From positions 3,381,001 through 3,445,000 of the forward strand of contig NZ_CP041637.1 in NCBI RefSeq assembly GCF_007197735.1: 64,000 nucleotides of DNA. The letters run 5' to 3'. Position numbers and translations under genes: made by a program. Every line of letters starts with the position of its first letter. Positions within the stretch are counted from its first letter, which is position 1. Shown here piece by piece: positions 1 through 64,000 of this stretch. Under the pieces are notes generated by a model. The model did no database searches and was not told the DNA's origin. It saw nothing but the letters and a program-made list of their open reading frames with translations. The stretch is from Formosa sediminum. Lineage in GTDB: Bacteria; Bacteroidota; Bacteroidia; Flavobacteriales; Flavobacteriaceae.

Positions 1-41
1 TTTCAAATACGTAGATTGTTACAAATACGAATATAAAAAAT

Positions 42-75
42 AAGGTTCTCACCTATAAAAATAGATGAGAACCTT
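42..75 (-). terminator. Rho-independent terminator after the DUF4920 gene
   Basis: A perfect 10-bp inverted repeat (AAGGTTCTCA at 42-51, TGAGAACCTT at 66-75) encloses a 14-nt loop. Read on the minus strand it is followed by a T-rich run (complement of 35-41). It lies 67 bp beyond the stop of the DUF4920 lipoprotein gene and probably ends that transcript. Confidence 0.75.
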
Positions 76-141
76 AATATCTAAAATAATATAATGTTGC
101 TTTAACTCTATTCAGTATAAAAACAGCTTGAACTTACATAT

Positions 142-657
142 TTAATTGATTCGTTCTAACAATACGCCATCTGCTTCGAAATGATATTCTAATTTAGGTG
201 TTGTTATCATAGCAATATCTTCTGAAGATTTACCAGCATCTTCTGCGTAGTGTCTTAATTCGTCTACAGAAGTTTCTGTTATATATGCTTTACCATTAAC
301 TATAACATCTCCTTCTGCATCTAAAGGCATAAAAAAACCATAATCTTTAAATTTCACCATAACTTGATTATCTCCTCCAATATCTAAAGTCATCCAACAT
401 CCTTTTTTTGAGCATACATCACGTATGGTTCCTTTCATTTTTGTATCTATAGTATCTCCTATTTTTAGGTTTTTATATTGCGCTATCATATGCTCTGGTG
501 TTAAAGCATTGTCTTGATGAATATTTTTACCAAAACCAGCATATATTACTTCGGGTACAGTTTCTTCAATAACTACAGCTGCCTGTTTGGATTCATTTTT
601 ACAAGAATTTAGCACTACACTTATGGCAAAAAATAAAATGACTTTTTTCATATACAA
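142..657 (-). CDS. DUF4920 domain lipoprotein
   Basis: A 171-residue protein of unknown function. The N-terminus (charged MYMKK, hydrophobic stretch, then LNSC at about residue 19) is a lipoprotein signal. The mature part has the DUF4920 pattern: a region around IGDTIDTKMKGTIRDVCSKK leading into GCWMTLD, followed by a small beta-rich fold and VNGKAYI. The conserved Cys pair around residues 82-87 could bind a metal or be redox-active, but that is inference. It follows kbl on the same strand with a 128-bp gap and has its own terminator, so it may be a separate unit. The family call is fairly firm; the role is unknown. Confidence 0.8.
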   Translation of the reverse strand: MYMKKVILFFAISVVLNSCKNESKQAAVVIEETVPEVIYAGFGKNIHQDNALTPEHMIAQYKNLKIGDTIDTKMKGTIRDVCSKKGCWMTLDIGGDNQVMVKFKDYGFFMPLDAEGDVIVNGKAYITETSVDELRHYAEDAGKSSEDIAMITTPKLEYHFEADGVLLERIN

Positions 658-785
658 TAGATTTTAAATGATACTAAGTTTCAAATTTAAACATTTTAAC
701 GGAATTTAAATTAAAATTAAATTTGAGTAAAACATATAAGTATTTGAACTATCGTTTTTTAAAAGCATTTTTTATTAAAGTTAAC

Positions 786-1976
786 TTAAGAAATAACATT
801 TAAAGATTTACCTACTTTTATAAAAGCATTAATCGCTTTATCTAAATGCTTACGCTCATGACCTGCAGATAATTGTACTCTAATTCTGGCTTTGCCCTTA
901 GGTACTACGGGATAAAAGAAACCAATTACGTAAATACCCTCATCTAAAAGTTTAGCTGCAAATTCTTGAGCTAGAGGCGCTTCTTCTAACATTACAGGTA
1001 CTATAGGATGATCTCCTGGAATAATATTAAATCCTGCAGTTGTCATTTGAGTTCTAAAATACTTAGTATTTTCTTCTAACTTATCTCGCAAGTGTGTAGA
1101 AGAACTCAAAATATCTAACACTTTAATAGAAGCACCAACTATAGAAGGCGCTACGGTATTAGAGAATAAATAAGGTCTAGACTTTTGTCTTAGGATATCT
1201 ACAATTTCTTTTCGGGCTGCTGTAAAACCACCAGAAGCACCTCCTAAAGCCTTACCATAAGTTCCTGTAATAATATCTATTCGATCTATAACATTATGAT
1301 ATTCATGAGTTCCACGACCCGTTTTACCTAAAAACCCAGTAGAGTGACATTCGTCTATCATAACTAAAGCATCATACTTCTCTGCCAGATCACAAATTTT
1401 GTCTAATTGTGCAATAGTTCCATCCATAGAAAACGAACCATCTGTTACAATTAATTTTCGTCTAGAGCCCTCTGCATCTTGCAATTGCTTTTCTAAATCA
1501 GCCATATTATTATGTGCATATCTAAAACGTTTAGCTTTACATAAACGAATACCATCAATAATTGAAGCGTGATTTAAAGCATCTGAAATTATAGCATCTT
1601 CTGCTGTTAGAAGCGGCTCAAAAATTCCACCATTAGCATCAAAAGCAGCGGCATATAATATACAATCTTCCATGCCTAAAAATGCAGCTGTTTTTTGCTC
1701 TAGTGTTTTATGAATATCTTGCGTACCACAAATAAAACGTACAGAAGACATACCAAAACCGTGAGTATCGATTGTGTTTTTACTTGCCTCTAAAACCTCT
1801 GGATGTGAGGATAAACCTAAATAATTATTTGCACAAAAATTAATAACATCATTTACTTTTGTAGTTGAAATTTCTGCACGTTGTGGCGTTGTAATTACAC
1901 GTTCGTTTTTATACAAACCCTCTTCTTTTAAGGTTTGAATTTCTGCCTGTAAAGCTAATTTTAAATTTGAATACAT
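786..1976 (-). CDS. kbl: Glycine C-acetyltransferase (2-amino-3-ketobutyrate CoA ligase)
   Basis: A PLP-dependent alpha-oxoamine synthase, 396 residues, the normal family length. It converts 2-amino-3-oxobutyrate and CoA to glycine and acetyl-CoA in the cytoplasm, the second step of threonine breakdown. The PLP lysine is K242 in [14 protein letters not shown]208 in VMIDECHS is the expected pyridine-nitrogen partner, and the N-terminal [10 protein letters not shown] motif is typical. It starts 23 bp after the threonine dehydrogenase stop, so the two form a tdh-kbl operon that channels the unstable intermediate. Related enzymes (serine palmitoyltransferase, KBL-like AOS) are possible, but the neighbour makes Kbl the clear choice. 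Confidence 0.95.
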
Positions 1977-1999
1977 ATGTTTTTACTTTTTAGATATTT

Positions 2000-2953
2000 T
2001 TATACTTCTAATTTACTATAATATGATTGTAATGCTTTAATCATGATTTTAGTCATCGCCGGTAAATCAAATTTAGGTTGCCAACCCCATTCTGCTCTAG
2101 CTGCAGAATCGTCTATTGATTTTGGCCATTTATCTGCTATATTTTGTCTAAAATCTGGAGTATATTTTATTTTGAAATTTGGATAAATTTTTAAAATTTC
2201 TTCTGTTATTTCTAAAGGCGAGAAACTCAATCCTGCTAAATTATAAGATGTTCTTGTTTTTATCTGTGCTTTAGGAGCGTCCATTAACTCTAAAGTTGCA
2301 CGAATCACATCATCCATATAAATCATTGGCAGCGTTGTATTTTTATTTAAAAAACAATTAAAAGGTTCTCCTAAAACAGCCTTATGAAATATATCTACGG
2401 CATAATCTGTAGTGCCTCCACCCGGTAAAGATTGGTAACCTATAACCCCCGGATAACGAATAGATCGCACGTCTAAACCATATCTTAAATAATAATATTG
2501 CCCCCAATTTTCTCCAGAGGCTTTACTAATCCCATATACCGTAGCAGGATCTAAATAAGCGTTATTGGGTGTCAAATCTTGTGTTGCTCCTGCACCAAAT
2601 ACAGCTATAGAACTAGGAAAAAATACTTTTTCAATATGGTTTAGTCTTGAGACTTCAAAAACATTAAACATGGTTTTCGTATTTATATCCCATGTTTGCA
2701 AAGGGTTTTCTTCGCCTTTAGCCGATAAAATTGCTGCTAAATGGTAAATTTGAGTTACTCTATATTCCTGTACTACGTCTTGAATTCTATCAAAATTAAG
2801 TGCATCTATAACTTCAAAAATCCCATCAAAATCGTCTTTTTTAAATAGATCTGAAGCAATAACCTGATTTTGTCCAAACTTATCCTGTAAAGCTTTCACG
2901 AGGACTGAACCTAATTGACCATTTGCACCTATAACTAAAACTACTGTTTTCAT
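2000..2953 (-). CDS. tdh: L-threonine 3-dehydrogenase, GalE-like short-chain type
   Basis: An extended short-chain dehydrogenase of 317 residues that oxidises L-threonine to 2-amino-3-oxobutyrate with NAD. The Rossmann motif GANGQLG is at residues 9-15, a serine-containing segment FFPSS near 112-115, and the catalytic YxxxK is Y140/K144 in YGISKASGE. This GalE-like class is the one known from flavobacteria and archaea and is unrelated to the zinc-dependent Tdh of E. coli. It is the first gene of the tdh-kbl operon and diverges from an Lrp/AsnC gene, which suggests amino-acid-responsive control. Another sugar epimerase is the alternative, but the pairing with kbl argues strongly against it. 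Confidence 0.92.
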   Translation of the reverse strand: MKTVVLVIGANGQLGSVLVKALQDKFGQNQVIASDLFKKDDFDGIFEVIDALNFDRIQDVVQEYRVTQIYHLAAILSAKGEENPLQTWDINTKTMFNVFEVSRLNHIEKVFFPSSIAVFGAGATQDLTPNNAYLDPATVYGISKASGENWGQYYYLRYGLDVRSIRYPGVIGYQSLPGGGTTDYAVDIFHKAVLGEPFNCFLNKNTTLPMIYMDDVIRATLELMDAPKAQIKTRTSYNLAGLSFSPLEITEEILKIYPNFKIKYTPDFRQNIADKWPKSIDDSAARAEWGWQPKFDLPAMTKIMIKALQSYYSKLEV

Positions 2954-3126
2954 AATTACATGTTTAACACCAAAGTATATTACACTAACAAAACTATGAT
3001 TTATGATATTTTTAAAGAAACAATATTAAAATTTAAGTAATAATTACTTTAAAATTAATTAAATTAAATTATTTTTACTTTTAACGCTTTAAATATTTAG
3101 TCTTACAGTAATTTTTATTTTAACAA

Positions 3127-3588
3127 ATGGAACAATTAGACACAATCGATAAAACTATTTTAAGAATTTTACAAAATGATTCTAAAAAAACAGCAAAAGA
3201 AATAGCTAAAACTTTAAATCTTACCGCTTCGCCTGTTTATGAACGTATTCGTAGATTAGAAAAACAGGGGTTTATAAAAAAATATGTAGCTATTTTAGAT
3301 AAAAAACTTATAGACAGACCTGTAACTACTATTTGCCAAGTATCGATGCGCTACCATAACGAAGCTTTTATTGAAAAATTTGAAGAACAAATTCAAAGTC
3401 TAGAAGAAGTTCAAGAATGCTATCACATGGCTGGTGAAGTAGATTTTATTTTGAAAATAAATACCAAAGGTTTAGAAGATTACCATAATTTTGTGAAATA
3501 TAAACTTTCTAAAATTGAAAATATTGGAGTCCTAAATAGTACGTTTGTTTTAAAAGATATTAAACACACATCTCAGTTTTATATTTAA
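3127..3588 (+). CDS. Lrp/AsnC family transcriptional regulator
   Basis: A 153-residue feast/famine regulator. Residues 1-60 form the AsnC-type helix-turn-helix (LDTIDKTILRILQNDSKKT then AKTLNLTASPVYERIRRLEK), and the remainder is the RAM/ACT-like ligand and oligomerisation domain ending in STFVLKDI. It is transcribed away from tdh-kbl across a 173-bp AT-rich intergenic region, the arrangement expected for a local regulator. Lrp controls the tdh-kbl operon in E. coli, so control of the neighbour here is a reasonable inference. The effector amino acid cannot be told from sequence. The start at 3127 places the HTH at its normal distance from the N-terminus. Confidence 0.92.
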   Translation: MEQLDTIDKTILRILQNDSKKTAKEIAKTLNLTASPVYERIRRLEKQGFIKKYVAILDKKLIDRPVTTICQVSMRYHNEAFIEKFEEQIQSLEEVQECYHMAGEVDFILKINTKGLEDYHNFVKYKLSKIENIGVLNSTFVLKDIKHTSQFYI

Positions 3589-3721
3589 TTTGGTTTATTT
3601 AGTATTCACTTACACATTTTGTTAACACGAAGAGATTTGAGTATTAAATACTTCAATTAAGACTGCGAAAAACTTACCCGCTAAGAAAAGGGAAATCTTT
3701 AAGTTACAATTAGGCTTTGAT

Positions 3722-3758
3722 AAAAAATGGGAAATTCTTAATAGAAATCCCATTTTTT
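3722..3758. terminator. Bidirectional terminator between the lrp-like gene and the beta-helix gene
   Basis: AAAAAATGGGA (3722-3732) and TCCCATTTTTT (3748-3758) form a stem with A/T tails on both sides. It lies between two converging genes and can end both transcripts. Confidence 0.75.
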
Positions 3759-3802
3759 AAATTTTATAATATCATATCGATTTTGATAATCGTAATGCTA
3801 TT

Positions 3803-6118
3803 TTACCTCTTTATCAATTTAAAATTATTAATTACTCCATCTCCATTATCTAAAGATAATATATATATACCCGAACTGTATTTAGATATATCAATATGGT
3901 TATCCCCTGGATTTAATGTGTTTTCTTTTATAATTTCACGTCCATTTAAATTATAAATTACAGCTGTTTGAGGTTCTGTAAGTTTAATAGTAAAATAGCC
4001 CAAATTAGAAGGATTAGGATATATTTTTACATTATTATTTTCACTTTCTGATACAGAAAGTGTATTTGAACGTGACCATGAAATATTATCGAATGCAATA
4101 GCTAGGCTTCTGTATTCTTCGCCTTCATCTGGCACACTTGCATTTCTAATAGCCAAAACAAAATCATCAGTGACTCCAATATTCTCAACAGTAAAAGTGT
4201 AAATATCATCACCTTTATGAACAGTTGAACCCACAACTTCTCCGTTAATTAATAATTCTACTTTGCGTTCTTCTGCTAAATCCCACAAATTTAAACATTC
4301 TACAGAAAATGAATTTATTCCACCTCTAATAGGACTAGAAGTTATCCCTGTAACACCTTTCTGAAAATATATTTCTTTAGTATCATCTATATATCCGTTA
4401 ACACCTTTGGCATTAACATTCCAATTAAACCCATTGTCTCCAATATAAGAAACCGTTCCCCAAGTATTTAAATCTAAATTATTTATGGTTTCTGTATAAT
4501 TATTTGCAGGTAAATACCACTCATCCTTTAACGCTTCAAATTCAGAAATAGCAGCATCAATCCATGCTGGTTTTGTTCCCAAACGGTGTTCAATTTGTGC
4601 TTCATATAAAGATTCTGGAGAAATTTTGGTGCCATTACTCTCTTCATATTTTAAACTTTCTTGATTAAAAGTTGTTTCTGTTCCGTGCATTCCTACAATT
4701 ATAGGGTTTGCGACTACAGCTGCACAATAATTACAAAACCACCAAAAATTATAATCTGACACGGTTAACGGCCCTACTCGTTTTAAATTCCATAATGTTA
4801 ATCCGCCTAAATGATTGGGTAAATTTTCGGTAGCCCCACCATTTCCTACAAGATCATATTCTTCATACACATCAAACAGATTCGACCTAGGAAAACTACC
4901 ATGAAAATCTATACCTCTTCCATTTGTAGACTCTACTCTCCATGCCACAGAACCTGTAGTGTAACCAGACATATTTACTCCATGATATTGACCCGTGTTA
5001 GTGTTATCCCAGATTAGACCTGCTAAAGATCTAGATGCTTTTGCTAGATCTACTGTACTATGTCCTCTAACACCATCTAATAATATTTGAATTATAGAAA
5101 TCGCATAAGAATCTACTGTAGACGCGATATAAGATACATTTGTAAATCGTGAACGTCTAACCCAACAATGTGCTGCATTAGTAAATCTTGTAGCTCTCCA
5201 ACCAGAGTCTCCTTGGTAATTTTGAAGGTGCACATATGGCCCTTTAAAATTTGCTTTAAAATGAATGTCTTCAAAACCAGATTCTTCTATCATATTCCAG
5301 CCCTTAACCGTCCAACCATGCGTAGATTCAATATCGTCTATAAACTCATCTTTTAAATATACTTTATTGCCAGAAATATAATCTATTTCATGAAATTCCT
5401 TTGCTTCAACACCTGTATCATGAATATTTGTCCATATAGAATTAATTTCTGTTTTTCCATCTAAATATAACGTATTCGCATCTGTATTTGGAGCCATATA
5501 CATCCTAATATATTTAAATCCATCAAATACACTTGCATTATCAACTGTTATAAAATTAGTTCCTTTATCACTATCAGCAATTAAGTTTGTGTGAGGTGCT
5601 TCAACTTCTGGAGCAATAAAATTAAACATTGGATTACATTGAGAGACACCAACCATTCCAGCTTCTTGAGCCATGACTTTTTTCATATTAATTATAGTTC
5701 CTCCAACACCAGAACCACTTCCTCTTAATACTATATGAGATCCTGAAATATTTATAGACTGATCGTTACCTGAAGTTTCGTTTACAATAAATTCGCCTTC
5801 CGGAAAGAACACAACTCCACCACCTGCATTTTCTGCTTCAGTTATTGCTGCCTTAATTGCATCTACGTCTGAATATTCATCATTAGCAATAGCTCCATAA
5901 TCTGTTACATTGAATATTTTGGCATTACTATCAGGGATAGGTTTTTCTCCTAACTTATATCCAGCATATCCATAATTTGGTAAAATAGGAATTTCTGAAT
6001 TATTAATTTCTCCTACGTATTTTTTCCAAATTTTTGCATCTTGTCCGTTTATATGTGAGACAAAGGTAAAATTCAAAAAGAATAATACGGCTAAATAATA
6101 AATTTTGGTTTTAATCAT
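3803..6118 (-). CDS. T9SS-secreted beta-helix protein, probable polysaccharide lyase (pectate-lyase-3 / DUF4955 type)
   Basis: A 771-residue exported protein. Residues 1-25 are a signal peptide ending near NGQ. From about residue 68 it has the pectate_lyase_3 start pattern (IFNVTDYGAIANDEYSDVDA, then AGGGVVFFPEGEF), followed by beta-helix repeats to about 470 and a DUF4955-like segment (PAWIDAAISEFEALKDEWY). A beta-sandwich of possible carbohydrate-binding type spans about 540-680. The last 75 residues are a T9SS type A sorting domain (VKIYPNPSN ... GIYILSL ... FKLIKR). The promoter carries a LacI operator (6149-6162), tying it to the PUL. A lyase acting on uronate-containing glycan is the best guess, and PL29-type GAG lyase is one family to test. 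A GH28-like hydrolase is not excluded, and catalytic residues could not be placed. Confidence 0.7.
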   Translation of the reverse strand: MIKTKIYYLAVLFFLNFTFVSHINGQDAKIWKKYVGEINNSEIPILPNYGYAGYKLGEKPIPDSNAKIFNVTDYGAIANDEYSDVDAIKAAITEAENAGGGVVFFPEGEFIVNETSGNDQSINISGSHIVLRGSGSGVGGTIINMKKVMAQEAGMVGVSQCNPMFNFIAPEVEAPHTNLIADSDKGTNFITVDNASVFDGFKYIRMYMAPNTDANTLYLDGKTEINSIWTNIHDTGVEAKEFHEIDYISGNKVYLKDEFIDDIESTHGWTVKGWNMIEESGFEDIHFKANFKGPYVHLQNYQGDSGWRATRFTNAAHCWVRRSRFTNVSYIASTVDSYAISIIQILLDGVRGHSTVDLAKASRSLAGLIWDNTNTGQYHGVNMSGYTTGSVAWRVESTNGRGIDFHGSFPRSNLFDVYEEYDLVGNGGATENLPNHLGGLTLWNLKRVGPLTVSDYNFWWFCNYCAAVVANPIIVGMHGTETTFNQESLKYEESNGTKISPESLYEAQIEHRLGTKPAWIDAAISEFEALKDEWYLPANNYTETINNLDLNTWGTVSYIGDNGFNWNVNAKGVNGYIDDTKEIYFQKGVTGITSSPIRGGINSFSVECLNLWDLAEERKVELLINGEVVGSTVHKGDDIYTFTVENIGVTDDFVLAIRNASVPDEGEEYRSLAIAFDNISWSRSNTLSVSESENNNVKIYPNPSNLGYFTIKLTEPQTAVIYNLNGREIIKENTLNPGDNHIDISKYSSGIYILSLDNGDGVINNFKLIKR

Positions 6119-6131
6119 AATGATGGTTTTA

Positions 6132-6139
6132 AAAAGTTA
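6132..6139 (-). promoter_or_regulatory. Possible -7 box of the beta-helix gene
   Basis: On the minus strand this reads TAACTTTT, one base off the Bacteroidota -7 consensus TAnnTTTG. It lies just downstream of the operator at 6149-6162, which would then overlap the -33 region, a repressing position. In this AT-rich sequence the match is weak. Confidence 0.35.
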
Positions 6140-6148
6140 ATATTATAT

Positions 6149-6162
6149 TGTTCTCGAGCACA
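6149..6162. promoter_or_regulatory. LacI-type operator, beta-helix gene promoter
   Basis: TGTTCTCGAGCACA, with one mismatch to the perfect palindrome TGTGCTCGAGCACA found twice elsewhere in the window. It lies 30 bp upstream of the start codon at 6118. Confidence 0.8.
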
Positions 6163-6226
6163 TTTTTGAAAAAAAAATTAAATATTCATTCTTAATCCAT
6201 AAAAAGAGCTTTTAAGTCTAAAAAAA

Positions 6227-7108
6227 TTACAATAAACAATGTTGTTTTAGCCAATTAATACAATCTGTTTCCCAGTATAAATTAGTCTCCTTATTCCTTA
6301 AGCCAAAACCATGACCTCCTTTTTCAAATAGATGTAATTCTGCAGGAATATTATTTTTCTTTAAAGCCAAATAATATTTAATACTATTTTCGACTGGTAC
6401 AGATAAATCATCTGATGCATGAACTATAAAAGATTTTATACTATTTGAATTAATATGCATTTCACTTGAAAAAAAATCAACAGATTCTTTTAAAGGTAAT
6501 TCACCTAATAATCTAGTTCTAGTCCCTTTATGTGTAATGGTGTTCTCCATTGATATTACTGGATATATTAAGATTAAAAAATCAGGTTTAGCACTCGTTT
6601 TAGTTGATTTATATACTATATCTTTATAATGCGTAACTAAGGTTGATGCTAAATGTCCTCCTGCAGAAAAACCTAATACTCCAATTTTATTTGTATTTAA
6701 TTTATAATCCTGAGCATGTTCTCTAACATATCTTACACTTTCTTGTGCATCTTGTAATGGTCCTAAAGATTTATTCTCCATAATAACATCAGATGGTAAC
6801 CTATATTTTAAAACAAATGCTGTAATACCTATACTACTTAACCACTTTCCTACTTTTTCACCTTCTTCATACATTGAAATACGTTTATAACCACCACCTG
6901 GAAAAATAATTATAGCTGTACCATTACCTTTTTTATCTTTAGGTCTATAGACACTTAAAGTTGGAATTGAAACCTTAGAAGTACTTACTAATAATTTATT
7001 TTTATAAATTGGTTCTTCTTTATATTCAACATTTAAAATAGCATTAGGTATTGATGTTTCCCATAGTAGAACAATTTCAGGCTGTTGGCTATCAAGACAT
7101 TTATTCAT
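6227..7108 (-). CDS. Alpha/beta hydrolase, acetylxylan-esterase-like carbohydrate esterase
   Basis: A 293-residue alpha/beta hydrolase of the BD-FAE/acetylxylan-esterase type. The oxyanion-hole motif is FPGGGY (69-74), the nucleophile elbow GFSAGG has Ser148, and the likely acid and base are Asp in HASDDLSVP and His in GGHGFGL near the C-terminus. It probably removes acetyl groups from glycan fragments. No signal peptide is visible. An in-frame stop lies five codons upstream of the chosen ATG with no other start between, so the protein appears cytoplasmic, unlike many PUL esterases. It sits between the nagB-PIG-L terminator and the beta-helix gene. No operator was found in its 85-bp upstream gap, so it may depend on read-through or a weak promoter. 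Confidence 0.82.
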   Translation of the reverse strand: MNKCLDSQQPEIVLLWETSIPNAILNVEYKEEPIYKNKLLVSTSKVSIPTLSVYRPKDKKGNGTAIIIFPGGGYKRISMYEEGEKVGKWLSSIGITAFVLKYRLPSDVIMENKSLGPLQDAQESVRYVREHAQDYKLNTNKIGVLGFSAGGHLASTLVTHYKDIVYKSTKTSAKPDFLILIYPVISMENTITHKGTRTRLLGELPLKESVDFFSSEMHINSNSIKSFIVHASDDLSVPVENSIKYYLALKKNNIPAELHLFEKGGHGFGLRNKETNLYWETDCINWLKQHCLL

Positions 7109-7151
7109 AACAAGCCATATTTTTTATAAATTTTAAACTTTTAGATGCGTT

Positions 7152-7184
7152 TAAAAAAAGGGTACATAAATAGTTTAAGTACCC
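7152..7184 (-). terminator. Rho-independent terminator of the amino-sugar salvage operon
   Basis: GGGTAC at 7160-7165 pairs with GTACCC at 7179-7184, and the stem extends inward through TAAA/TTTA. On the minus strand it is followed by a T-run (complement of 7152-7159). It starts 10 bp after the stop of the NagB-PIG-L gene and closes the five-gene operon that begins at 13479. Confidence 0.85.
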
Positions 7185-7193
7185 TAATAATCT

Positions 7194-9122
7194 CTAAAAA
7201 TGCCATCTCACAAAGGCTTCCATAGCTGCGTAATGTGCTAAACCTAATTGATGATAAATCTCTGCAGTTTCTCGGTTTCTATCTTCTGCACGTTGCCAGA
7301 ATTCTCTGCTGTCTGACCCCTGAAACACCACACCATCCTTTTGCGATTGATGCTTAAATATTCCATGGCGCTTTTCTAACACTTGGTCTGGACTCATAGG
7401 TACTGCCATCTCTATCTCATCTACATTCCACTCTTGCCATGCCCCTCGGTATAACCAAACCCAACAGTCTTTCATATACTTTTTTGGTTTTAGGGCTTTT
7501 ACGGCTGTAAATATGGCGTCTAAACACACTTTATGGGTCCCATGTGGATCGGCTAAATCGCCCGCTGCATAAATTTGATGTGGCTTTATCTTATCGATTA
7601 AAGCCATCGTTATCTCTATATCGTCCTCGCCTAAAGGTTTCTTTTCTATGGCTCCTGTTTCATAGAATGGCATTTCCATAAAATGGATGTGAGCATCTGG
7701 TAAGCCTATAAATTTTGCTGCGGCATGCGCTTCTCCTTTTCGTATTAATCCTTTTATATAGCGTACTTCCGGAATGTCTATCTCACTCCCTTTTTTATTC
7801 TCTAAAAACGCTATGGCTTTTTTATAAATGTTTTCTGCTTCTGTACTTTCTATGCCAAATTTAGCATTGTAATCGCATACAAAACCTGCAAATCGTAAGG
7901 CTTCATCGTCCGATACTGCTATGTTTCCTGAGGTTTGATACCCAATATGCACCTCGTGGCCTTGTTCTTGTAATCGTTTAAAGGTCCCTCCCATACTGAT
8001 TACATCGTCATCTGGATGTGGACTAAATATTAGTACCCGTTTCTTAGCTGGCTCTGCGCGTTCGGGGCGTTTAGAATCATCGGCATTAGGTTTTCCTCCA
8101 GGCCATCCGGTTATGGTGTTTTGCAACCTGTTAAAAATCTTGATGTTTATATCGTAGGCTGGTCCAGAATCGGCTAATAAATCGCTCATTCCGTTTTCTA
8201 TATAATCGGCATCGGTTAACATTAAAATCGGTTTCTTTAAATGTAATGCTAAACCTAATACAGCCTTTCTTACTAACTTATCCGTCCATTCTATTTTTTC
8301 TACCAACCAAGGTGTGTTTACTCGTGTTAGTTTGGAAGACGATTCTTTGTCTAATACAAAGGTTACATTATCGTGCTCTTGTAAAAAAGAAGCTGGTACC
8401 AAGTTAGTTACTTGACCTTCTACAGATTGTTTTATAATGTTAGATTTCCCTTCGCCCCAAGCCATTAATATGACGCGTTGGGCTTCCATAATCTTTTTAA
8501 CACCTAATGTAATGGCTGTTCTTGGGGTGTTGTTTAATCCTAAAAAATCGCTGCTGGCTGCAACTCTGGTAATGTGGTCTAAGGCGACTAATCGCGTTTT
8601 TGAGTTTTGTAGTGATCCCGATTCGTTAAAACCAATATGGCCGTTTCCTCCAATTCCCAATATTTGTAAATCTATTCCGCCTAAAGCTTCTATTTTTGAC
8701 TCGTAAGCATCGCAATAATCTGCAATCTCTTCTTTGTCTAATGTTCCATCTGGAATGTGACAGTTTTCTGGTAAAATATCGACATGATTAAACAGTAACT
8801 CGTTCATAAATCGTACATAACTGTTTACAGAGTCTGGCTCCATAGGATAGTATTCATCCAAGTTAAAAGAAATTACATTCTTAAAACTTAAGCCTTCTTC
8901 TTTGTGTAAACGTACCAATTCTGCATATAAGCCTTTGGGTGAAGAGCCTGTGGCTAATCCTAATATACAAGGCTGTTTCTGTGAGGCTTTTACTTGGATT
9001 AATTCGGCGATTTCCTTAGCTACAGCTTTAGACCCAGAAATTGAATCTTCATAAACAACTGTCCCGATGTTCTCGAAGCGCTTTTCAAATCCTGTCGCTT
9101 TGTCTATACTACTTTTTAGCAT
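7194..9122 (-). CDS. nagB: Glucosamine-6-phosphate deaminase fused to a PIG-L/LmbE deacetylase-like domain
   Basis: A 642-residue two-domain protein, far longer than stand-alone NagB (about 240-270 residues). Residues about 20-280 are NagB, with LGLATGSSPKGLY, the FNLDEYYP motif and the catalytic loop GIGGNGHIGFNESG. It isomerises and deaminates GlcN-6-P to fructose-6-phosphate and ammonia. After a linker, residues about 360-590 form a PIG-L/LmbE domain opening with RVLIFSPHPDDD. The zinc motif is H369-P-D-D-D373, and a later AAGDLADPHGTH segment supplies another expected ligand. PIG-L enzymes remove N-acetyl groups from GlcNAc conjugates, so the fusion may couple deacetylation to deamination; that is inference. 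It is the last gene of the operon and a strong terminator follows. No separate nagA is in the window. Confidence 0.9.
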   Translation of the reverse strand: MLKSSIDKATGFEKRFENIGTVVYEDSISGSKAVAKEIAELIQVKASQKQPCILGLATGSSPKGLYAELVRLHKEEGLSFKNVISFNLDEYYPMEPDSVNSYVRFMNELLFNHVDILPENCHIPDGTLDKEEIADYCDAYESKIEALGGIDLQILGIGGNGHIGFNESGSLQNSKTRLVALDHITRVAASSDFLGLNNTPRTAITLGVKKIMEAQRVILMAWGEGKSNIIKQSVEGQVTNLVPASFLQEHDNVTFVLDKESSSKLTRVNTPWLVEKIEWTDKLVRKAVLGLALHLKKPILMLTDADYIENGMSDLLADSGPAYDINIKIFNRLQNTITGWPGGKPNADDSKRPERAEPAKKRVLIFSPHPDDDVISMGGTFKRLQEQGHEVHIGYQTSGNIAVSDDEALRFAGFVCDYNAKFGIESTEAENIYKKAIAFLENKKGSEIDIPEVRYIKGLIRKGEAHAAAKFIGLPDAHIHFMEMPFYETGAIEKKPLGEDDIEITMALIDKIKPHQIYAAGDLADPHGTHKVCLDAIFTAVKALKPKKYMKDCWVWLYRGAWQEWNVDEIEMAVPMSPDQVLEKRHGIFKHQSQKDGVVFQGSDSREFWQRAEDRNRETAEIYHQLGLAHYAAMEAFVRWHF

Positions 9123-9142
9123 AATCTTTTATTTTTTGTGTT

Positions 9143-10111
9143 TTATTTAATTTTTCCTAGAATACGATCTAACACCCAGCTTGTATGCATAGCTGTTAAA
9201 CCTGTTGAGGGATGTGTAATGGTTGTATTTAAATGCTTATACATATTTTGAACATGATGTAACTGTATGTGTTCTGGATGAGCAATACTTAATGTTTCTT
9301 GTTTAGAGGCTGTTTCTATTTCTATTGGGGCCTCATTAAATACCGAAAAACTAATCTTTCCTTGGGTTCCGTATATCTGAACGCGATCTTCTCGCTTTTC
9401 CGATCCAAAATTCCAACTCCCTGTTCCTGTAACTCCTGTTTTATGTAACCAATTCCCGGTAACAGCATCCATAGCCGTATATAAGCCTTGCTGATTAACA
9501 GCAATACCATGGGCTGCTGTGATATCTCCTAATAAATGAATAAATAAATCTATCCCATGAGAGGCTAAATCATCAAAATAACCGCCATAGGCTATTTTTG
9601 AATCGGTACGCCAATTATAATCTCCAGATTTATCTATACTATTGGCTGGCTTACTAAAATGCCAATGTATGTGTCTAACTAATCCTATTCGGTGTTCCGA
9701 CAACCAAGTTTTAACCTGTTCAAACCTTGGTAATGAACGTCTGTAATATGCTACAAACAAGGGAATATCTTTGGTTTTAAAAGCATTATAGATACTAACG
9801 CAATCTTCAAAACTTGGTGCCATAGGCTTTTCTATACAACATATCTTACCGGCTTGGGCCACTTTTAAGGCGTATTCTGTATGAGAATCTGGTGGGGTTG
9901 CAATATAAATAGCATCGAGTTCTGGATCGTTAATTAAAGCCTCAGCATCATCATAAAATTTAGGTACACCGTGCCTCTTTGCATAGTCTGCTGCTTTATC
10001 CAAATCTCTACGCATAACAGCTTTTAAAGCAAAGCCGTCAACCTTTTTATAGGCTGGTCCACTTTTTAGTTCTGTGACGTTTCCGCATCCTAATATTCCC
10101 CAATTATACAT
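9143..10111 (-). CDS. Gfo/Idh/MocA family sugar oxidoreductase
   Basis: A cytoplasmic NAD(P)-dependent oxidoreductase of 322 residues when started at the ATG at 10111 (MYNWGILGCGNV). The longer reading frame, from 10183, would overlap the upstream permease gene by 59 bp and place a non-family extension before the Rossmann motif, so the shorter start is preferred. It leaves a 13-bp gap to the permease. Visible features are the Rossmann GCGNV, the EKP motif in CCIEKPMAPS and the C-terminal GFO_IDH_MocA barrel with GGYFDDLASHGIDL. It lies between the sugar permease and NagB-PIG-L, so it probably oxidises or epimerises an amino sugar or sugar acid. The substrate is unknown. Confidence 0.85.
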   Translation of the reverse strand: MYNWGILGCGNVTELKSGPAYKKVDGFALKAVMRRDLDKAADYAKRHGVPKFYDDAEALINDPELDAIYIATPPDSHTEYALKVAQAGKICCIEKPMAPSFEDCVSIYNAFKTKDIPLFVAYYRRSLPRFEQVKTWLSEHRIGLVRHIHWHFSKPANSIDKSGDYNWRTDSKIAYGGYFDDLASHGIDLFIHLLGDITAAHGIAVNQQGLYTAMDAVTGNWLHKTGVTGTGSWNFGSEKREDRVQIYGTQGKISFSVFNEAPIEIETASKQETLSIAHPEHIQLHHVQNMYKHLNTTITHPSTGLTAMHTSWVLDRILGKIK

Positions 10112-10124
10112 GATCTCTATATGT

Positions 10125-11459
10125 TTATCGTCTCCAACTTTTAAACTTATGTCCCCATATTGCAAAAAATAAGATGAATGCATAACAGGGGATTAAAATC
10201 CAATAACTACTGGTGGCGGCTTGTGCGATTGCCTCTGACTCTGATAAGCCTTCTGATAGTAATGATACGTTATTCAGATCAACCAGTTTTCCATATAATG
10301 GCGGAATCACTGCGCCTCCTGAAATAGCCATAACCAATAAGGCTGATGCCGTTTTTGTAAACTTCCCTAAGCCATCTAAGGTTAGAGGCCAAACGGCGGG
10401 CCAAACCAAGGCATTTGAAATACCTAAGGCTGCCACAAATAGTACTGAGGTTAGTCCTGAGGTTAATATAATGCAACAGCTAAATACGATTCCTAAAATG
10501 GCACTTATAACTAATGCCTTATGCTGCTTTAAATATTTTGGAATTAAAACAACGCCTAAACCATAGGTTAATACCATAGCCAAGAGTGTGAAGGTAGTGA
10601 AGAATTTCGCTTCCTCTGAAGAAAACCCTAGTGAAATCCCATAAGATATTATTGTATCTCCTGCAATAACTTCTGCGCCTACATAAAAAAACAAGGTTAG
10701 TACTCCTAACCATAGATGTGGATACTGAAATACACTCGTTTTTGCTGCCGTTGTTGCAGAAGTTTCTTCTGGTGTTTCTGGCTCTTCTAAATTTGGAAGC
10801 GGTGCTTTTCGTATTAAAAACCCTAAAACCAATAACACAATAGCCATGACTATATATGGAGTAACAACACTATCGGCCATAGTATTTAATAATGTTTCTT
10901 TTTCTGCTTCCGAGACGAATGCCAGTTTATCTTTTACGCCATCTATACCAGATAATAACAAGGCACCAAAAATTAAAGAGCCTAATGCGCCTGCCACTTT
11001 ATTGGCGATTCCCATTATGGCTATACGCTTGGCTGCACTTTCTATAGGTCCTAAAATAGTAATGTAAGGATTAGAAGCCGTTTGTAAGAGTGTCATCCCT
11101 AAACCTTGTATAAAAATACCTGTTAAAAACACCCAATAGGTACGGGCTTCGGCTGCGGGTATAAAGATTAAAGCTCCAAAAGCCATAACAAATAACCCTA
11201 ATGACATCCCCTTTTTATACCCTACTTTATTTATTATATAGGAAGCTGGAAGTGCCATAACTACAAATGAAATATATGAGGCTGATGCCACTAAATAAGA
11301 TTGCGCATCGGTGAGCTCGTTTATCGTTTTCATAAATGGAATTAAGGCGCCATTAATCCAGGTTACAAAACCAAAAATGAAAAATAAGCCCGCAATTATA
11401 GCTATGGCGATATGATTGGTTTGGGGTTTTGGTGCAATTGCTTCTGTTTTGTTTTGCAT
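10125..11459 (-). CDS. MFS sugar permease, FucP/NagP-like
   Basis: A 444-residue major facilitator with about 12 hydrophobic segments, of the FHS (fucose/glucose-galactose/NagP) type. Family cues are the first-helix motif FFIFGFVTWINGALIPF, the loop sequence INKVGYKKGMSLG and the TLLQTASNPYITILGP segment. It probably brings N-acetylhexosamine or a related monosaccharide across the inner membrane. It lies 30 bp downstream of the kinase gene and upstream of the oxidoreductase and NagB-PIG-L genes, an arrangement that supports amino-sugar uptake. Specificity among GlcNAc, GalNAc, fucose and glucose cannot be read from sequence. Confidence 0.88.
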   Translation of the reverse strand: MQNKTEAIAPKPQTNHIAIAIIAGLFFIFGFVTWINGALIPFMKTINELTDAQSYLVASASYISFVVMALPASYIINKVGYKKGMSLGLFVMAFGALIFIPAAEARTYWVFLTGIFIQGLGMTLLQTASNPYITILGPIESAAKRIAIMGIANKVAGALGSLIFGALLLSGIDGVKDKLAFVSEAEKETLLNTMADSVVTPYIVMAIVLLVLGFLIRKAPLPNLEEPETPEETSATTAAKTSVFQYPHLWLGVLTLFFYVGAEVIAGDTIISYGISLGFSSEEAKFFTTFTLLAMVLTYGLGVVLIPKYLKQHKALVISAILGIVFSCCIILTSGLTSVLFVAALGISNALVWPAVWPLTLDGLGKFTKTASALLVMAISGGAVIPPLYGKLVDLNNVSLLSEGLSESEAIAQAATSSYWILIPCYAFILFFAIWGHKFKSWRR

Positions 11460-11489
11460 AGGTTTATTGGTGTTAGTATGTGGGAATTA

Positions 11490-12569
11490 TTATTGTAAGC
11501 ATAATTCTAAATGCATTTGCTCGTCAAAACTTTCTATAAGCTTAAATTGATTTTTTGCACGGTCTAAATTGTGATTAGGATATTTAGTTTTATAATAAAT
11601 ATCATTATTTAGATAATCTGTTAAAAAACGCAATGCCATTATAAAAATCATAGTCTTAGCTCCTAATGGTAAATACTTAGATTCTGTTGGAGTCAATGCA
11701 TTATTAATGGTTTCTAAAAATCCTTTTTTATAAGCTTCATAATATGTTTTGTTAAATGAAACTAAATTCAAATCTTTTTCATCTTCTGCAGCTGTATTAC
11801 AAATCGTCCTAATCGCATCTCCAAAATCATAATGGATTATCCCTGGCATTACCGTATCTGTATCAATAACACATAATCCTTTATTTTCCTTGTCAAATAA
11901 TGCATTAGAGATTTTTGTATCATTATGAGTAACACGTAATCTAATAGCGCCTGAAGTTTTTAAATTCTGAAGAATATGCATTTCATCCTTCATCATTTCA
12001 ACTTTATTAATACAATCTTCAGCAATAGCTTTACGCTCATTAGTAGCTAAATTTAAAGCTTCTTTAAATTGTTTATATCTAAAGGACATATCATGAAAAT
12101 TAGGTATAACTTCTATTAATTGCTGAGTATCAAAATCTCCTGTTAAGTTCAAAAATTCTCCAAACAATTTTCCACCTTCATAAGCAACAACTTCGCTTTC
12201 CACCACATTGTGTGTGAAACTGTTAGCTATAAAAATCGATAAATTCCAATAATTTCCTTTCTCATCTATATAATACGACACTCCACTTGATGTAGGAATA
12301 AAGGTTAAAACCCTTCTATGAAGATCTGATTTATTTAGATTTTGAAACTTAGATTTTAAATGATTGCTAATTGCAACCTTATTAGATATTAATCCTGGTA
12401 CATCTTTAAAAACTTCATGATTTATACGTTGTAAAACAAAAGCTTTATCTGTATGTGTTGTTATAAGATAGGAATCGTTGATATGGCCTGACACTAATTC
12501 TTTAGAAGAACGATAGTTTGAAAGATGCTCAAATTGATTAAATATATTTTCTATTTTATTTTTATTCAT
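11490..12569 (-). CDS. Aminoglycoside-phosphotransferase-fold sugar kinase, NahK/AmgK-like
   Basis: A 359-residue APH-fold kinase. The Brenner motif is HNDTKISN with H215, D217 and N222, and the metal-binding Asp is in VIDTDT (236-238), the pattern of N-acetylhexosamine 1-kinase (NahK) and AmgK. Homologues are often mislabelled mucin desulfatase. It would phosphorylate GalNAc or GlcNAc at the anomeric carbon. The start overlaps the upstream nucleotidyltransferase gene by 8 bp, so the two are translationally coupled, as expected for a kinase and a sugar-1-phosphate nucleotidyltransferase acting in sequence. Choline or homoserine kinase activity is a less likely alternative given the sugar context. 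Confidence 0.82.
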   Translation of the reverse strand: MNKNKIENIFNQFEHLSNYRSSKELVSGHINDSYLITTHTDKAFVLQRINHEVFKDVPGLISNKVAISNHLKSKFQNLNKSDLHRRVLTFIPTSSGVSYYIDEKGNYWNLSIFIANSFTHNVVESEVVAYEGGKLFGEFLNLTGDFDTQQLIEVIPNFHDMSFRYKQFKEALNLATNERKAIAEDCINKVEMMKDEMHILQNLKTSGAIRLRVTHNDTKISNALFDKENKGLCVIDTDTVMPGIIHYDFGDAIRTICNTAAEDEKDLNLVSFNKTYYEAYKKGFLETINNALTPTESKYLPLGAKTMIFIMALRFLTDYLNNDIYYKTKYPNHNLDRAKNQFKLIESFDEQMHLELCLQ

Positions 12570-13479
12570 CAGACCAAAGATTAGATGGGTAAATATTTGC
12601 TGCTTTTAGTTTAGATATCACATCTTGAGCTATTTTTTTATCCTCCTTATAGGTTACTCCAAACCACTTAGCATCAGATTTTAAAACCTTAACAGTTGCT
12701 ATCCCTGAATTTAAAATTTCATTTACCACACTCGGAATAAAAAATTCGGCCTTTAAATTATCTTTATTTTCTTCAAGAAATGTTTCAAATAATTGTGTAC
12801 CAAACTCAAAACATTTAGGAGTAAACCCCCAAAAATTCATTGATACAATAGTTTCTCCTGCGATAGGTATCATGTTACCGTCATCGTCTTTTCTAATAAT
12901 ACCAGAAGATGTATTTTCTATATGTAATCGTTCTGTAACATCTGTTAAAAAACCTTCAGAATTAACTTGACATTCTCCTCTTGAGACATAACCATTATCG
13001 GAAATCGTATTTTTTAGCAAATAAGCCATTGTACAAAAATTATAAGACTCTTTATCTGTTTCTTTTAAAGCTTTTGCCATAGTTAGAAAAGCTTCTCTAC
13101 CATAAAAATCGTCTGCATTAATAATTGCGAAATTTTCTTTCACCACATCTTTAGCCATTAGTAATGCATGTCCTGTACCCCAAGGTTTTTTTCGTTTTGG
13201 ATTAATATAAGCTTCAGGCACATTTTCTAATTCTTGAAACACATAATCTACTTCAGCTTTACCAGCCAATTTTTTATTAAATACTTCTCTAAATTCATCT
13301 TCAATATTTTTTCTAATAATAAACACAAATTTACCAAAGCCTGCTTGTAAAGCATCATATATGGAAAAGTCCATAATTGTATCTCCTTCTGGAGAGAATG
13401 TATCTAATTGTTTTAATCCACCATAACGGCTTCCTATTCCTGCGGCTAAAATCACTAATGTTGGTGTGTTCGAATTCAT
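12562..13479 (-). CDS. Sugar-1-phosphate nucleotidyltransferase
   Basis: A GT-A-fold nucleotidyltransferase of 305 residues. The nucleotide-binding signature AAGIGSRYGGLKQ is at residues 12-24, a variant in which GGLKQ replaces the usual P-K pair. The metal-binding Asp pair is in IINADDFYG, and EFFIPS and WFGVTY segments follow. It would join sugar-1-phosphate and an NTP to make a nucleotide sugar. It is the first gene of the salvage operon (nucleotidyltransferase, kinase, permease, oxidoreductase, NagB-PIG-L) and is divergent from the LacI gene. The two operators at 13591-13625 can serve both directions. Base (UTP or other) and sugar are unknown. MurU and UDP-sugar pyrophosphorylases are the closest functional analogues I can suggest. 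Confidence 0.85.
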   Translation of the reverse strand: MNSNTPTLVILAAGIGSRYGGLKQLDTFSPEGDTIMDFSIYDALQAGFGKFVFIIRKNIEDEFREVFNKKLAGKAEVDYVFQELENVPEAYINPKRKKPWGTGHALLMAKDVVKENFAIINADDFYGREAFLTMAKALKETDKESYNFCTMAYLLKNTISDNGYVSRGECQVNSEGFLTDVTERLHIENTSSGIIRKDDDGNMIPIAGETIVSMNFWGFTPKCFEFGTQLFETFLEENKDNLKAEFFIPSVVNEILNSGIATVKVLKSDAKWFGVTYKEDKKIAQDVISKLKAANIYPSNLWSDE

Positions 13480-13540
13480 AATATAATTTTTTATTAAGCA
13501 AAGGATCTTTGTGAAAATTTGCTTTATAGCATAATATTTT

Positions 13541-13551
13541 AAGCTAAGTTA
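13541..13551 (-). promoter_or_regulatory. Possible -7 region of the amino-sugar salvage operon
   Basis: Read on the minus strand this is TAACTTAGCTT, resembling TAnnTTTG. Its upstream edge is 40 bp from the operator at 13591, exactly the distance between the TAAATTGTACC boxes and the nearer operators at the susC2 and epimerase promoters. The spacing is the main support. Confidence 0.4.
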
Positions 13552-13590
13552 TGCATGTAAAAGCAATAAAAAAAGAAAAAAGTAATAAAA

Positions 13591-13604
13591 TGTGCTCGAG
13601 CACA
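13591..13604. promoter_or_regulatory. LacI-type operator O1, divergent lacI/salvage promoter
   Basis: TGTGCTCGAGCACA, a perfect 14-bp palindrome with the central CG typical of LacI-family operators. It sits 111 bp upstream of the nucleotidyltransferase start and 66 bp upstream of the LacI start, between the divergent genes. Confidence 0.88.
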
Positions 13605-13611
13605 CATAATT

Positions 13612-13625
13612 TGTGCACGAACACA
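13612..13625. promoter_or_regulatory. LacI-type operator O2, divergent lacI/salvage promoter
   Basis: TGTGCACGAACACA, a degenerate copy of the same palindrome. Its centre is 21 bp from that of O1 (two helical turns), so both could be bound on one DNA face. Confidence 0.8.
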
Positions 13626-13657
13626 TATGTTAATGTTAAAATTAATTCAAACTTTAT

Positions 13658-13665
13658 TATATTTG
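13658..13665 (+). promoter_or_regulatory. Probable -7 box of the LacI-family gene
   Basis: TATATTTG is an exact match to the Bacteroidota -7 consensus TAnnTTTG. It ends 5 bp before the chosen ATG at 13671, so transcription could start at or very near the start codon, giving a leaderless or near-leaderless mRNA. Confidence 0.5.
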
Positions 13666-13670
13666 TACTA

Positions 13671-14714
13671 ATGAATAAGAAATATACAATAAAAGACATT
13701 GCATTACTTGCTGGAGTATCTAAAGGTACTGTTGATCGTGTACTACATAAAAGAGGTAAAGTATCGGATACAGCTCTAAAAAAAGTGACCGCTATTTTAG
13801 AAACTATCGATTACAAACCCAACCTTATTGCTCAGAATTTAAAAAATAATAAGACGTATCATATATGTGTGTTGTTACCCGATCCTAATATTGATAATTA
13901 TTGGCAAAGATGCAAGATTGGTATATTAAATGCCAGTCAGGATTTTGAGCCTTTTAATGTAATTGTTTCTATTATTGAATTTAATCCACAATTCACAGAA
14001 TCGTTTGTTGAAAATCATCAAAAAGCTTTAAAGCAAAACCCTGATGCAGTTTTACTTGCACCTCTTTTTTATAAAGAAGCTCAAACAGCAATTACAGATT
14101 ATAAAAATTTAAACATTCCTGTTTTAACATTTAATAATCAAGTAACTCCAATTACTGCAGATGGATTTGTTGGTCAGGATTTAATACAAAGTGGCCGTGT
14201 AGCCGCTAGATTATTTGAAACAACAATTAGATCAGGTCATATTACTATTATTCATATAAATGAAGACATATCTAATGCAAAACACATGCAAGAGAAAGAA
14301 AGTGGATTTAGAACTTATTTTGAAAGTAAGGAAGAGAACGCTTTTAAAATATCTACATTACATGTTGAAGCAGATAAATTACACGCCCTATTAACCAATT
14401 ATTTAGAAAATAACACTGACACTAAAGGCTTATTTATAACGACATCTAAATCTTACTTGGTAGCAGAAACTTTAGAAGCATTACGTATTAATGATATTAC
14501 TTTAGTAGGTTATGATTTGTTAGATTTGAATGTTAAGTATTTAAATTCAGGACACATTACGTATTTAATAAACCAAAATCCTAAACATCAAGCCCATTTA
14601 GGTGTTACTTCTTTAGCTGAACATCTTATTTATCAAAATAAAATTTCTAAAACCACATATTTACCTTTAGATATCATAAATTCTGAAAATGTTAAGCAAT
14701 ACATTACCAATTAA
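13671..14714 (+). CDS. LacI-family transcriptional regulator of the PUL
   Basis: A 347-residue regulator when started at 13671 (MNKKYTIKDIALLAGVSKG). A longer frame begins at 13551, but its extra 40 residues are encoded across the two operators and do not look like protein, so the shorter start is chosen. Residues 4-50 are the LacI HTH (IKDIALLAGVSKGTVDRVLH), 50-62 the hinge helix (PNLIAQNLKNN) and the rest a periplasmic-binding-protein-like sensor domain (HICVLLPDPN ... GFVGQDL). It probably binds TGTGCTCGAGCACA-type sites at its own promoter and four others here. The inducer is unknown; a monosaccharide or disaccharide from the polymer is expected. A LacI protein here, not a hybrid two-component sensor, is unusual for GAG loci of Bacteroides. 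Confidence 0.92.
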   Translation: MNKKYTIKDIALLAGVSKGTVDRVLHKRGKVSDTALKKVTAILETIDYKPNLIAQNLKNNKTYHICVLLPDPNIDNYWQRCKIGILNASQDFEPFNVIVSIIEFNPQFTESFVENHQKALKQNPDAVLLAPLFYKEAQTAITDYKNLNIPVLTFNNQVTPITADGFVGQDLIQSGRVAARLFETTIRSGHITIIHINEDISNAKHMQEKESGFRTYFESKEENAFKISTLHVEADKLHALLTNYLENNTDTKGLFITTSKSYLVAETLEALRINDITLVGYDLLDLNVKYLNSGHITYLINQNPKHQAHLGVTSLAEHLIYQNKISKTTYLPLDIINSENVKQYITN

Positions 14715-14746
14715 CACTCGTTTTTGTAAATAACACATTTTATATA

Positions 14747-14783
14747 AAAAGCGGTTTCAAAACCGAAATTTTGAAACCGCTTT
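14747..14783. terminator. Bidirectional terminator between lacI and the DUF4861 gene
   Basis: A near-perfect inverted repeat, AAAAGCGGTTTCAAAA (14747-14762) with TTTTGAAACCGCTTT (14769-14783), around a 6-nt loop. A- and T-rich flanks suit termination from both converging genes. Confidence 0.88.
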
Positions 14784-14798
14784 CAATTCGTTTTGTTC

Positions 14799-15989
14799 TT
14801 ATTTATTAAATGTAACTTCTAATGGTGTGTTTATTTTCTGTGAAAATTCACGTAAATACGTCTCCCATGAAGCTTTGGTTGGATATTGTTGTGACTCCTT
14901 CCAAGCAAAACCAGCGTAATATACGACTTTATTATCATTCACCTTAAGTTGTGCGTAGAGATTACTTCTATCTTTCATCGAGGTTACATAATACTCTGAT
15001 GATTGCATCAGACCTATTGGAGCTACTACTGCCGTACCTAATTCTGAATTGAAATAATTAGATTCCCAATATGAAATCCATCCTTCTGATACGGTTTCTG
15101 TTATTGTGCCTTCGTTATCATGTAAAGTTAAACCTACTGACAATTCATCTGTTCCTGATACATGTATTTCAAATCTTGACAAATTATTTCCGTAGTCTAA
15201 AGAAATGTGTTTCTCTTCTGAGATGGTTTGCCCTGCGGCATCCCAATCTGAATAATCTAATACAAAACTTGTTCGTATTGGACCTGTGGTTATTCTTTTC
15301 CAGTCTGTGAAATTTTTAGAAATATAATAGGATGTATCGATCTTTACGGCAGACCCTCCTACTCCTCGACTTGAACCTACATGAAAATTATCTAAACCTT
15401 CCCCATGATCTATATGGTAAGCTCCTGGATTTTTTGCATTCTTCGCATACCATTTATCTATAATGGGATACTCTACTTTTTTTAACCAAGCATCTATTCC
15501 GCTAGATAAAGTTCCTCCTGGTATAGAATCTTCAATCATTTTTTGAGCTTGGGGTCCGTATGTTCTAAATGCAACTTTATTGTTTTCCCAAGTATAATCA
15601 TCTGTGCGTTCTGGTACAAATCTTGAATAACAATAGGCCATAGTATCTTGCGTTGTGCTTGTGTTACTTTTAACCAATGCAAATTGTTTTTCTGATTTTG
15701 GATCTAATTCCGGTTGAAACAATAAAACATCGGATACTCCATCCTGATCCTCATCTACAAATTGAGACACTAAAATTGTTTTTGTCTCTACATCTTGTAT
15801 ACTTAAATCTTCAAAATTCTCTCCTGCCTCTAATTCTATTTCGCTTTTAGATATTTCTACAGTTTCAAAACTTCTAGATAATTCTAGCGTGTTTTTTACG
15901 GTAAATAAACGATTCTCCTTTTTTTCAGTATCGCAACTTGTACAGAGTATTGAAATTGCAATACATGTATATATACACTTATCTTTCAT
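14799..15989 (-). CDS. DUF4861 family lipoprotein
   Basis: A 396-residue exported protein with a lipoprotein signal (ISILCTSC, Cys near residue 19). It has the DUF4861 layout: an N-terminal beta region ([12 protein letters not shown]), then the conserved core [22 protein letters not shown] and the C-terminal [10 protein letters not shown] segment. DUF4861 proteins recur in pectin, alginate and GAG utilisation loci beside KduI, but I know of no firmly established activity. Its start overlaps the kduI stop by 4 bp, so the two genes are translationally coupled. The His/Asp/Glu-rich core suggests a sugar-binding or catalytic pocket (inference). Confidence 0.82.
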
Positions 15990-16828
15990 TTTAATTCAGT
16001 TATTTTTGCAACATCCATATCGTTATAATCTAAGTTCTCTCCTGCCATTCCCCATATAAAGGTATAATTTGAAGTACCTGACCCAGAATGTATAGACCAT
16101 GGTGGTGAGATTATTGCCTGATCGTTCTGCATCCATACATGACGTGTTTCTTGTGGTTCTCCCATAAAATGACATACCGCTTGGTCTTCTGGAATATCTA
16201 AGTAAAAATAAACTTCCATGCGTCTATCATGCACGTGGGCTGGCATGGTATTCCAAACACTTCCTGTTTTTAATTCGGTCATTCCCATTTGAAGCTGACA
16301 GGTAGTTACAATACCTCCTATTATCATTTGGTTTACTGTTCGGTGATTGGCTGTTTCTAAAGACCCTAATTCTATTTTATTAGCATCTGATTTGCTTACC
16401 TTTTTAGTAGGATAATTAACGTGTGCTGGGGCTGAGTTAAGGTAGAATTTTGCGGGTTGATTTGCATCTTCGCTAGCAAAAACAACTTCTTTATTACCCA
16501 TACCTACATATAAGGCATCTTTTAATCCCAACTCATATTTGGTACCATCTACAGTTACAGATCCTTCTCCTCCAACATTGATAATGCCGAGTTCTCTGCG
16601 CTCTAAGAAAAAAGCAGCTTTTAAGGGGTCTATAGCTTCTAATGTTAATGCACTTGTGGTGGGTACTGCAGATCCTGCTATGTAACGGTCGTAATGGGAA
16701 TAGGTTAAATTAATACAACCTGCTGCCATTAAATTATCTATTAAAAATTCCTTGCGTAATTTTTGGGTGTCATAGGTCTTTACCGTTTCTGGACTTGACG
16801 CATAACGCGTTTCATAATTCGTACTCAT
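15986..16828 (-). CDS. kduI: 5-dehydro-4-deoxy-D-glucuronate isomerase
   Basis: A cupin-fold isomerase of 280 residues, the normal KduI length. It converts 5-keto-4-deoxyuronate, formed when an unsaturated uronate opens, to 3-deoxy-D-glycero-2,5-hexodiulosonate in the cytoplasm. All zinc ligands are visible, H198, H200, E205 and H247 in [13 protein letters not shown] and WSIHSGSG, matching the pattern of E. coli KduI shifted by two residues. Together with the lyases and GH88 it shows that the target polymer contains uronic acid. KduD, KdgK and Eda, the next steps, are not in this window. The gene is coupled to the downstream DUF4861 gene by a 4-bp overlap. Confidence 0.95.
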
Positions 16829-16844
16829 AGTTTATACTTTTTAA

Positions 16845-16875
16845 AAGGAGGAACTTTATTTATAAGCTCCTCCTT
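16845..16875 (-). terminator. Hairpin between the GH20 gene and kduI
   Basis: AAGGAGGA (16845-16852) and TCCTCCTT (16868-16875) form an 8-bp stem. On the minus strand it is followed by TTAAAAAG with only a short T-stretch, then the kduI ATG 17 bp later. It may be a weak terminator or attenuator, or it may affect kduI translation. Confidence 0.5.
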
Positions 16876-16930
16876 ACTTACTAACAAACAAACAAACAAA
16901 AAAAAAACTCTTTATATTTTAAATCTTCTA

Positions 16931-18634
16931 TTACTCAAAAACATGTTTTGCATAATTAACCCCCATTTTAGAGTATAACGCTTCAAATTTATTTAAGCGT
17001 TTCAAAAATTCTTCATAATCTTTTTTATTATCACCAGAATACCATGCTACTTCAGAAATTGCTGTCATTCTTGGTAATAACATATACTCTGCATAATTTG
17101 GAGTAGCAATATATTCTGTCCATAAATTACCTTGAATTCCTAAAATATTTTTACTCTCAGTTTCTGTTAATTCTTTTGGTAAAGGGTTAAACAAATAAAT
17201 ATCTTTAACTGTATTTGGACCACGTCCTCCAACTGTTAACGGTTCGTTTAGGGTATCAGCGACCTGATAATAATCTAAGTAATAAGGTTCTCGAGGCGTC
17301 ATGATAACGTTCTGACCTTGTTTAGCCGCTTGGATACCTCCTTTAACTCCTCGCCAAGACATAACTGTTGCTTCAGGTGTAACTTGACCTTCTAAAATTT
17401 CGTCCCATCCAATTATTTTCTTTCCTTTTCTTTTTAAGAAAGCACTCATATGATTAATAAAATAGCTTTGTAATTCTTCTTCACCTTTCAAATCTTTTTC
17501 TTCAATAAGGTGTTGACAATTAGGACATCTTTTCCAATTATCTTTAAGACACTCATCTCCTCCAATATGGATGTATTCAGAAGGAAATAAATCTGCAACC
17601 TCAGCAAGCACATTCTCATAAAATGTATATGTACTTTCTTTTCCTGCGCAAAGTACATCTGATTTTATTCCCCAGGATTCTTGAACAACTTTCTTTACTC
17701 CCGAATTTAAGAGTTCCTTTGTTTTTTCTGATATAATATTGTCATTCATCGGTGTAACTTCATCAGGAAAACAACTTAAAAATGGATAGGAAGCTATTGC
17801 TGCGCCATTATGTCCAGGCATATCAATTTCAGGAATTATTGTAATGTGTTTTTTCTTTGCATAATTAATAATATCTTTTATTTGATCTTGTGAATAAAAT
17901 CCTCCGTGCTTTATATTATCACTTTTAGTCCCTGGAGTTCGCCCTATTTCTGTACCATTTCTCCAAGCGCCTACCTCTGTTAGTTTAGGATATTTTTTTA
18001 TTTCAATTCTCCATCCTTGGTCTTCTGTTAAGTGCCAATGAAAAATATTCATTTTATGCACTGCAATTAAATCAATGAATTGTTTTATAAACTCTACATC
18101 ATAAAAGTATCTTCCAGTGTCTAACATCATCCCTCGATGTGAAAATCTAGGCTCATCTTTAATATGTAAAGCAGGTATTAAATATTCTTGAGATTCTGAA
18201 TTTAATGAACTGTTTAGAATTAATTGTTTTAGAGTCTCTATAGCATAAAAAGCGCCTTTAGTTGTTTTTGCCTTTATATCGATTCTATCATAAGCTATAT
18301 CAAGAACATATCCTTCTTCTGAATTAATAGTATCTGTAAGTTCTAAATTAATAATATGTGTATTATTAAAATTTTTGTCTAAGCTTGATATAGAAAAATT
18401 GGTAATATTTTTAATTGTTTGTATTAAATATTCCGTTTCATTATTTAATACAGAATCACTATATACAACTGTATTATCATCTATTTTAAAACTTCCGTTA
18501 AGGATTTGTAAATTAGATGGTTTTGGAATTATATTATAGTCATCTATAGTATGGTTAATACTTTTATACTTATCATATTTATTTGAACAACTTAATACGA
18601 TAAAAGAGAGTATTATTAATAAATTATATTTCAT
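16931..18634 (-). CDS. GH20 beta-N-acetylhexosaminidase, lipoprotein
   Basis: A 567-residue family GH20 enzyme that removes terminal beta-linked GlcNAc or GalNAc. The signal ends in IVLSC (Cys16), giving a lipid-anchored protein. Residues about 25-155 are the GH20b domain, and the catalytic barrel starts near PRFSHRGMMLDTGRYF. The acid/base pair D360-E361 is in HIGGDE, and WTEYI and MLPRMTAISEVAW near the C-terminus close the active site. In the PUL it would release N-acetylhexosamine from the oligosaccharides left by the lyases and GH88. It precedes kduI by 102 bp, and a strong terminator separates it from susD1 upstream. No LacI operator lies in its 234-bp upstream gap. Confidence 0.93.
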   Translation of the reverse strand: MKYNLLIILSFIVLSCSNKYDKYKSINHTIDDYNIIPKPSNLQILNGSFKIDDNTVVYSDSVLNNETEYLIQTIKNITNFSISSLDKNFNNTHIINLELTDTINSEEGYVLDIAYDRIDIKAKTTKGAFYAIETLKQLILNSSLNSESQEYLIPALHIKDEPRFSHRGMMLDTGRYFYDVEFIKQFIDLIAVHKMNIFHWHLTEDQGWRIEIKKYPKLTEVGAWRNGTEIGRTPGTKSDNIKHGGFYSQDQIKDIINYAKKKHITIIPEIDMPGHNGAAIASYPFLSCFPDEVTPMNDNIISEKTKELLNSGVKKVVQESWGIKSDVLCAGKESTYTFYENVLAEVADLFPSEYIHIGGDECLKDNWKRCPNCQHLIEEKDLKGEEELQSYFINHMSAFLKRKGKKIIGWDEILEGQVTPEATVMSWRGVKGGIQAAKQGQNVIMTPREPYYLDYYQVADTLNEPLTVGGRGPNTVKDIYLFNPLPKELTETESKNILGIQGNLWTEYIATPNYAEYMLLPRMTAISEVAWYSGDNKKDYEEFLKRLNKFEALYSKMGVNYAKHVFE

Positions 18635-18743
18635 TTTTTAATCTTATTAGTTAAAATATATGCCAACTGAATTTCACCTAGTCTTATTAATATTTATACC
18701 TAAAAAGTTAGTATGTATAATTAATAATATGTGTTTGTAATAA

Positions 18744-18813
18744 AAAATGATGAAAATTCTTCAATAAAACTGTGTGACCAATTTTATTGAAGTATTCTCA
18801 TTTTCATCATTTT
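18744..18813. terminator. Long hairpin terminator after susD1
   Basis: An extended inverted repeat. The outer arms are AAAATGATGAAAAT (18744-18757) and ATTTTCATCATTTT (18800-18813). The inner arms are CTTCAATAAAA (18759-18769) and TTTTATTGAAG (18782-18792), around a 12-nt loop. It follows susD1 by 55 bp on the minus strand and probably lowers read-through into the GH20 gene. Confidence 0.85.
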
Positions 18814-18868
18814 AACCACCTAACTTATATTGTTTAGATTATTATAATATTAATATATTCTGAAAGGT

Positions 18869-20617
18869 TTAATAACCTGGATTTTGAGTTAAATTAGGAT
18901 TTAACAGGATATCTTGTTCTGGAATTGGAAACAAATATTGACGTTCAGGGAAAATAATTTCATTAAGTGTACGGCAGTATCCTGCGTTTAAAAGCCCTGT
19001 AAAATCAGGTAAACCATCTTCGTCTATTTCAGGAGTTTGCCCCCAGAACCATAAATCTTTATTTACTAAATTATCCATTAGTGGACCGGTTGGAGCTACG
19101 TTTATATTTGTATCTACAGTAACATTTAGTAAACCATATGTATAACCAGTTAATGCCTTCTCTGCTAATCTCCAACGAATTAAATCCATATAACGACGCC
19201 CTTCAAAAGCGAGCTCTGCTCTACGCTCATTACGCACCTTGTAACGTAACTCCTCTTGATCTGTTGTTGTAATTCTAGGATTCTCAAAAGGAGAGTTAGC
19301 ATAAGCCCTATCTCTCACTGCATTTAAAGCATCTAAAACACTTTCATCTATTTGGTTTAATTCAATTTTTGATTCTGCATACATTAATAATACATCTGCA
19401 TATCTCATAACAATTAAATCTGGATCTGTTCTTAAATCTATCCAATCTTTAGTTATTCCTTTTTTAAATAGTAGACCATTATAAGCCGCATAAGCACCTA
19501 TTGAGCGAGTATCTTGATTTCTAATATCTAAATTATTTTCGTAATCTCTTACCACTTTGGCATTTGGATGTGGGTTATAATCAATATCCATAAAGTTTGA
19601 GCCTGAACTAGGATCTAGTCCGTCTCCATCTACTAAAGATCCAAATGGGGCTATAGTTTCTAATAAACGAGGATCTCTATTTTTGAACGGATTTTGAGGA
19701 TCAAATAAAGGAGATTCATCAATTGGTAAACCATCTACACATTCATACGAAGCTAAGAGCTCCCATGTAGGATTACGTCCTGCATATCCGCCATGATTTC
19801 TTGGTAAAAAATCCTGAACATTATCTGCTCTAATTACATTTAATTCTTCGCTACGTGGAATATGAAAAATAGTTTCTACAGAATTTTTAGTAGTAGACTC
19901 AAAAAGCTCTCCATAATCTGGATAAAGCTCATACTCATTTAAATCCATGCAATTTTTAGCTGCTGCTGCTGCAATTTCATAATCTCCCATATATAATGCG
20001 ATACGTGCTTTCATGGCGTAAGCGGCTCCTTTAGTAGCATACTCTAAACCATTATAAGATACAGGTAGGTTTGCAGCTGCACTATCGTAATATTCATAAA
20101 TTTTTTCTTTAACAATATCTTTAGAGGTACGTCCTATTTCAAAAGATTCTTCAACAGAAATTTGTTCTTCATAAAAGGGGACATCTCCAAAATGTGCAAT
20201 TAAATAGGCATAAAAAGATGCTCTTAAAAAATTAGCTTCACCTAAAAATTGTGTTGCTTCTTCATCTGTTAATACAGATTGCGTTTCTAACTCTTCAATC
20301 ACTGCTAAAACACGAGTAACTCCTTTATAAATTGTTGTCCAACCAGTATTTTCTGAAGACATACTCCCTGACTTAATAGCATGTAAGGCATCACGTCTTT
20401 GCCAATCATCATCCATGCCTTCATAAACTTCATCTTCTGGCCAAAAGACCTCACGGTAAGTTTCATTAAGAGATTCTCTAAATTGATCTGATGTTTGATA
20501 CCAATTCCCTGAACTAGCGGCATCTTCTTGTGCTAAATCTAATTCTGTACATGAGTTAAAAAGTAAGCTTCCTAGAATTAAACTTAATATGTATGTTGTG
20601 AATATATATTTTTTCAT
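18869..20617 (-). CDS. SusD/RagB-type glycan-binding lipoprotein (pair 1)
   Basis: A 582-residue SusD family lipoprotein. The signal peptide ends in LLFNSC (Cys23). The N-terminal SusD-like TPR region carries the typical LGEANFLRASFYAYLIAHFGDVPF, and the C-terminal RagB part has ERRAELAFEGRRYMDLIRWRL and ends in the characteristic QDILLNPNLTQNPGY. It is the surface lid that captures glycan for the adjacent SusC channel. It lies 11 bp downstream of susC1, and a long terminator hairpin follows. The ligand is presumably oligosaccharide from the uronate/hexosamine polymer, by context. Confidence 0.95.
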   Translation of the reverse strand: MKKYIFTTYILSLILGSLLFNSCTELDLAQEDAASSGNWYQTSDQFRESLNETYREVFWPEDEVYEGMDDDWQRRDALHAIKSGSMSSENTGWTTIYKGVTRVLAVIEELETQSVLTDEEATQFLGEANFLRASFYAYLIAHFGDVPFYEEQISVEESFEIGRTSKDIVKEKIYEYYDSAAANLPVSYNGLEYATKGAAYAMKARIALYMGDYEIAAAAAKNCMDLNEYELYPDYGELFESTTKNSVETIFHIPRSEELNVIRADNVQDFLPRNHGGYAGRNPTWELLASYECVDGLPIDESPLFDPQNPFKNRDPRLLETIAPFGSLVDGDGLDPSSGSNFMDIDYNPHPNAKVVRDYENNLDIRNQDTRSIGAYAAYNGLLFKKGITKDWIDLRTDPDLIVMRYADVLLMYAESKIELNQIDESVLDALNAVRDRAYANSPFENPRITTTDQEELRYKVRNERRAELAFEGRRYMDLIRWRLAEKALTGYTYGLLNVTVDTNINVAPTGPLMDNLVNKDLWFWGQTPEIDEDGLPDFTGLLNAGYCRTLNEIIFPERQYLFPIPEQDILLNPNLTQNPGY

Positions 20618-20628
20618 GATATTTTGTT

Positions 20629-23600
20629 TTAAAAGTTAGCCTTTAATCCTAAAATGAATGATTTAGTAATTAAATATCCACTTTGTTGTTCTGGATCAAT
20701 TCCATCAGGAAGATTATCAAATGTAAAGAGATCGTTACCAGAAAGAAAAATTCGTAAGCTTGTAAAAGGAGTTTTAGGAATATCTTTATTATGAAGTGTA
20801 TAGCCTAAAGTTAAATTTTTAATTCTAGTATAAGAACCATCAATTAGCCAAAAATCTGAAAAACGGTAGTTATTACTTGAAGAACTCTCTGATAACCTAG
20901 GATATTTAGCATTCTCATTTTGTGCTGCAGTATTATAATTACTATAGTAGCTATCTGCATAAATTTCACTTACTGCCTGCCAATCATATAAAAATGGACG
21001 AATGTAAGTTTGTGATAAATAAAAACTTTGTTTACCTACCCCTTGTACTGTGATTCCTAAATCAAATTTTTTATAGTTTAAATTAATAGTTCCTCCATAT
21101 TGATAATGAGGTAAAGATCCTCCTAAGTAATCTTTATCTAACTCGTTAATTACACCATCAGGGACACCATCTGGACCACTTATATCTTTATATTTTATAT
21201 CACCAGGACTTACAGCGGCACTCGTTACAGCAGAATTATCGACCTCTTCTTGGGTTTGGTAAATTCCATCAGACACATAACCAAACCAACTCATGTATTC
21301 TTGATCTTGAACAGAGATTAAATTTCCTGAGATTAAACGTTTACCATTAATATCTCCTACAATTGATTTAGAATCAAATACATTTGCCGAAACTGAATAT
21401 CTAAAATCTCCTATAGAATTATTATATGACAGAGCCAATTCCCAACCTTTAGTATTCATAGACCCTACATTTACAACTGGATCTGTAAATCCTGTTAATG
21501 TTGGGATACTTAAGCTTAATAACATATCTTCTGTATCTTTTATAAAATAATCTGCAGTTAAAGACAGTGAATTATTAAACAGAGATAAATCTAAACCTAC
21601 ATCCTTAGATATTGTAGTTTCCCATGTAACATTCTCTACAGCCAAATACGTTTGTGCGGCAGATCGTACTGCATCAACATCTGCTCCATTAGCAATTAAA
21701 GCATTACTAAATTGCAATACAGATTGATATAAATAGTTACCTAGTCTGTCGTTTCCTAAAGCACCATAAGACCCTCTAAGTTTAAAAAATGAAACAGTTT
21801 TATTTAGAGGCTCCATGAATTTTTCTTTAGACAGCACCCAACCTCCAGAAATTGAAGGAAAAGTTCCCCATCTATAATCTTTAGCAAACCTAGAAGAACC
21901 ATCTCTTCTTACATTTGCTTGAAGGTAATAAGTATCAGAAAAATTATAGGCTAATCTTCCAAAATAAGATATATATGCATTTTCAGAAATTGTAGAACCA
22001 TTATCAAAAACCCCATCTATAGGAGCTTGACTAAGATATGGGTAATCTGCACTAACAAACTCATTTCCTCTTACACTTAAAGTTTCATAATTTGCATCAA
22101 ATTCTTCATAACCAAGCACACCACTAAGCGCATGATTTCCAAAAGACTTATCATAATTTATGAGTGCTTGAGTCGTTAAAGTATTATCAAAAGTTCTATT
22201 TTCAATTAAATTATTTTGATTAGCATAATGATTAGAAATGTAAGCTGGAATTCCTGTTTCACCAGGGTCATCATAATCATAATATGGTATAGCTTTATTA
22301 AAGTATTTATATTTATTGAAATTGAAATTTGGTGCTAAATTAACCGAAATTTTAAGGTAATCTGTTGGTTTGTAATAAGCACCTATTTTACCATAAAACA
22401 AATACGATTTACTTGTTTGAAAGCCTCCATATTGTAATACAGCATAAGCATTTTCTCCAGATTTGCCACCTGCAATTCTACCATCTTCCCATACTGCTGA
22501 ATAATTAGGCGCATAACTTAATGCTGCATCTGTGGGATCTTCTATTGGGTTATTATTTGTTGTTAATTTAATTGCAATATCTGCTGTTACTCCAATTTTG
22601 TCAGAAATCTTTAAATCATTATTTAGTCGAGTTGTGTATCTATTCCAGTTACTATGGTCGTATAACGCATTCTGTTTCTCATAACTCATTGTTAAACTAG
22701 TTTTTACGTTTTCTGAACCACCGCTTACTGCAATGTTATGTCTATAACCATCTGCATAATCTTTTAAAATTAAATCTTGCCAATCTGTATCAGGATATTG
22801 GTCTGGATTTTCAAGGTGATTTGCATTATAATTAGCAATATAATCTGAAGCCCAAGTTGGATCTTCTACACCAGTGTTTCCATTATCATTCCATGCTTTT
22901 TCATTATCCATTTCAAAATAGCGAGTCACATCAACATTTTTTCTAGTTTCATTGGCTGTACTAAGAATAAATTCCCCACTATAAGACACCTTAAATTTTC
23001 CTTCTTTTCCCCTTTTGGTGGTAATCACAATTACACCTGAAGCAGCTCGAGATCCGTACATTGCAGAAGAAGCTCCATCTTTTAAAACTGAAATACTTTC
23101 AATTTGATCGGGGTTAACGTCATTAATATCTTCAACAGGTACGTCGTCTACTAATATTAATGGTGAACTATCTCCTTGCAAAGTAGATATTCCTCTAATA
23201 TTAATTGTATTACTTGCTCCAGGAGCACCACTGCTACGAGTTACTGTAACACCTGCCACAGCGCCTTGCAATGCATTAGATACATTTGTTGTGTTTCTAG
23301 CTGTAATTTCATCGCCTTTAACAACACTTATAGATCCTGTAATGTCTTTTTTTGATTGTGTTCCATAACCTATAACAACAATTTCATCTAGACTGGTTGC
23401 TTCTTCAACCATAGTTATTTCTAAATTACTTTTACCATTAACATTTAATTCTTGAGTTAAAAACCCCATATAGGTAACTAATAAAACAGCACTACTAGAA
23501 GACACTGTAAGTTTAAAATTACCATCGAAGTCTGTTTCTGTACCATTTTTAGTGCCCTTTTCTATTATAGATGCTCCTGGTAGTGGCATCCCTGTATTAT

Positions 23601-23787
23601 CAAACACAACTCCAGAGACTTGGATTTCTTGATTATTGGTTTGAATTATAGGCACAATGTTTAGGGCGTTTACTTGTGTTTGTAGAAACATAGATAATAT
23701 GCAAAAAGTTAACACATGTAATTTAATTTTACTCTTCAATGCCATATACTTTGACAGAAAGTAAATACATTTTGGTGGATGATTCAT
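20629..23787 (-). CDS. SusC/RagA-type TonB-dependent transporter (pair 1)
   Basis: A SusC family outer-membrane channel of 1052 residues when started at 23787 (MNHPPKCIYFLSKYM). The frame is open to 23874, but the extra N-terminus is unlike a SusC leader. After the signal comes a CarboxypepD_reg domain (VSGVVFDNTGMPLPGASI ... DFDGNF ... VTYMGF), the box-like VVIGYGTQ, the plug with SVLKDGASSAMYGSRAA, then a 22-strand barrel ending in LGLKANF. It imports glycan captured by the SusD partner. A perfect LacI operator (23973-23986) lies 185 bp upstream of the chosen start, so this susCD pair is part of the LacI regulon. Confidence 0.94.
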   Translation of the reverse strand: MNHPPKCIYFLSKYMALKSKIKLHVLTFCILSMFLQTQVNALNIVPIIQTNNQEIQVSGVVFDNTGMPLPGASIIEKGTKNGTETDFDGNFKLTVSSSSAVLLVTYMGFLTQELNVNGKSNLEITMVEEATSLDEIVVIGYGTQSKKDITGSISVVKGDEITARNTTNVSNALQGAVAGVTVTRSSGAPGASNTINIRGISTLQGDSSPLILVDDVPVEDINDVNPDQIESISVLKDGASSAMYGSRAASGVIVITTKRGKEGKFKVSYSGEFILSTANETRKNVDVTRYFEMDNEKAWNDNGNTGVEDPTWASDYIANYNANHLENPDQYPDTDWQDLILKDYADGYRHNIAVSGGSENVKTSLTMSYEKQNALYDHSNWNRYTTRLNNDLKISDKIGVTADIAIKLTTNNNPIEDPTDAALSYAPNYSAVWEDGRIAGGKSGENAYAVLQYGGFQTSKSYLFYGKIGAYYKPTDYLKISVNLAPNFNFNKYKYFNKAIPYYDYDDPGETGIPAYISNHYANQNNLIENRTFDNTLTTQALINYDKSFGNHALSGVLGYEEFDANYETLSVRGNEFVSADYPYLSQAPIDGVFDNGSTISENAYISYFGRLAYNFSDTYYLQANVRRDGSSRFAKDYRWGTFPSISGGWVLSKEKFMEPLNKTVSFFKLRGSYGALGNDRLGNYLYQSVLQFSNALIANGADVDAVRSAAQTYLAVENVTWETTISKDVGLDLSLFNNSLSLTADYFIKDTEDMLLSLSIPTLTGFTDPVVNVGSMNTKGWELALSYNNSIGDFRYSVSANVFDSKSIVGDINGKRLISGNLISVQDQEYMSWFGYVSDGIYQTQEEVDNSAVTSAAVSPGDIKYKDISGPDGVPDGVINELDKDYLGGSLPHYQYGGTINLNYKKFDLGITVQGVGKQSFYLSQTYIRPFLYDWQAVSEIYADSYYSNYNTAAQNENAKYPRLSESSSSNNYRFSDFWLIDGSYTRIKNLTLGYTLHNKDIPKTPFTSLRIFLSGNDLFTFDNLPDGIDPEQQSGYLITKSFILGLKANF

Positions 23788-23972
23788 AATGATAGTTTTT
23801 AGTGATATTGTTAGTGTTTTACATGTTAACCTCCGCGGCTGGCAACACATAATGATAATTAAAGAATACACCATATTCTTTAAATTTTACATGCATAGAA
23901 TTATCGTTTTAACTAAAAATTCATACATATATCGTTAATTATTTTACTAATCTACAAATTTATATTTAAAAT

Positions 23973-23986
23973 TGTGCTCGAGCACA
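23973..23986. promoter_or_regulatory. LacI-type operator, susC1 promoter
   Basis: TGTGCTCGAGCACA, a perfect palindrome identical to the operator at 13591-13604. It lies in the 250-bp gap between the PL8 gene and susC1. A TATATATG-like stretch around 23924-23933 sits where the promoter box of the other regulon members is found, shifted by 1 bp. No second operator was found here. Confidence 0.87.
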
Positions 23987-24038
23987 CAAATTATTTGTAA
24001 ACATTTTTATTATTATTAATGAACATAAATTCAGGCGT

Positions 24039-27000
24039 TTATCTAGTTAACTTAAAATTGTAAGTTGTACCGTCTTGCACTGAAAAAGTCAAGGTTGTTG
24101 TATTTTTATTTACAGTTAAATTTGTTTTAGAATCGCTTTCTTGAAGCTTCCATATACCTTGTAAAGTAACTTCTATACTAATGGGGTGTCCAAAACCTGG
24201 TGTAGCCTTTCCAGAATCATCATAAAAATTTAAGTTAGGATCAACCACACTTAATTGAATAGATTTCCCTCCCGTTTCGTGTAACATTATAAGCGACGGA
24301 TTTGAGACTGCTTTTATATAAGGTACATTTAACGATGTACTATTTTGAAAAAAACTATAGCCGTAAGTATGTAACGCTTTGTCATAAACCACATGCGCTA
24401 AACTATCTGCTTGAATAACTTGAAAACTTGAGTCTTTAAAACGGCCCGTTTTAACTTTTTCAATCATATTTTCATCAGAAAAAGGGTAAATCACGTAGCG
24501 ATAACTTGAAGAAGTTGGAGCTACACCATGATCTATCCATGCCACAGCATAATTACCTTCTGTTTCTTTTACACCTTTACCTTTAGTATTCATTTTACCA
24601 GTATTTATTGAATATTTGTTGTGGTAAGAATGTTGATGATCTAATTTTATATGTACTTGATTATCTGAAATTAGGTGGTATATATTCTGGTATGCATCTA
24701 TATACCACGAATCTTTAGTATCTGAATTAATACTTTGATTAAAACCTAACTTATTAATTGCACCTATTTTTGAACTAAAAATGTTTTTAGAAATATCTTC
24801 ATTTAGATAATTTTGAAAGAGCGTAGTTTCTACAGAATGTTCGTTATCAATACTCGATATATTTGTTCCAATACAGATTAACTTATTTCCAAAAGAAAAT
24901 ACTGATTTACGAGCCTTAAGTTTACCTGGAAAACTATAGCTACCACGTTTGCCATCTGAATTGGAACCAGAACTTTCATCTAGTATCATAGAAAATACAC
25001 CATTGTTATCTTGTTTAACCGCGCCCGCAAACGTTTGATTTGATTTAAACATTAATAACGATAAATCTGATTCTAATTCTTTTAAAGGTAAATGTATTAT
25101 AGTGGCTCCGGGATATCTATTCCAATCCCAACCTAACTGATTAAATCCACTTCCATATTCTCCTTTTTCAGAAAGCAATTGTATTGTTCCATTAGCCGGA
25201 TAACGTCCATAACGGTTTGAAGCTATATAAATTTCTGAAGCCCATACATACTTACTGTAACCTTTAATTATAGCTGCCCAATCTTTTCGTCTATGAATTG
25301 CAGTAGATGCATAAGGTAAAACATGATAACCAGGTAAAGTTTCAGGTTTTATATTATATTCATTTTTTAAAACAGCAGCGGTCTCTTTATCTTGATCTCC
25401 CCATAATCTTAAATACGCACTAGCAAATTCTCTATCTATTTTTGAAGTATAATCTGGATTTCCAGAATACGCCATATCTAAAAATTGTGATTTTAATGGC
25501 TCTATTGTATTATCTTCTAAAGGGTGTCTACCTGCATTTGCAAAACCATAATCAAACTTATTACTATATAACACTGTTGTTAAAATGGCTTTTTTAAAAT
25601 TTTGATGGCCAACCATACTAATCTTAAATTGTGTGTTTGATAGTGTTCTAAATACTTTAGGTAAATTTTTAAAGGCCCCCATGCCATATGCGGGATAATG
25701 CCCTCCATGATGCCATGATGTCCCATCTTTTTTAAATACACCTTGCTCATTATCTTGTGCTAAAGTTATGGACATGTACTTGCTATAAGCATTTAGCAAT
25801 AAAGCTATTTTATTAATATCTGTACGCATAAAAATTATCATTAAATGATAAAATGATTGCGTATTGAAATAATCTATATTAGCAACAAAATCATCTTCTG
25901 GAGCTAATATTTTACCTAAATTAAAAACCCACTGCATGCTTTTTCCCACCTCATCTAATAAACCAGCTTGTTGTAATGGGGCTCTCATTATAAAAAAAGC
26001 TTTAGCTAAATCTTCCATACTATATCCAATATGGTGTCGTGTTCCTCCTGAAGCCCCAGCTTGCCACCCTTGGTCTAAAAAATATTGTGTAGCCATTATA
26101 AAATTAGAAGATATTACTGATTTAGATTTTTCATCTCCTTGTAAATATAAGTCCGCAAGCTGTTTGAGTATGGCTCCAAATCGATGAACTTCCATAAAAT
26201 CTTCATCGTATTTTGGTGGTTTATTATAATATGTTTCATCGTATCTAAAAGTGAGAGGTCTTCCCTTCACTGTTTGATCTACATTTAAATTTAATTTAGA
26301 ATAAATTTCTGTAGCTTCGTGTACCGTATTTTTTAATTTTAAAGTATCAATAAATCTACTATTTAATCTTTGTAAAATAATATCGATTTCTTTTTTTGTA
26401 GCTATAGATACGTCTTTAGCCTTACTATTTTCAATATAATTATAATATGCTATTGAAGGCATCCAATGGTCTTGTTCTGGAGCAAAATCTTGTTTTAAAA
26501 AGGGAACACTGAAGTCTGGATAAGCATACCTATCATCCTGATATTGAGAAAACACCAAATCATCAATAAAAACTGTACCTGGTTTTTTAATATTAACCGT
26601 ACTAATTTTAAAAGTTTTAAAATTTACGGGAGTATTACGTTTTGGTGTGTGACCATTCATTTCGTAAAAAGGAACCCAAATTGTTCTCCATCCTGTAAAA
26701 TTTAAAGGGATTTCAAACCAAATTTCATCATCATTTGCATCTGAATAAAAAGAAAAACGTAAAGTACCTTCTTGTATATCTTCATTATAGATAGAGAAAA
26801 TAGTAGTGGGACTATTTGGAAAGTAATCACCATAAGCAAGCGGACTTTCTTCTTCTGTAAGGATATCTAAAAAGCTTGTTTTGATATAACTATCTTCTTT
26901 AAAGTCCCAACGTAATGATGATTTACCTAATTTATAATGTTTATCACTTAAGGTAATAGTGCTTGTTTTATTATGATCAAAATGATTTAATTCTGATTGG

Positions 27001-27104
27001 TTTTCAAAATTAACTTTATACGGCTTTTTTTCTTGTGCGATAAGTATTGCACAAAAACAAAAAAACAAAAGAAAGCAACTTATTTTAAAATCAATTTTGA
27101 TCAT
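24039..27104 (-). CDS. PL8 family chondroitin/hyaluronan lyase, chondroitinase ABC type
   Basis: A 1021-residue exported polysaccharide lyase. The signal peptide ends near residue 23 (ILIAQ). Residues about 25-200 are the N-terminal beta-sandwich of ABC-type lyases (SLRWDF, FIDDLVFSQYQ), about 230-600 the alpha/alpha toroid and the rest the central and C-terminal beta-sandwiches. The catalytic segment is WHHGGHYPAYGMGAFKNL. H466 and Y473 keep the seven-residue His-Tyr spacing of Proteus chondroitinase ABC. The enzyme would cut uronate-hexosamine chains by beta-elimination to 4,5-unsaturated disaccharides. It is the last gene of the run starting at 34048. Xanthan or alginate activity is less likely given GH20, GH88 and the amino-sugar genes. 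Confidence 0.9.
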   Translation of the reverse strand: MIKIDFKISCFLLFFCFCAILIAQEKKPYKVNFENQSELNHFDHNKTSTITLSDKHYKLGKSSLRWDFKEDSYIKTSFLDILTEEESPLAYGDYFPNSPTTIFSIYNEDIQEGTLRFSFYSDANDDEIWFEIPLNFTGWRTIWVPFYEMNGHTPKRNTPVNFKTFKISTVNIKKPGTVFIDDLVFSQYQDDRYAYPDFSVPFLKQDFAPEQDHWMPSIAYYNYIENSKAKDVSIATKKEIDIILQRLNSRFIDTLKLKNTVHEATEIYSKLNLNVDQTVKGRPLTFRYDETYYNKPPKYDEDFMEVHRFGAILKQLADLYLQGDEKSKSVISSNFIMATQYFLDQGWQAGASGGTRHHIGYSMEDLAKAFFIMRAPLQQAGLLDEVGKSMQWVFNLGKILAPEDDFVANIDYFNTQSFYHLMIIFMRTDINKIALLLNAYSKYMSITLAQDNEQGVFKKDGTSWHHGGHYPAYGMGAFKNLPKVFRTLSNTQFKISMVGHQNFKKAILTTVLYSNKFDYGFANAGRHPLEDNTIEPLKSQFLDMAYSGNPDYTSKIDREFASAYLRLWGDQDKETAAVLKNEYNIKPETLPGYHVLPYASTAIHRRKDWAAIIKGYSKYVWASEIYIASNRYGRYPANGTIQLLSEKGEYGSGFNQLGWDWNRYPGATIIHLPLKELESDLSLLMFKSNQTFAGAVKQDNNGVFSMILDESSGSNSDGKRGSYSFPGKLKARKSVFSFGNKLICIGTNISSIDNEHSVETTLFQNYLNEDISKNIFSSKIGAINKLGFNQSINSDTKDSWYIDAYQNIYHLISDNQVHIKLDHQHSYHNKYSINTGKMNTKGKGVKETEGNYAVAWIDHGVAPTSSSYRYVIYPFSDENMIEKVKTGRFKDSSFQVIQADSLAHVVYDKALHTYGYSFFQNSTSLNVPYIKAVSNPSLIMLHETGGKSIQLSVVDPNLNFYDDSGKATPGFGHPISIEVTLQGIWKLQESDSKTNLTVNKNTTTLTFSVQDGTTYNFKLTR

Positions 27105-27156
27105 AATTATCTAATAGTGTAAAATATTAATGTTGTTTATAATACTTATTTTAGTA

Positions 27157-28602
27157 CTATAAACCCATTTGTTTATTTATAGTTTTAGTCTTATAATTCA
27201 CTGAAGTATTTCCAGCACCTTGTAACCCTATATCTACTGGACTGTTAGTTTTCCAATGTCCTCTAGTAAAATCTGGTATATCTATAGAATTGGAACGATT
27301 GGCTACGGATTGCTCACTTAAAGGACTAATAGAGCTCCATAATGCCGCATCGTATACATCTTGATCCAGAGGTAACCCATTACGCAAACAGTCTATTAAA
27401 CGCCAATCCATTATAAAATCCATACCTCCATGTCCACCAATTTTTTTAGCTAGCTCTCCAACTTTTTTTACAAGCTCAGGTGTGTATTTTTTTTCTAAAT
27501 CATTCATCTCAGAAGTACTTAGCCATTTATCATTAACGGCAACTTTGCCTGGTGTAGGCCATTTTTGAGCAAATGCTTTAGTTCCGCTAACCATATGAAT
27601 TCTAGAGTAAGGTCTATCTGAAGATACATCATGCTGAATCATAATACTTCTACCTTTTTTAGTCTTAATCATTGTTGTATTCATATTTCCTCTAAAACTT
27701 CTATTAGCATACTCAGCGTAAAACGGATCATGTATTGCTTTTTCTCGGGCTAATTTTTGCATATTAAAATCTGCTGAAGACAATGAACTTAGATAATCTA
27801 ATTGATCTCCTCTGTTAATATTCATAATTTGGCATATTGGTCCCAATCCGTGTGTAGGATATAAATTTCCATTACGAGATGCATTTTCTTCTAAACGCCA
27901 CATGCTTTCATATCCACTAGTTTTATTAAAGTTAAGATCTAATAGATTATGAATATATGCTCCTTCCCCATGAATAATATCTCCAAAGTAATTTTGTCTA
28001 GCCATGTTAAGTGTGAGAAGTTCAAAAAAATCATAACAACAATTTTCCATCATCATACAATGTTTTTTTGTACGCTCAGAAGTTTCTACAAGTTCCCAAG
28101 CTTCGTCGATGGTTTTAGCAGCAGGAACTTCTACTGCTACGTGTTTTCCTGCTTCCATCGCATAAACTGCCATTGGAGTATGCCAATCCCAAGGTGTTAG
28201 AATGTAGATTAAATCGATATCATCTCGATCAACCATTTCTTTCCATGCGTAAGTGCTTCCAAAGTATAAATCTGGTTTGTGTTTTGTACCCTTAAGAATC
28301 TCTTTAGAGTTCATTACACTTTTTTCTCTTAAATCGCACAACCCCTTTATGGTTACACCTTCGATCATGCTCATACGTTGAACAGCACCAGGTCCACGCA
28401 TCCCTAAACCAATAAAACCAATGCGTACTTCTTCTAATTTTGGTGCTCTAAAACCTGACATGTTAAATAATGAGCTGCTAGATTTTAAATAGTTGGAATC
28501 TTTAATTATTGTTTCTGAATTTGCAGAAAACACACTACCTCCTAATAAGCCTAATGCGCTTATAGACGATAGTTTCATGAATTGTCTTCTCTTATTTTCC
28601 AT
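27157..28602 (-). CDS. Tat-exported GH109-like NAD-dependent glycosidase (Gfo/Idh/MocA fold)
   Basis: A 481-residue Gfo/Idh/MocA-fold protein. The N-terminus KRRQFMKLSS followed by a hydrophobic stretch is a twin-arginine signal, in keeping with export of a protein already carrying NAD. The Rossmann motif is RIGFIGLGMRGPGAV (60-74). The sequence follows the GH109 alpha-N-acetylgalactosaminidase pattern: MMMENCCY, NLYPTHGLGPICQIMNINRGD (proposed catalytic H251), GHGGMDFIMDWRLIDC, and a C-terminal SISPLSEQSVA ... IPDFTRGHW. GH109 enzymes hydrolyse N-acetylgalactosaminides through transient oxidation by bound NAD. It lies between the FAD oxidoreductase and PL8 genes. True activity, and alpha versus beta linkage, cannot be told from sequence. 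Confidence 0.85.
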   Translation of the reverse strand: MENKRRQFMKLSSISALGLLGGSVFSANSETIIKDSNYLKSSSSLFNMSGFRAPKLEEVRIGFIGLGMRGPGAVQRMSMIEGVTIKGLCDLREKSVMNSKEILKGTKHKPDLYFGSTYAWKEMVDRDDIDLIYILTPWDWHTPMAVYAMEAGKHVAVEVPAAKTIDEAWELVETSERTKKHCMMMENCCYDFFELLTLNMARQNYFGDIIHGEGAYIHNLLDLNFNKTSGYESMWRLEENASRNGNLYPTHGLGPICQIMNINRGDQLDYLSSLSSADFNMQKLAREKAIHDPFYAEYANRSFRGNMNTTMIKTKKGRSIMIQHDVSSDRPYSRIHMVSGTKAFAQKWPTPGKVAVNDKWLSTSEMNDLEKKYTPELVKKVGELAKKIGGHGGMDFIMDWRLIDCLRNGLPLDQDVYDAALWSSISPLSEQSVANRSNSIDIPDFTRGHWKTNSPVDIGLQGAGNTSVNYKTKTINKQMGL

Positions 28603-28645
28603 TTTTAATATTTTATAATATATTTATAAATTAAGGTTGATCGCT

Positions 28646-30589
28646 TTATGCATTTGCTTCTTGATAACAACGTATTTCAAACAATCTAGCTAATTTATCT
28701 CCATTTGTTTTATGTACTTTAACCGTTAATGCTTTAATAGTTTCTTCACTGAAATTATGTTTTGCTAAACGCAAATAATTATTTTTAATATTTGCTACGA
28801 CTTTTTTCCCTTTAGTGGTTTCTAATTCTACAATATAATCAGAAATGGTTTCAGGTTGTGGCCCTCTAACTTGGTCTTTATAAACCCAATCTTGTGGAGA
28901 CATTCTTAAAAATCGGTTTAATCCAGTATCAAAAGTGAGTTGAACTGTATTTAATTTAACAGGCTTTTTCCATTTTAATGTGATCCATTGTGAGCCACTT
29001 TCCATTTTAGCTTGCCATTGATGCACATCTCCATCAGCTATGTCTCTATTTATACCGTCTATTACCTTTATGGCTTTACCTTTATTTGTTTCTGAAGAAC
29101 TTTTTACACTTGCAATTCTTGCTAAATCATTTTCATCTTCATTTTTCACACCAAGAATAGCTTGATCTTGTTTAAGTAAAAGTTGCTGATATGTTTTTAG
29201 CTCTTTTTTTTGGGCTGCTAATGCATTTGGACTAATAGAATGTTTAAAACAGTATGCCATTGCTGTTCCTACGGCTTGACCAAGTATAGCACAAGTAGCC
29301 ATAACACGTGTAGAGGATAAAGCAACATGAGAGACACTAATATTACGACCTGCAAAAAATAAATTGTTAATATTTACACTAAACAGCGAACGATAAGGTA
29401 TGGAATATGGTTTTTTTAATGAGATAGACACATACGGTACATCTCCTGTTGTATCCATTCCTCCTGGTGGATGATCATCTAAAGGCCAACCGCCGTAAGC
29501 AACTCTATCTTCAAATAAAGTTGCAGCTTGCACGTCTTGTTGTTTCATAATATATGGCCCTTCAATTCTACGACTTTCCCGTTTTCCAGGAATCATACCT
29601 ATCCATGATAATGCCCAGTTTTCTGATTCAGGATGATTTCCAGAATTTTTAATGTAATCCCAAACTCCAAATAAAGTAGCTAATAAATCATGTCTGTTTT
29701 GTTGCCCATCACTAATTACATCTATAGATCCTCCTAATTCTAACCACCAATATCCGTACTCATAAGACCCAATATTTCGGTGTGCAAAATCCTTAGTTGT
29801 ATATTTACGCGCCCAAACAGGTGGTGTATAAGGCATTTTAGTATCATGGTGTTGTGCCATAAACAAAAGGCTATTTCCCATTGTTTTTTGATCTGCAACA
29901 TCTACTGCCAAAGATTCTCCGAAAGTAGATTTAGCCTCTCTACCCCTCATATATTTAGCACCTGCTTTAGCAGCAAGGCTTCCATCTCCAGTACAATCTG
30001 AAAAGTATTTAGCAGTAATTTCAGATATTTCTTCGGTTGGAGAACTAAGTCCCCAAACTTTTTCAATGGTACCGTTATTCACTTTTACATCGTAGAAGGA
30101 AGTGTCTAGTAATAACGTTATGTTAGGTTCGGAGATAATCTTATCATATAATACAAAATCCCACATTTCGTAAGATCGTTGTGGATTTGTAACGGCTTCA
30201 GTTAGCACTAACTCTTCTAATATACCCGTCTCTCTCCACACTTGTTTTAGCTGACTTGCTCCAGAAATGTGCATTCTTATCTCGCTACTTGCATTCCCTC
30301 CTAATCGCGACCTGTCGTGCATTAATAAAACTTTACTACCATTTCTTGCTGCAGCGATTGCGGCGCAAATACCTGACATACCTGCTCCTACAATACAAAC
30401 ATCTACTTCATATTTTACACGATTGTAAACGTCTGTATTAACTAGAAATTCTCCTGCATTAACATCTCCATTTTCGTCTATATATAAGTCATTATTACTA
30501 TTTGCTAAAAGCGTAGTAAAATGCCCTCCCATAGCTACAGCACCAGTGCTTAAGCCCAAAGTTTTTAAAAACCCTCTTCTGTTATTCAT
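28646..30589 (-). CDS. Tat-exported FAD-dependent oxidoreductase with C-terminal discoidin-like domain
   Basis: A 647-residue FAD_oxidored-type flavoprotein. A twin-arginine signal (NNRRGFLKTLGLSTGA) opens the protein. The dinucleotide-binding fold starts at VDVCIVGAGMSG (G68, G70, G73), and the FAD ribose and isoalloxazine regions are seen in SRLGGNASSEIRMHISGA and near the C-terminal end of the flavin domain (LFFAGRNISVSHVALSSTRVMATCAILGQAVG). Residues about 520-640 look like a discoidin or CBM-type beta-sandwich (GSQWITLKWKKPVKLNTVQLTF). The reaction is unknown; oxidation or dehydrogenation of a sugar in the periplasm is the inference. The upstream neighbour, 26 bp away, is a putative FMN-binding membrane protein that could be its electron partner. 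Confidence 0.85.
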   Translation of the reverse strand: MNNRRGFLKTLGLSTGAVAMGGHFTTLLANSNNDLYIDENGDVNAGEFLVNTDVYNRVKYEVDVCIVGAGMSGICAAIAAARNGSKVLLMHDRSRLGGNASSEIRMHISGASQLKQVWRETGILEELVLTEAVTNPQRSYEMWDFVLYDKIISEPNITLLLDTSFYDVKVNNGTIEKVWGLSSPTEEISEITAKYFSDCTGDGSLAAKAGAKYMRGREAKSTFGESLAVDVADQKTMGNSLLFMAQHHDTKMPYTPPVWARKYTTKDFAHRNIGSYEYGYWWLELGGSIDVISDGQQNRHDLLATLFGVWDYIKNSGNHPESENWALSWIGMIPGKRESRRIEGPYIMKQQDVQAATLFEDRVAYGGWPLDDHPPGGMDTTGDVPYVSISLKKPYSIPYRSLFSVNINNLFFAGRNISVSHVALSSTRVMATCAILGQAVGTAMAYCFKHSISPNALAAQKKELKTYQQLLLKQDQAILGVKNEDENDLARIASVKSSSETNKGKAIKVIDGINRDIADGDVHQWQAKMESGSQWITLKWKKPVKLNTVQLTFDTGLNRFLRMSPQDWVYKDQVRGPQPETISDYIVELETTKGKKVVANIKNNYLRLAKHNFSEETIKALTVKVHKTNGDKLARLFEIRCYQEANA

Positions 30590-30615
30590 AATTTTATTTT
30601 TAAATACATCCTTTA

Positions 30616-31695
30616 TTAATTAGTATAACTTAAAATATTGGTTGCAAAGGATGCAAAACTATTAGTTTCATCTTTCGATAATTTTAGTAAATATGCTTTA
30701 TCTGTTTTACTAAGTGATGATGCATTATATTTAATAATTTCAGATAAATGACTGTATTGACTTTTTTCTAAATATTTGATTTGCTCTAAAAGAGTAATGA
30801 TATTACCTGATGCTATTTTGATATGCTGTAATCTATTCAAAGTTTCATTTTGCATTTCAAAATTAAAATCCTCAAGTAAATCAATCATTTGTTTTTGAAT
30901 TTCAAAATTATTCCACATCTCTGCGGTAAACTTATCAATAGCAAAATATGGTACATAGTGCTCACCAAATTCTACCAATCTTAATAAATACTCAGTATAT
31001 TTTTTTAAAGTAGTATTAACATGACGTAATCCATACATTTGTAAGTGATAGTCGTCTGAGTATATCATACTTTCAATAAGATTATTAGTTAACAAATTAG
31101 CTTCTGTGTATTTTAAAATACTGTCTGATATTTTGCCATTAACAATATTCCATAAAATGTGTGTACTATACACTGCACCAGATACGACACTGCTTTTTAA
31201 TGCTGGTGATGTTGCTCCTGTTACCGCATCAACCTCCAAGGAAAATATTGTATCTGTTTTATCTATTAAATCTTTAGCTTCATAATTAGCTAAAGGGGAA
31301 GTTTTATCCTTTAAAATTTTAATTAACTTTAAATGATCTTCTTCTGAAAAAAGTTTGTGATCTAATTTTGTAAATGGATCAGATTCCACTTCTTTATATT
31401 TTGCAAAATCACCTAAAACGTTCCAATATAAATTAACCTTTAAATCATAACAAAGTCCCGATTCACAAACCGGTGTCTCTACATAGGCATAATAAAATTC
31501 TGGTACATTGTTAGTATTGTAAATTAGGTCAATATTAACCGGAATTGAATCTTTTAAATAGAGTACCATAACAGACTTCTCTACTTTATTAAAAGTTTTA
31601 AGAGGTCGTTTAAAAGCATAGATTTGAATTGCTATAATTATACACATTATAGCTAAAGCACTTTTCTGTAATGTTATGTTTGCTTTTTTAGTCAA
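30616..31695 (-). CDS. Membrane-anchored protein with FMN-binding-like motif
   Basis: A 359-residue protein I do not recognise as a named family. A single hydrophobic segment (about residues 12-28, LAIMCIIIAIQIYAF) would anchor it with the bulk outside the cytoplasm. Residues about 64-175 contain a Cys pair (C77, C82 in VCESGLCYDLKVNLYW) and the sequence VDAVTGATS (155-163). This matches the D-x-x-[ST]-G-A-[ST] signature at which ApbE attaches FMN through Thr (here T162), as in NqrC/RnfG FMN_bind domains. The C-terminal half is helical and possibly repeat-like. The gene lies 2 bp after glmM and 26 bp before the FAD oxidoreductase gene, so a role in passing electrons to or from that enzyme is plausible. 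Confidence 0.6.
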   Translation of the reverse strand: MTKKANITLQKSALAIMCIIIAIQIYAFKRPLKTFNKVEKSVMVLYLKDSIPVNIDLIYNTNNVPEFYYAYVETPVCESGLCYDLKVNLYWNVLGDFAKYKEVESDPFTKLDHKLFSEEDHLKLIKILKDKTSPLANYEAKDLIDKTDTIFSLEVDAVTGATSPALKSSVVSGAVYSTHILWNIVNGKISDSILKYTEANLLTNNLIESMIYSDDYHLQMYGLRHVNTTLKKYTEYLLRLVEFGEHYVPYFAIDKFTAEMWNNFEIQKQMIDLLEDFNFEMQNETLNRLQHIKIASGNIITLLEQIKYLEKSQYSHLSEIIKYNASSLSKTDKAYLLKLSKDETNSFASFATNILSYTN

Positions 31696-31697
31696 TT

Positions 31698-33083
31698 TTA
31701 AATAAGATCTGTAATTGTTTTTATAATTCTATTAGCTAGATCATTGGCATTTTTTAGAGATGTACTCTCTGCATATATTCTTATTATGGGTTCTGTGTTA
31801 GATTTACGCATATGCACCCATTCTTTATTTTCAAAATTTATTTTAATCCCATCAATAAGTTCTAGCGACTCGTTTGCATAAAGTTCTTGTATTTCTTCCA
31901 AAATAATATCCAGATCTACATTTTGAGGCAGTTCAATTTTTTCTTTTGCTATAAAATAATTAGGATACGTTTGTTTTAACTCTTTACAAGATTTGTTTGT
32001 TACGGCCAATTGGGATAAAAATAAGGCTACTCCCACTAAAGCATCTCTTCCGTAGTGAGACTCTGGATAAATAATACCACCATTCCCTTCTCCACCAATA
32101 ATTGCATTTACTGCTTTCATCTTTTCTACAACATTAACTTCTCCAACTGCACTAGCAAAATATTTACCATTATGTAGTTTAGTAATGTCATTTAAAGCTC
32201 TAGATGATGATAAATTTGAAACGGTATTCCCTTTTTCCTTACTTAAAATATAATCTGCACACGCCACCAAAGTATATTCTTCCCCAAACATAGTACCGTC
32301 TTCATTTACTAATGCTAAACGATCTACATCAGGATCTACAACAATACCAAGATCTGCTTGTTCTTTTATCACTAAATCTGAAATATCTTTTAAATGTTCT
32401 TTTAGTGGTTCCGGATTATGCGGAAATTTTCCATTTGGTGTACAATATAATTTAACACACTCTACATCTAATTTTTCTAATAATTTAGGAATAGCTATCC
32501 CTCCGGTAGAATTTACGGCATCTACAACTACTTTAAATTTTCTTTTCTTAATAGAGTCTATAGCTACATGTTTTAAAGCTAAAACCTCATTAATATGGTC
32601 TTCTATACTATTTTTATAAACTTCGTAGGTACCTAATTCGTCTACAGGAGCAAATATAAAATCGTCATGTTCTGCAATGTTTATAATATCCTCTCCTGCT
32701 TTAGCATTTAAAAATTCTCCTTTAAAATTTAATAACTTTAACGCATTCCATTGTTTGGGATTGTGACTAGCCGTTACTATAATACCACCATGTGCTTGTA
32801 GTTTTGTTACCATTAATTCTACAGTAGGCGTTGTAGATAATTCTAAATCTATTACATTTATACCTAAACCATTAAGTGTATTGGAAATTAAACTACTTAT
32901 CATAGCTCCTGACATACGAGCATCTCTTCCTATTACAACACGCAATGGGTTTTGGTTTGATTCTTTTTTTAACCATGTACCGTAAGCTGCAGCAAATTTT
33001 ACTGCGTCAATAGGGGTTAAATTTTCTCCTGTTTTACCGCCTATAGTCCCTCGTATACCTGAAATAGATTTTATTAGTGTCAT
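31698..33083 (-). CDS. glmM: Phosphoglucosamine mutase / phosphohexose mutase
   Basis: A 461-residue alpha-D-phosphohexomutase. The phosphoserine loop TASHNPKQ has Ser106, the Mg-binding loop is VVDPDVDRLALV, the sugar-specificity loop is GEGNGG and the phosphate-binding loop RKSNTEPIIRIYAE. It interconverts amino-sugar 1- and 6-phosphates. It may be the housekeeping GlmM or a PUL copy. Its place between the epimerase and FMN-like genes, downstream of two LacI operators, favours a catabolic role linking HexNAc-1-P or GlcN-1-P to the 6-phosphate used by NagB. Phosphomannomutase activity cannot be excluded. Confidence 0.87.
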   Translation of the reverse strand: MTLIKSISGIRGTIGGKTGENLTPIDAVKFAAAYGTWLKKESNQNPLRVVIGRDARMSGAMISSLISNTLNGLGINVIDLELSTTPTVELMVTKLQAHGGIIVTASHNPKQWNALKLLNFKGEFLNAKAGEDIINIAEHDDFIFAPVDELGTYEVYKNSIEDHINEVLALKHVAIDSIKKRKFKVVVDAVNSTGGIAIPKLLEKLDVECVKLYCTPNGKFPHNPEPLKEHLKDISDLVIKEQADLGIVVDPDVDRLALVNEDGTMFGEEYTLVACADYILSKEKGNTVSNLSSSRALNDITKLHNGKYFASAVGEVNVVEKMKAVNAIIGGEGNGGIIYPESHYGRDALVGVALFLSQLAVTNKSCKELKQTYPNYFIAKEKIELPQNVDLDIILEEIQELYANESLELIDGIKINFENKEWVHMRKSNTEPIIRIYAESTSLKNANDLANRIIKTITDLI

Positions 33084-33118
33084 TATGTAATTTTATTTAT
33101 ATTTAATTTATTTAGTAT

Positions 33119-34048
33119 TTAGACTTTTAAACTCAATTCTTTCTCATAAAACGCTATTGTTTCACTTAAACCAGCTTCAATAGACCATTTTGGTTTAAAA
33201 CCTAAATCGTTAAACTTTTTTGGATTTGCCATAGAATGCTTTATATCTCCTGATCTAGTATCTAAATATTTAATTTTGGATTTAGAATTGGTTATTTTAA
33301 TGATATGTTCGGCCAATTCTTTAACCGACGTACTTTGACCAAGAGCAACATTATAAACACCTTTACCTTGTTGAGAAGCAAATAAATTAGCAGATACAAC
33401 ATCTTTTACATAAATAAAATCTCGCGTTTGCTCCCCATCCCCATAAATTAATAATGGTTTGTTTTGTAATGCATTAATAATAAATATAGGCACTACTGCT
33501 GCATATGCAGATTTAGGATTTTGTCTTGGCCCAAACACATTAAAATATCTTAGAGAAGTTGTTGGCACATTAAACTCGTTTCTGTACATGTCTAAATAAT
33601 ATTCTCCGTCTAATTTTGTTATTGAATAAGGTGTTAAAGGCTCTGGTGTCATTGTCTCAACTTTAGGAGACACAGGATTATTTCCATAATTTGCAGCAGA
33701 TGAAGATAACACTACTTTACAGCCCTCTGTTTGTCGTGCTGCATCTAAAATATTTATAGTCCCTATAGTATTAATTGATATGCATTCGTTTATTTTTAAA
33801 AGAGATTCAGGAACACTTACTAAAGCAGCTAAGTTAAAAACCGCATTAGCACCTTTAACATATGTCATAACTTGTTCTGAATTTCTTATATCAACATTTT
33901 GATAAGACACATTAAAGTCTTCAATATTTTTTTTAAAACCTGTTCTGAGATTATCTAAAACCACTACTTCGTGACCTTCATTAGACAGATGTTCTACAAT
34001 GTGACTACCAATAAAACCGGCTCCTCCAGTTACAACATATTTTTTCAT
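33119..34048 (-). CDS. NAD-dependent nucleotide-sugar epimerase (UDP-Glc/UDP-GlcNAc 4-epimerase type)
   Basis: An extended SDR of 309 residues. The Rossmann motif is TGGAGFIGSH (7-16), the Ser segment VLSSSAANYG (113-122), the catalytic pair Y141/K145 in PYSITKLDGEYY, and the NVFGPRQNP segment is characteristic of UDP-GlcNAc/GalNAc C4-epimerases of WbpP/GNE type. It probably interconverts UDP-GalNAc and UDP-GlcNAc, which would connect GalNAc from the polymer to GlcNAc metabolism. It is the first gene of a run of six same-strand genes reaching the PL8 gene, and its promoter holds paired LacI operators. A biosynthetic role in surface glycans is the main alternative. Confidence 0.87.
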   Translation of the reverse strand: MKKYVVTGGAGFIGSHIVEHLSNEGHEVVVLDNLRTGFKKNIEDFNVSYQNVDIRNSEQVMTYVKGANAVFNLAALVSVPESLLKINECISINTIGTINILDAARQTEGCKVVLSSSAANYGNNPVSPKVETMTPEPLTPYSITKLDGEYYLDMYRNEFNVPTTSLRYFNVFGPRQNPKSAYAAVVPIFIINALQNKPLLIYGDGEQTRDFIYVKDVVSANLFASQQGKGVYNVALGQSTSVKELAEHIIKITNSKSKIKYLDTRSGDIKHSMANPKKFNDLGFKPKWSIEAGLSETIAFYEKELSLKV

Positions 34049-34254
34049 ATACTAATTTTTAATTGACATTCTTTGTGTTAATTTATCGTTAATCCACAGT
34101 AGATTAATTAATACAGGAGTTAAACATAAATTCTCATAATACATACTATTTCAACAAAAATGAGTCCTAAAACATAAAAACAAAATAACAAACTGATTTA
34201 CAAGTCTTTATATGTAATTTTTGTTTTTTTAAATGTATTTTATATTATTAACCT

Positions 34255-34268
34255 TGGTACAATTTATA
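34255..34268 (-). promoter_or_regulatory. Shared promoter box, epimerase operon
   Basis: TGGTACAATTTATA on the plus strand, read as TATAAATTGTACCA on the minus strand. The identical 14-mer occurs at 39399-39412, and both start exactly 51 bp below the start of the nearer operator. It resembles the Bacteroidota -7 element (TAnnTTTG with one T fewer). Confidence 0.65.
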
Positions 34269-34305
34269 TAAAAAAATATATAAAAAAAAGAAATAATCAT
34301 AAAAA

Positions 34306-34319
34306 TGTGCTCGAACACA
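34306..34319. promoter_or_regulatory. LacI-type operator, proximal, epimerase operon
   Basis: TGTGCTCGAACACA, with one mismatch from the perfect palindrome. It is 257 bp upstream of the epimerase ATG and 37 bp upstream of the shared promoter box. Confidence 0.82.
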
Positions 34320-34338
34320 TAAATATTAACATTTTTAA

Positions 34339-34352
34339 TGTGTTCGTGCACA
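34339..34352. promoter_or_regulatory. LacI-type operator, distal, epimerase operon
   Basis: TGTGTTCGTGCACA. Its centre is 33 bp (about three helical turns) from that of the proximal operator, the same spacing as in the susC2 promoter. Confidence 0.78.
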
Positions 34353-34521
34353 AGTTAATTAATTGTTAAAGCTTAAAATCAAAATAATGATCAATATTGG
34401 TGTTAAAAAAAATGTAACGCTAGGAATAAAAATATAACTGTTTGAATTGATAAATACCATATTAAAGATTGTGCTAGAAAATTTTAAGGTGATAAAATGT
34501 TTGAGTTCTAGAAACCTATTA

Positions 34522-34554
34522 CAAAAAAAAACCTCTAAGCTAAGCTTAGAGGTT
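34522..34554 (-). terminator. Rho-independent terminator of susC2-susD2
   Basis: AACCTCTAAGCT (34530-34541) and AGCTTAGAGGTT (34543-34554) form a perfect 12-bp inverted repeat. On the minus strand it is followed by a run of eight T (complement of 34523-34530). It begins 20 bp after the susD2 stop. Confidence 0.9.
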
Positions 34555-34574
34555 ACCAACTAATAGATAAAATA

Positions 34575-36116
34575 TTAATCTCCTAATCCTGGAGAAATAT
34601 CAATTTCGCTTTGAGGAATTGGTGAAAAATAAAACTCTTCTCCTCCACTTGTTATTGGAACGGTATTGTTTTTTATATCAACAGTTTCTACAGGAGACCT
34701 ATTTGCCAGTGCTTCTGAAAGTGTTTCTGTTCTAACTAAATCAAACATCCTTAAATATTCACCTGCAAATTCCCATTTTCTTTCTAAGAAAGCAAGTTCT
34801 GTTAGTGTACCATCTTCACTTGTGAGTTCTGTAGTTGCACCAGCCCGGTTTCTAACGCGATTTAAAGCAGCCCATGCGGCTGGATCATTCCCGCCTGATC
34901 TTCCCGTTGCTTCTGCATAATTTAGTAAGACTTCTGCATAACGCATAAAATATATATTATAATCTGAGATTGTACTTTTTGAACCGTCTTCAGACAAATC
35001 TCCTCCTACAACTTTTCTAAATAAAGGATGAGGATCAGACCAAGTGGCCCATTCTGATCCTACTGGATAAGAAGGAGCTCTATCTATAGCTTCTAACACA
35101 TAAGTATCATTAAACCTGTTTTCTGTTCCGTTTTTTATAGCATCTTCTTGCATATCTTCAAAAAATGCAATCTCACTGAATATCTCAGTCCATCCACCAG
35201 CTTCAGAAGGCATACCTAACATTCCCATAGTTCTGTTTCTTACCCCACAACTTGTACAACTTACTAAAGTAAACACACTTTCATTTTGATTGAACCGATT
35301 GGCTTCTGTCCATAATTCTCTAAAATTACTATGTAATCCAAAACCATAAGTCCCTTCATTATCAATCACTTCTTTTGCTTTTTCAGCTGCTAAAGCGTAT
35401 TTGCTTTCATCTTTAATAGGATAACCTCCCCACATTAAATATAATCTAGCTAAAAAAGCCTTTGCAGTACCATTACTTGGTCTTGAACCAACCACTGCTA
35501 CATCTGGGTAAACATCTGGAAGTAATGCTTCTGCATAAAGTAAATCTGATTCAATCTGTGAATAAATATCTAAAAAAGTAGCTTTTGGCAAATCTTCATT
35601 AGAATTTGATACCAATTGAATTGGGATTCTACCATACGTTTTAGTTAAGTGCATGTATGAAAAAGCTCTCATAAAATAAGCTTCTCCAATTAATCTATCG
35701 ACTTTAGATTGATCTGTACTAATTATATTATCTTGGGCGTCTAAAGCTATGTTTGCTAAAGTTATCACATCATAGCAAGTGTTATAAGCCATTTCTATAT
35801 TTTCGGTATTAGAAGTTTGTCTTCTCCAATCCGATTCTCTATAAGCAATTTTATTACTTGCACTATGTGTGGTTAAATCATCCCCACCAAAAGCTGCTAA
35901 TTGAAATTGAGCCCATTGTGCGCCCCCTTCCATAAGTTCTCTATACATACCAGTTACAACAGCTTCCAAAGCATCATCTGATGTAAGTGTAGATTCTCCT
36001 AACTGAACCTCTGAAGGATCTTCTTCAAGATTAGAGCAAGACACAATAGTGCATGCAGAAAGCACTATTACACTTAAATTAATCCATAAATTTATTTTAA
36101 AAATATTTCGTATCAT
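34575..36116 (-). CDS. SusD/RagB-type glycan-binding lipoprotein (pair 2)
   Basis: A 513-residue SusD family lipoprotein. The signal peptide ends in CTIVSC (Cys27). SusD-like signatures are LIGEAYFMRAFSYMHLTKTYGRIPI in the TPR half, and YFMRYAEVLLNYAEATGR with ERKWEFAGEYLRMFDLVRTE in the RagB half. It ends in the expected FYFSPIPQSEIDISPGLGD. A CxxC (Cys in VSCTSCGVRNR, near 280) is not a general SusD feature. It follows susC2 by 17 bp and is closed by a strong terminator. It would bind a different form or chain length of the PUL substrate than pair 1. Confidence 0.94.
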   Translation of the reverse strand: MIRNIFKINLWINLSVIVLSACTIVSCSNLEEDPSEVQLGESTLTSDDALEAVVTGMYRELMEGGAQWAQFQLAAFGGDDLTTHSASNKIAYRESDWRRQTSNTENIEMAYNTCYDVITLANIALDAQDNIISTDQSKVDRLIGEAYFMRAFSYMHLTKTYGRIPIQLVSNSNEDLPKATFLDIYSQIESDLLYAEALLPDVYPDVAVVGSRPSNGTAKAFLARLYLMWGGYPIKDESKYALAAEKAKEVIDNEGTYGFGLHSNFRELWTEANRFNQNESVFTLVSCTSCGVRNRTMGMLGMPSEAGGWTEIFSEIAFFEDMQEDAIKNGTENRFNDTYVLEAIDRAPSYPVGSEWATWSDPHPLFRKVVGGDLSEDGSKSTISDYNIYFMRYAEVLLNYAEATGRSGGNDPAAWAALNRVRNRAGATTELTSEDGTLTELAFLERKWEFAGEYLRMFDLVRTETLSEALANRSPVETVDIKNNTVPITSGGEEFYFSPIPQSEIDISPGLGD

Positions 36117-36133
36117 CTTTATATTTTTTTTAA

Positions 36134-39046
36134 TTAAAACCCTATGTTAACTCCAAATGTTACAGTTCTAGGATTAGGTATAGCTCCTGAATCGTAAGAT
36201 GGCGTAACGTCTGAAGTTTCAACACCGCCAGAAGATACTTCAGGATCATACCCTTTATAATCTGTAATCGTTAATAAATTTTGTCCGCTTAAATACAATT
36301 TCACCGAATCAGCAAAACCTTTAATATCTGAAATAGTATAACCTAGAGATAAATTACTTAATCTAACAAAACTACCGTTTTCAATATTTCTTGTAGAATT
36401 TATAATGTTTGTCCCTGAAGTTGGACTATCTGGATCTAGTACTTCTGCACTTGTTGGGACTGTAATTGTACCTGTGGCTAATCGTATAGTTCCTAATGTA
36501 GAGTTAAGTATATCATACCCATGTACTCCTCTTGTTAAAATATTTAAGTCCCAATTTTTATAGGTTAAAGTATTATTCCATCCCCAAGAAAAATCGGGAG
36601 TTCCATTACCTATAATACCAATTTCATCTCCATACTGCGCAGCACCATTTTCATCTGCTCCTAAATATTCGTACCCATAAAAATTACCAATAGATTCACC
36701 TACCTTTAATAAAAAATAATTTTCGGTACCGGAAACACCTGAAGGTGCAGAGGTTACAATTTGGTCTGAACCTCCTAGATCTACTACTTCGTTTTTAATA
36801 TAGGACATCGTAAGGTCTGAATCCCATCTTAAATCTTTATTATCAATAACAATTGCATTAAATGTTAGATCTACACCAGAGTTTTTAACTTCGCCTATAT
36901 TTGTTAATATAGTACCTCCTCCATTAGATGCTAAAACAGGTTTTTCTAACAATAAATCTTCAGTATTTTTAAGAAACCAATCCAAACTTAAATTTAGTCT
37001 GCCTTTCATCATACTAAAATCTAAACCAACATTTATCTGTTTAGTGGTTTCCCAAGTAAGATCTTCATCAACCAGACCACCAAATCCCAAACCAATATCT
37101 AATGAAGAGCCATCGAACGGAAAGTTATTACCGGTTTCTAATTCTTGATAGGTTGAATAAGGTGCCACATTTTGATTTCCTGTTTCGCCATAACCTGCTC
37201 TTAAATTAAGCTTAGAAAAAAAAGAATCATCAGGTAAAAATAAATCTCCATAGTTATATGCTGCAGATACAGAAGGGAAATAACCTGTTCTGTTTCCTTC
37301 TTGAAAGATTGAAGACACATCTATACGCATAGTACCTGTAACATATAAGTTTCTTCCAAAATTAGCTTCTGCTCTTGCTACATATGAATCCATTGAACTA
37401 GTTTCATAATCTGCATTAACCAACTGACTTTCTGCTAATTCCGAAAAATAAAAAGCATCGTCTAATCCTGTAAAAATATATTGTGAAGCAACATAACCTG
37501 CTGTTTTAACGCTAGAAGATTGTAATTCATATATTCCTGTTAGTTTTAAACTTGAATTTTCGAAATCTTTATCCCAAGTTAAAATATTACTAACTTGATA
37601 AGTTTCTGAACTTGTAGATCCAAAGGTAGAATTTGGAGGTAAAATTGTAGTCCCATCAGGTATCTCATTATAAACTTGACTATTAATTGTACTTTGAGTT
37701 GTCCCTGCTAAAACTGTAAAATTTAAATCTTCTGAGAAGTTGTAGGACAAATTTAAATTTGTATTAAAACTCTTTGTAACATCATTTCCATCCCTTTCTT
37801 TCTGAACAGCAATTGGATTAAGCATAATGGAGCCATAATCTGAAGTTAAATTATAAGTACCGTCTTCATTGATGTAATTTACCGCAGGATTCCAACCTAA
37901 AACGGCTTGTACACCACCTCTTGGATCTTGAGAGCCACGAGAGCCACCTTCAATTAAATTATGAGAATCTTCTTTAGCACCATATATGTTAAGACCTACA
38001 GTAAATTTATCTGTTAAATCTGCTGTTAAATTACTACGTAAGGCATAACGCTTATAATTAGTATTAATAATAATACCTTCTTGATCTACCAAATTTCCTG
38101 ATAAATAATAACTTAGACGACCTTCTTTACCACTTGCTGTTAACTGTAAATTATTAGTCATTGCTGTTTGATAATATTCATCCTGATAATCTGCCCCTCC
38201 ATTAACAATAGAAGACTGAGCCCCAGCTAATTCTACAAATTGTGAAGCATTTAGCAAATTATATGTTTTAGGCACAACTGATGATGACATGAAATAGTTA
38301 AGATTAACCTGAGGTTCTCCTGACTTTCCTTTTTTGGTTGTTACCATAATAACACCATTAGAACCTCTAGAACCATAAATAGCTGCAGCTGAAGCATCTT
38401 TTAACACACTCATACTTTCTATATCACTACTATTTAATGTAGAAAGATCACCGCCAATAATACCATCTATTACAACTAAAGGTTGATTATTTCCAGTTAT
38501 AGAGTTTGAACCTCTAATTCTTATTTTTATATCTCCTCCTGGTGCTCCAGAATTTTTGGAAACATTTACACCAGCAGAACGAGATTGCAGAGCATCCTCT
38601 GCCCTTACAATTGGCTGATTTTCAAAATCCTTAGAGCTAACATTTGAAATAGAACCTGTAAGATCACTTTTCTTTTGTGTTCCATATCCTACAACTAACA
38701 CTTCCTCTAACGTATTATCGCCTTGAAGGGTTATATTAATTGTTGATTCTGTCCCAACAGGTACTTCTTGAGTTTGGTAACCAACAAAACTAACTACTAA
38801 AGTCGCACCTTCACTTACTTCTATAGTAAAAGCGCCGTCAAAATCTGTTATTACACCATTAGACGTTCCCTTTTCGGAAACACTAGCACCTGGTAATAGA
38901 CTTCCTTCAAAATCAGAAACGACTCCGGTAACCGCTTTTAATTGCGCAAACATTATTTGGGACCCTAGTCCTGTAAAAAGGAGAACACAAAATAGTATGA
39001 TTCTTTTTTTGGGTTTAAATTTAATTTTTAAAAAGTGTTTTTTCAT
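36134..39046 (-). CDS. SusC/RagA-type TonB-dependent transporter (pair 2)
   Basis: A 970-residue SusC family channel. It starts with a basic stretch and signal peptide (IILFCVLLFTGLGSQIMFAQ), then a CarboxypepD_reg domain (VTGVVSDFEGSLLPGASV ... DFDGAF ... VSFVGYQTQ), the segment EVLVVGYGTQKKSDLTGS, the plug with VLKDASAAAIYGSRGSNGVIMVTTKKG, and a barrel ending in TFGVNIGF. It is the outer-membrane importer for the second SusCD pair. Two LacI operators and the shared promoter box lie 350-450 bp upstream, so its mRNA probably has a leader of more than 300 nt, long for a susC gene. Confidence 0.94.
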   Translation of the reverse strand: MKKHFLKIKFKPKKRIILFCVLLFTGLGSQIMFAQLKAVTGVVSDFEGSLLPGASVSEKGTSNGVITDFDGAFTIEVSEGATLVVSFVGYQTQEVPVGTESTINITLQGDNTLEEVLVVGYGTQKKSDLTGSISNVSSKDFENQPIVRAEDALQSRSAGVNVSKNSGAPGGDIKIRIRGSNSITGNNQPLVVIDGIIGGDLSTLNSSDIESMSVLKDASAAAIYGSRGSNGVIMVTTKKGKSGEPQVNLNYFMSSSVVPKTYNLLNASQFVELAGAQSSIVNGGADYQDEYYQTAMTNNLQLTASGKEGRLSYYLSGNLVDQEGIIINTNYKRYALRSNLTADLTDKFTVGLNIYGAKEDSHNLIEGGSRGSQDPRGGVQAVLGWNPAVNYINEDGTYNLTSDYGSIMLNPIAVQKERDGNDVTKSFNTNLNLSYNFSEDLNFTVLAGTTQSTINSQVYNEIPDGTTILPPNSTFGSTSSETYQVSNILTWDKDFENSSLKLTGIYELQSSSVKTAGYVASQYIFTGLDDAFYFSELAESQLVNADYETSSMDSYVARAEANFGRNLYVTGTMRIDVSSIFQEGNRTGYFPSVSAAYNYGDLFLPDDSFFSKLNLRAGYGETGNQNVAPYSTYQELETGNNFPFDGSSLDIGLGFGGLVDEDLTWETTKQINVGLDFSMMKGRLNLSLDWFLKNTEDLLLEKPVLASNGGGTILTNIGEVKNSGVDLTFNAIVIDNKDLRWDSDLTMSYIKNEVVDLGGSDQIVTSAPSGVSGTENYFLLKVGESIGNFYGYEYLGADENGAAQYGDEIGIIGNGTPDFSWGWNNTLTYKNWDLNILTRGVHGYDILNSTLGTIRLATGTITVPTSAEVLDPDSPTSGTNIINSTRNIENGSFVRLSNLSLGYTISDIKGFADSVKLYLSGQNLLTITDYKGYDPEVSSGGVETSDVTPSYDSGAIPNPRTVTFGVNIGF

Positions 39047-39398
39047 TTCTATTATATTAATTGAAAATAATTTATATTAATTATGGACAATACTTTAGAG
39101 TTAATTTTTACAAAAGTCTAGATTAACTAAAGTCAAACTTCACTTAAAGTATTAGAGAATTATTTTATTACCATATACTTTACTTATGATTTAAATTTGT
39201 GTGTTATTAAATAGTATTTTAACGTTATATTAAATTTTAGAATTGTTCAAAATATTTCAATTTAAACTATTAGCATCATTTATTAAATCACTCATTTAAT
39301 ATTTTAAAGCCCAAAAACCAATATTGTTTCAAAACACTAAATACCAGGCTTTTATATTAAAATAAAATTCGTTCTCACACGTAATACTTTCTAAAACC

Positions 39399-39412
39399 TG
39401 GTACAATTTATA
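39399..39412 (-). promoter_or_regulatory. Shared promoter box, susC2
   Basis: TGGTACAATTTATA on the plus strand, identical to 34255-34268 and at the same 51-bp offset from the proximal operator. On the minus strand it reads TATAAATTGTACCA, like a Bacteroidota -7 element. Confidence 0.65.
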
Positions 39413-39449
39413 CAATAAATAATTTAAAAAAAAAATTAAACAGAAAAAA

Positions 39450-39463
39450 TGTGCTCGTACACA
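39450..39463. promoter_or_regulatory. LacI-type operator, proximal, susC2
   Basis: TGTGCTCGTACACA, with two changes from the perfect palindrome. It is 403 bp upstream of the susC2 ATG and 37 bp upstream of the shared promoter box. Confidence 0.82.
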
Positions 39464-39482
39464 TAAACTTTAACACTTAACA

Positions 39483-39496
39483 TGTGTTCGTACACA
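39483..39496. promoter_or_regulatory. LacI-type operator, distal, susC2
   Basis: TGTGTTCGTACACA, with its centre 33 bp from that of the proximal site, the same as in the epimerase promoter. The flanking bases CA and TG extend the palindrome. Confidence 0.8.
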
Positions 39497-39656
39497 TGTT
39501 AAGTATGTATTAACTTATAAAAAAGCATTATTTACATCAAAATTTTAAACTAAAAACTATAAATCTTCTTTTTTAAGCAATTATGAACATTATTTTTTAT
39601 AAAATATTATACAATCTAAAATTTATAACTGTTAAAAATATAGAGATAAATACTTA

Positions 39657-40313
39657 TTATTCTGAAAATCTAAAAACACCAAAAGAAGAAGAATTATGAA
39701 AATCTGGAGTAGGACAATTTGGATTAACCCATGTTATCCAAATTGGGGTCCTTTTGTTTTGATTATTTAAGATATATTTAGCGCGATACAACCCAACCTC
39801 CATATATTTACCTAAATGATCTTGCTTAAGTATATTTAAATCTGCTAAAGATTTTAAACTAATTTTTCCCTCTACAAAAAATTCATTTTTAGCAGTAAAA
39901 GACTTTATTTCAATCTCGGTCTTATCCCAATTCCAATCAAAATTAAAGTTTTGTTTAGGTAAGGCTTTAAAATCCATAAGTCGTGCTTTGGAATCTATTT
40001 CTAAACAGTAATAAGGTGTTAAATTATAGTTTTCACGAAAGAATAATTCGACTCGGTCAGACTTATTTATACTAGCATTAGTATTGTCTTCTAACTCTGT
40101 ATACACTTCATTATCTTTAACTTGAAAACTAAAGTAAAAATAATGAGTATCATAAAAGGCTTTAAAAACTATTGGTTCAATCGGAGTGTTGTCCCACGGC
40201 GATATAAAATCAGTGACTGTATTTAAAGTAGAATAATGAGTTGATATTGTATGACCTGTTAATTCTAATATGGGTTCTGAGACTTTATTTACTTTATAAA
40301 TTTTATCTTTCAT
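39657..40313 (-). CDS. CBM9-like carbohydrate-binding protein
   Basis: A 218-residue protein with the fold of family-9-like carbohydrate-binding modules: DNTPIEPIVFKAFYDTHYFYFSFQVKDNEVY, then NKSDRVELFFRE, YCLEIDSKARLMDF and a C-terminal PIWITWVNPNCPTPDFH ... FGVFRF. No signal peptide is evident (MKDKIYKVNKVSEPILEL), so it may be cytoplasmic, unusual for a binding module, or exported another way. The start lies 8 bp after the GH88 stop, so both belong to one operon. It may bind uronate sugars or act as an accessory to GH88; catalytic activity is not suggested by sequence. Confidence 0.78.
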   Translation of the reverse strand: MKDKIYKVNKVSEPILELTGHTISTHYSTLNTVTDFISPWDNTPIEPIVFKAFYDTHYFYFSFQVKDNEVYTELEDNTNASINKSDRVELFFRENYNLTPYYCLEIDSKARLMDFKALPKQNFNFDWNWDKTEIEIKSFTAKNEFFVEGKISLKSLADLNILKQDHLGKYMEVGLYRAKYILNNQNKRTPIWITWVNPNCPTPDFHNSSSFGVFRFSE

Positions 40314-40321
40314 ACATACAA

Positions 40322-41569
40322 TTAGTTTTTCAGAGGATTTGTATTAGTACTATAATACTTCTTAGCACGAATTAAAGCTTCTAAATAATAGTAGTCTGCA
40401 TAATTTAATGGAACATCAATCTCGCTATTATGAGGTATACTCCCAACACTATGTTTCAATAAAAAGTGTTTATTTTCTCCTATTTTTGCTCGGTATTTTT
40501 CTGAAGATAAAACATTAAGTATTTCGTTTGTAATATTTTCATAATCACCATTAGTATATGTATTTAATTCAATTAAAGCAGATACCGTTATTGCTGCTGC
40601 AGAAACATCTCGAGGCGCATGTTCTTTTTCATCAACATCATAATCCCAGTAAGGAATACGATCACTAGGTATAGCATCTGAAGTTAATATTAAATTAGCT
40701 ATTTTTTTAGCTTGATTTAAATATGCTTCATCCTTAGTATATCTATAGCATAAGGTAAATCCATAAAGTCCCCAAGCTTGACCACGGGCCCAAGAACTTT
40801 CATCACTATAACCTTGAGCTGTTTCCTTAGATAATACCTGTCCAGATATAGAGTCATAATCAACTACATGATAAGAACTATAGTTTGATCTAAAATGATT
40901 TTTTAATGTTTTATCTGCATGAGATATTGCTATATTTTTATAATCATCATTTCCACTCATTATGGATGCATTAAATAATAACTCCAAATTCATCATATTA
41001 TCAATAATTACTGGGTATTGCCAACCACGATCTGCTTGCCAGCCTTTATCTACGTCCCAACTTTTAATAACACCAATTTTTGTATCAAATCGTGTTGCTA
41101 AAGTTTTGGCTGCATCAAGTAAGACTTTTTTATATGTAGTATCTTGAGTTATTCTGTATCCGTTACCATAAGAACAGTTAAAAACAAAGCCTAAATCATG
41201 GTATTGTGGCCAATCTTTATGATTTTTAAATAGCTCTTGAAAATGTGAGGCCGCTTTTTTCCATTTTTCAATTCTTGTTCCTTCATATAAATACCAACAA
41301 GAGCCGGGAAAAAAACCTTCAGTCCAATCAAATTTATCACTATTAATAAAATAAATAGACGAATCTGGTTCTATAGTTCTAGGGTTTTTATTTTTATTCT
41401 TAGCTAAGTCTAGTAATCCATTTAATTGTAAATCGGCATACGTTAATTGTGCATTAATATTTTCAAGTTTTTCATCAACGCTTTCATTTTTAGAACCCTT
41501 ATATTCCTTTTTACAAGACACCATAAACAATGAAACTAAGCAAACTATTAGTATAAGTATTTTTCTCAT
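40322..41569 (-). CDS. GH88 unsaturated glucuronyl hydrolase, lipoprotein
   Basis: A 415-residue GH88 enzyme with a lipoprotein signal (LVSLFMVSC, Cys19). It removes the 4,5-unsaturated uronic acid from the non-reducing end of lyase products by hydration of the double bond. The two catalytic Asp are D125 in QYHDLGF and D190 in PVIIDNMMNLELLF, the pattern of Bacillus UGL. WARGQAWGLYGFTLCYRYT and RDVSAAAITVSALIEL further support the family. It heads a two-gene operon with the CBM9-like gene. No LacI operator is seen in the 412 bp upstream, so it may be under other control. Lipid anchoring suggests action in the periplasm or on the surface. Confidence 0.92.
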   Translation of the reverse strand: MRKILILIVCLVSLFMVSCKKEYKGSKNESVDEKLENINAQLTYADLQLNGLLDLAKNKNKNPRTIEPDSSIYFINSDKFDWTEGFFPGSCWYLYEGTRIEKWKKAASHFQELFKNHKDWPQYHDLGFVFNCSYGNGYRITQDTTYKKVLLDAAKTLATRFDTKIGVIKSWDVDKGWQADRGWQYPVIIDNMMNLELLFNASIMSGNDDYKNIAISHADKTLKNHFRSNYSSYHVVDYDSISGQVLSKETAQGYSDESSWARGQAWGLYGFTLCYRYTKDEAYLNQAKKIANLILTSDAIPSDRIPYWDYDVDEKEHAPRDVSAAAITVSALIELNTYTNGDYENITNEILNVLSSEKYRAKIGENKHFLLKHSVGSIPHNSEIDVPLNYADYYYLEALIRAKKYYSTNTNPLKN

Positions 41570-41981
41570 TATAGATAAGTTTATAATATTAATTAGTAAT
41601 AATTCACAGATTAATTAAACAAAATAATCTATAAGAATTATTGTTGCGAATACGCAAATAGGTAAGAAGAAATATATATGTGTGTGAGAAAAATGGAACA
41701 TTTATTAGAATGTCCAGTGTTCAAATTTAAATATTTATTTAAATAAATACACTTTTTTTATTTAAAATAGTTTGTTTTTTTAATTTAATGAAAATCTTAC
41801 ATCTTATTTTATACTCTAATACGATTATAAAAAATTAAAATTTTAAAGTTCCTCATTAAAATAATTTTAAGTTCTAAACACTTATAAATTAATAAAGTAA
41901 AAATGCTTATTAATACGTGCAACAAATTTTTATAATAATAAAATTATTTAACTAAACTTAATGTAAATAGGTTGGAAAATC
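41570..41981 (-). other. Intergenic region upstream of GH88
   Basis: 412 bp without a gene. It should contain the GH88 promoter, but no TGTGCTCGAGCACA-like operator is present. An imperfect repeat GGAACATT / AATGTCC around 41693-41714 is the only structure seen. Confidence 0.5.
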
Positions 41982-42431
41982 TCACTTTAAAACCAACCAC
42001 ATTGCAGCCGCTGTTAAGCTAAATACAATATGGGCTCCAATTAATTGTATATAATACAAAAGCTTAGGTAGTTTAGGCGGATTCTGATGAATAGAAAACA
42101 TGAGCTCCCACCCCAAAACACCACAAACACCCGCAATGCAACCAAACCCTAAAGCATATACTAACTCAGAATCAACAGGAATACTATTTTTTAAAAGAAA
42201 ATATCCGCATAAAAACACCAAACCAATTGTAAAATGTAAACACCATCCTATCCATAATCCAAAGTTAGATTTGTTTATAAACTTTGAATGGTTTACTAAG
42301 TATTTTAAAAGATAAGGTTCGCTAAAATTAGCTTTATAAAATAGCGAAATAATATAAGAAAATAGCGTCATTAGTAACACCGCTATTGTATTTATAAATA
42401 AAAATTTTAGAATGGTCATAAGGCTAAACAA
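41982..42431 (-). CDS. Small integral membrane protein of unknown function
   Basis: A 149-residue protein with about four transmembrane segments (residues about 8-28, 60-80, 88-106, 125-147). Polar loops are basic, with a YLVNHSKFINKS stretch after the first helix and HQNPPKLPKLLYY before the last. No family recognised. It stands alone, converging on nothing obvious and separated from GH88 by 412 bp; divergent from the YetF-like gene by 245 bp. Amphipathic composition and good start context support a real gene. It is unlikely to belong to the PUL. Confidence 0.65.
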   Translation of the reverse strand: MFSLMTILKFLFINTIAVLLMTLFSYIISLFYKANFSEPYLLKYLVNHSKFINKSNFGLWIGWCLHFTIGLVFLCGYFLLKNSIPVDSELVYALGFGCIAGVCGVLGWELMFSIHQNPPKLPKLLYYIQLIGAHIVFSLTAAAMWLVLK

Positions 42432-42676
42432 ATGTTATAAATTATCGAAAAATATAAACTAAAATTATAAAAAACACTGATTGTAATCGCTTTTAAAATT
42501 AACGCAATCAAACACTTAACAAAATATCAGAAAATTAAATTTAATCTTTTCTTTAGAGTTAACAAATCTTTGAATTAGGCTAAAAGATTGAATCGGGAGA
42601 CTGTAATTTAGAGGAAATTATTTAAAGGTAATTGTGAAAAATAAATAAGATAGTAACAAACTCTAAATTTCAATTT

Positions 42677-43201
42677 ATGGCAGATTGGATAGCAGAAGAT
42701 TTTAATCAGATCCTTAAAGCGTGTATTACACTATTTATCATCTTTATTATGATTTTAATTATTACTCGAATTTTTGGCTTAATGACCTTTGCTAAAATGA
42801 CGAGTATAGATTTTGCATCTACCATTGCTGTTGGTTCTGTTATTGCTGCCGTTGTATTAAATAATCAGCATTCCATTTTAAAAGGTGCATTGTGTTTATT
42901 TCTTATTGTATTTGTACAATTTATTGTGTCTCTATTAATGCGTAAATCAAGTTTTTTACGAAAACTGTTAACAAACAAACCTAAACTACTAATGTTTGAT
43001 GGAAAGATACTATACCACAACCTTGATAAAGCAAACATAAGCAAACCCGACTTAATGGCTAGAATCCGAACGGCAAACGTTATAGATATTAATAACATAA
43101 AAGCTGTTGTTTTAGAAGCCACTGGTGATGTTTCTGTAATTTATAACTCCGATGATTCTGAAATGTCTGACCTCTTATTAGAAGGTGTCGAAAAAACTTA
43201 A
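42677..43201 (+). CDS. DUF421 / YetF-like membrane protein
   Basis: A 174-residue DUF421 protein. Three N-terminal transmembrane segments (about 16-34, 48-66, 72-90) carry the family signature RIFGLMTFAKMTSIDFASTIAVGS. The C-terminal soluble domain (about 100-170) has PKLLMFDGKILYHNL and ARIRTANVIDINNIKAVVLEATGDVSVI. Related YetF proteins of Bacillus are uncharacterised membrane proteins. It lies 56 bp before the DUF1704 gene on the same strand and may share its transcript. The family is secure; the function is not known. Confidence 0.87.
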   Translation: MADWIAEDFNQILKACITLFIIFIMILIITRIFGLMTFAKMTSIDFASTIAVGSVIAAVVLNNQHSILKGALCLFLIVFVQFIVSLLMRKSSFLRKLLTNKPKLLMFDGKILYHNLDKANISKPDLMARIRTANVIDINNIKAVVLEATGDVSVIYNSDDSEMSDLLLEGVEKT

Positions 43202-43257
43202 TAAAAAACAATCCTTAAAAATCAGAAATTTTATAATCCCTATAAGTATATAATATT

Positions 43258-45108
43258 ATGGCTAATACAGAGGTATCGCAAAATCAAATGCCAACCGTTA
43301 AAGAATTGATTCCAAAGTTAGAATGTGGTGAGCGAACAGTAACCAGATTACCTCATGGCGGATTTCTTTTTCTAGAACACGATGTGCCATCATTATTAAT
43401 ATACCGGAAAAAAGAACATGATGCGGGTACTCACAGATTAATTCGTGCAGGAGCATCTTATCTTATTGTTGGTACAGAAGCATTTCAATATTACAAAACC
43501 TTTGTGGAAGACCTTACTAACTTAATGTCAGATGAATTTGGTTCTTTTATATTACTAGAAATTTTTTCAGGCCCCATAGGGAGTCATACTTTTAAAGTTA
43601 GAGGACCATCACATAAATTACCTGTGTCTTTACAGGTTTTAAAAGACGAACTGCTTAAAATTAAATCCAGACAGTATAATGTAAATTTAAATGTAAGCGT
43701 AGAGCAAACAAAAGTTAGGCAAATTGTTAGCGAAAAGCCTTTGTTAGAAATTTCTCATATTAAACAACGTGGGGCAACGCATATAGGGTTGGAAGTACCT
43801 CCAGTATATCGCGATACCCAAGGCCAAATATATCCATTATATTTTAGAGATTTTCAAGAGCAGTTTATTGAAGCTCTGCAACGTGCCGTGTTTGAATTTG
43901 TTAGAGTACAAACCTCTTCTAGTCTTACTAATTACCATGCTTTAGGTAAACGCTCTATTCACGAAGAAATTTTTAAGATAGATAAACAACTTACCGAAAT
44001 AGAAAACAGTTACCAATTTTTACTTTTAGTGGCTCCCGTAAATATTCAAGCACTACGTCAGCAATTTTTCGATTCGCATTTTAAAACCTTAGACCGTTAT
44101 CACTATCGGTTACTTCCTGTAGACCCCGATATTTTAAAGCGAAAACTATACGATTTAAGAATCGATGAAATAGACGACCCTGCCATTTCATATTTATTTC
44201 ATGAAAAACGCGCTGAGATAGACCAAGAGTTAACCATGCTTAAAGAACGTGGCTCAAAAAACTTTTTTTACAGCAGTATTCGCTTATATAATGGATTAGA
44301 TAAAGAGTTAATAGAAGAAGCCGAATTGATTCTTAAAAGTATTACTGAAAATCATGACGAACAACAAAGCAATTGCATCGACACTTCAGAATTTGGACGA
44401 TTAGCAGAACAAGAATTTGAATACTTTAAACATCAAGACACTCAGTTTACATCTAAAATTCATATCCGTGACGATGTTAATATCATGATGGTTTCTAAAG
44501 GTGAATTGTATTTACCTTCAGATTATACCATGAGTGAAAATGATGCAAAAGCATTAATACAACATGAAATTGGAACCCATGCCCTCACCTACTATAACGG
44601 GACGCAACAGCCTTTAACACAAATGGCTTCTGGACTAGCTAATTACGATGCCCTCCAAGAAGGAATCGCGGTATTAAGTGAGTATTTATCAGGCGGATTG
44701 TCAGGAAATCGGTTACGTATTTTAGCCGGGCGAGTTGTTGCTGGAGCAGCCTTAATACAAGGAGCCAATTTTCATGAAATGTTTTTCGAATTGTATTCTA
44801 AATATGATTTCACTAAAGAACGAGCCTTTAATATTACCTCTAGAATGTTTCAAGGAGGCGGTTTTTTAAAAGACATCATTTATTTGGAAGGCTTGGTACG
44901 CCTCCGCAACTTTCTTATAGAAGGCGGCGAATTAGTACCACTTTTAGGTGGAAAATTTGCATTGCATCATATTAATTTAATTCAAGACCTACGTGACCGC
45001 GGTCTTATTTTACCACCAAAAATTACCCCTAGATATTTAAACAATGACGATTTCAACCTTAAAATAAATAACCTCAAGAAGGGCTTGCCCATCTCTAAAA
45101 TGATATAA
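43258..45108 (+). CDS. DUF1704 (QEGLA-motif) putative metallopeptidase
   Basis: A 616-residue protein of the DUF1704 family, annotated in bacteria as flavohemoglobin-expression-modulating QEGLA motif protein and related to eukaryotic tyrosine carboxypeptidases (MATCAP/KIAA0895). The zinc motif HExxxH is HEIGTH (H436, E437, H441), and the third ligand is E468 in the QEG motif of YDALQEGIAVLSEYLSGG. The N-terminal 300 residues are mixed and probably carry regulatory or substrate-binding functions. It is followed after 2 bp by an ATP-grasp ligase gene and then an aspartoacylase-type gene. This suggests a shared pathway for making and trimming a small peptide or amide (inference). Confidence 0.85.
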   Translation: MANTEVSQNQMPTVKELIPKLECGERTVTRLPHGGFLFLEHDVPSLLIYRKKEHDAGTHRLIRAGASYLIVGTEAFQYYKTFVEDLTNLMSDEFGSFILLEIFSGPIGSHTFKVRGPSHKLPVSLQVLKDELLKIKSRQYNVNLNVSVEQTKVRQIVSEKPLLEISHIKQRGATHIGLEVPPVYRDTQGQIYPLYFRDFQEQFIEALQRAVFEFVRVQTSSSLTNYHALGKRSIHEEIFKIDKQLTEIENSYQFLLLVAPVNIQALRQQFFDSHFKTLDRYHYRLLPVDPDILKRKLYDLRIDEIDDPAISYLFHEKRAEIDQELTMLKERGSKNFFYSSIRLYNGLDKELIEEAELILKSITENHDEQQSNCIDTSEFGRLAEQEFEYFKHQDTQFTSKIHIRDDVNIMMVSKGELYLPSDYTMSENDAKALIQHEIGTHALTYYNGTQQPLTQMASGLANYDALQEGIAVLSEYLSGGLSGNRLRILAGRVVAGAALIQGANFHEMFFELYSKYDFTKERAFNITSRMFQGGGFLKDIIYLEGLVRLRNFLIEGGELVPLLGGKFALHHINLIQDLRDRGLILPPKITPRYLNNDDFNLKINNLKKGLPISKMI

Positions 45109-45110
45109 TT

Positions 45111-46163
45111 ATGAAAATTTGTTTTGTTATTAGTGATATAGAAACCGAAGCCATTGGGACTTCGGTTGTTATTATGAAAAAAGCCTACGAGAGAGGACAT
45201 GCCTTATACATTATGGGCGTAGGAGATTTTATATTTAAACAAGATGCTCCAATGAGCTTAAGATGCACACGAGTTAAAAAAAACTTAGAGTATAAAAATA
45301 AAGAAGAGTTTTGGTCTCAAGTCCAAGAAGATGCCAGCCAAAAAACTATAATTAATACTCAAGAACTCGATGTATTATTTTTAAGAAACAATCCAACCGA
45401 AGAAACAGATGACAGAAAATGGGCAGAACATAGTGCTATTGCCTTTGCTCGTATGATTCAGCAAGAAGGAGTCTTAGTACTAAACGATGCTTTTGCCATG
45501 TCTCATGCTTATATTGATAAACTGTATTTTGAAGAATTACCTACAGAAATTAAACCCAATAGTTTAATTACAAGAGACCTAAACGATTTGCTTCAATTCT
45601 GGGAATCTGTAGGCAAACAAATGGTATTAAAACCTTTAGAAGGCTCTGGCGGACAGAATGTATATCTCATTGGAGAAGACAAAAAAAATATCAATCAGAT
45701 TTTTGAAACCCTTATTAGTCAAGGTTATGTTATTGCTCAAGAATTTCTACCTGAAGTCTCCAAAGGTGATGTTCGTGTTATTCTTATGAATGGTAAGGTA
45801 TTAGAAGAAGATGGAGAAAAAGCTGTAATCCGTCGTCTTAACAAAGATAAAAATGAATTTAGAAGTAATTTGTCTTTAGGTGCAACAGCCAAAAAAGCAA
45901 AATATACTAAGAAAATGCAGCATATCGTAGAAGTTACCGCTCCTAAACTTATTAAAGATGGGTTGTTTTTTGTGGGCTTAGATATTGTTGATGATAAACT
46001 TATAGAAATTAATGTACTAAGTCCTGGAGGTATTGAGCATTGTGAGGCTATTGGATTACCTGGATTTACAACCACAATTATTGAAGCCATTGAGCGTAAA
46101 GTTGAATATAAAAAACTGTACAAAAATAATATTTCAAATAAAGTTCTAGCCACTATGGTGTAA
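45111..46163 (+). CDS. Glutathione-synthetase-like ATP-grasp ligase
   Basis: A 350-residue ATP-grasp enzyme with GshB-like layout: an N-terminal preATP-grasp domain (MKICFVISDIETEAIGTSVV), a QMVLKPLEGSGGQNVYLI nucleotide-binding segment, GDVRVILMNGKVLEE and the Mg-binding end VGLDIVDDKLIEINVLSPGGIEHCE. GshB joins gamma-glutamylcysteine and glycine; the substrate here is unknown. Some identity with true GshB at N-terminus and the final ligand loop supports amide-bond formation with a carboxylate. It lies 2 bp after the DUF1704 gene and 43 bp before the AstE/AspA gene. Genuine glutathione synthesis is uncertain, as no gshA is in the window. Confidence 0.82.
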   Translation: MKICFVISDIETEAIGTSVVIMKKAYERGHALYIMGVGDFIFKQDAPMSLRCTRVKKNLEYKNKEEFWSQVQEDASQKTIINTQELDVLFLRNNPTEETDDRKWAEHSAIAFARMIQQEGVLVLNDAFAMSHAYIDKLYFEELPTEIKPNSLITRDLNDLLQFWESVGKQMVLKPLEGSGGQNVYLIGEDKKNINQIFETLISQGYVIAQEFLPEVSKGDVRVILMNGKVLEEDGEKAVIRRLNKDKNEFRSNLSLGATAKKAKYTKKMQHIVEVTAPKLIKDGLFFVGLDIVDDKLIEINVLSPGGIEHCEAIGLPGFTTTIIEAIERKVEYKKLYKNNISNKVLATMV

Positions 46164-46206
46164 TAGGTCTACAGACACACATAACTAATTGTAATAATAA
46201 GAAACT

Positions 46207-47097
46207 ATGGAAACTAATAGAATTATAGGACAATATACAAGTCATAACAAAGGGCCGTTAGTATTTGTAACGGCCGGAGTGCACGGCAATGAACCTAGCG
46301 GAGTTCAAGCTCTAGAAGCTGTTTTTAAAACATTACATACAGAAAAACCAATGATTAAGGGAACATTCGTCGGGATTTTGGCCAACACCGCTGCCTTACA
46401 ACAAGGTGTTAGATTTATAGACGAAGATTTAAATCGTACTTGGACCGAAGACAACATAAACAATAACAGTACTGATACCAGTGAAAAACGAGAGATGTTT
46501 CAGCTTATAGACCTTTTAGAATCTCTCTGTAATAAAGATTTTACCAAGTATTATTTTATGGATTGCCATACAACTTCATCAGACAGTTTGCCGTATTTGT
46601 CCGTACAAGATGTAGGAGATAACTTAAAATGGGCACAACATTTTCCACTTCATATTATAAAAGGATTTTCGGATATTGTTGAAGGAACTATTGATGGTTA
46701 TTTTAGTAAGAAGCACATTACAGGTTTTACCTTAGAGGCTGGACAGCACGACAGCGACCAAAGTAAAATTTACCACGAAGGCATGATTTGGTTACTATTA
46801 GAAAACGCATGTCATTTAAATGTAAAAGAGTTTAATACTATACCTGCTTCAATAGAAAATACCGTGACCTGTATAGATACCCAACGCACTTTTAAAATCA
46901 TTCATCGCTACGGATTAAAATCTGAAGATAGTTTTAAAATGCAGCCAGATTTTGAGAACTTTCAACCCATTTATAAAGGTCAACATTTAGCCACCTTAAA
47001 TGATTTTGAAGTATATAGCATTTGGGACGCATTTATTTTTATGCCCTTATACCAAGCCAAAGGCAATGATGGCTTTTTTGTAATTGAGAATATTTAA
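46207..47097 (+). CDS. Succinylglutamate desuccinylase/aspartoacylase family amidohydrolase
   Basis: A 296-residue zinc hydrolase of the M14-like AstE/AspA family. Zinc ligands H26 and E29 are in TAGVHGNEPSG and H121 in MDCHTTSSD; GVRFIDEDLNRTW supplies the carboxylate-binding Asn-Arg, and FTLEAGQHD the general-base Glu. It hydrolyses an N-acyl amino acid or similar amide. As the last gene of a three-gene set with the DUF1704 peptidase and ATP-grasp ligase, it may work on the same product. Substrate not predicted. Confidence 0.85.
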   Translation: METNRIIGQYTSHNKGPLVFVTAGVHGNEPSGVQALEAVFKTLHTEKPMIKGTFVGILANTAALQQGVRFIDEDLNRTWTEDNINNNSTDTSEKREMFQLIDLLESLCNKDFTKYYFMDCHTTSSDSLPYLSVQDVGDNLKWAQHFPLHIIKGFSDIVEGTIDGYFSKKHITGFTLEAGQHDSDQSKIYHEGMIWLLLENACHLNVKEFNTIPASIENTVTCIDTQRTFKIIHRYGLKSEDSFKMQPDFENFQPIYKGQHLATLNDFEVYSIWDAFIFMPLYQAKGNDGFFVIENI

Positions 47098-47665
47098 TAA
47101 AATAGATTAAGCGCTAAAATTAAAATTGAATTATTTTTTGAATACATTCTGATTTTAAAAGTATTAATTTATTTAGTTTTAACAATTATTAATTCATCAT
47201 ATATAAGTACAAAATTGAAATATTCTATGATCACTTTGAGATATAATTATCTTGAAATAATCCCTTAAAATCTCATGGTAAATTTAAAAGTAATAAACAC
47301 TTCTTTTAAATAAGAGATTACTTGTTACAATAAAGGAAGATTACGTCCTGATTTATTGCATATATCGCCATTAGAAATTGAATTAGAATTAACTGACTAT
47401 TTAATTAAACTTAATAGCTAGTTTATAAACGTTCAAGGCAAACTTAATGTTTCAATTGAATCTTTATAAGTATTAAACGTAATCACAAAAAACAGATAAG
47501 TATATTAATAATTATTTTTTTCTTTTTTACTAATTTACGTTTAATACAGTAATATTATTCCGTTAATTTACTTTGTACTTTACGTCAAACGTTAAAATTT
47601 TATTTGTTAATTTAACTCCAAATCAATCTTAGTAAGTATTATTATACAATGACTTTAAATTTATA
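47098..47665. other. AT-rich intergenic region without recognised features
   Basis: 568 bp between converging transcription units. A 34-codon open stretch ending near 47421 faintly resembles the end of an integrase-type transposase but is too short to support. No terminator-like hairpin was clear, and nothing else was identified. Confidence 0.4.
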
Positions 47666-48508
47666 TTATTCTTGAATTACATTAAAATACACAACATCAC
47701 TAGAAAAACCGGTAAAGATTCCTAATCCATTATTTATATTCGTAAAAGGCTCTGCTAAATCTCGAGAATCTTGTTGCATCGATTCGTATAACCTAATATA
47801 TTCTTCATTGACACTATAAATAGTTACCTTATGCATACCAAATTGTGTGAAATGCACTAAAGGGGTAAGAATTAAAAAATCTAGTTGAGTAGGTGCTGTT
47901 GTAAATTCAAAATTCGCTTCAAAATCCTCAATAAACTCTGTTGTATTAATAGGTTCTGGATTATCTTCTAAATTTTCAATAACTATATAATAGTAACTAT
48001 TATCTGGATTGTTCCAGGATATATCTACTGTATCTTCAAAGTAATTTTGAAAATTTGCTAATTCTTGAATGGAATTAATTTGAGGAATATATATTTCATC
48101 ATTAGATATTGCTACATTTTCTGGAAGATCTGGAATCATAGTTGTTGAAGAAATTAATTCCCCTTCATAAGTGAACGAAAGCTCATATTCTTCCTCAGTT
48201 TGTATTTCTAAATCTGTCCCATCATAAAAGTACCGACCGTCTTCTTCCATAGGTAAAAGCATATAGTCTTGCTCATTATGTGTTAAAATAACATTAGCAT
48301 CATTTATATATTCTACACCTTCCTCTTCATATTCACCACTAACATAGGGTATAGTTTTTTTTATATACACTTGATTTACGGGTTCTCCTTCATAGATATA
48401 AGCTTCTACTACTGGTTTACTTTCTTCTTGGTTAAAATCGGGCACATCTTCACAAGAAAGTAAAGAGATTAGCATCAAAAAAACACTTAATTTATTATAA
48501 ACATTCAT
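47666..48508 (-). CDS. DUF4249 lipoprotein partner of the TonB receptor
   Basis: A 280-residue lipoprotein (signal ending LISLLSC, Cys19) with the DUF4249 pattern: CEDVPDFNQEESKPVVEAYIYEGEPVNQVYIKKT near the N-terminus, then beta-rich sequence with DANVILTHNEQDYML and the acidic ELSFTYEGELISSTTMIP. DUF4249 proteins are usually encoded right after a TonB-dependent receptor, here 17 bp upstream, and probably act with it on the surface, as SusD does with SusC. The ligand is unknown. Not part of the PUL by distance. Confidence 0.85.
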   Translation of the reverse strand: MNVYNKLSVFLMLISLLSCEDVPDFNQEESKPVVEAYIYEGEPVNQVYIKKTIPYVSGEYEEEGVEYINDANVILTHNEQDYMLLPMEEDGRYFYDGTDLEIQTEEEYELSFTYEGELISSTTMIPDLPENVAISNDEIYIPQINSIQELANFQNYFEDTVDISWNNPDNSYYYIVIENLEDNPEPINTTEFIEDFEANFEFTTAPTQLDFLILTPLVHFTQFGMHKVTIYSVNEEYIRLYESMQQDSRDLAEPFTNINNGLGIFTGFSSDVVYFNVIQE

Positions 48509-48525
48509 CTTATTTTATTTTTAGA

Positions 48526-50985
48526 TTAAAAGGATACGTTAAAAAACACACTAGGTGTAAATCCAATGTAATTGACATTGGTTTCTATAATTTCGTCATC
48601 AACTACTTCAAATTCCTTATACCATATATTTTTTCTGTTATATAAATTAAATAAGGATAATCCCATACTCCCTTTTCCTGAGCCCAATTTAAAATTGTAA
48701 GTTGCACTTACATCTAACCTATGATAAGCTGGTAGTCTTAAACCATTTTTATCACCTACACTTACATATTGGGTTTCTGTACCATCTAACAGTGTAATGG
48801 TATAAGTGCCATTTGGTGCCGTATAGGGTTTACCGCTTCCATACACCCAAGTAGCTCCCAAATCCCATCGACCAGCTTTAAGCGCATTTACCAACTTAAA
48901 TTCATTACGCTGATCGTGAAGCGCATAAAATGAATAATCACTGATATCTGGAAAGGTATGTACAACTTCACTTAACGTATACCCTAACCAACCGGTGTAT
49001 TTACCTACTTTCTTTTGAATTAAAAACTCTACTCCTCTAGATACGCCTGTTCCCTCAAAAAACAACTGATTCTCTGCATCAGTACCAATTGCAGATTGAA
49101 AACGAAGTGAAAATTCGGAAAGTCCAGTCATATCTTTTTCAAAATATTCTACATCAAATAACCAATTATCTAATTCATAACTTACTCCAAAAATGAGGTG
49201 CTCTGCTGAACTTACAGGATTGGTCTCGTCATCGGCAAGCAACCAAAAGTCGCGACTACCTTGCGTAACATCTTCTCTTACAATTCTATTTACAAACTGG
49301 TAATATTCTCCCCAAGCACCTTTCAGTTTTATTTGCTCATTAAGTTGGTAGGAAGCAGAGAGTCGCGGTTCATAATAGATTTCGTCGGTAATATCAAAAT
49401 GTGAAACACGCACTCCTCCTAGTACCTTTAAGGCCTTTATAGGTTGCCAATTATCTTGTATATATAGTGTACTTAAAAGACCTTTATCATATTGTTCTAT
49501 AACCGTTGTAGAATCATTTAAGGTATACTTATAATCAACATCATTTTGGGTTAATTGCCCACCAAATTCTATACTATGCTTAGCGTTAAGTTTATATTCA
49601 TTGTGAATTCTTAAAGTATAATCGGTAAGTGTATTATCCTCTAAAGAACCTACTTTTGAAGTATTTGTAGAATCTGCAGATTGTACCGTAGATGTATTAA
49701 GTCTATTTCTTTCACTAAAATAATTAGAATAAGCACCAACTACATTAGAATAAAATTTGTTATTCCATTGTCTAGCCCATCGCAAACTCGCTCCTAAATT
49801 ACCCCAATTTAATAGATCATCTATATCAGTATTTATAGTCCTTTCTTCATCATTTCTAGAGCCAAAGGTATTTTCATTATCTCTAGAGTTATCTAAATTA
49901 TCCTCACCATTATATAATGAAACAGAAATAATATCCTTCTCAGTTGGCTTGTAGCTAAATTTTGCGTTTAAATCGTAAAAATAAAAGGATGGCTCTGTTT
50001 CATTTACTTGAAAACCATTACCGCTAATACCGGAAGCACTTACATTTGAATCATTATATAAATCAAAAATATCATTATATAAACCACTTTGAATAATGTC
50101 TGTATAAGACCGCCTACCTGCAATAAGTAAATTAGCTTTTTTCCCAATAGGTATTTCTACGGTAGCATTTGCGCTCAATAAACTTACACCTCCAGAAAAA
50201 CTTAGCTTATTACTATTCCCTACTTTACCTGTTAAATCCATAATACTAGATAACCTACCCCCAAACTCCGCAGGAAACCCACCTTTATATAATTGAATAT
50301 CTTTAATTGCATCACTATTAAAAGCACTAAAAAAACCATAAAAATGATCTACGTGATATACTGTAAAACCATCTAATAAAACTAAATTTTGATCTGGAGT
50401 ACCACCTCGCACATATAGACCTGCAGAAGATTCATTTGTACCACTTACACCTGGAAGCAATTGCAAGGCTCTAAAAATATCCTTTTCACCCAAATTAGGT
50501 ATTGAAGCAAGTTCCTTTGGAGATAAAGATATCTGGCTAATATTTTCGTTAAGTTTTACAATTTGTTGTTTAGTGCTACCGGTTATGGTTACCTCGTCTA
50601 ACTGATCGTTTGCTGGACGCATTAACACCATAATTGTAGTAGTAACAATTTCTGGAGACAATACCAAAGTTTCAGTTTCATAACCTAAATATTGTACTTG
50701 TATAATAGAGGTCTGTGAAGGCACATTAAATAATGTAAAGTAACCATCTGCATTAGTAGTGGTTCCAATATTAGTGTCTTTAATCAAAACGTTTGCAAAG
50801 GGTAAAGTCTCACCACTTTCACTATCTTTTACAATACCGCTGATAGTTATCGTTTGGGCTTGGTTATCTTTAATGCTACTAGCAATAACAGAAAAGATTT
50901 CTCCAGAACGAGACGTACCTTCTGTATTAGCCTTTACACTACTCAATGTTAGTAAAAGAATAAAAATCAATAATTTGTTTTTCAT
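48526..50985 (-). CDS. TonB-dependent receptor with CarboxypepD_reg domain
   Basis: An 819-residue outer-membrane receptor. After the signal peptide, a carboxypeptidase-regulatory-like domain (about 47-130: ITISGIVKDSESGETLPFANV ... FFTL-type core) is followed by the plug (GEKDIFRALQLLPGVSGTNESSAGLYVRGGTPDQNLVLLDG) and a 22-strand barrel ending in FTPSVFFNVSF. It lacks SusC length and SusC signatures, so it is a non-SusC type receptor (FecA/CirA-like). It pairs with the downstream DUF4249 lipoprotein gene 17 bp away. Substrate unknown; siderophore, peptide or vitamin are all possible. Confidence 0.88.
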   Translation of the reverse strand: MKNKLLIFILLLTLSSVKANTEGTSRSGEIFSVIASSIKDNQAQTITISGIVKDSESGETLPFANVLIKDTNIGTTTNADGYFTLFNVPSQTSIIQVQYLGYETETLVLSPEIVTTTIMVLMRPANDQLDEVTITGSTKQQIVKLNENISQISLSPKELASIPNLGEKDIFRALQLLPGVSGTNESSAGLYVRGGTPDQNLVLLDGFTVYHVDHFYGFFSAFNSDAIKDIQLYKGGFPAEFGGRLSSIMDLTGKVGNSNKLSFSGGVSLLSANATVEIPIGKKANLLIAGRRSYTDIIQSGLYNDIFDLYNDSNVSASGISGNGFQVNETEPSFYFYDLNAKFSYKPTEKDIISVSLYNGEDNLDNSRDNENTFGSRNDEERTINTDIDDLLNWGNLGASLRWARQWNNKFYSNVVGAYSNYFSERNRLNTSTVQSADSTNTSKVGSLEDNTLTDYTLRIHNEYKLNAKHSIEFGGQLTQNDVDYKYTLNDSTTVIEQYDKGLLSTLYIQDNWQPIKALKVLGGVRVSHFDITDEIYYEPRLSASYQLNEQIKLKGAWGEYYQFVNRIVREDVTQGSRDFWLLADDETNPVSSAEHLIFGVSYELDNWLFDVEYFEKDMTGLSEFSLRFQSAIGTDAENQLFFEGTGVSRGVEFLIQKKVGKYTGWLGYTLSEVVHTFPDISDYSFYALHDQRNEFKLVNALKAGRWDLGATWVYGSGKPYTAPNGTYTITLLDGTETQYVSVGDKNGLRLPAYHRLDVSATYNFKLGSGKGSMGLSLFNLYNRKNIWYKEFEVVDDEIIETNVNYIGFTPSVFFNVSF

Positions 50986-51112
50986 AGTCTGTTTTATAAG
51001 TTTTATTTGGTAAAAATCTTATAAAAAGAAAATTGAAGTTGAATTATATTAGTGAAGTTGAAAAAATATAAGGTGAATGCTATTTTTTACAAGCTGAATT
51101 AACATTCTAATA

Positions 51113-53806
51113 TTACAAATTGTATTTGATTTTAAAAAATACGTAACGTGGTTGTACGGAATAAGAAGAGGTGGTAAAAAATAATTCGTTAAAACTATCT
51201 TGATTGATATACTTAGCATTTAAAAGATTGGTTACCTCTGCGCTGTACTCCCATTTACTATTTGGTTTTTGATATACTAAACTTGCGTCTAAAAAATTAT
51301 ATTCATTAACAATGGTTTTTGCCTTGTCATTATATTTGTAGTATTCAAAATCTGCAGTAAATAAAAATCTATTCCAAAAAACAGCCTCTAATTTTAGAAA
51401 AGGGGTATTAGTATAAAAAGTAGATATCTGCCCACCATTATCATAATTGTTCACAATGTAATGATAGCCAAGCTCTACATTTGGTGCTTTTTTAAAACTT
51501 GTAGCTACGGATGTCTTATAATTTTGCGCTATACTTTTAGATAAAAGAGGTGTATCATTAACTATATTATTTAATTTAGAATAAGATACCCTAGCACTAA
51601 AACTTGCTTTAATTCGCCTAAAAGTTCTTTGAAAATTTACAGAACCAGAATATATGTCATCTTCAAAGTTAGAATTGGTAGTCGAATTTATTTGATTAAT
51701 TCCAACTATAGTATTATTTCCTTTAAAAGCATCTATGCGTTTATTATAGGTTACATTGGCAAAAATATTTTGAAAATTAAACATATTAAAACTAAAATAG
51801 TTTACCGATACATTATGATATAAAGCACTTTCCAAATATCTATCACCTTGATAAATAGAATTATAATCTGTTAAAACATACCCACTTGCTAATTTATTTA
51901 TATCGGTAAATTCGCGTGAAATAGAATAGTTCATTCTAATACTTTCCGATTGTTTTAATTGTAGGTTAACAAATACATCTGGAGACCAATTAACTAATTG
52001 ATTAGAAATGGTTGTGCCTAGTTGTGTGTTTTCTGTAGTGTATTGATGTAATGTAATGCCAGGAGTAAACGTGAATTTTCCCGTTAAAAACTTGTAGTGA
52101 AATCCAACAAAAGTATCCGAAAAATTATACGTAACGTCAATATTTAATTGAGGGGTATCAAAGTTTAATTCTGTTTGATTGTCTAATATTTGAAAAATTT
52201 CAGAATTAAACGATTGATGACTAAACGTGGTGCCTAGCGTAAAATTAACATTGCTTTTTGGCCCTGTAATAAAATAATAATCTAACCTGCTATCTATTTT
52301 ATTAGTGGTGACAATGCGGTCTTGATTAATATTATAGTTAGATTGTTCTGTATTACTAGGTATAACGCCTGGAAAAGGCTGTATGTTTCTAATGGCCTTA
52401 TAAAAAGGATCTTCATTTTCATAAAGATGCTGTAGTTCTAGTGCAAAAATATTTTTACTGTTGTGCGTGTAATACGCATTTAAATTATTCTTTAATGATA
52501 TTGGTTTTTGTGTCTTTAATTCTGTTATAGTGTCTGTTACATTAGACCGCGTTTCTAAAACATTATTTTCTTCTTGATTAGATAGTTTTAAAAAAGTATC
52601 TACATCTAACTGAAAGTTTTTATTTGGTTTAAAATTATGACTTAATTTTATTAACCCTAAGGATGTGTTTTGTTCTGTTTGCGAATTTGTGTTTTCTTGA
52701 AAACTAGTAGCAGTATAACTTTTATCACTTTCTGTTTCAAGCTGTGTATTAGCGTAGGAGTAGATTGAAAACCCGCTAATCTCCCAATGATTTGTAGGAG
52801 AATAACTAAAATTTACTGCTCCAAATTTGGTGTCAATGGCTTTTGCTTTATTATTTTGTAACAACGTAATTCCAAGATTATTAGAACTGGGATTAAAAAA
52901 GGTACCTCCTTTTTCGGTTAAGCTTTTTAATCCGCCAGTAAAGTTTAGGTAGTCTTTTATTGTAAATGGAATTTCTCCAACATTGTTTAAATCTGTTAAA
53001 ATATTAATACTGAATTTTGGATTGTAATAAAATAATTTTGGATGTACTAAATAACGTTCTTCTAAACCTATACCTGCACTTACTTCTCCAAACCAAAAAT
53101 TCTTTTTCCCTTCTTTTAATAAAATATTTAATGCTACATTATCTTGGTTGTTTGTTACTTGACTAAGCTGTGAAACCTCATTATAATTTCGCAATACTTC
53201 TATTTTATCAATAGCATCTGCGGGAATATTTTTAACCGCTAATTTAGAGTCGCCATCAAAAAAATCTTTTCCTTCTACCATCACTTTTGCCACTTTTTTT
53301 CCTTCGGCCTCAATTTCACCTTCATCATTAACCTCTAATCCTGGCAATTTTTTGAGTACATCTCCCAGTTTTTTTTCGGTTCCAGAAACAAAAGCATCGG
53401 TATTATACACTATGGTATCACCTTTAAAGGTAACTGGCATTTCATAAACCAATTCTACTGTATCTAAATTTTCAGAATGTGCTTCTAAAACTATATGTTT
53501 TGTAATATCGGTATTAGAAGTAACAACCTCTTCTTCTAGGGTTTTAAGCCCTAGGTAGCTTACTTTTAATATGTAAGGCGTATTTGCGCGTAATACAATT
53601 TTGTATTGTCCTTTAGTATTAGTAATTGAAAAGCCTTCCATTGCTTTGGTAACAGATTGAATTGCAATAACATTTGCCAACTCTAATGGCTGTCCTAAAG
53701 TATCATTTACAACACCTCTGAGGGTAATTTCTTGTGCATTTACAGCTATTACACCTAATAGACATATAGTTAGATACAAATACCTATTTAAAACCAACTT
53801 CAGCAT
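51113..53806 (-). CDS. Outer-membrane beta-barrel receptor, TonB-dependent type, coupled to a GLPGLI gene
   Basis: An 897-residue outer-membrane protein. The signal ends near residue 24 (LLGVIAVNAQ). Residues about 26-110 form a CarboxypepD_reg domain (ITLRGVVNDTLGQPLELANVIA), followed by a plug-like part (DVLKKLPGLEVNDEGEIEAEGKKVAKVMVEGKDFFDGD) and a large barrel. This layout is typical of Bacteroidota outer-membrane barrel proteins located beside GLPGLI genes. The start overlaps the GLPGLI stop by one base (TAATG), so translation is coupled. The transported substrate is unknown. Confidence 0.87.
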   Translation of the reverse strand: MLKLVLNRYLYLTICLLGVIAVNAQEITLRGVVNDTLGQPLELANVIAIQSVTKAMEGFSITNTKGQYKIVLRANTPYILKVSYLGLKTLEEEVVTSNTDITKHIVLEAHSENLDTVELVYEMPVTFKGDTIVYNTDAFVSGTEKKLGDVLKKLPGLEVNDEGEIEAEGKKVAKVMVEGKDFFDGDSKLAVKNIPADAIDKIEVLRNYNEVSQLSQVTNNQDNVALNILLKEGKKNFWFGEVSAGIGLEERYLVHPKLFYYNPKFSINILTDLNNVGEIPFTIKDYLNFTGGLKSLTEKGGTFFNPSSNNLGITLLQNNKAKAIDTKFGAVNFSYSPTNHWEISGFSIYSYANTQLETESDKSYTATSFQENTNSQTEQNTSLGLIKLSHNFKPNKNFQLDVDTFLKLSNQEENNVLETRSNVTDTITELKTQKPISLKNNLNAYYTHNSKNIFALELQHLYENEDPFYKAIRNIQPFPGVIPSNTEQSNYNINQDRIVTTNKIDSRLDYYFITGPKSNVNFTLGTTFSHQSFNSEIFQILDNQTELNFDTPQLNIDVTYNFSDTFVGFHYKFLTGKFTFTPGITLHQYTTENTQLGTTISNQLVNWSPDVFVNLQLKQSESIRMNYSISREFTDINKLASGYVLTDYNSIYQGDRYLESALYHNVSVNYFSFNMFNFQNIFANVTYNKRIDAFKGNNTIVGINQINSTTNSNFEDDIYSGSVNFQRTFRRIKASFSARVSYSKLNNIVNDTPLLSKSIAQNYKTSVATSFKKAPNVELGYHYIVNNYDNGGQISTFYTNTPFLKLEAVFWNRFLFTADFEYYKYNDKAKTIVNEYNFLDASLVYQKPNSKWEYSAEVTNLLNAKYINQDSFNELFFTTSSYSVQPRYVFFKIKYNL

Positions 53807-54723
53807 TACCCTCTAAATCCACCAAAAAAACTATTACTTCCTCTATCTGAGCTCATAAACTTCTCCCTGACTTCTTTAAGTTTCTTTTTTACAATCTCAT
53901 TATATTTTGCTTGGGATACGCTTTTGCCTTTGGATGGGATATTAATTGTTTCTTTATGTTCTACATTCAGAATAATTTTTGAACATAATATGGTTGTATT
54001 ACCAGAACTAACTTCTAAAATTAACCCTGGTAACCCCCAATATTCGTCAGGACCATTGCTAACTGGTATTTCTGGAGTATACCAAGCAGTGACCTCTACT
54101 GTCTTTGGTATTTCAATTCGAGATAATAAAGACGTATTTCCTAAGCTATCCTTCTTTTTTATATTGTCGCCTATTGGTCTATTGGTACTTTTAAAATTAG
54201 TGAAGTCTGTTGAGTCTACTTGTTTTACAGCTGTTGCTTTATAACACACATAATTGCCTATTTTTTTTGATTCCGCGGTTAATTTCCATTCTAGTTGTTG
54301 TAAATCATCTTCAATTAAAAATGATTTACCAAAAAACTCTGTTTCATTTTTATATGTTTTTTCTTTAATATTTTTAAAGTAAATGCCACTACCAATGCCT
54401 AAAGCCCGTAAAAACATTCCGCCTTGATTTTGTGGTGAACTAAGTTTTTCTTCCTCTTTATATGTTGATATATTTTTGTTAAACGTTAACGTATATGTTT
54501 TTTCTAATAAAGAATTCATTCGTTCAGAAATCATTTTTTTCTGTTCTTCAGACAAATCAATCCCTTCTAAATTATTTTGCATTGTTGCCTTACTTTGATA
54601 GATGGCTTTACCTTGAAAATTTTGAAGATCATTTGTTTTGTTTGCAAAACGAAACCCAAAGATTATATAACTAACACTTAAAATTAATAGGCAAAAAGAC
54701 CATCGTAGTATTACATTTTTCAT
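53806..54723 (-). CDS. GLPGLI family protein
   Basis: A 305-residue exported protein with the exact family motif in EYWGLPGLILEVSSGN (about residues 225-240). The N-terminus is a signal or anchor (CLLILSVSYIIFGF). Upstream of the motif is the expected TLTFNKNISTYKEEE and KNIKEKTYKNETEFFGKSFLIEDDL pattern, with YKATAVK before it. GLPGLI proteins are widespread in Bacteroidota, encoded next to outer-membrane receptors, with no established function. Here the stop codon overlaps the start codon of the receptor gene, a firm functional link. Confidence 0.92.
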   Translation of the reverse strand: MKNVILRWSFCLLILSVSYIIFGFRFANKTNDLQNFQGKAIYQSKATMQNNLEGIDLSEEQKKMISERMNSLLEKTYTLTFNKNISTYKEEEKLSSPQNQGGMFLRALGIGSGIYFKNIKEKTYKNETEFFGKSFLIEDDLQQLEWKLTAESKKIGNYVCYKATAVKQVDSTDFTNFKSTNRPIGDNIKKKDSLGNTSLLSRIEIPKTVEVTAWYTPEIPVSNGPDEYWGLPGLILEVSSGNTTILCSKIILNVEHKETINIPSKGKSVSQAKYNEIVKKKLKEVREKFMSSDRGSNSFFGGFRG

Positions 54724-55001
54724 TACTATTATTTTTCTGATTTATGGTATAAAAGTAATTTAGAAGCATATACTGCAATTCAAGAAATTAGGTTAAACTG
54801 TAAAATTTATATTTGAATTAACTATAATAGCAACATAAAACCTGTTTTATTAAAACTTAAAAACCTATCCTGAACCAATCAAAACCATAATTTTACCATA
54901 ACATATATAAGCTTCAACAAGAAAATTTACACATTGACCATTCTTTCTCAAGATAAATAGCTACCATAAAATATTTTTACCGAAACATAAATTTTCTTTT
55001 A

Positions 55002-55919
55002 ATGAAAAATGTCTTCTTAGTTTTTATGCTATTAATATTAACCTCTTCTTGTAGTTCGGAAGACAATGAAGATTCCAATACTTCAAATAATAATCCTACA
55101 ATATACCGCATACCTGTTGTAGTTCACGTTATTCACTTTGGCGAAGCTATTGGAGAGGGTGCTAACATTAGTTTAGAACAAATAGAATCTCAGATTGAAG
55201 TTTTAAACGAAGACTTTAGAAGAAAATCAAACACCAACGGCTACAATAATAATACTAATGGAGCCGATACAGAAATAGAATTCTATCTTGCAGAATATGC
55301 ACCAGATGGAACATTACTAACAGAACCAGGTGTAGACCGGGTAAATGGAGGAAGAAGCGAGTGGCCTAAAGGAAATATACTTAATCCTATTGACACCTAT
55401 ATTAAACCTAGCACTATTTGGAATCCTGAATCTTATTTTAATATTTGGACAGTAAACTTTGGAGGATTTAGCGGCAGGAATTTATTAGGCTATGCACAGT
55501 TCCCTAGCCAATCTGGTTTAGCAGGTCTTTATGAAGATGAAGGGAGTGCTGAAACAGACGGCATTGTTATTGGTTACAAATATTTTGGTAGTAGTGAAAA
55601 AGGAAACTTCCCTAGTTTAATACCTCCCTATGATTTAGGTAGAACAACAACACATGAAGTTGGCCATTGGTTAGGTTTACGGCATATTTGGGGAGATGGT
55701 AATTGTCTTTATGATGATTTTTGTTTAGACACACCTAATGCTTCAGGCCCAAATTATGATTGTGAGAGTATTAAAATTAGCTGTGAAGAACCAGAAATGC
55801 CACAAAATTATATGGATTATACCAACGACAATTGCATGAATATTTTCACGAATAACCAAAAGGAGCGCATGATAACAGTATTAAAAAACAGCCCAAGAAG
55901 AAAAGAATTAGTACAATAA
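55002..55919 (+). CDS. M43 family zinc metalloprotease, lipoprotein
   Basis: A 305-residue pappalysin/cytophagalysin-type metalloprotease. The signal ends LTSSCSS (Cys near 17). The zinc-binding motif HEVGHWLGLRH has H218, E219, H222 and H228, and the Met-turn follows in QNYMDYTNDNCMNIFT. Conserved Cys positions (NCLYDDFCLDTP, YDCESIKISCEEP) give disulfides common in M43. It would cleave extracellular or surface proteins. The gene is alone, divergent from the GLPGLI gene (278-bp gap) and converging on the LytTR gene with a shared terminator hairpin at 56075. Confidence 0.93.
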   Translation: MKNVFLVFMLLILTSSCSSEDNEDSNTSNNNPTIYRIPVVVHVIHFGEAIGEGANISLEQIESQIEVLNEDFRRKSNTNGYNNNTNGADTEIEFYLAEYAPDGTLLTEPGVDRVNGGRSEWPKGNILNPIDTYIKPSTIWNPESYFNIWTVNFGGFSGRNLLGYAQFPSQSGLAGLYEDEGSAETDGIVIGYKYFGSSEKGNFPSLIPPYDLGRTTTHEVGHWLGLRHIWGDGNCLYDDFCLDTPNASGPNYDCESIKISCEEPEMPQNYMDYTNDNCMNIFTNNQKERMITVLKNSPRRKELVQ

Positions 55920-56070
55920 ATTAATAAAGCCACCGTCCCAAAAAGTGAATAGCTTTAAAATGATGGTTTATAGAAAAGCGGCTAGTTCCTCTACTGTTTT
56001 GAAGTGTTTAAAAAAATCATCATTTAGGAAATATTCTTTCTTCATAAGTGTGTAAATTTTAAAATTAAAC

Positions 56071-56104
56071 AAAAAAATATCGAGGGTTGCAACCCTCGAT
56101 ATTT
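56071..56104. terminator. Strong hairpin terminator between M43 and LytTR genes
   Basis: A perfect 15-bp inverted repeat, AAATATCGAGGGTTG (56075-56089) with CAACCCTCGATATTT (56090-56104). Minus-strand read-out is followed by seven T (complement of 56071-56077). It lies 40 bp after the LytTR stop and can also serve the plus-strand protease gene. Confidence 0.9.
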
Positions 56105-56144
56105 AATCTTTACACAGTTTATGAGATACTGCCATTCTACATTA

Positions 56145-56918
56145 TTAAATATCCATCCATTTTTTACACTCGGTAGCTTTAGCCTTGCTCACAATAATTT
56201 TATCCTGCGGTTTTGGTAATACATTCAACACCAACCTTCCATTAAAATAAAAATCGATATCTTTTATAGCTTTTCGCTGTACTATATATTGTCGGTTAGC
56301 TCTATAAAATTGGTTTGGATTTATTTCTGCCTGTATTTTTTCTAAAGAAGCATCTATTGTATACTTCGTTCCATTTTCAGTGTACGCGTATGTAATTTCT
56401 TGAGAAGTGTAAAACCAATGAATTTTATCTATATCTAACGGTATCAATTTGTTTTGATAATGCACTAAATAAGACTTCTTATATTCTTGATGAAATCCAT
56501 ACTTTTTAAAGTAATTCATCAATTCTACCATTTTGCTAGATGATAATTCTCTAGTAGAATGAGATAAATTTTCATACTTATCTAAAGCTTTCTTTATCTG
56601 GATATTATCAAAAGGTTTTAAAATATAATCAATACCATTAAATTTAAAAGCTTCTAATGCATAATCATTATAAGCAGTGATAAAGATAACTGGTGTTAAT
56701 ATTGTTATGGTTTCAAAAATCTCAAAGGATAATCCATCGGAGAGCCTAATATCCATAAAAAGTAAATCATATTGATTTACATCTGTAGATAACCATTTGA
56801 CTGCTTCCTTTATACTCGATAGTGTTTTTACTATTTTTATACTAGAGTCTATTTCGTTAATTGAAAATTCTAAATTTCTAACAATAGCGGGTTCATCTTC
56901 TATTATAACTAAATTCAC
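56145..56918 (-). CDS. LytTR-family response regulator
   Basis: A 257-residue response regulator. The receiver domain (residues 1-115) has the acidic pocket E7/D8, the phospho-acceptor D56 in DLLFMDIRLSDG and the switch/Lys region ITAYNDYALEAFKFNGIDYILKPF. The C-terminal LytTR DNA-binding domain (about 150-250) shows YLVHYQNKLIPLDIDKIHWF and FYRANRQYIVQRKAI. It is the output of the adjacent sensor kinase gene, whose 3' end it overlaps by 26 bp, indicating coupled translation. Target genes are unknown. Confidence 0.94.
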   Translation of the reverse strand: MNLVIIEDEPAIVRNLEFSINEIDSSIKIVKTLSSIKEAVKWLSTDVNQYDLLFMDIRLSDGLSFEIFETITILTPVIFITAYNDYALEAFKFNGIDYILKPFDNIQIKKALDKYENLSHSTRELSSSKMVELMNYFKKYGFHQEYKKSYLVHYQNKLIPLDIDKIHWFYTSQEITYAYTENGTKYTIDASLEKIQAEINPNQFYRANRQYIVQRKAIKDIDFYFNGRLVLNVLPKPQDKIIVSKAKATECKKWMDI

Positions 56919-57957
56919 TTTTATTGTTTTTTATTAATGGTAATTTTACTACAAAATGATTTTCTGTTTTTTGTATTTCAATATCTTTTCCTATTAACAT
57001 TTTATAACGCTCACTTAAATTTAATAAACCTATTCCATTTGATGCTTCTTTAAAAAGAGGTGCATTAATTGTATTACTAAATATAAGTATTTCCTCTTTT
57101 TCAATGACTTCTATACACAAAGGGTTTTCTATATTAACTAGGTTATGTTTTATAGCGTTTTCTAACAAAGGTTGTAAAGACATATGTAATAGCTTTTTAT
57201 TTGAATTTATTACTAAATCAATATGTACATCTAAAGCCCCCTCTAATCTTAACTTATATAATTCTATATAAGAGTATAATAATTCTAATTCTGTTTCTAA
57301 TGATACTATTTGATCATTATCAATTGCTAAAGAAGATCGAAATACTTTTGATAAGTGATTTACATAAATTTGAGCCTTATCTGGAGCCTCACGAATTAAA
57401 GAACTTAAATTTGTAAATGAATTAAATAAAAAATGTGGATTAATTTGATCTCTTAAATTATTTAATTTTGCGTTAAAGTAAGCCGTTTTTAGTTTTTCGT
57501 TCTCTAAATCTTTAACCCTCTGTTTTCTATCTAATAGTAAGACTTTTATTAGAGCTGTCATTAAAGCTACTCCTAAAGTTAGCCTTACAATATAACCCCC
57601 AATATGCAATGCTCTATTCTCTACATTTTTAAAAAAGAAATCTTGTAGTGTAGCTCCAAATAAAACAACTATTATTAAAACAATTAAATTAAGCGTTATT
57701 ATTTTAAATAAATTAAATGATTTTTGGCTCGATATAAAATAACTATACCTAAAATTTAAATAACCAAAATAAAAACAAAAAATAAATTGATAAACAATTT
57801 GAAATAGAAGTTCTGGTAAATGAAACCTCCAAGGAACTCCAATAACCGTTTCTGTATTAGAACTAAAATAACTTAAAACTCTGTGTGCATTTAAAGTTAT
57901 GGCTATAAAAACAGACACATAAATCAATAAATACTTTTCTCGTTTACTAATTATCAT
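56893..57957 (-). CDS. LytS-like membrane sensor histidine kinase
   Basis: A 354-residue sensor kinase. Four transmembrane segments lie in the first 145 residues, followed by a short coiled region and the His_kinase domain (PF06580 type) with phospho-acceptor H175 in DQINPHFLFNSFTNL. The ATPase region has PLLENAIKHNLV and GIGLLNLSERYKMLIG. It pairs with the LytTR regulator (26-bp overlap). A 120-residue Spy-like gene lies 54 bp upstream in the same direction. The absence of a periplasmic domain suggests sensing at or in the membrane. Confidence 0.93.
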   Translation of the reverse strand: MIISKREKYLLIYVSVFIAITLNAHRVLSYFSSNTETVIGVPWRFHLPELLFQIVYQFIFCFYFGYLNFRYSYFISSQKSFNLFKIITLNLIVLIIVVLFGATLQDFFFKNVENRALHIGGYIVRLTLGVALMTALIKVLLLDRKQRVKDLENEKLKTAYFNAKLNNLRDQINPHFLFNSFTNLSSLIREAPDKAQIYVNHLSKVFRSSLAIDNDQIVSLETELELLYSYIELYKLRLEGALDVHIDLVINSNKKLLHMSLQPLLENAIKHNLVNIENPLCIEVIEKEEILIFSNTINAPLFKEASNGIGLLNLSERYKMLIGKDIEIQKTENHFVVKLPLIKNNKSEFSYNRR

Positions 57958-58011
57958 TACTGCATAATTATTAAAAATTCCTTCATAGAGATAATTGTAT
58001 TATACAAGGTA

Positions 58012-58371
58012 TTAATTATTACTTTTATATCTAGATTTTAATTTCTTTTGATTTTCTTTTTGAAATTCTTTGTACATTTTATATTGTTCTTCGTCTAAAA
58101 GTGCCTCCATTTCTTTATTTTTTTCGTCTCTCATCTTTTTTAACGATTTAAATTTAGACATTTTAGAAGCTTCACTATTTTGAATGTCTTCAAACATTAC
58201 TCTATATTGTTCATTTAGAGTTTTAAATTCTACCTCTTGAGACTCAGATAATTTTAAGGCTTCAATTTGTTTTTCTATAACTTCCTTAAAATTCTCAGAA
58301 GAACTTACTTCTTGACTAAACCCTAGAACACTTACTAGACAAATCATTGTAAACACTATTACTTTTTTCAT
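58012..58371 (-). CDS. Small periplasmic helical protein, Spy/CpxP-like
   Basis: A 119-residue protein with a clear signal peptide (MKKVIVFTMICLVSVLGFSQ) and a charged, helical mature part (FKEVIEKQIEALKLSESQEVEF ... MRDEKNKEMEALLDEEQYKMYKEF). Spacing and composition resemble the LTxxQ-type Spy/CpxP periplasmic stress chaperones, but no exact repeat is seen. It precedes the LytS/LytTR genes by 54 bp and may be their first cistron, perhaps reporting to the kinase (inference). Confidence 0.6.
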   Translation of the reverse strand: MKKVIVFTMICLVSVLGFSQEVSSSENFKEVIEKQIEALKLSESQEVEFKTLNEQYRVMFEDIQNSEASKMSKFKSLKKMRDEKNKEMEALLDEEQYKMYKEFQKENQKKLKSRYKSNN

Positions 58372-58854
58372 GGTATATATTTTTTAAATTATTTTCAAAA
58401 ATATGTATGCCTTTTTCCATTTTAAAAATAATAGTTCTCAAACTGACAAAACTAACGGTGAAACAACATTAAATACAACTGAATGTAATTTTTAACTATC
58501 TAATTAATACGTTTAATTATAACATAAACCAGTTATCGCGTTATAAAACACCACAAAAATCATGTTAATCCTTTAAATTAATTTAAAGAGTTTAGAACAA
58601 CCTTCAATAATATATCATTCTCTGTTTTTTAAACTTATTTAGTATTTAAGTATTAAACTATATCTATAAAGGCTCTTAAATTTTACTTAACACACACCTG
58701 CCTTATCCTATATTAAGTTTGTTTCAACCATATATTAATCCACTTCAAACATTTAATAAAAAACAGAACTTAACTTATTTAGAAATTTGTATTAGAAATT
58801 AATTAGATATGATTACTTCTAAAAAATTAAAACAGTAAAAACAATTAAATAAAA
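58372..58854. other. AT-rich intergenic region between divergent genes
   Basis: 483 bp with no open reading frame of note. It should contain the promoters of the Spy-like gene (minus strand) and the DUF6515 gene (plus strand). No operator, RNA element or repeat was recognised. Confidence 0.45.
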
Positions 58855-59337
58855 ATGAAAAATAACATTCTTATATCCATATCAATAATTGGCTTACTAT
58901 TTTATACAGGTTGTGCTAATTCACAAACAGTGGTAGTAAGAAAACCATATAAAACGGTTGTTGTAACCCACCCACGACGAGTTGCAGTTGTTCCTCCTGT
59001 AAGAAAGCCAGTAGTAGTTGCGCCAGCAAAAACAGTAGTTTATAGAGCTCCTGTAGTTGTAAGAACAATTCCTCCAAACTGGGTTACTGTTTACTATAAC
59101 GACATCCCATATTATTATGTAGATGGTATATACTACATCCCTACTGAAACCAAAGACGAATTTATACCTGTCCCTCCCAAAGTAGGAACTGTAGTCCCAT
59201 CCTTACCCGAAGGAGCTGTAAAGAAAATAATAGATACTAACACCTATTATGAACACAATGATATACTCTATAAAAAAATAATTGTAGACGAAACTACCAA
59301 ATACGAGGTAGTGAGCACCACTGAATATCAAAAATAA
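58855..59337 (+). CDS. DUF6515 family lipoprotein
   Basis: A 160-residue lipoprotein (signal ending LFYTGC, Cys20). The first half is a low-complexity Val/Pro/Arg-rich stretch (VVVRKPYKTVVVTHPRRV then VVAPAKTVVYRAPVV), followed by the DUF6515 signature PPNWVTVYYNDIPYYYVDGIYYI and a C-terminal domain ending TKYEVVSTTEY. The function is unknown; the family is common in flavobacterial envelopes. The next gene starts 11 bp downstream, so they form one transcript. Confidence 0.8.
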   Translation: MKNNILISISIIGLLFYTGCANSQTVVVRKPYKTVVVTHPRRVAVVPPVRKPVVVAPAKTVVYRAPVVVRTIPPNWVTVYYNDIPYYYVDGIYYIPTETKDEFIPVPPKVGTVVPSLPEGAVKKIIDTNTYYEHNDILYKKIIVDETTKYEVVSTTEYQK

Positions 59338-59348
59338 TTTAAAACCAC

Positions 59349-60104
59349 ATGATGATGAAAAGAAAAACAATTTTAAAATCGAGAATTACATATTTACTAT
59401 TACTATTTGCATTAACAATATCATTCACAGCTTGTGAAGATGACGACGATGATGTAATAATATACGTACATACCTATGAAGATGCTCAAGAAGCCATAGC
59501 GATTTCCTTAGCTTATGATTCTTATGGATTAGTTGCCTATTTTGAAAATATTAGCAATGAAATTGAGGTGAATAATGAGTGTGATGTTTTATATGAAGAT
59601 AGTGACACCGAAACAGGCGAATTTAACTCCTCTGAATTAACAACCTATGTTTACAATTACAACGAAATCTACACCAAATATTGTGATCCCGAGTTGTATG
59701 TAGATTATGCCTTAAGCGCTGAACAATTAATAGAATCTGTACGTGTTTCAACCACCCACAATATCAATGTAAATTTAATAACTACTGGTTTAGAAGAAAC
59801 AAGTGAAAATGAAATTTATAATGGTACATACAACAGAAATGGAGGTTGGGAAACAGAATACTCAGAAGAGTATTATAATTTTAGTTATTCAAGCGAAGTT
59901 TCAGATATCTTACTTTCTAAAGCTACAGGAGAAATCATTTCTGGAACTTCTACTTTTACATTAACACAAGATTATGGTTATAACAACTTAACTTATACTT
60001 ATGAAGGTGTCGTTGAATTTTTAAATAAAGACGAGGCAAAAGTAACTTTTGACGATGGTAGCGTTTTCTATATAAATATAAGTAATTTAAGTATTAGTAT
60101 TTAA
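59349..60104 (+). CDS. Hypothetical acidic lipoprotein
   Basis: A 251-residue protein of unknown function. The signal sequence ends in ISFTAC (Cys29), immediately followed by a run of acidic residues (EDDDDD), a Bacteroidota surface-lipoprotein-like export context. The mature part is Tyr/Asn/Glu-rich and probably beta-sheet; no domain was recognised. It shares a transcript with the DUF6515 gene (11 bp) and is closed by a strong terminator at 60142. Confidence 0.7.
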   Translation: MMMKRKTILKSRITYLLLLFALTISFTACEDDDDDVIIYVHTYEDAQEAIAISLAYDSYGLVAYFENISNEIEVNNECDVLYEDSDTETGEFNSSELTTYVYNYNEIYTKYCDPELYVDYALSAEQLIESVRVSTTHNINVNLITTGLEETSENEIYNGTYNRNGGWETEYSEEYYNFSYSSEVSDILLSKATGEIISGTSTFTLTQDYGYNNLTYTYEGVVEFLNKDEAKVTFDDGSVFYINISNLSISI

Positions 60105-60141
60105 AAAAGCATTGATTAATAGCTTGATTAATTTTCTTAAG

Positions 60142-60176
60142 GTGGAACCCTATTTCTGGGTTCCACTTTTTGTTTT
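60142..60176 (+). terminator. Rho-independent terminator after the DUF6515 operon
   Basis: GTGGAACCC (60142-60150) and GGGTTCCAC (60158-60166) with a 7-nt loop, followed by TTTTTGTTTTT on the plus strand. It lies 38 bp after the stop at 60104. Confidence 0.92.
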
Positions 60177-60347
60177 TAATAGAGTCTACTTTAAAAAATT
60201 TACTCACATCTATAGCGCATCTCCATTATAAAACACCAACCTTAAAACCTAGTTCACACTGTAATTTTACAGCCTCACATTTTTATTCTAAAATCCAAAG
60301 TATAAATCATAGATTTTTGTTTCAAATTAAATTTAAAATGATTTAAA

Positions 60348-61196
60348 ATGATGAAAAACAAAATTAAAAACGTTGGGTATGCTTCCCTGTTAATAGCTAT
60401 CCCTTTATTTCAAAGTTGTAGTGACGATGACGAAACTTTAACCACTGAAGATCCTACTGAAGCTACAGTTTTATTAAAAGAATCTGAAACCTTTGGAAAT
60501 ATTATTACAGATTCAGAAGGTAATTCCCTTTATTTCTTTTCCAAAGACACCAAAGACAATTCTTTATGTACAGAAGAATGTTTAGAAACTTCTCCTCTAT
60601 TTTATACAGAATCTTTGGTCATAGAAGACGATTTAAATAGTGATGATTTTAACACTATAACAAGAACAGATGGGAGCCTTCAAAACACATATAAAGGTTG
60701 GCCTCTTTATTATTCATCTACAGACACAGTCTCTGGAAATACTAATGGCGAAAATGACACTTGGTTTATTGCTAAACCTAATTATACTTTAATGTATGCT
60801 AAAGCGCAACTTATTGGAGAAGATGGGAATATGTACACAAGTAGTTATACATTAGGTGAAGAGGAAACAAGCTATATCGTAGATAGTAATGGTAAAACGC
60901 TATATATTAATAGTAACGATACTTACAACACCAATACGTTTACGGAAGCCGATTTTTCTAATAATGATGTTTGGCCAATAGCAGAGCTTACATTAGATGC
61001 TATCCCAAGTATATTAAATATTGAAGATTTTAATACTATCGACGTCCATGGAAGAACCCAATTAACCTATAAGGGATGGCCCTTATATTATTTTGGACAA
61101 GATGAAAACCGCGGAGACACTAAAGGAATTAGTTACTCATATCCTGGAGCTTGGCCTATCGCAAATACAGATACCCCAGTATCTATAACAGAATAA
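60348..61196 (+). CDS. Secreted lipoprotein with two COG4315-type repeats
   Basis: A 282-residue lipoprotein (signal ending LFQSC, Cys24, followed by SDDDE). It holds two tandem units of the secreted-repeat family PF03640 (COG4315). The paired landmarks are IITDSEGNSLYFFSKD with TYKGWPLYYSSTDT in the first copy (about 50-145) and IVDSNGKTLYINSND with TYKGWPLYYFGQD in the second (about 172-270). The first unit has an extra Cys pair (CTEECLE), as is common in the family. Function is not established. It stands alone between two terminators. Confidence 0.85.
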   Translation: MMKNKIKNVGYASLLIAIPLFQSCSDDDETLTTEDPTEATVLLKESETFGNIITDSEGNSLYFFSKDTKDNSLCTEECLETSPLFYTESLVIEDDLNSDDFNTITRTDGSLQNTYKGWPLYYSSTDTVSGNTNGENDTWFIAKPNYTLMYAKAQLIGEDGNMYTSSYTLGEEETSYIVDSNGKTLYINSNDTYNTNTFTEADFSNNDVWPIAELTLDAIPSILNIEDFNTIDVHGRTQLTYKGWPLYYFGQDENRGDTKGISYSYPGAWPIANTDTPVSITE

Positions 61197-61211
61197 CATC
61201 TCATTAATTCT

Positions 61212-61244
61212 AAGTAGAACTCTAAATAATTTAGGGTTCTACTT
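61212..61244 (+). terminator. Terminator after the COG4315-type gene
   Basis: AAGTAGAAC-TCTAAA (61212-61226) pairs with TTTAGGGTTCTACTT (61230-61244) with one mismatch. It lies 16 bp past the stop. Confidence 0.8.
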
Positions 61245-61307
61245 TACTTATAAAAACTACAAAATTCAAATAATTTATTAAAAAACAAACAATTAATTTT
61301 AAAAAAA

Positions 61308-62141
61308 ATGAAACAGATTTACATTTTAGCAATACTTTTAACTTTCACTTTATCTAAAGTCAATGCACAAAGTATAGAAGATTTTGAAACAGAAACCATA
61401 GGTGAAACTACGTTTACAGACCAAGGGCAATCCTTTACAATTGTTAGTAATTCTAGCGATACATTTTCTATTTATCATTTCCCAGACGGTGGATGGAATG
61501 GCACCACTACAGACAATCGATTTATAGACAATTCAGAGGACAATGGTCCAGTTCCAGAAGGAACTTCATTTAGTATAATTACCACAGATGGTAACGATAT
61601 TAATTTAAATAGTTTTTATCTATTTGTTTCCAATTATAATTTAACTGGACCGGGAACACCAACAACTCTAACTTTTGAAGGAAAAAAAGATGGTACTATT
61701 GTTTTTGTGGTATATAAAAGCAACGGTATTGTTAATGGTGCATCTTATTTCCCTAATAACGGCTACACATTTATTGATTTTACAACAGAAGGAGGTACAG
61801 ACAACACCAACGTAAATATAGATGAAATACATATTTCAACTACTAATGATGCTGATTATATATCCCTAGATGCCTTTAATTGGAGTCCTGCTTCTTTAAG
61901 CATAAACGACTTCGAAGTCGAAACAAATGAAATTAAAATAGTACCAAATCCCGCTAGTGATTTTATTCAATTAAATAAATTAAACACTAAAGAAATTTAT
62001 ACAATATACAACACTTTGGGGCAGGAAGTAAAAGAAGGAATCGTTTTTGAAAATGATAAAATAGATATTAAAAGCCTTGAAAATGGATTATACTTTTTAA
62101 AAATTGACGGTAAAACTACAATGAAATTTTTAAAAAAATAA
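61308..62141 (+). CDS. T9SS-secreted protein with PEP-like beta-sandwich domain
   Basis: A 277-residue exported protein. The signal peptide ends near NAQ (residue 21). The middle (about 22-195) is a beta-sandwich of unknown role (SIEDFETETIGETTFTDQGQSF ... DADYISLDAFNWSPA). The C-terminal about 75 residues form a T9SS type A sorting domain (IKIVPNPASDFIQL ... YTIYNTLGQEV ... LENGLYFLKI ... MKFLKK), so it is carried across the outer membrane and probably anchored to the surface. It is a single-gene unit. Confidence 0.8.
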   Translation: MKQIYILAILLTFTLSKVNAQSIEDFETETIGETTFTDQGQSFTIVSNSSDTFSIYHFPDGGWNGTTTDNRFIDNSEDNGPVPEGTSFSIITTDGNDINLNSFYLFVSNYNLTGPGTPTTLTFEGKKDGTIVFVVYKSNGIVNGASYFPNNGYTFIDFTTEGGTDNTNVNIDEIHISTTNDADYISLDAFNWSPASLSINDFEVETNEIKIVPNPASDFIQLNKLNTKEIYTIYNTLGQEVKEGIVFENDKIDIKSLENGLYFLKIDGKTTMKFLKK

Positions 62142-62495
62142 CACCCCTAACACACAATAAAATAATTAGGCTAATTTATTGTTGTAATCACTTAATTTTT
62201 TCTTTAAATCAGAATTCTTTTTTGAATTCTGATTTATCAATTAAATGCTATTTTCCAATTCAAAAAGACCACAATCAATAAAGTATTCAAAAAAAACATA
62301 CCTATATACTTTCAGATATTTCCAAATTAATAACTCTCAAAAAACTACGCTTATCCATAAAAAAACACTTACAAGTACATTTTTTTCTCAAAACTGTTTC
62401 GACTTTAAAATCAAAAATTCGACCTCAATAATTAATTAAAAAAAAAGAACAAATAACACTACACCTTTGTATAGAATCTATAAATAATATTTGTA
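62142..62495. other. Intergenic region with terminator hairpin and efflux promoter
   Basis: It holds a 12-bp inverted repeat (AAATCAGAATTC 62206-62217, GAATTCTGATTT 62224-62235, T6 loop) that may terminate the T9SS gene. The remainder is AT-rich and should include the promoter for the TolC gene. A 64-codon frame at 62245-62439 has low-complexity composition and is not counted. Confidence 0.55.
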
Positions 62496-63833
62496 ATGAA
62501 CAGAATCTTATTACTTTTTTTAATAACTCTAAATATAACATCTCTTTTTTCGCAAAACAATGAGATTGAGGCTATAATTCAGTTTAAATCATTTCAAGAA
62601 GTACTTGATTATGCCGATGAAAACTCCATAATTATACAAAGTGCCATAATTAACGAACAGGTTGCAAGTGTTAGAAAAAAGGATGCAAAATCCTTTTTAT
62701 ATCCCTCAGTAAAAGCAGCTACAAGCTATAATAACAATATAACTCTGCAGCCAACATTGGTTCCTGCCGAAATTTTTAACCCCGATGCTCCAGAAGGAAG
62801 TTTTGAAGAGTTAACTTTTGGAGAACAACATATATATTCTGCAGGTATACAAGCTCAATGGAACATTTTAAATTTCCAACAACTATTTGCTTCTCAAACC
62901 GCAAATATATTAGCCAAACAAAGTACATTAAACACCCAGAAGACTAAGTTTAACACATATAACGTGTTAGCGTCAACCTATTATTCCATTTTACTCACTC
63001 AAGAAGCAATCACTATTTATAAAGAAAACCTTATAGTCTCTGAAGCTATTTATAGCAACACCAAAGAAAAATTTAAAAACGGCATTGTAAGTGAAGAAGC
63101 ACTTAATACTGCTGAAATAAAACAACTCGAAAATAAGAAAAGGTTAAATCAAGCTACGAGCAACCTTAGCCGTTTTTATACCCAACTTCAAAGTCAGTTA
63201 AATACTAGCCAAAAAATTACCATCTCAGATGCACCAGAAAACTTTAATTTAATTAATAATAATTTACAAACGGTACACCCTGAAATTTCTTGGCAAGAAA
63301 TGGAAGTAGATAAAAACAAATCTTCCCTAAAAGAAAAGAAAGCGTTGCTGTTACCAAATATCAGTTTTAACTATCAATATAATTACAGTTGGGCAACTGA
63401 TGACTTTACAGATTTTTCAGATGCCAATGAATTGCCTCAACAATATTTAGGTGTCCAACTAAATATTCCTGTCTTTAATGGCTTGTCTTACCGTCAAAAA
63501 ATTAAACAATCTCAATTAGAGCTACAGCAACAGGAACTACAATTAAAAACTACCAAATTAGAAAAACAAAAAGAAGATGAACTATTGCTTTTAGATATAA
63601 AACAATATGCTGAAGAATTAACAGATAATCAAAACATTTTGGAGCTAATGCAAAAGAATGATGTGCATGCTGAAAATCAATATCAAAGTGGAATTATATC
63701 TCTAGATAATAGATTAGACACGTATGAAGATTTACTAAAAGCACAAGATAATTATCTACAGAGTCTTGCTGCATTTACACTATCGGAATACAAGATTTAC
63801 ATCAGACAAATTGATTTTACTTCCAAAAATTAA
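62496..63833 (+). CDS. TolC-family outer-membrane efflux protein
   Basis: A 445-residue TolC/OEP family protein. The signal peptide ends at about residue 20 (LFSQ). Two repeated OEP halves with long coiled helices are seen (QEVLDYADENSIIIQSAIINEQVASVRKKDAKSFLYPSVKA and QEMEVDKNKSSLKEKKALLLPNISF), along with the family motifs LNVPVFNG-like QLNIPVFNGLSYRQKIKQ and YQSGIISLDNRLDTYEDLLKAQDNYLQSLAAFTLSEYKIY. It forms the outer-membrane exit duct of a tripartite pump. The following HlyD-type gene starts 11 bp downstream, and transporter genes are expected beyond the window. Confidence 0.9.
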   Translation: MNRILLLFLITLNITSLFSQNNEIEAIIQFKSFQEVLDYADENSIIIQSAIINEQVASVRKKDAKSFLYPSVKAATSYNNNITLQPTLVPAEIFNPDAPEGSFEELTFGEQHIYSAGIQAQWNILNFQQLFASQTANILAKQSTLNTQKTKFNTYNVLASTYYSILLTQEAITIYKENLIVSEAIYSNTKEKFKNGIVSEEALNTAEIKQLENKKRLNQATSNLSRFYTQLQSQLNTSQKITISDAPENFNLINNNLQTVHPEISWQEMEVDKNKSSLKEKKALLLPNISFNYQYNYSWATDDFTDFSDANELPQQYLGVQLNIPVFNGLSYRQKIKQSQLELQQQELQLKTTKLEKQKEDELLLLDIKQYAEELTDNQNILELMQKNDVHAENQYQSGIISLDNRLDTYEDLLKAQDNYLQSLAAFTLSEYKIYIRQIDFTSKN

Positions 63834-63844
63834 AAAATAAAAAA

Positions 63845-64000
63845 ATGAATAAAAATAGAATTATTTTCCTCAGTTATATCTTGTTATTTACTTTTTTATT
63901 CCATTCGTGCAATAAAAAAGAAACGATAACGCCCATAAGAAAAAACATTGAAAATGCTGTATTTGCAAGTGGCTATATAGAGCAATCTAACCAATTTACA
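63845..64000 (+). CDS. Periplasmic adaptor (HlyD/membrane-fusion) lipoprotein, partial
   Basis: The first 52 codons of a gene cut by the window end. The start at 63845 gives MNKNRIIFLSYILLFTFLFHSC, a lipoprotein signal (Cys22), then TPIRKNIENAVFASGYIEQSNQFT. The VFASGYIE stretch matches the start of membrane-fusion proteins, which partner TolC. It begins 11 bp after the TolC stop. The identity rests on few residues and on context. Confidence 0.6.
   Translation, partial: MNKNRIIFLSYILLFTFLFHSCNKKETITPIRKNIENAVFASGYIEQSNQFT

Follow-up and report, generated by a model that had tools for sequence, protein, structure and literature searches.

The window analyzed here, a stretch of 64,000 nucleotides from the genome of the marine bacterium Formosa sediminum, contains a PUL whose genes, operators, and predicted promoters are collected in table 1. 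The kinase of its salvage operon matches NahK structures over residues 27–351 of 359, the epimerase matches WbgU/WbpP, and the PL8 protein matches chondroitin ABC lyase. A scan of 23 PUL proteins revealed PL8, GH88, and SusC/D but no HTCS and no sulfatase, and the locus thus departs from the Bacteroides-type GAG PUL, which combines PL8, GH88, SusC/D, sulfatases, and HTCS.

Within this PUL lies a LacI-family gene. Its product scores 55.4 bits for PF00356 (cut-off 27) and 102.6 bits for PF13407 (cut-off 35.1); the mechanical open reading frame begins at 13551 and the conserved start is at 13671. Two alignments were used, A1 with 19 of 29 ortholog loci drawn from 47 matches, and A2 with 35 of 80 named loci together with the window protein. 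Over 20 aligned orthologs the sequence SKGTVDRV in the HTH is invariant and the hinge, PNxxAxxL, is conserved. The protein has the HTH, hinge, and sensor domain of the LacI/GalR family, and a palindromic operator with a central CG adjoins its own gene.

Table 1. Genes, operators, and predicted −7 boxes of the PUL (window positions)
Feature	Position	Strand	Details
T9SS-secreted beta-helix protein with DUF4955	3803..6118	-	Pfam PF16315, PF18962, PF12708
Operator TGTTCTCGAGCACA	6149..6162	-	25.0 bits; 30 bp before start codon of T9SS beta-helix/DUF4955 gene
Salvage operon	6227..13479	-	Limits predicted from strand and spacing; Pfam, NCBIfam, PDB sequences
Esterase, salvage operon	6227	-	
NagB-PIG-L fusion, salvage operon	7194	-	
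Gfo/Idh, salvage operon	9143	-	
MFS, salvage operon	10125	-	
NahK-like kinase, salvage operon	11490	-	
Nucleotidyltransferase, salvage operon	12562	-	
Predicted −7 box TAACTTAG, salvage operon	13544..13551	-	53 nt from first base of proximal operator
Operator TGTGCTCGAGCACA, salvage-proximal	13591..13604	.	28.1 bits; perfect palindrome
Operator TGTGCACGAACACA	13612..13625	.	21.0 bits; 21 bp from partner 13591
Predicted −7 box TATATTTG, lacI	13658..13665	+	5 nt before ATG
LacI-family regulator	13671..14714	+	LacI HTH and Peripla_BP_4 sensor domain (Pfam PF00356, PF13407)
susC1-susD1-GH20-kduI-DUF4861	14799..23874	-	Probably single operon; Pfam; KduI above NCBIfam cut-off
Predicted −7 box TAAATTTG, susC1	23955..23962	-	24 nt from first base of operator
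Operator TGTGCTCGAGCACA, susC1 operon	23973..23986	-	28.1 bits; perfect palindrome
Epimerase-PGM/GlmM-30616 protein-FAD oxidoreductase-GH109-like-PL8	24039..34048	-	Probably single operon; Pfam
Predicted −7 box TAAATTGT, epimerase operon	34259..34266	-	TAnnTTGY type; 53 nt from first base of proximal operator
Operator TGTGCTCGAACACA, proximal, epimerase-to-PL8 operon	34306..34319	-	26.6 bits
Operator TGTGTTCGTGCACA, distal partner of 34306	34339..34352	-	21.0 bits; 33 bp away
susC2-susD2	34575..39046	-	Pfam
Predicted −7 box TAAATTGT, susC2	39403..39410	-	53 nt from first base of proximal operator
Operator TGTGCTCGTACACA, proximal, susC2-susD2	39450..39463	-	21.0 bits
Operator TGTGTTCGTACACA, distal partner of 39450	39483..39496	-	19.4 bits; 33 bp away
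GH88-CBM9 operon	39657..41569	-	In PUL, without operator; Pfam; GH88 structure-sequence matches

Operators in the Window and in the Genome

The first-pass annotation had described eight near-identical 14-bp palindromes, all between genes, in five promoter regions of this PUL, and had noticed none outside it. A window scan with a check of exact positions recovered all eight where it had placed them, and on a matrix made from 357 sites of relatives (preselected for at most two mismatches to TGTGYTCGARCACA and not thinned for relatedness) they score 19.4–28.1 bits, against 8.2 bits for the next 14-mer of the window. All are intergenic provided that lacI starts at 13671, and the five regions correspond to six promoters, lacI and the salvage operon being divergent. 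The palindromic form is less general than was claimed, as only the sites at 13591 and 23973 (2/8) are perfect palindromes. When up to three mismatches are allowed, the window has nine matches, against a mean of 0.70 and a maximum of 4 in shuffled sequence; the one additional to the eight, at 26473, falls within the PL8 gene and has a score of 5.9 bits, and was rejected as an operator. No operator was found upstream of the GH88-CBM9 operon, where the best score on the matrix is −3.3 bits, and the sites therefore do not extend to every operon of the PUL.

In the whole 3.93-Mb genome, all seven exact matches to TGTGYWCGWRCACA fall inside the PUL, and the three matches with one mismatch are the PUL site at 6149 and two within ORFs (632506 and 1609289); these two, together with 2480663 and 2454488, were rejected as regulon members because all four are inside ORFs. 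Forty-nine genome matches, 39 from one pattern search and 10 of those listed by another, were scored on the matrix. Sites of at least 19.3 bits number nine in the entire genome, a count that is complete because the patterns cover all 71 possible 14-mers with such a score. Eight are the PUL operators; the ninth, TGTTATCGAGCACA at 2671493 (19.5 bits), lies outside the PUL between a GH65 and a GH13 gene, and to that extent the claim of confinement to the PUL fails. The genome-wide scan, which had been named beforehand as the analysis that might overturn the regulon, nevertheless found the motif nearly confined to the PUL.

It is extremely improbable that these sites are mere chance or a repeat family without a regulatory role, a reading for which we found no evidence. 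For sites of at least 19.3 bits, the number expected by chance is 0.42 per genome and 0.007 per 64 kb, compared with the eight seen in the window. Furthermore, in Formosa algae (locus L107) both sites of the lacI pair and their spacing have been kept, though the letters of one operator changed. Tandem arrangement is itself regular among relatives, with 92 of 96 close pairs spaced 20–23 bp apart.

Association of the Sites with the Regulator

Among 298 genomes of the family, 45 have this LacI, 45 have TGTGYTCGARCACA, and 42 have both (Fisher 7e-44), with three exceptions in each direction; the motif read backwards, as a control, occurs in 5 of the 298. In the named relatives, 79 of the 80 loci could be counted (L134 has too little upstream DNA), and 72 of these carry a site with at most two mismatches in the 400 bp before lacI; the reversed-letter control gave none. 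The seven loci without it are L112, L119, L125, L127, L128, L156, and L174, and in the first five of these there are sites downstream of lacI instead. In 29 further orthologs the site is within 500 bp upstream of lacI in 23 and directly downstream in 5 more. It persists beside lacI where the neighboring genes of the relatives' loci change. F. johnsoniae is among the species with an ortholog (locus L118).

These observations argue strongly for a link between the sites and the 13671–14714 protein. The sites could in principle be bound by some other regulator, a LacI paralog or a CRP-like protein, with the neighboring LacI only incidental: the genome has six further LacI genes, and TGTG...CACA is similar to a portion of the CRP site. 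We consider this very unlikely, given the co-occurrence of motif and LacI and the constancy of the site at lacI amid changing neighbors. The HTH sequences of four of the six paralogs, those compared, also differ from that of the 13671–14714 protein. A central CG is the operator form of the LacI family, and a CRP-type site was rejected on this feature and on the co-occurrence with LacI.

The pair of LacI and operator recurs through the family, most often adjoining an amino-sugar salvage operon. Such salvage genes are present in the stretch around lacI in 67 of the 80 named loci and in 24 of 40 in another set of loci; in the other 16 of these 40 they were not found in the fetched stretch. NahK-type N-acetylhexosamine salvage is a bifidobacterial system; that of the window belongs to a different phylum and has the NagB-PIG-L fusion as its endpoint. 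In the window genome the pair has been placed over a glycosaminoglycan PUL. The proposal of a self-contained LacI regulon is thus strongly upheld by the genome scan and by conservation insofar as nearly all promoters of the PUL carry operators for the regulator encoded within it, but the regulon is not private to the PUL.

Distance between Operator and Promoter

Promoters, and hence the putative transcription start points, were predicted from the −7 consensus. The boxes of the epimerase and susC2 promoters are missed by the strict −7 pattern, and the second of these promoters is a duplicate of the first (82% over 115 bp); we consequently rejected them as two independent examples of spacing and count one duplicated promoter. 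The Formosa algae salvage promoter has a −7 box and spacing identical to those in the window. No −7 box lies 52–54 nt from the start of the beta-helix operator at 6149, and the box predicted for susC1 is so near that its operator would overlap the promoter. A common spacing is therefore found at three of the five catabolic promoters of the window, two of them through the duplication. From the position of its predicted −7 box, the lacI mRNA is predicted to be leaderless or nearly so.

For the relatives we gathered 205 catabolic promoters having a proximal site 20–420 nt from the start codon, repeats identical around the operator being removed. Only proximal operators were counted, in place of an earlier histogram over all operators that had mixed proximal with distal ones. 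A −7 box lies 52–54 nt from the first base of the proximal operator in 125 of the 205 (shuffled control, window 50–56: mean 3.8, maximum 8), and a relaxed −7 definition raises this to 151, compared with a mean of 5.0 and a maximum of 19 for the remaining windows of three bases. In a non-redundant set of 83 promoters, a recognizable −7 box follows the operator in 45 and is at 52–54 nt in 30 (shuffled control, window 51–55: mean 1.0, maximum 5); in 15 a box occurs only elsewhere, and 38 have no recognizable box. The NTP-transferase promoter supplies 18 of these 30; salvage promoters of common ancestry thus make up much of the set, a point against the scheme favored below. Genes of differing kinds have the spacing at their promoters: T9SS-type and salvage genes, SusC genes of Flavobacterium, two kduD-like genes, one GH109, and one PGM. 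By gene, it occurs in none of 2 PL8, none of 3 GH20, and 1 of 22 CBM9 promoters; for the CBM9 gene in Flavobacterium, the −7 box is 15 nt from the first base of the operator, which overlaps the promoter.

Distances on the side of lacI's own promoter are looser (27–65, sd 11, vs. sd 0.6 within the 52–54 peak). We rejected these as a clean negative control, since they form two clusters 21 bp apart, 20 at ~40 and 12 at ~61.5, and there may be some helix-face constraint on this side too; the control is the weaker for it and the probability of our main explanation is slightly lowered. The idea that a −33 box is missing was likewise discarded, because 85 of the 125 promoters with the 52–54 spacing carry TTG 19–20 nt upstream of the −7 box. 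Promoters of F. johnsoniae in any case show little −33 signal (PMC6847099).

Mode of Control

With the −7 box 52–54 nt from its start, the operator would have its center near −58.5, upstream of the promoter. The promoter-blocking reading of the operators fits some sites, susC1 in the window and CBM9 in Flavobacterium, where the predicted core promoter is overlapped; at the main catabolic promoters (salvage, epimerase, and susC2 in the window), in contrast, the position is fixed, upstream, and activator-like. We suggest that the 13671–14714 protein would regulate an N-acetylhexosamine regulon in many Flavobacteriaceae, binding TGTGYWCGWRCACA operators, often as two dimers in tandem, and that in the window genome this regulon would span nearly the whole of a chondroitin/hyaluronan-type PUL. 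Once bound at the promoters of the salvage operon, of epimerase-to-PL8, and of susC2-susD2, the protein would be centered just upstream of RNA polymerase, where it most likely activates when it carries either the amino sugar or a product close to it. At susC1 and the beta-helix gene, to judge from the near −7 box and from the nearness of the operator to the ATG, it would more likely block until the sugar is present. The salvage neighbors suggest GlcNAc, GalNAc, or a derivative as the candidate effector. On balance we lean toward this combination of activation and blocking; the mode of control is probably not simple repression.

The same regulon might also be governed by a classic LacI-type repressor at all of its promoters, bound in the absence of sugar and released by an N-acetylhexosamine or a derivative, in which case the upstream position would reflect either a flexible form of repression or another promoter that escaped notice. 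Most LacI-family proteins are repressors, divergent autoregulation such as that at lacI is typical of them, and the overlapped promoters of susC1 and Flavobacterium CBM9 are what such a mechanism predicts. But the operators of repressors mostly lie across the promoter and at variable positions, whereas here promoters of different genes, some perhaps of shared ancestry, keep the −7 box at a distance constant to within 1–2 bp. We therefore regard a classic repressor as a possibility to be taken seriously, though not as the probable one.

The activating and blocking scheme that we favor has a parallel in CcpA of Bacillus subtilis, also a LacI-family protein with sites both upstream of and overlapping promoters: its cre boxes activate when they lie upstream of −35 and repress when they overlap the promoter, depending on the face of the helix (PMC3463425). 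Geometry of the CcpA activator kind is seen in those 30 of the 45 non-redundant promoters that have a recognizable box. CcpA, however, is a global, HPr-dependent regulator of carbon catabolite control, whereas the window LacI would serve a single-pathway regulon with a TAnnTTTG promoter in the Bacteroidota. In Bacteroides thetaiotaomicron, the HTCS BT3334 (chondroitin sulfate) is likewise a single regulator for a whole GAG PUL (PMC9067506), but HTCS are membrane bound and sense unsaturated disaccharides in the periplasm; the window LacI probably works in the cytoplasm, sensing a monosaccharide or its product. Also comparable are the regulons predicted in Bacteroides for the LacI-type uronate regulators KdgR, UxaR, UxmR, and UxuR and the GntR-type ManR. 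Each is keyed to a monosaccharide and may take in some genes of periplasmic or extracellular function, that of ManR covering a whole alpha-mannoside pathway (PMC3878776); these regulators respond to other sugars. A search of the open-access PMC literature found no paper on the present LacI regulon.

The first-pass annotation had also set a LacI switch against the hybrid two-component logic of Bacteroides. This was correct for the PUL of the window, but two relatives have a site next to an HTCS gene within a SusC/D locus, one of these loci also having PL8, which suggests that the two logics can coexist. A wider reading, that a mainly activating LacI-family protein works from tandem operators locked at −58.5 at amino-sugar and GAG promoters across the Flavobacteriaceae, would stand in for HTCS as master switch of the GAG PUL in the Formosa group, and would supply a monosaccharide signal gating HTCS in relatives, seems to us evenly balanced between true and false. 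Were activation to prove true, the Bacteroidota would provide an example of a LacI-type activator at work across a whole family, and of a control of GAG utilization that differs from the membrane sensors of Bacteroides.

The Flavobacteriaceae are important degraders of polysaccharides, and for them the regulator, operator, and spacing make up a specific and testable circuit that predicts targets in new genomes of the family. The shared operator joins the salvage genes with PL8, SusC/D, kduI, and GH20 and so offers hints of function that are independent of homology, including for partners as yet unnamed: DUF4861, DUF4955, and the trio of FAD, Gfo, and 30616 proteins.

Results

Operator sites in the genome

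The first-pass annotation had reported eight 14-mers as candidate LacI operators, and all eight were found at the positions listed in the table. Scored with a matrix built from 357 sites of relatives, preselected at no more than two mismatches to the consensus, they reach 19.4, 21.0, 21.0, 21.0, 25.0, 26.6, 28.1 and 28.1 bits, and the next-best 14-mer in the window reaches 8.2 bits. In the genome as a whole (3,934,786 bases, the window being 3381001-3445000), all seven exact copies of TGTGYWCGWRCACA are inside the PUL; of its three single-mismatch forms one is the eighth PUL site and two fall within ORFs. The looser TGTNNNCGNNNACA occurs 39 times versus 79 for a backwards control, so the specific form is enriched and the loose form is not. 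A genome-wide scan of the kind that the annotation had proposed, with patterns covering every possible 14-mer of at least 19.3 bits, returned the eight PUL sites and one other, with 0.42 expected by chance; eight of nine such sites are thus in the PUL. The ninth (genome 2671493; 19.5 bits; 2994-3007 of the fetched locus L040) lies between GH65 and SusG-like GH13 genes and is within chance expectation.

Features of the PUL and its promoters (window coordinates; genes listed after the PUL lie within it)
Feature	Coordinates	-7 box	Box to operator's first base (nt)	Assignment
PUL	3803-41569			two SusC/D pairs, GH20, KduI, PL8, GH88, salvage set
PL8 lyase				matches chondroitin ABC lyases
GH88				matches unsaturated glucuronyl hydrolases
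Salvage kinase				NahK-like
Nucleotidyltransferase				Pfam; best PDB match carries no name
Epimerase				WbgU/WbpP-like
Mutase				GlmM-type, above NCBIfam cut-off
NagB-PIG-L fusion				above NCBIfam cut-off
MFS transporter				NagP-like, below its NCBIfam cut-off
Operators (first bases)	6149, 13591, 13612, 23973, 34306, 34339, 39450, 39483			candidate LacI sites
Salvage promoter		TAACTTAG	53 (proximal operator)	
Epimerase promoter	within 34049-34574	TAAATTGT	53 (proximal operator)	
susC2 promoter	within 39047-39656	TAAATTGT	53 (proximal operator)	
susC1 promoter		TAAATTTG	24	
lacI -7 box	13658-13665			

The salvage set presumably converts GalNAc or GlcNAc via the 1-phosphate and the UDP-sugar to GlcNAc-6-phosphate, followed by deacetylation and deamination to fructose-6-phosphate. 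The 23 PUL proteins that were scanned include neither a sulfatase nor an HTCS, and the missing sulfatase points to unsulfated chondroitin or hyaluronan as substrate, or to sulfatases encoded elsewhere.

Association of LacI and operator in the family

The named relatives place the window in the Flavobacteriaceae. A LacI relative (E <= 1e-60) is encoded in 45 of 298 genomes of this family and TGTGYTCGARCACA is present in 45; both occur together in 42 (Fisher 7e-44, kinship between genomes being ignored). LacI without the exact motif was seen in the genomes G006, where the site reads TGTGTTCGTACACA, and in G249 and G255, where the best match shows an identity of no more than 39% and 37%, respectively. 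The motif occurs without LacI in G020, which has a distant LacI homolog, and in G080 and G283, which have none at 1e-30. Among the 79 named relatives with enough DNA upstream of lacI, a site lies within 400 bp upstream in 72 (control, 0); in 29 further orthologs it lies within 500 bp upstream in 23, directly downstream in five and farther off in one (L037). The nearest named relative, Formosa algae (LacI 84% identical), keeps both operators and their 21-bp spacing, with changed letters in one operator. Phylogenetic footprinting of this kind supports the LacI-operator pairing, and binding is predicted.

NagB-PIG-L or the NTP transferase is near lacI in 67 of 80 named loci (mostly Flavobacterium) and 24 of 40 others; in the Flavobacterium loci L108 and L118 (Pfam), a GHMP kinase and another nucleotidyltransferase replace the window types and the operator is kept. 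In relatives, sites also precede SusC/D, short-chain dehydrogenase (kduD-like by context), PL8 and GH20 genes, the last alongside a sulfatase and GH123 in L097 and UxaC in L088. In L087 and L101 a site separates such a dehydrogenase gene from one for an HTCS (hybrid two-component regulator); SusC/D genes come next, with PL8 as well in L101. In both loci the two regulatory logics, LacI site and HTCS, are side by side. A second ortholog group (L067-L086, L104; LacI 43-47% identical) keeps the operator in a different neighbourhood. Its annotated locus, L083, retains the motif and has genes for PIG-L, SusC/D, a sodium symporter and a protein with ASPIC repeats, so that the motif alone is no proof of an amino-sugar role in this group. 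An unlinked site in a second-group genome (L104) precedes a GSDH-cytochrome c operon. Of ten fetched loci with distant LacI relatives from outside the family (L196-L203, L205, L206; LacI 30-40% identical), five contain TGTGTGCGCACACA, TGTGTTCGCACACA or a sequence close to them, which suggests a shifted operator.

Operator-to-promoter spacing

We measured the distance from the proximal operator's first base to the -7 box (TA..TT[TCA]G) in 205 distinct catabolic promoters. It is 52-54 in 125, versus a mean of 3.8 and a maximum of 8 in shuffled controls over the wider window 50-56. After thinning to <60% identity, 83 promoters remained, with the box at 52-54 in 30, only elsewhere within 14-100 in 15 and nowhere in 38; shuffled controls (51-55) gave a mean of 1.0 and a maximum of 5, other five-base windows 1.27 and 6. 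The NTP-transferase promoter accounts for 18 of these 30. Across all 205 promoters, this spacing occurs at kduD-like (2/2), SusC (23/40), PGM (1/1) and GH109 (1/3) genes, and is rare or absent at CBM9 (1/22), PL8 (0/2) and GH20 (0/3). Distances towards lacI itself are looser (27-65, sd 11, with two clusters near 40 and 61.5), and the constraint is therefore tightest on the catabolic side.

In the window, the epimerase and susC2 promoters are 82% identical over 115 bp, including both operators 33 bp apart; being duplicates, they count as one case of the spacing. TATAAATTGTACCA has exact genome matches only at 34255-34268 and 39399-39412 (window coordinates). The box of these two promoters fits TAnnTTGY, a motif of another promoter class in F. 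psychrophilum (PMC9723704); an alternative sigma factor possibly acts at promoters of this type. A similar box is present at the salvage promoters of loci L074 and L085.

Between the end of the lacI -7 box and the ATG there are 5 nt, as in 47 of the 74 lacI promoters where a box was detected, which would imply a leaderless mRNA; such mRNAs are rare in flavobacteria (5.5% in F. psychrophilum, PMC9723704).

Discussion

If the -7 box is taken to span -12 to -5 (PMC9723704, PMC6847099), the centre of the operator lies near -58.5. CcpA is another member of the LacI family; it acts as an activator when bound upstream of the -35 box and as a repressor at overlapping sites (PMC3463425). From this CcpA geometry and the fixed upstream operator position we favour, with moderate confidence, activation of the fixed-spacing catabolic promoters by LacI, which would bind upstream of them; such activation is likely but unproven. 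The susC1 operator, given its 24-nt distance, would overlap its promoter. The operator of the beta-helix gene stops 30 bp short of the start codon, and the matrix scan of the window found no site upstream of GH88-CBM9. The regulon thus has a mixed geometry and is incomplete.

The proposed LacI master switch agrees with the sites at most operons of the PUL and would not cover GH88-CBM9. In Bacteroides, GAG PULs are controlled by HTCS regulators, sensors of unsaturated disaccharides (PMC9067506). The annotation's view of a LacI-type switch as a different logic fits the PUL proteins scanned; in L087 and L101 the two logics can coexist. The annotation's overall interpretation was mostly right and is extended here. 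PMC3878776 describes Bacteroides LacI regulators with predicted uronate regulons, and the GntR-family ManR, a monosaccharide regulator over a whole polysaccharide route. A monosaccharide regulator that extends into a PUL, as proposed for the window LacI, is therefore not new in kind. The open-access literature yielded no paper on a LacI regulon like this one, from which its absence does not follow. What is new, as far as we found, is the regulator-operator pair, its spread, the control of a GAG PUL that lacks an HTCS, and the fixed operator geometry, which resembles that of an activator.
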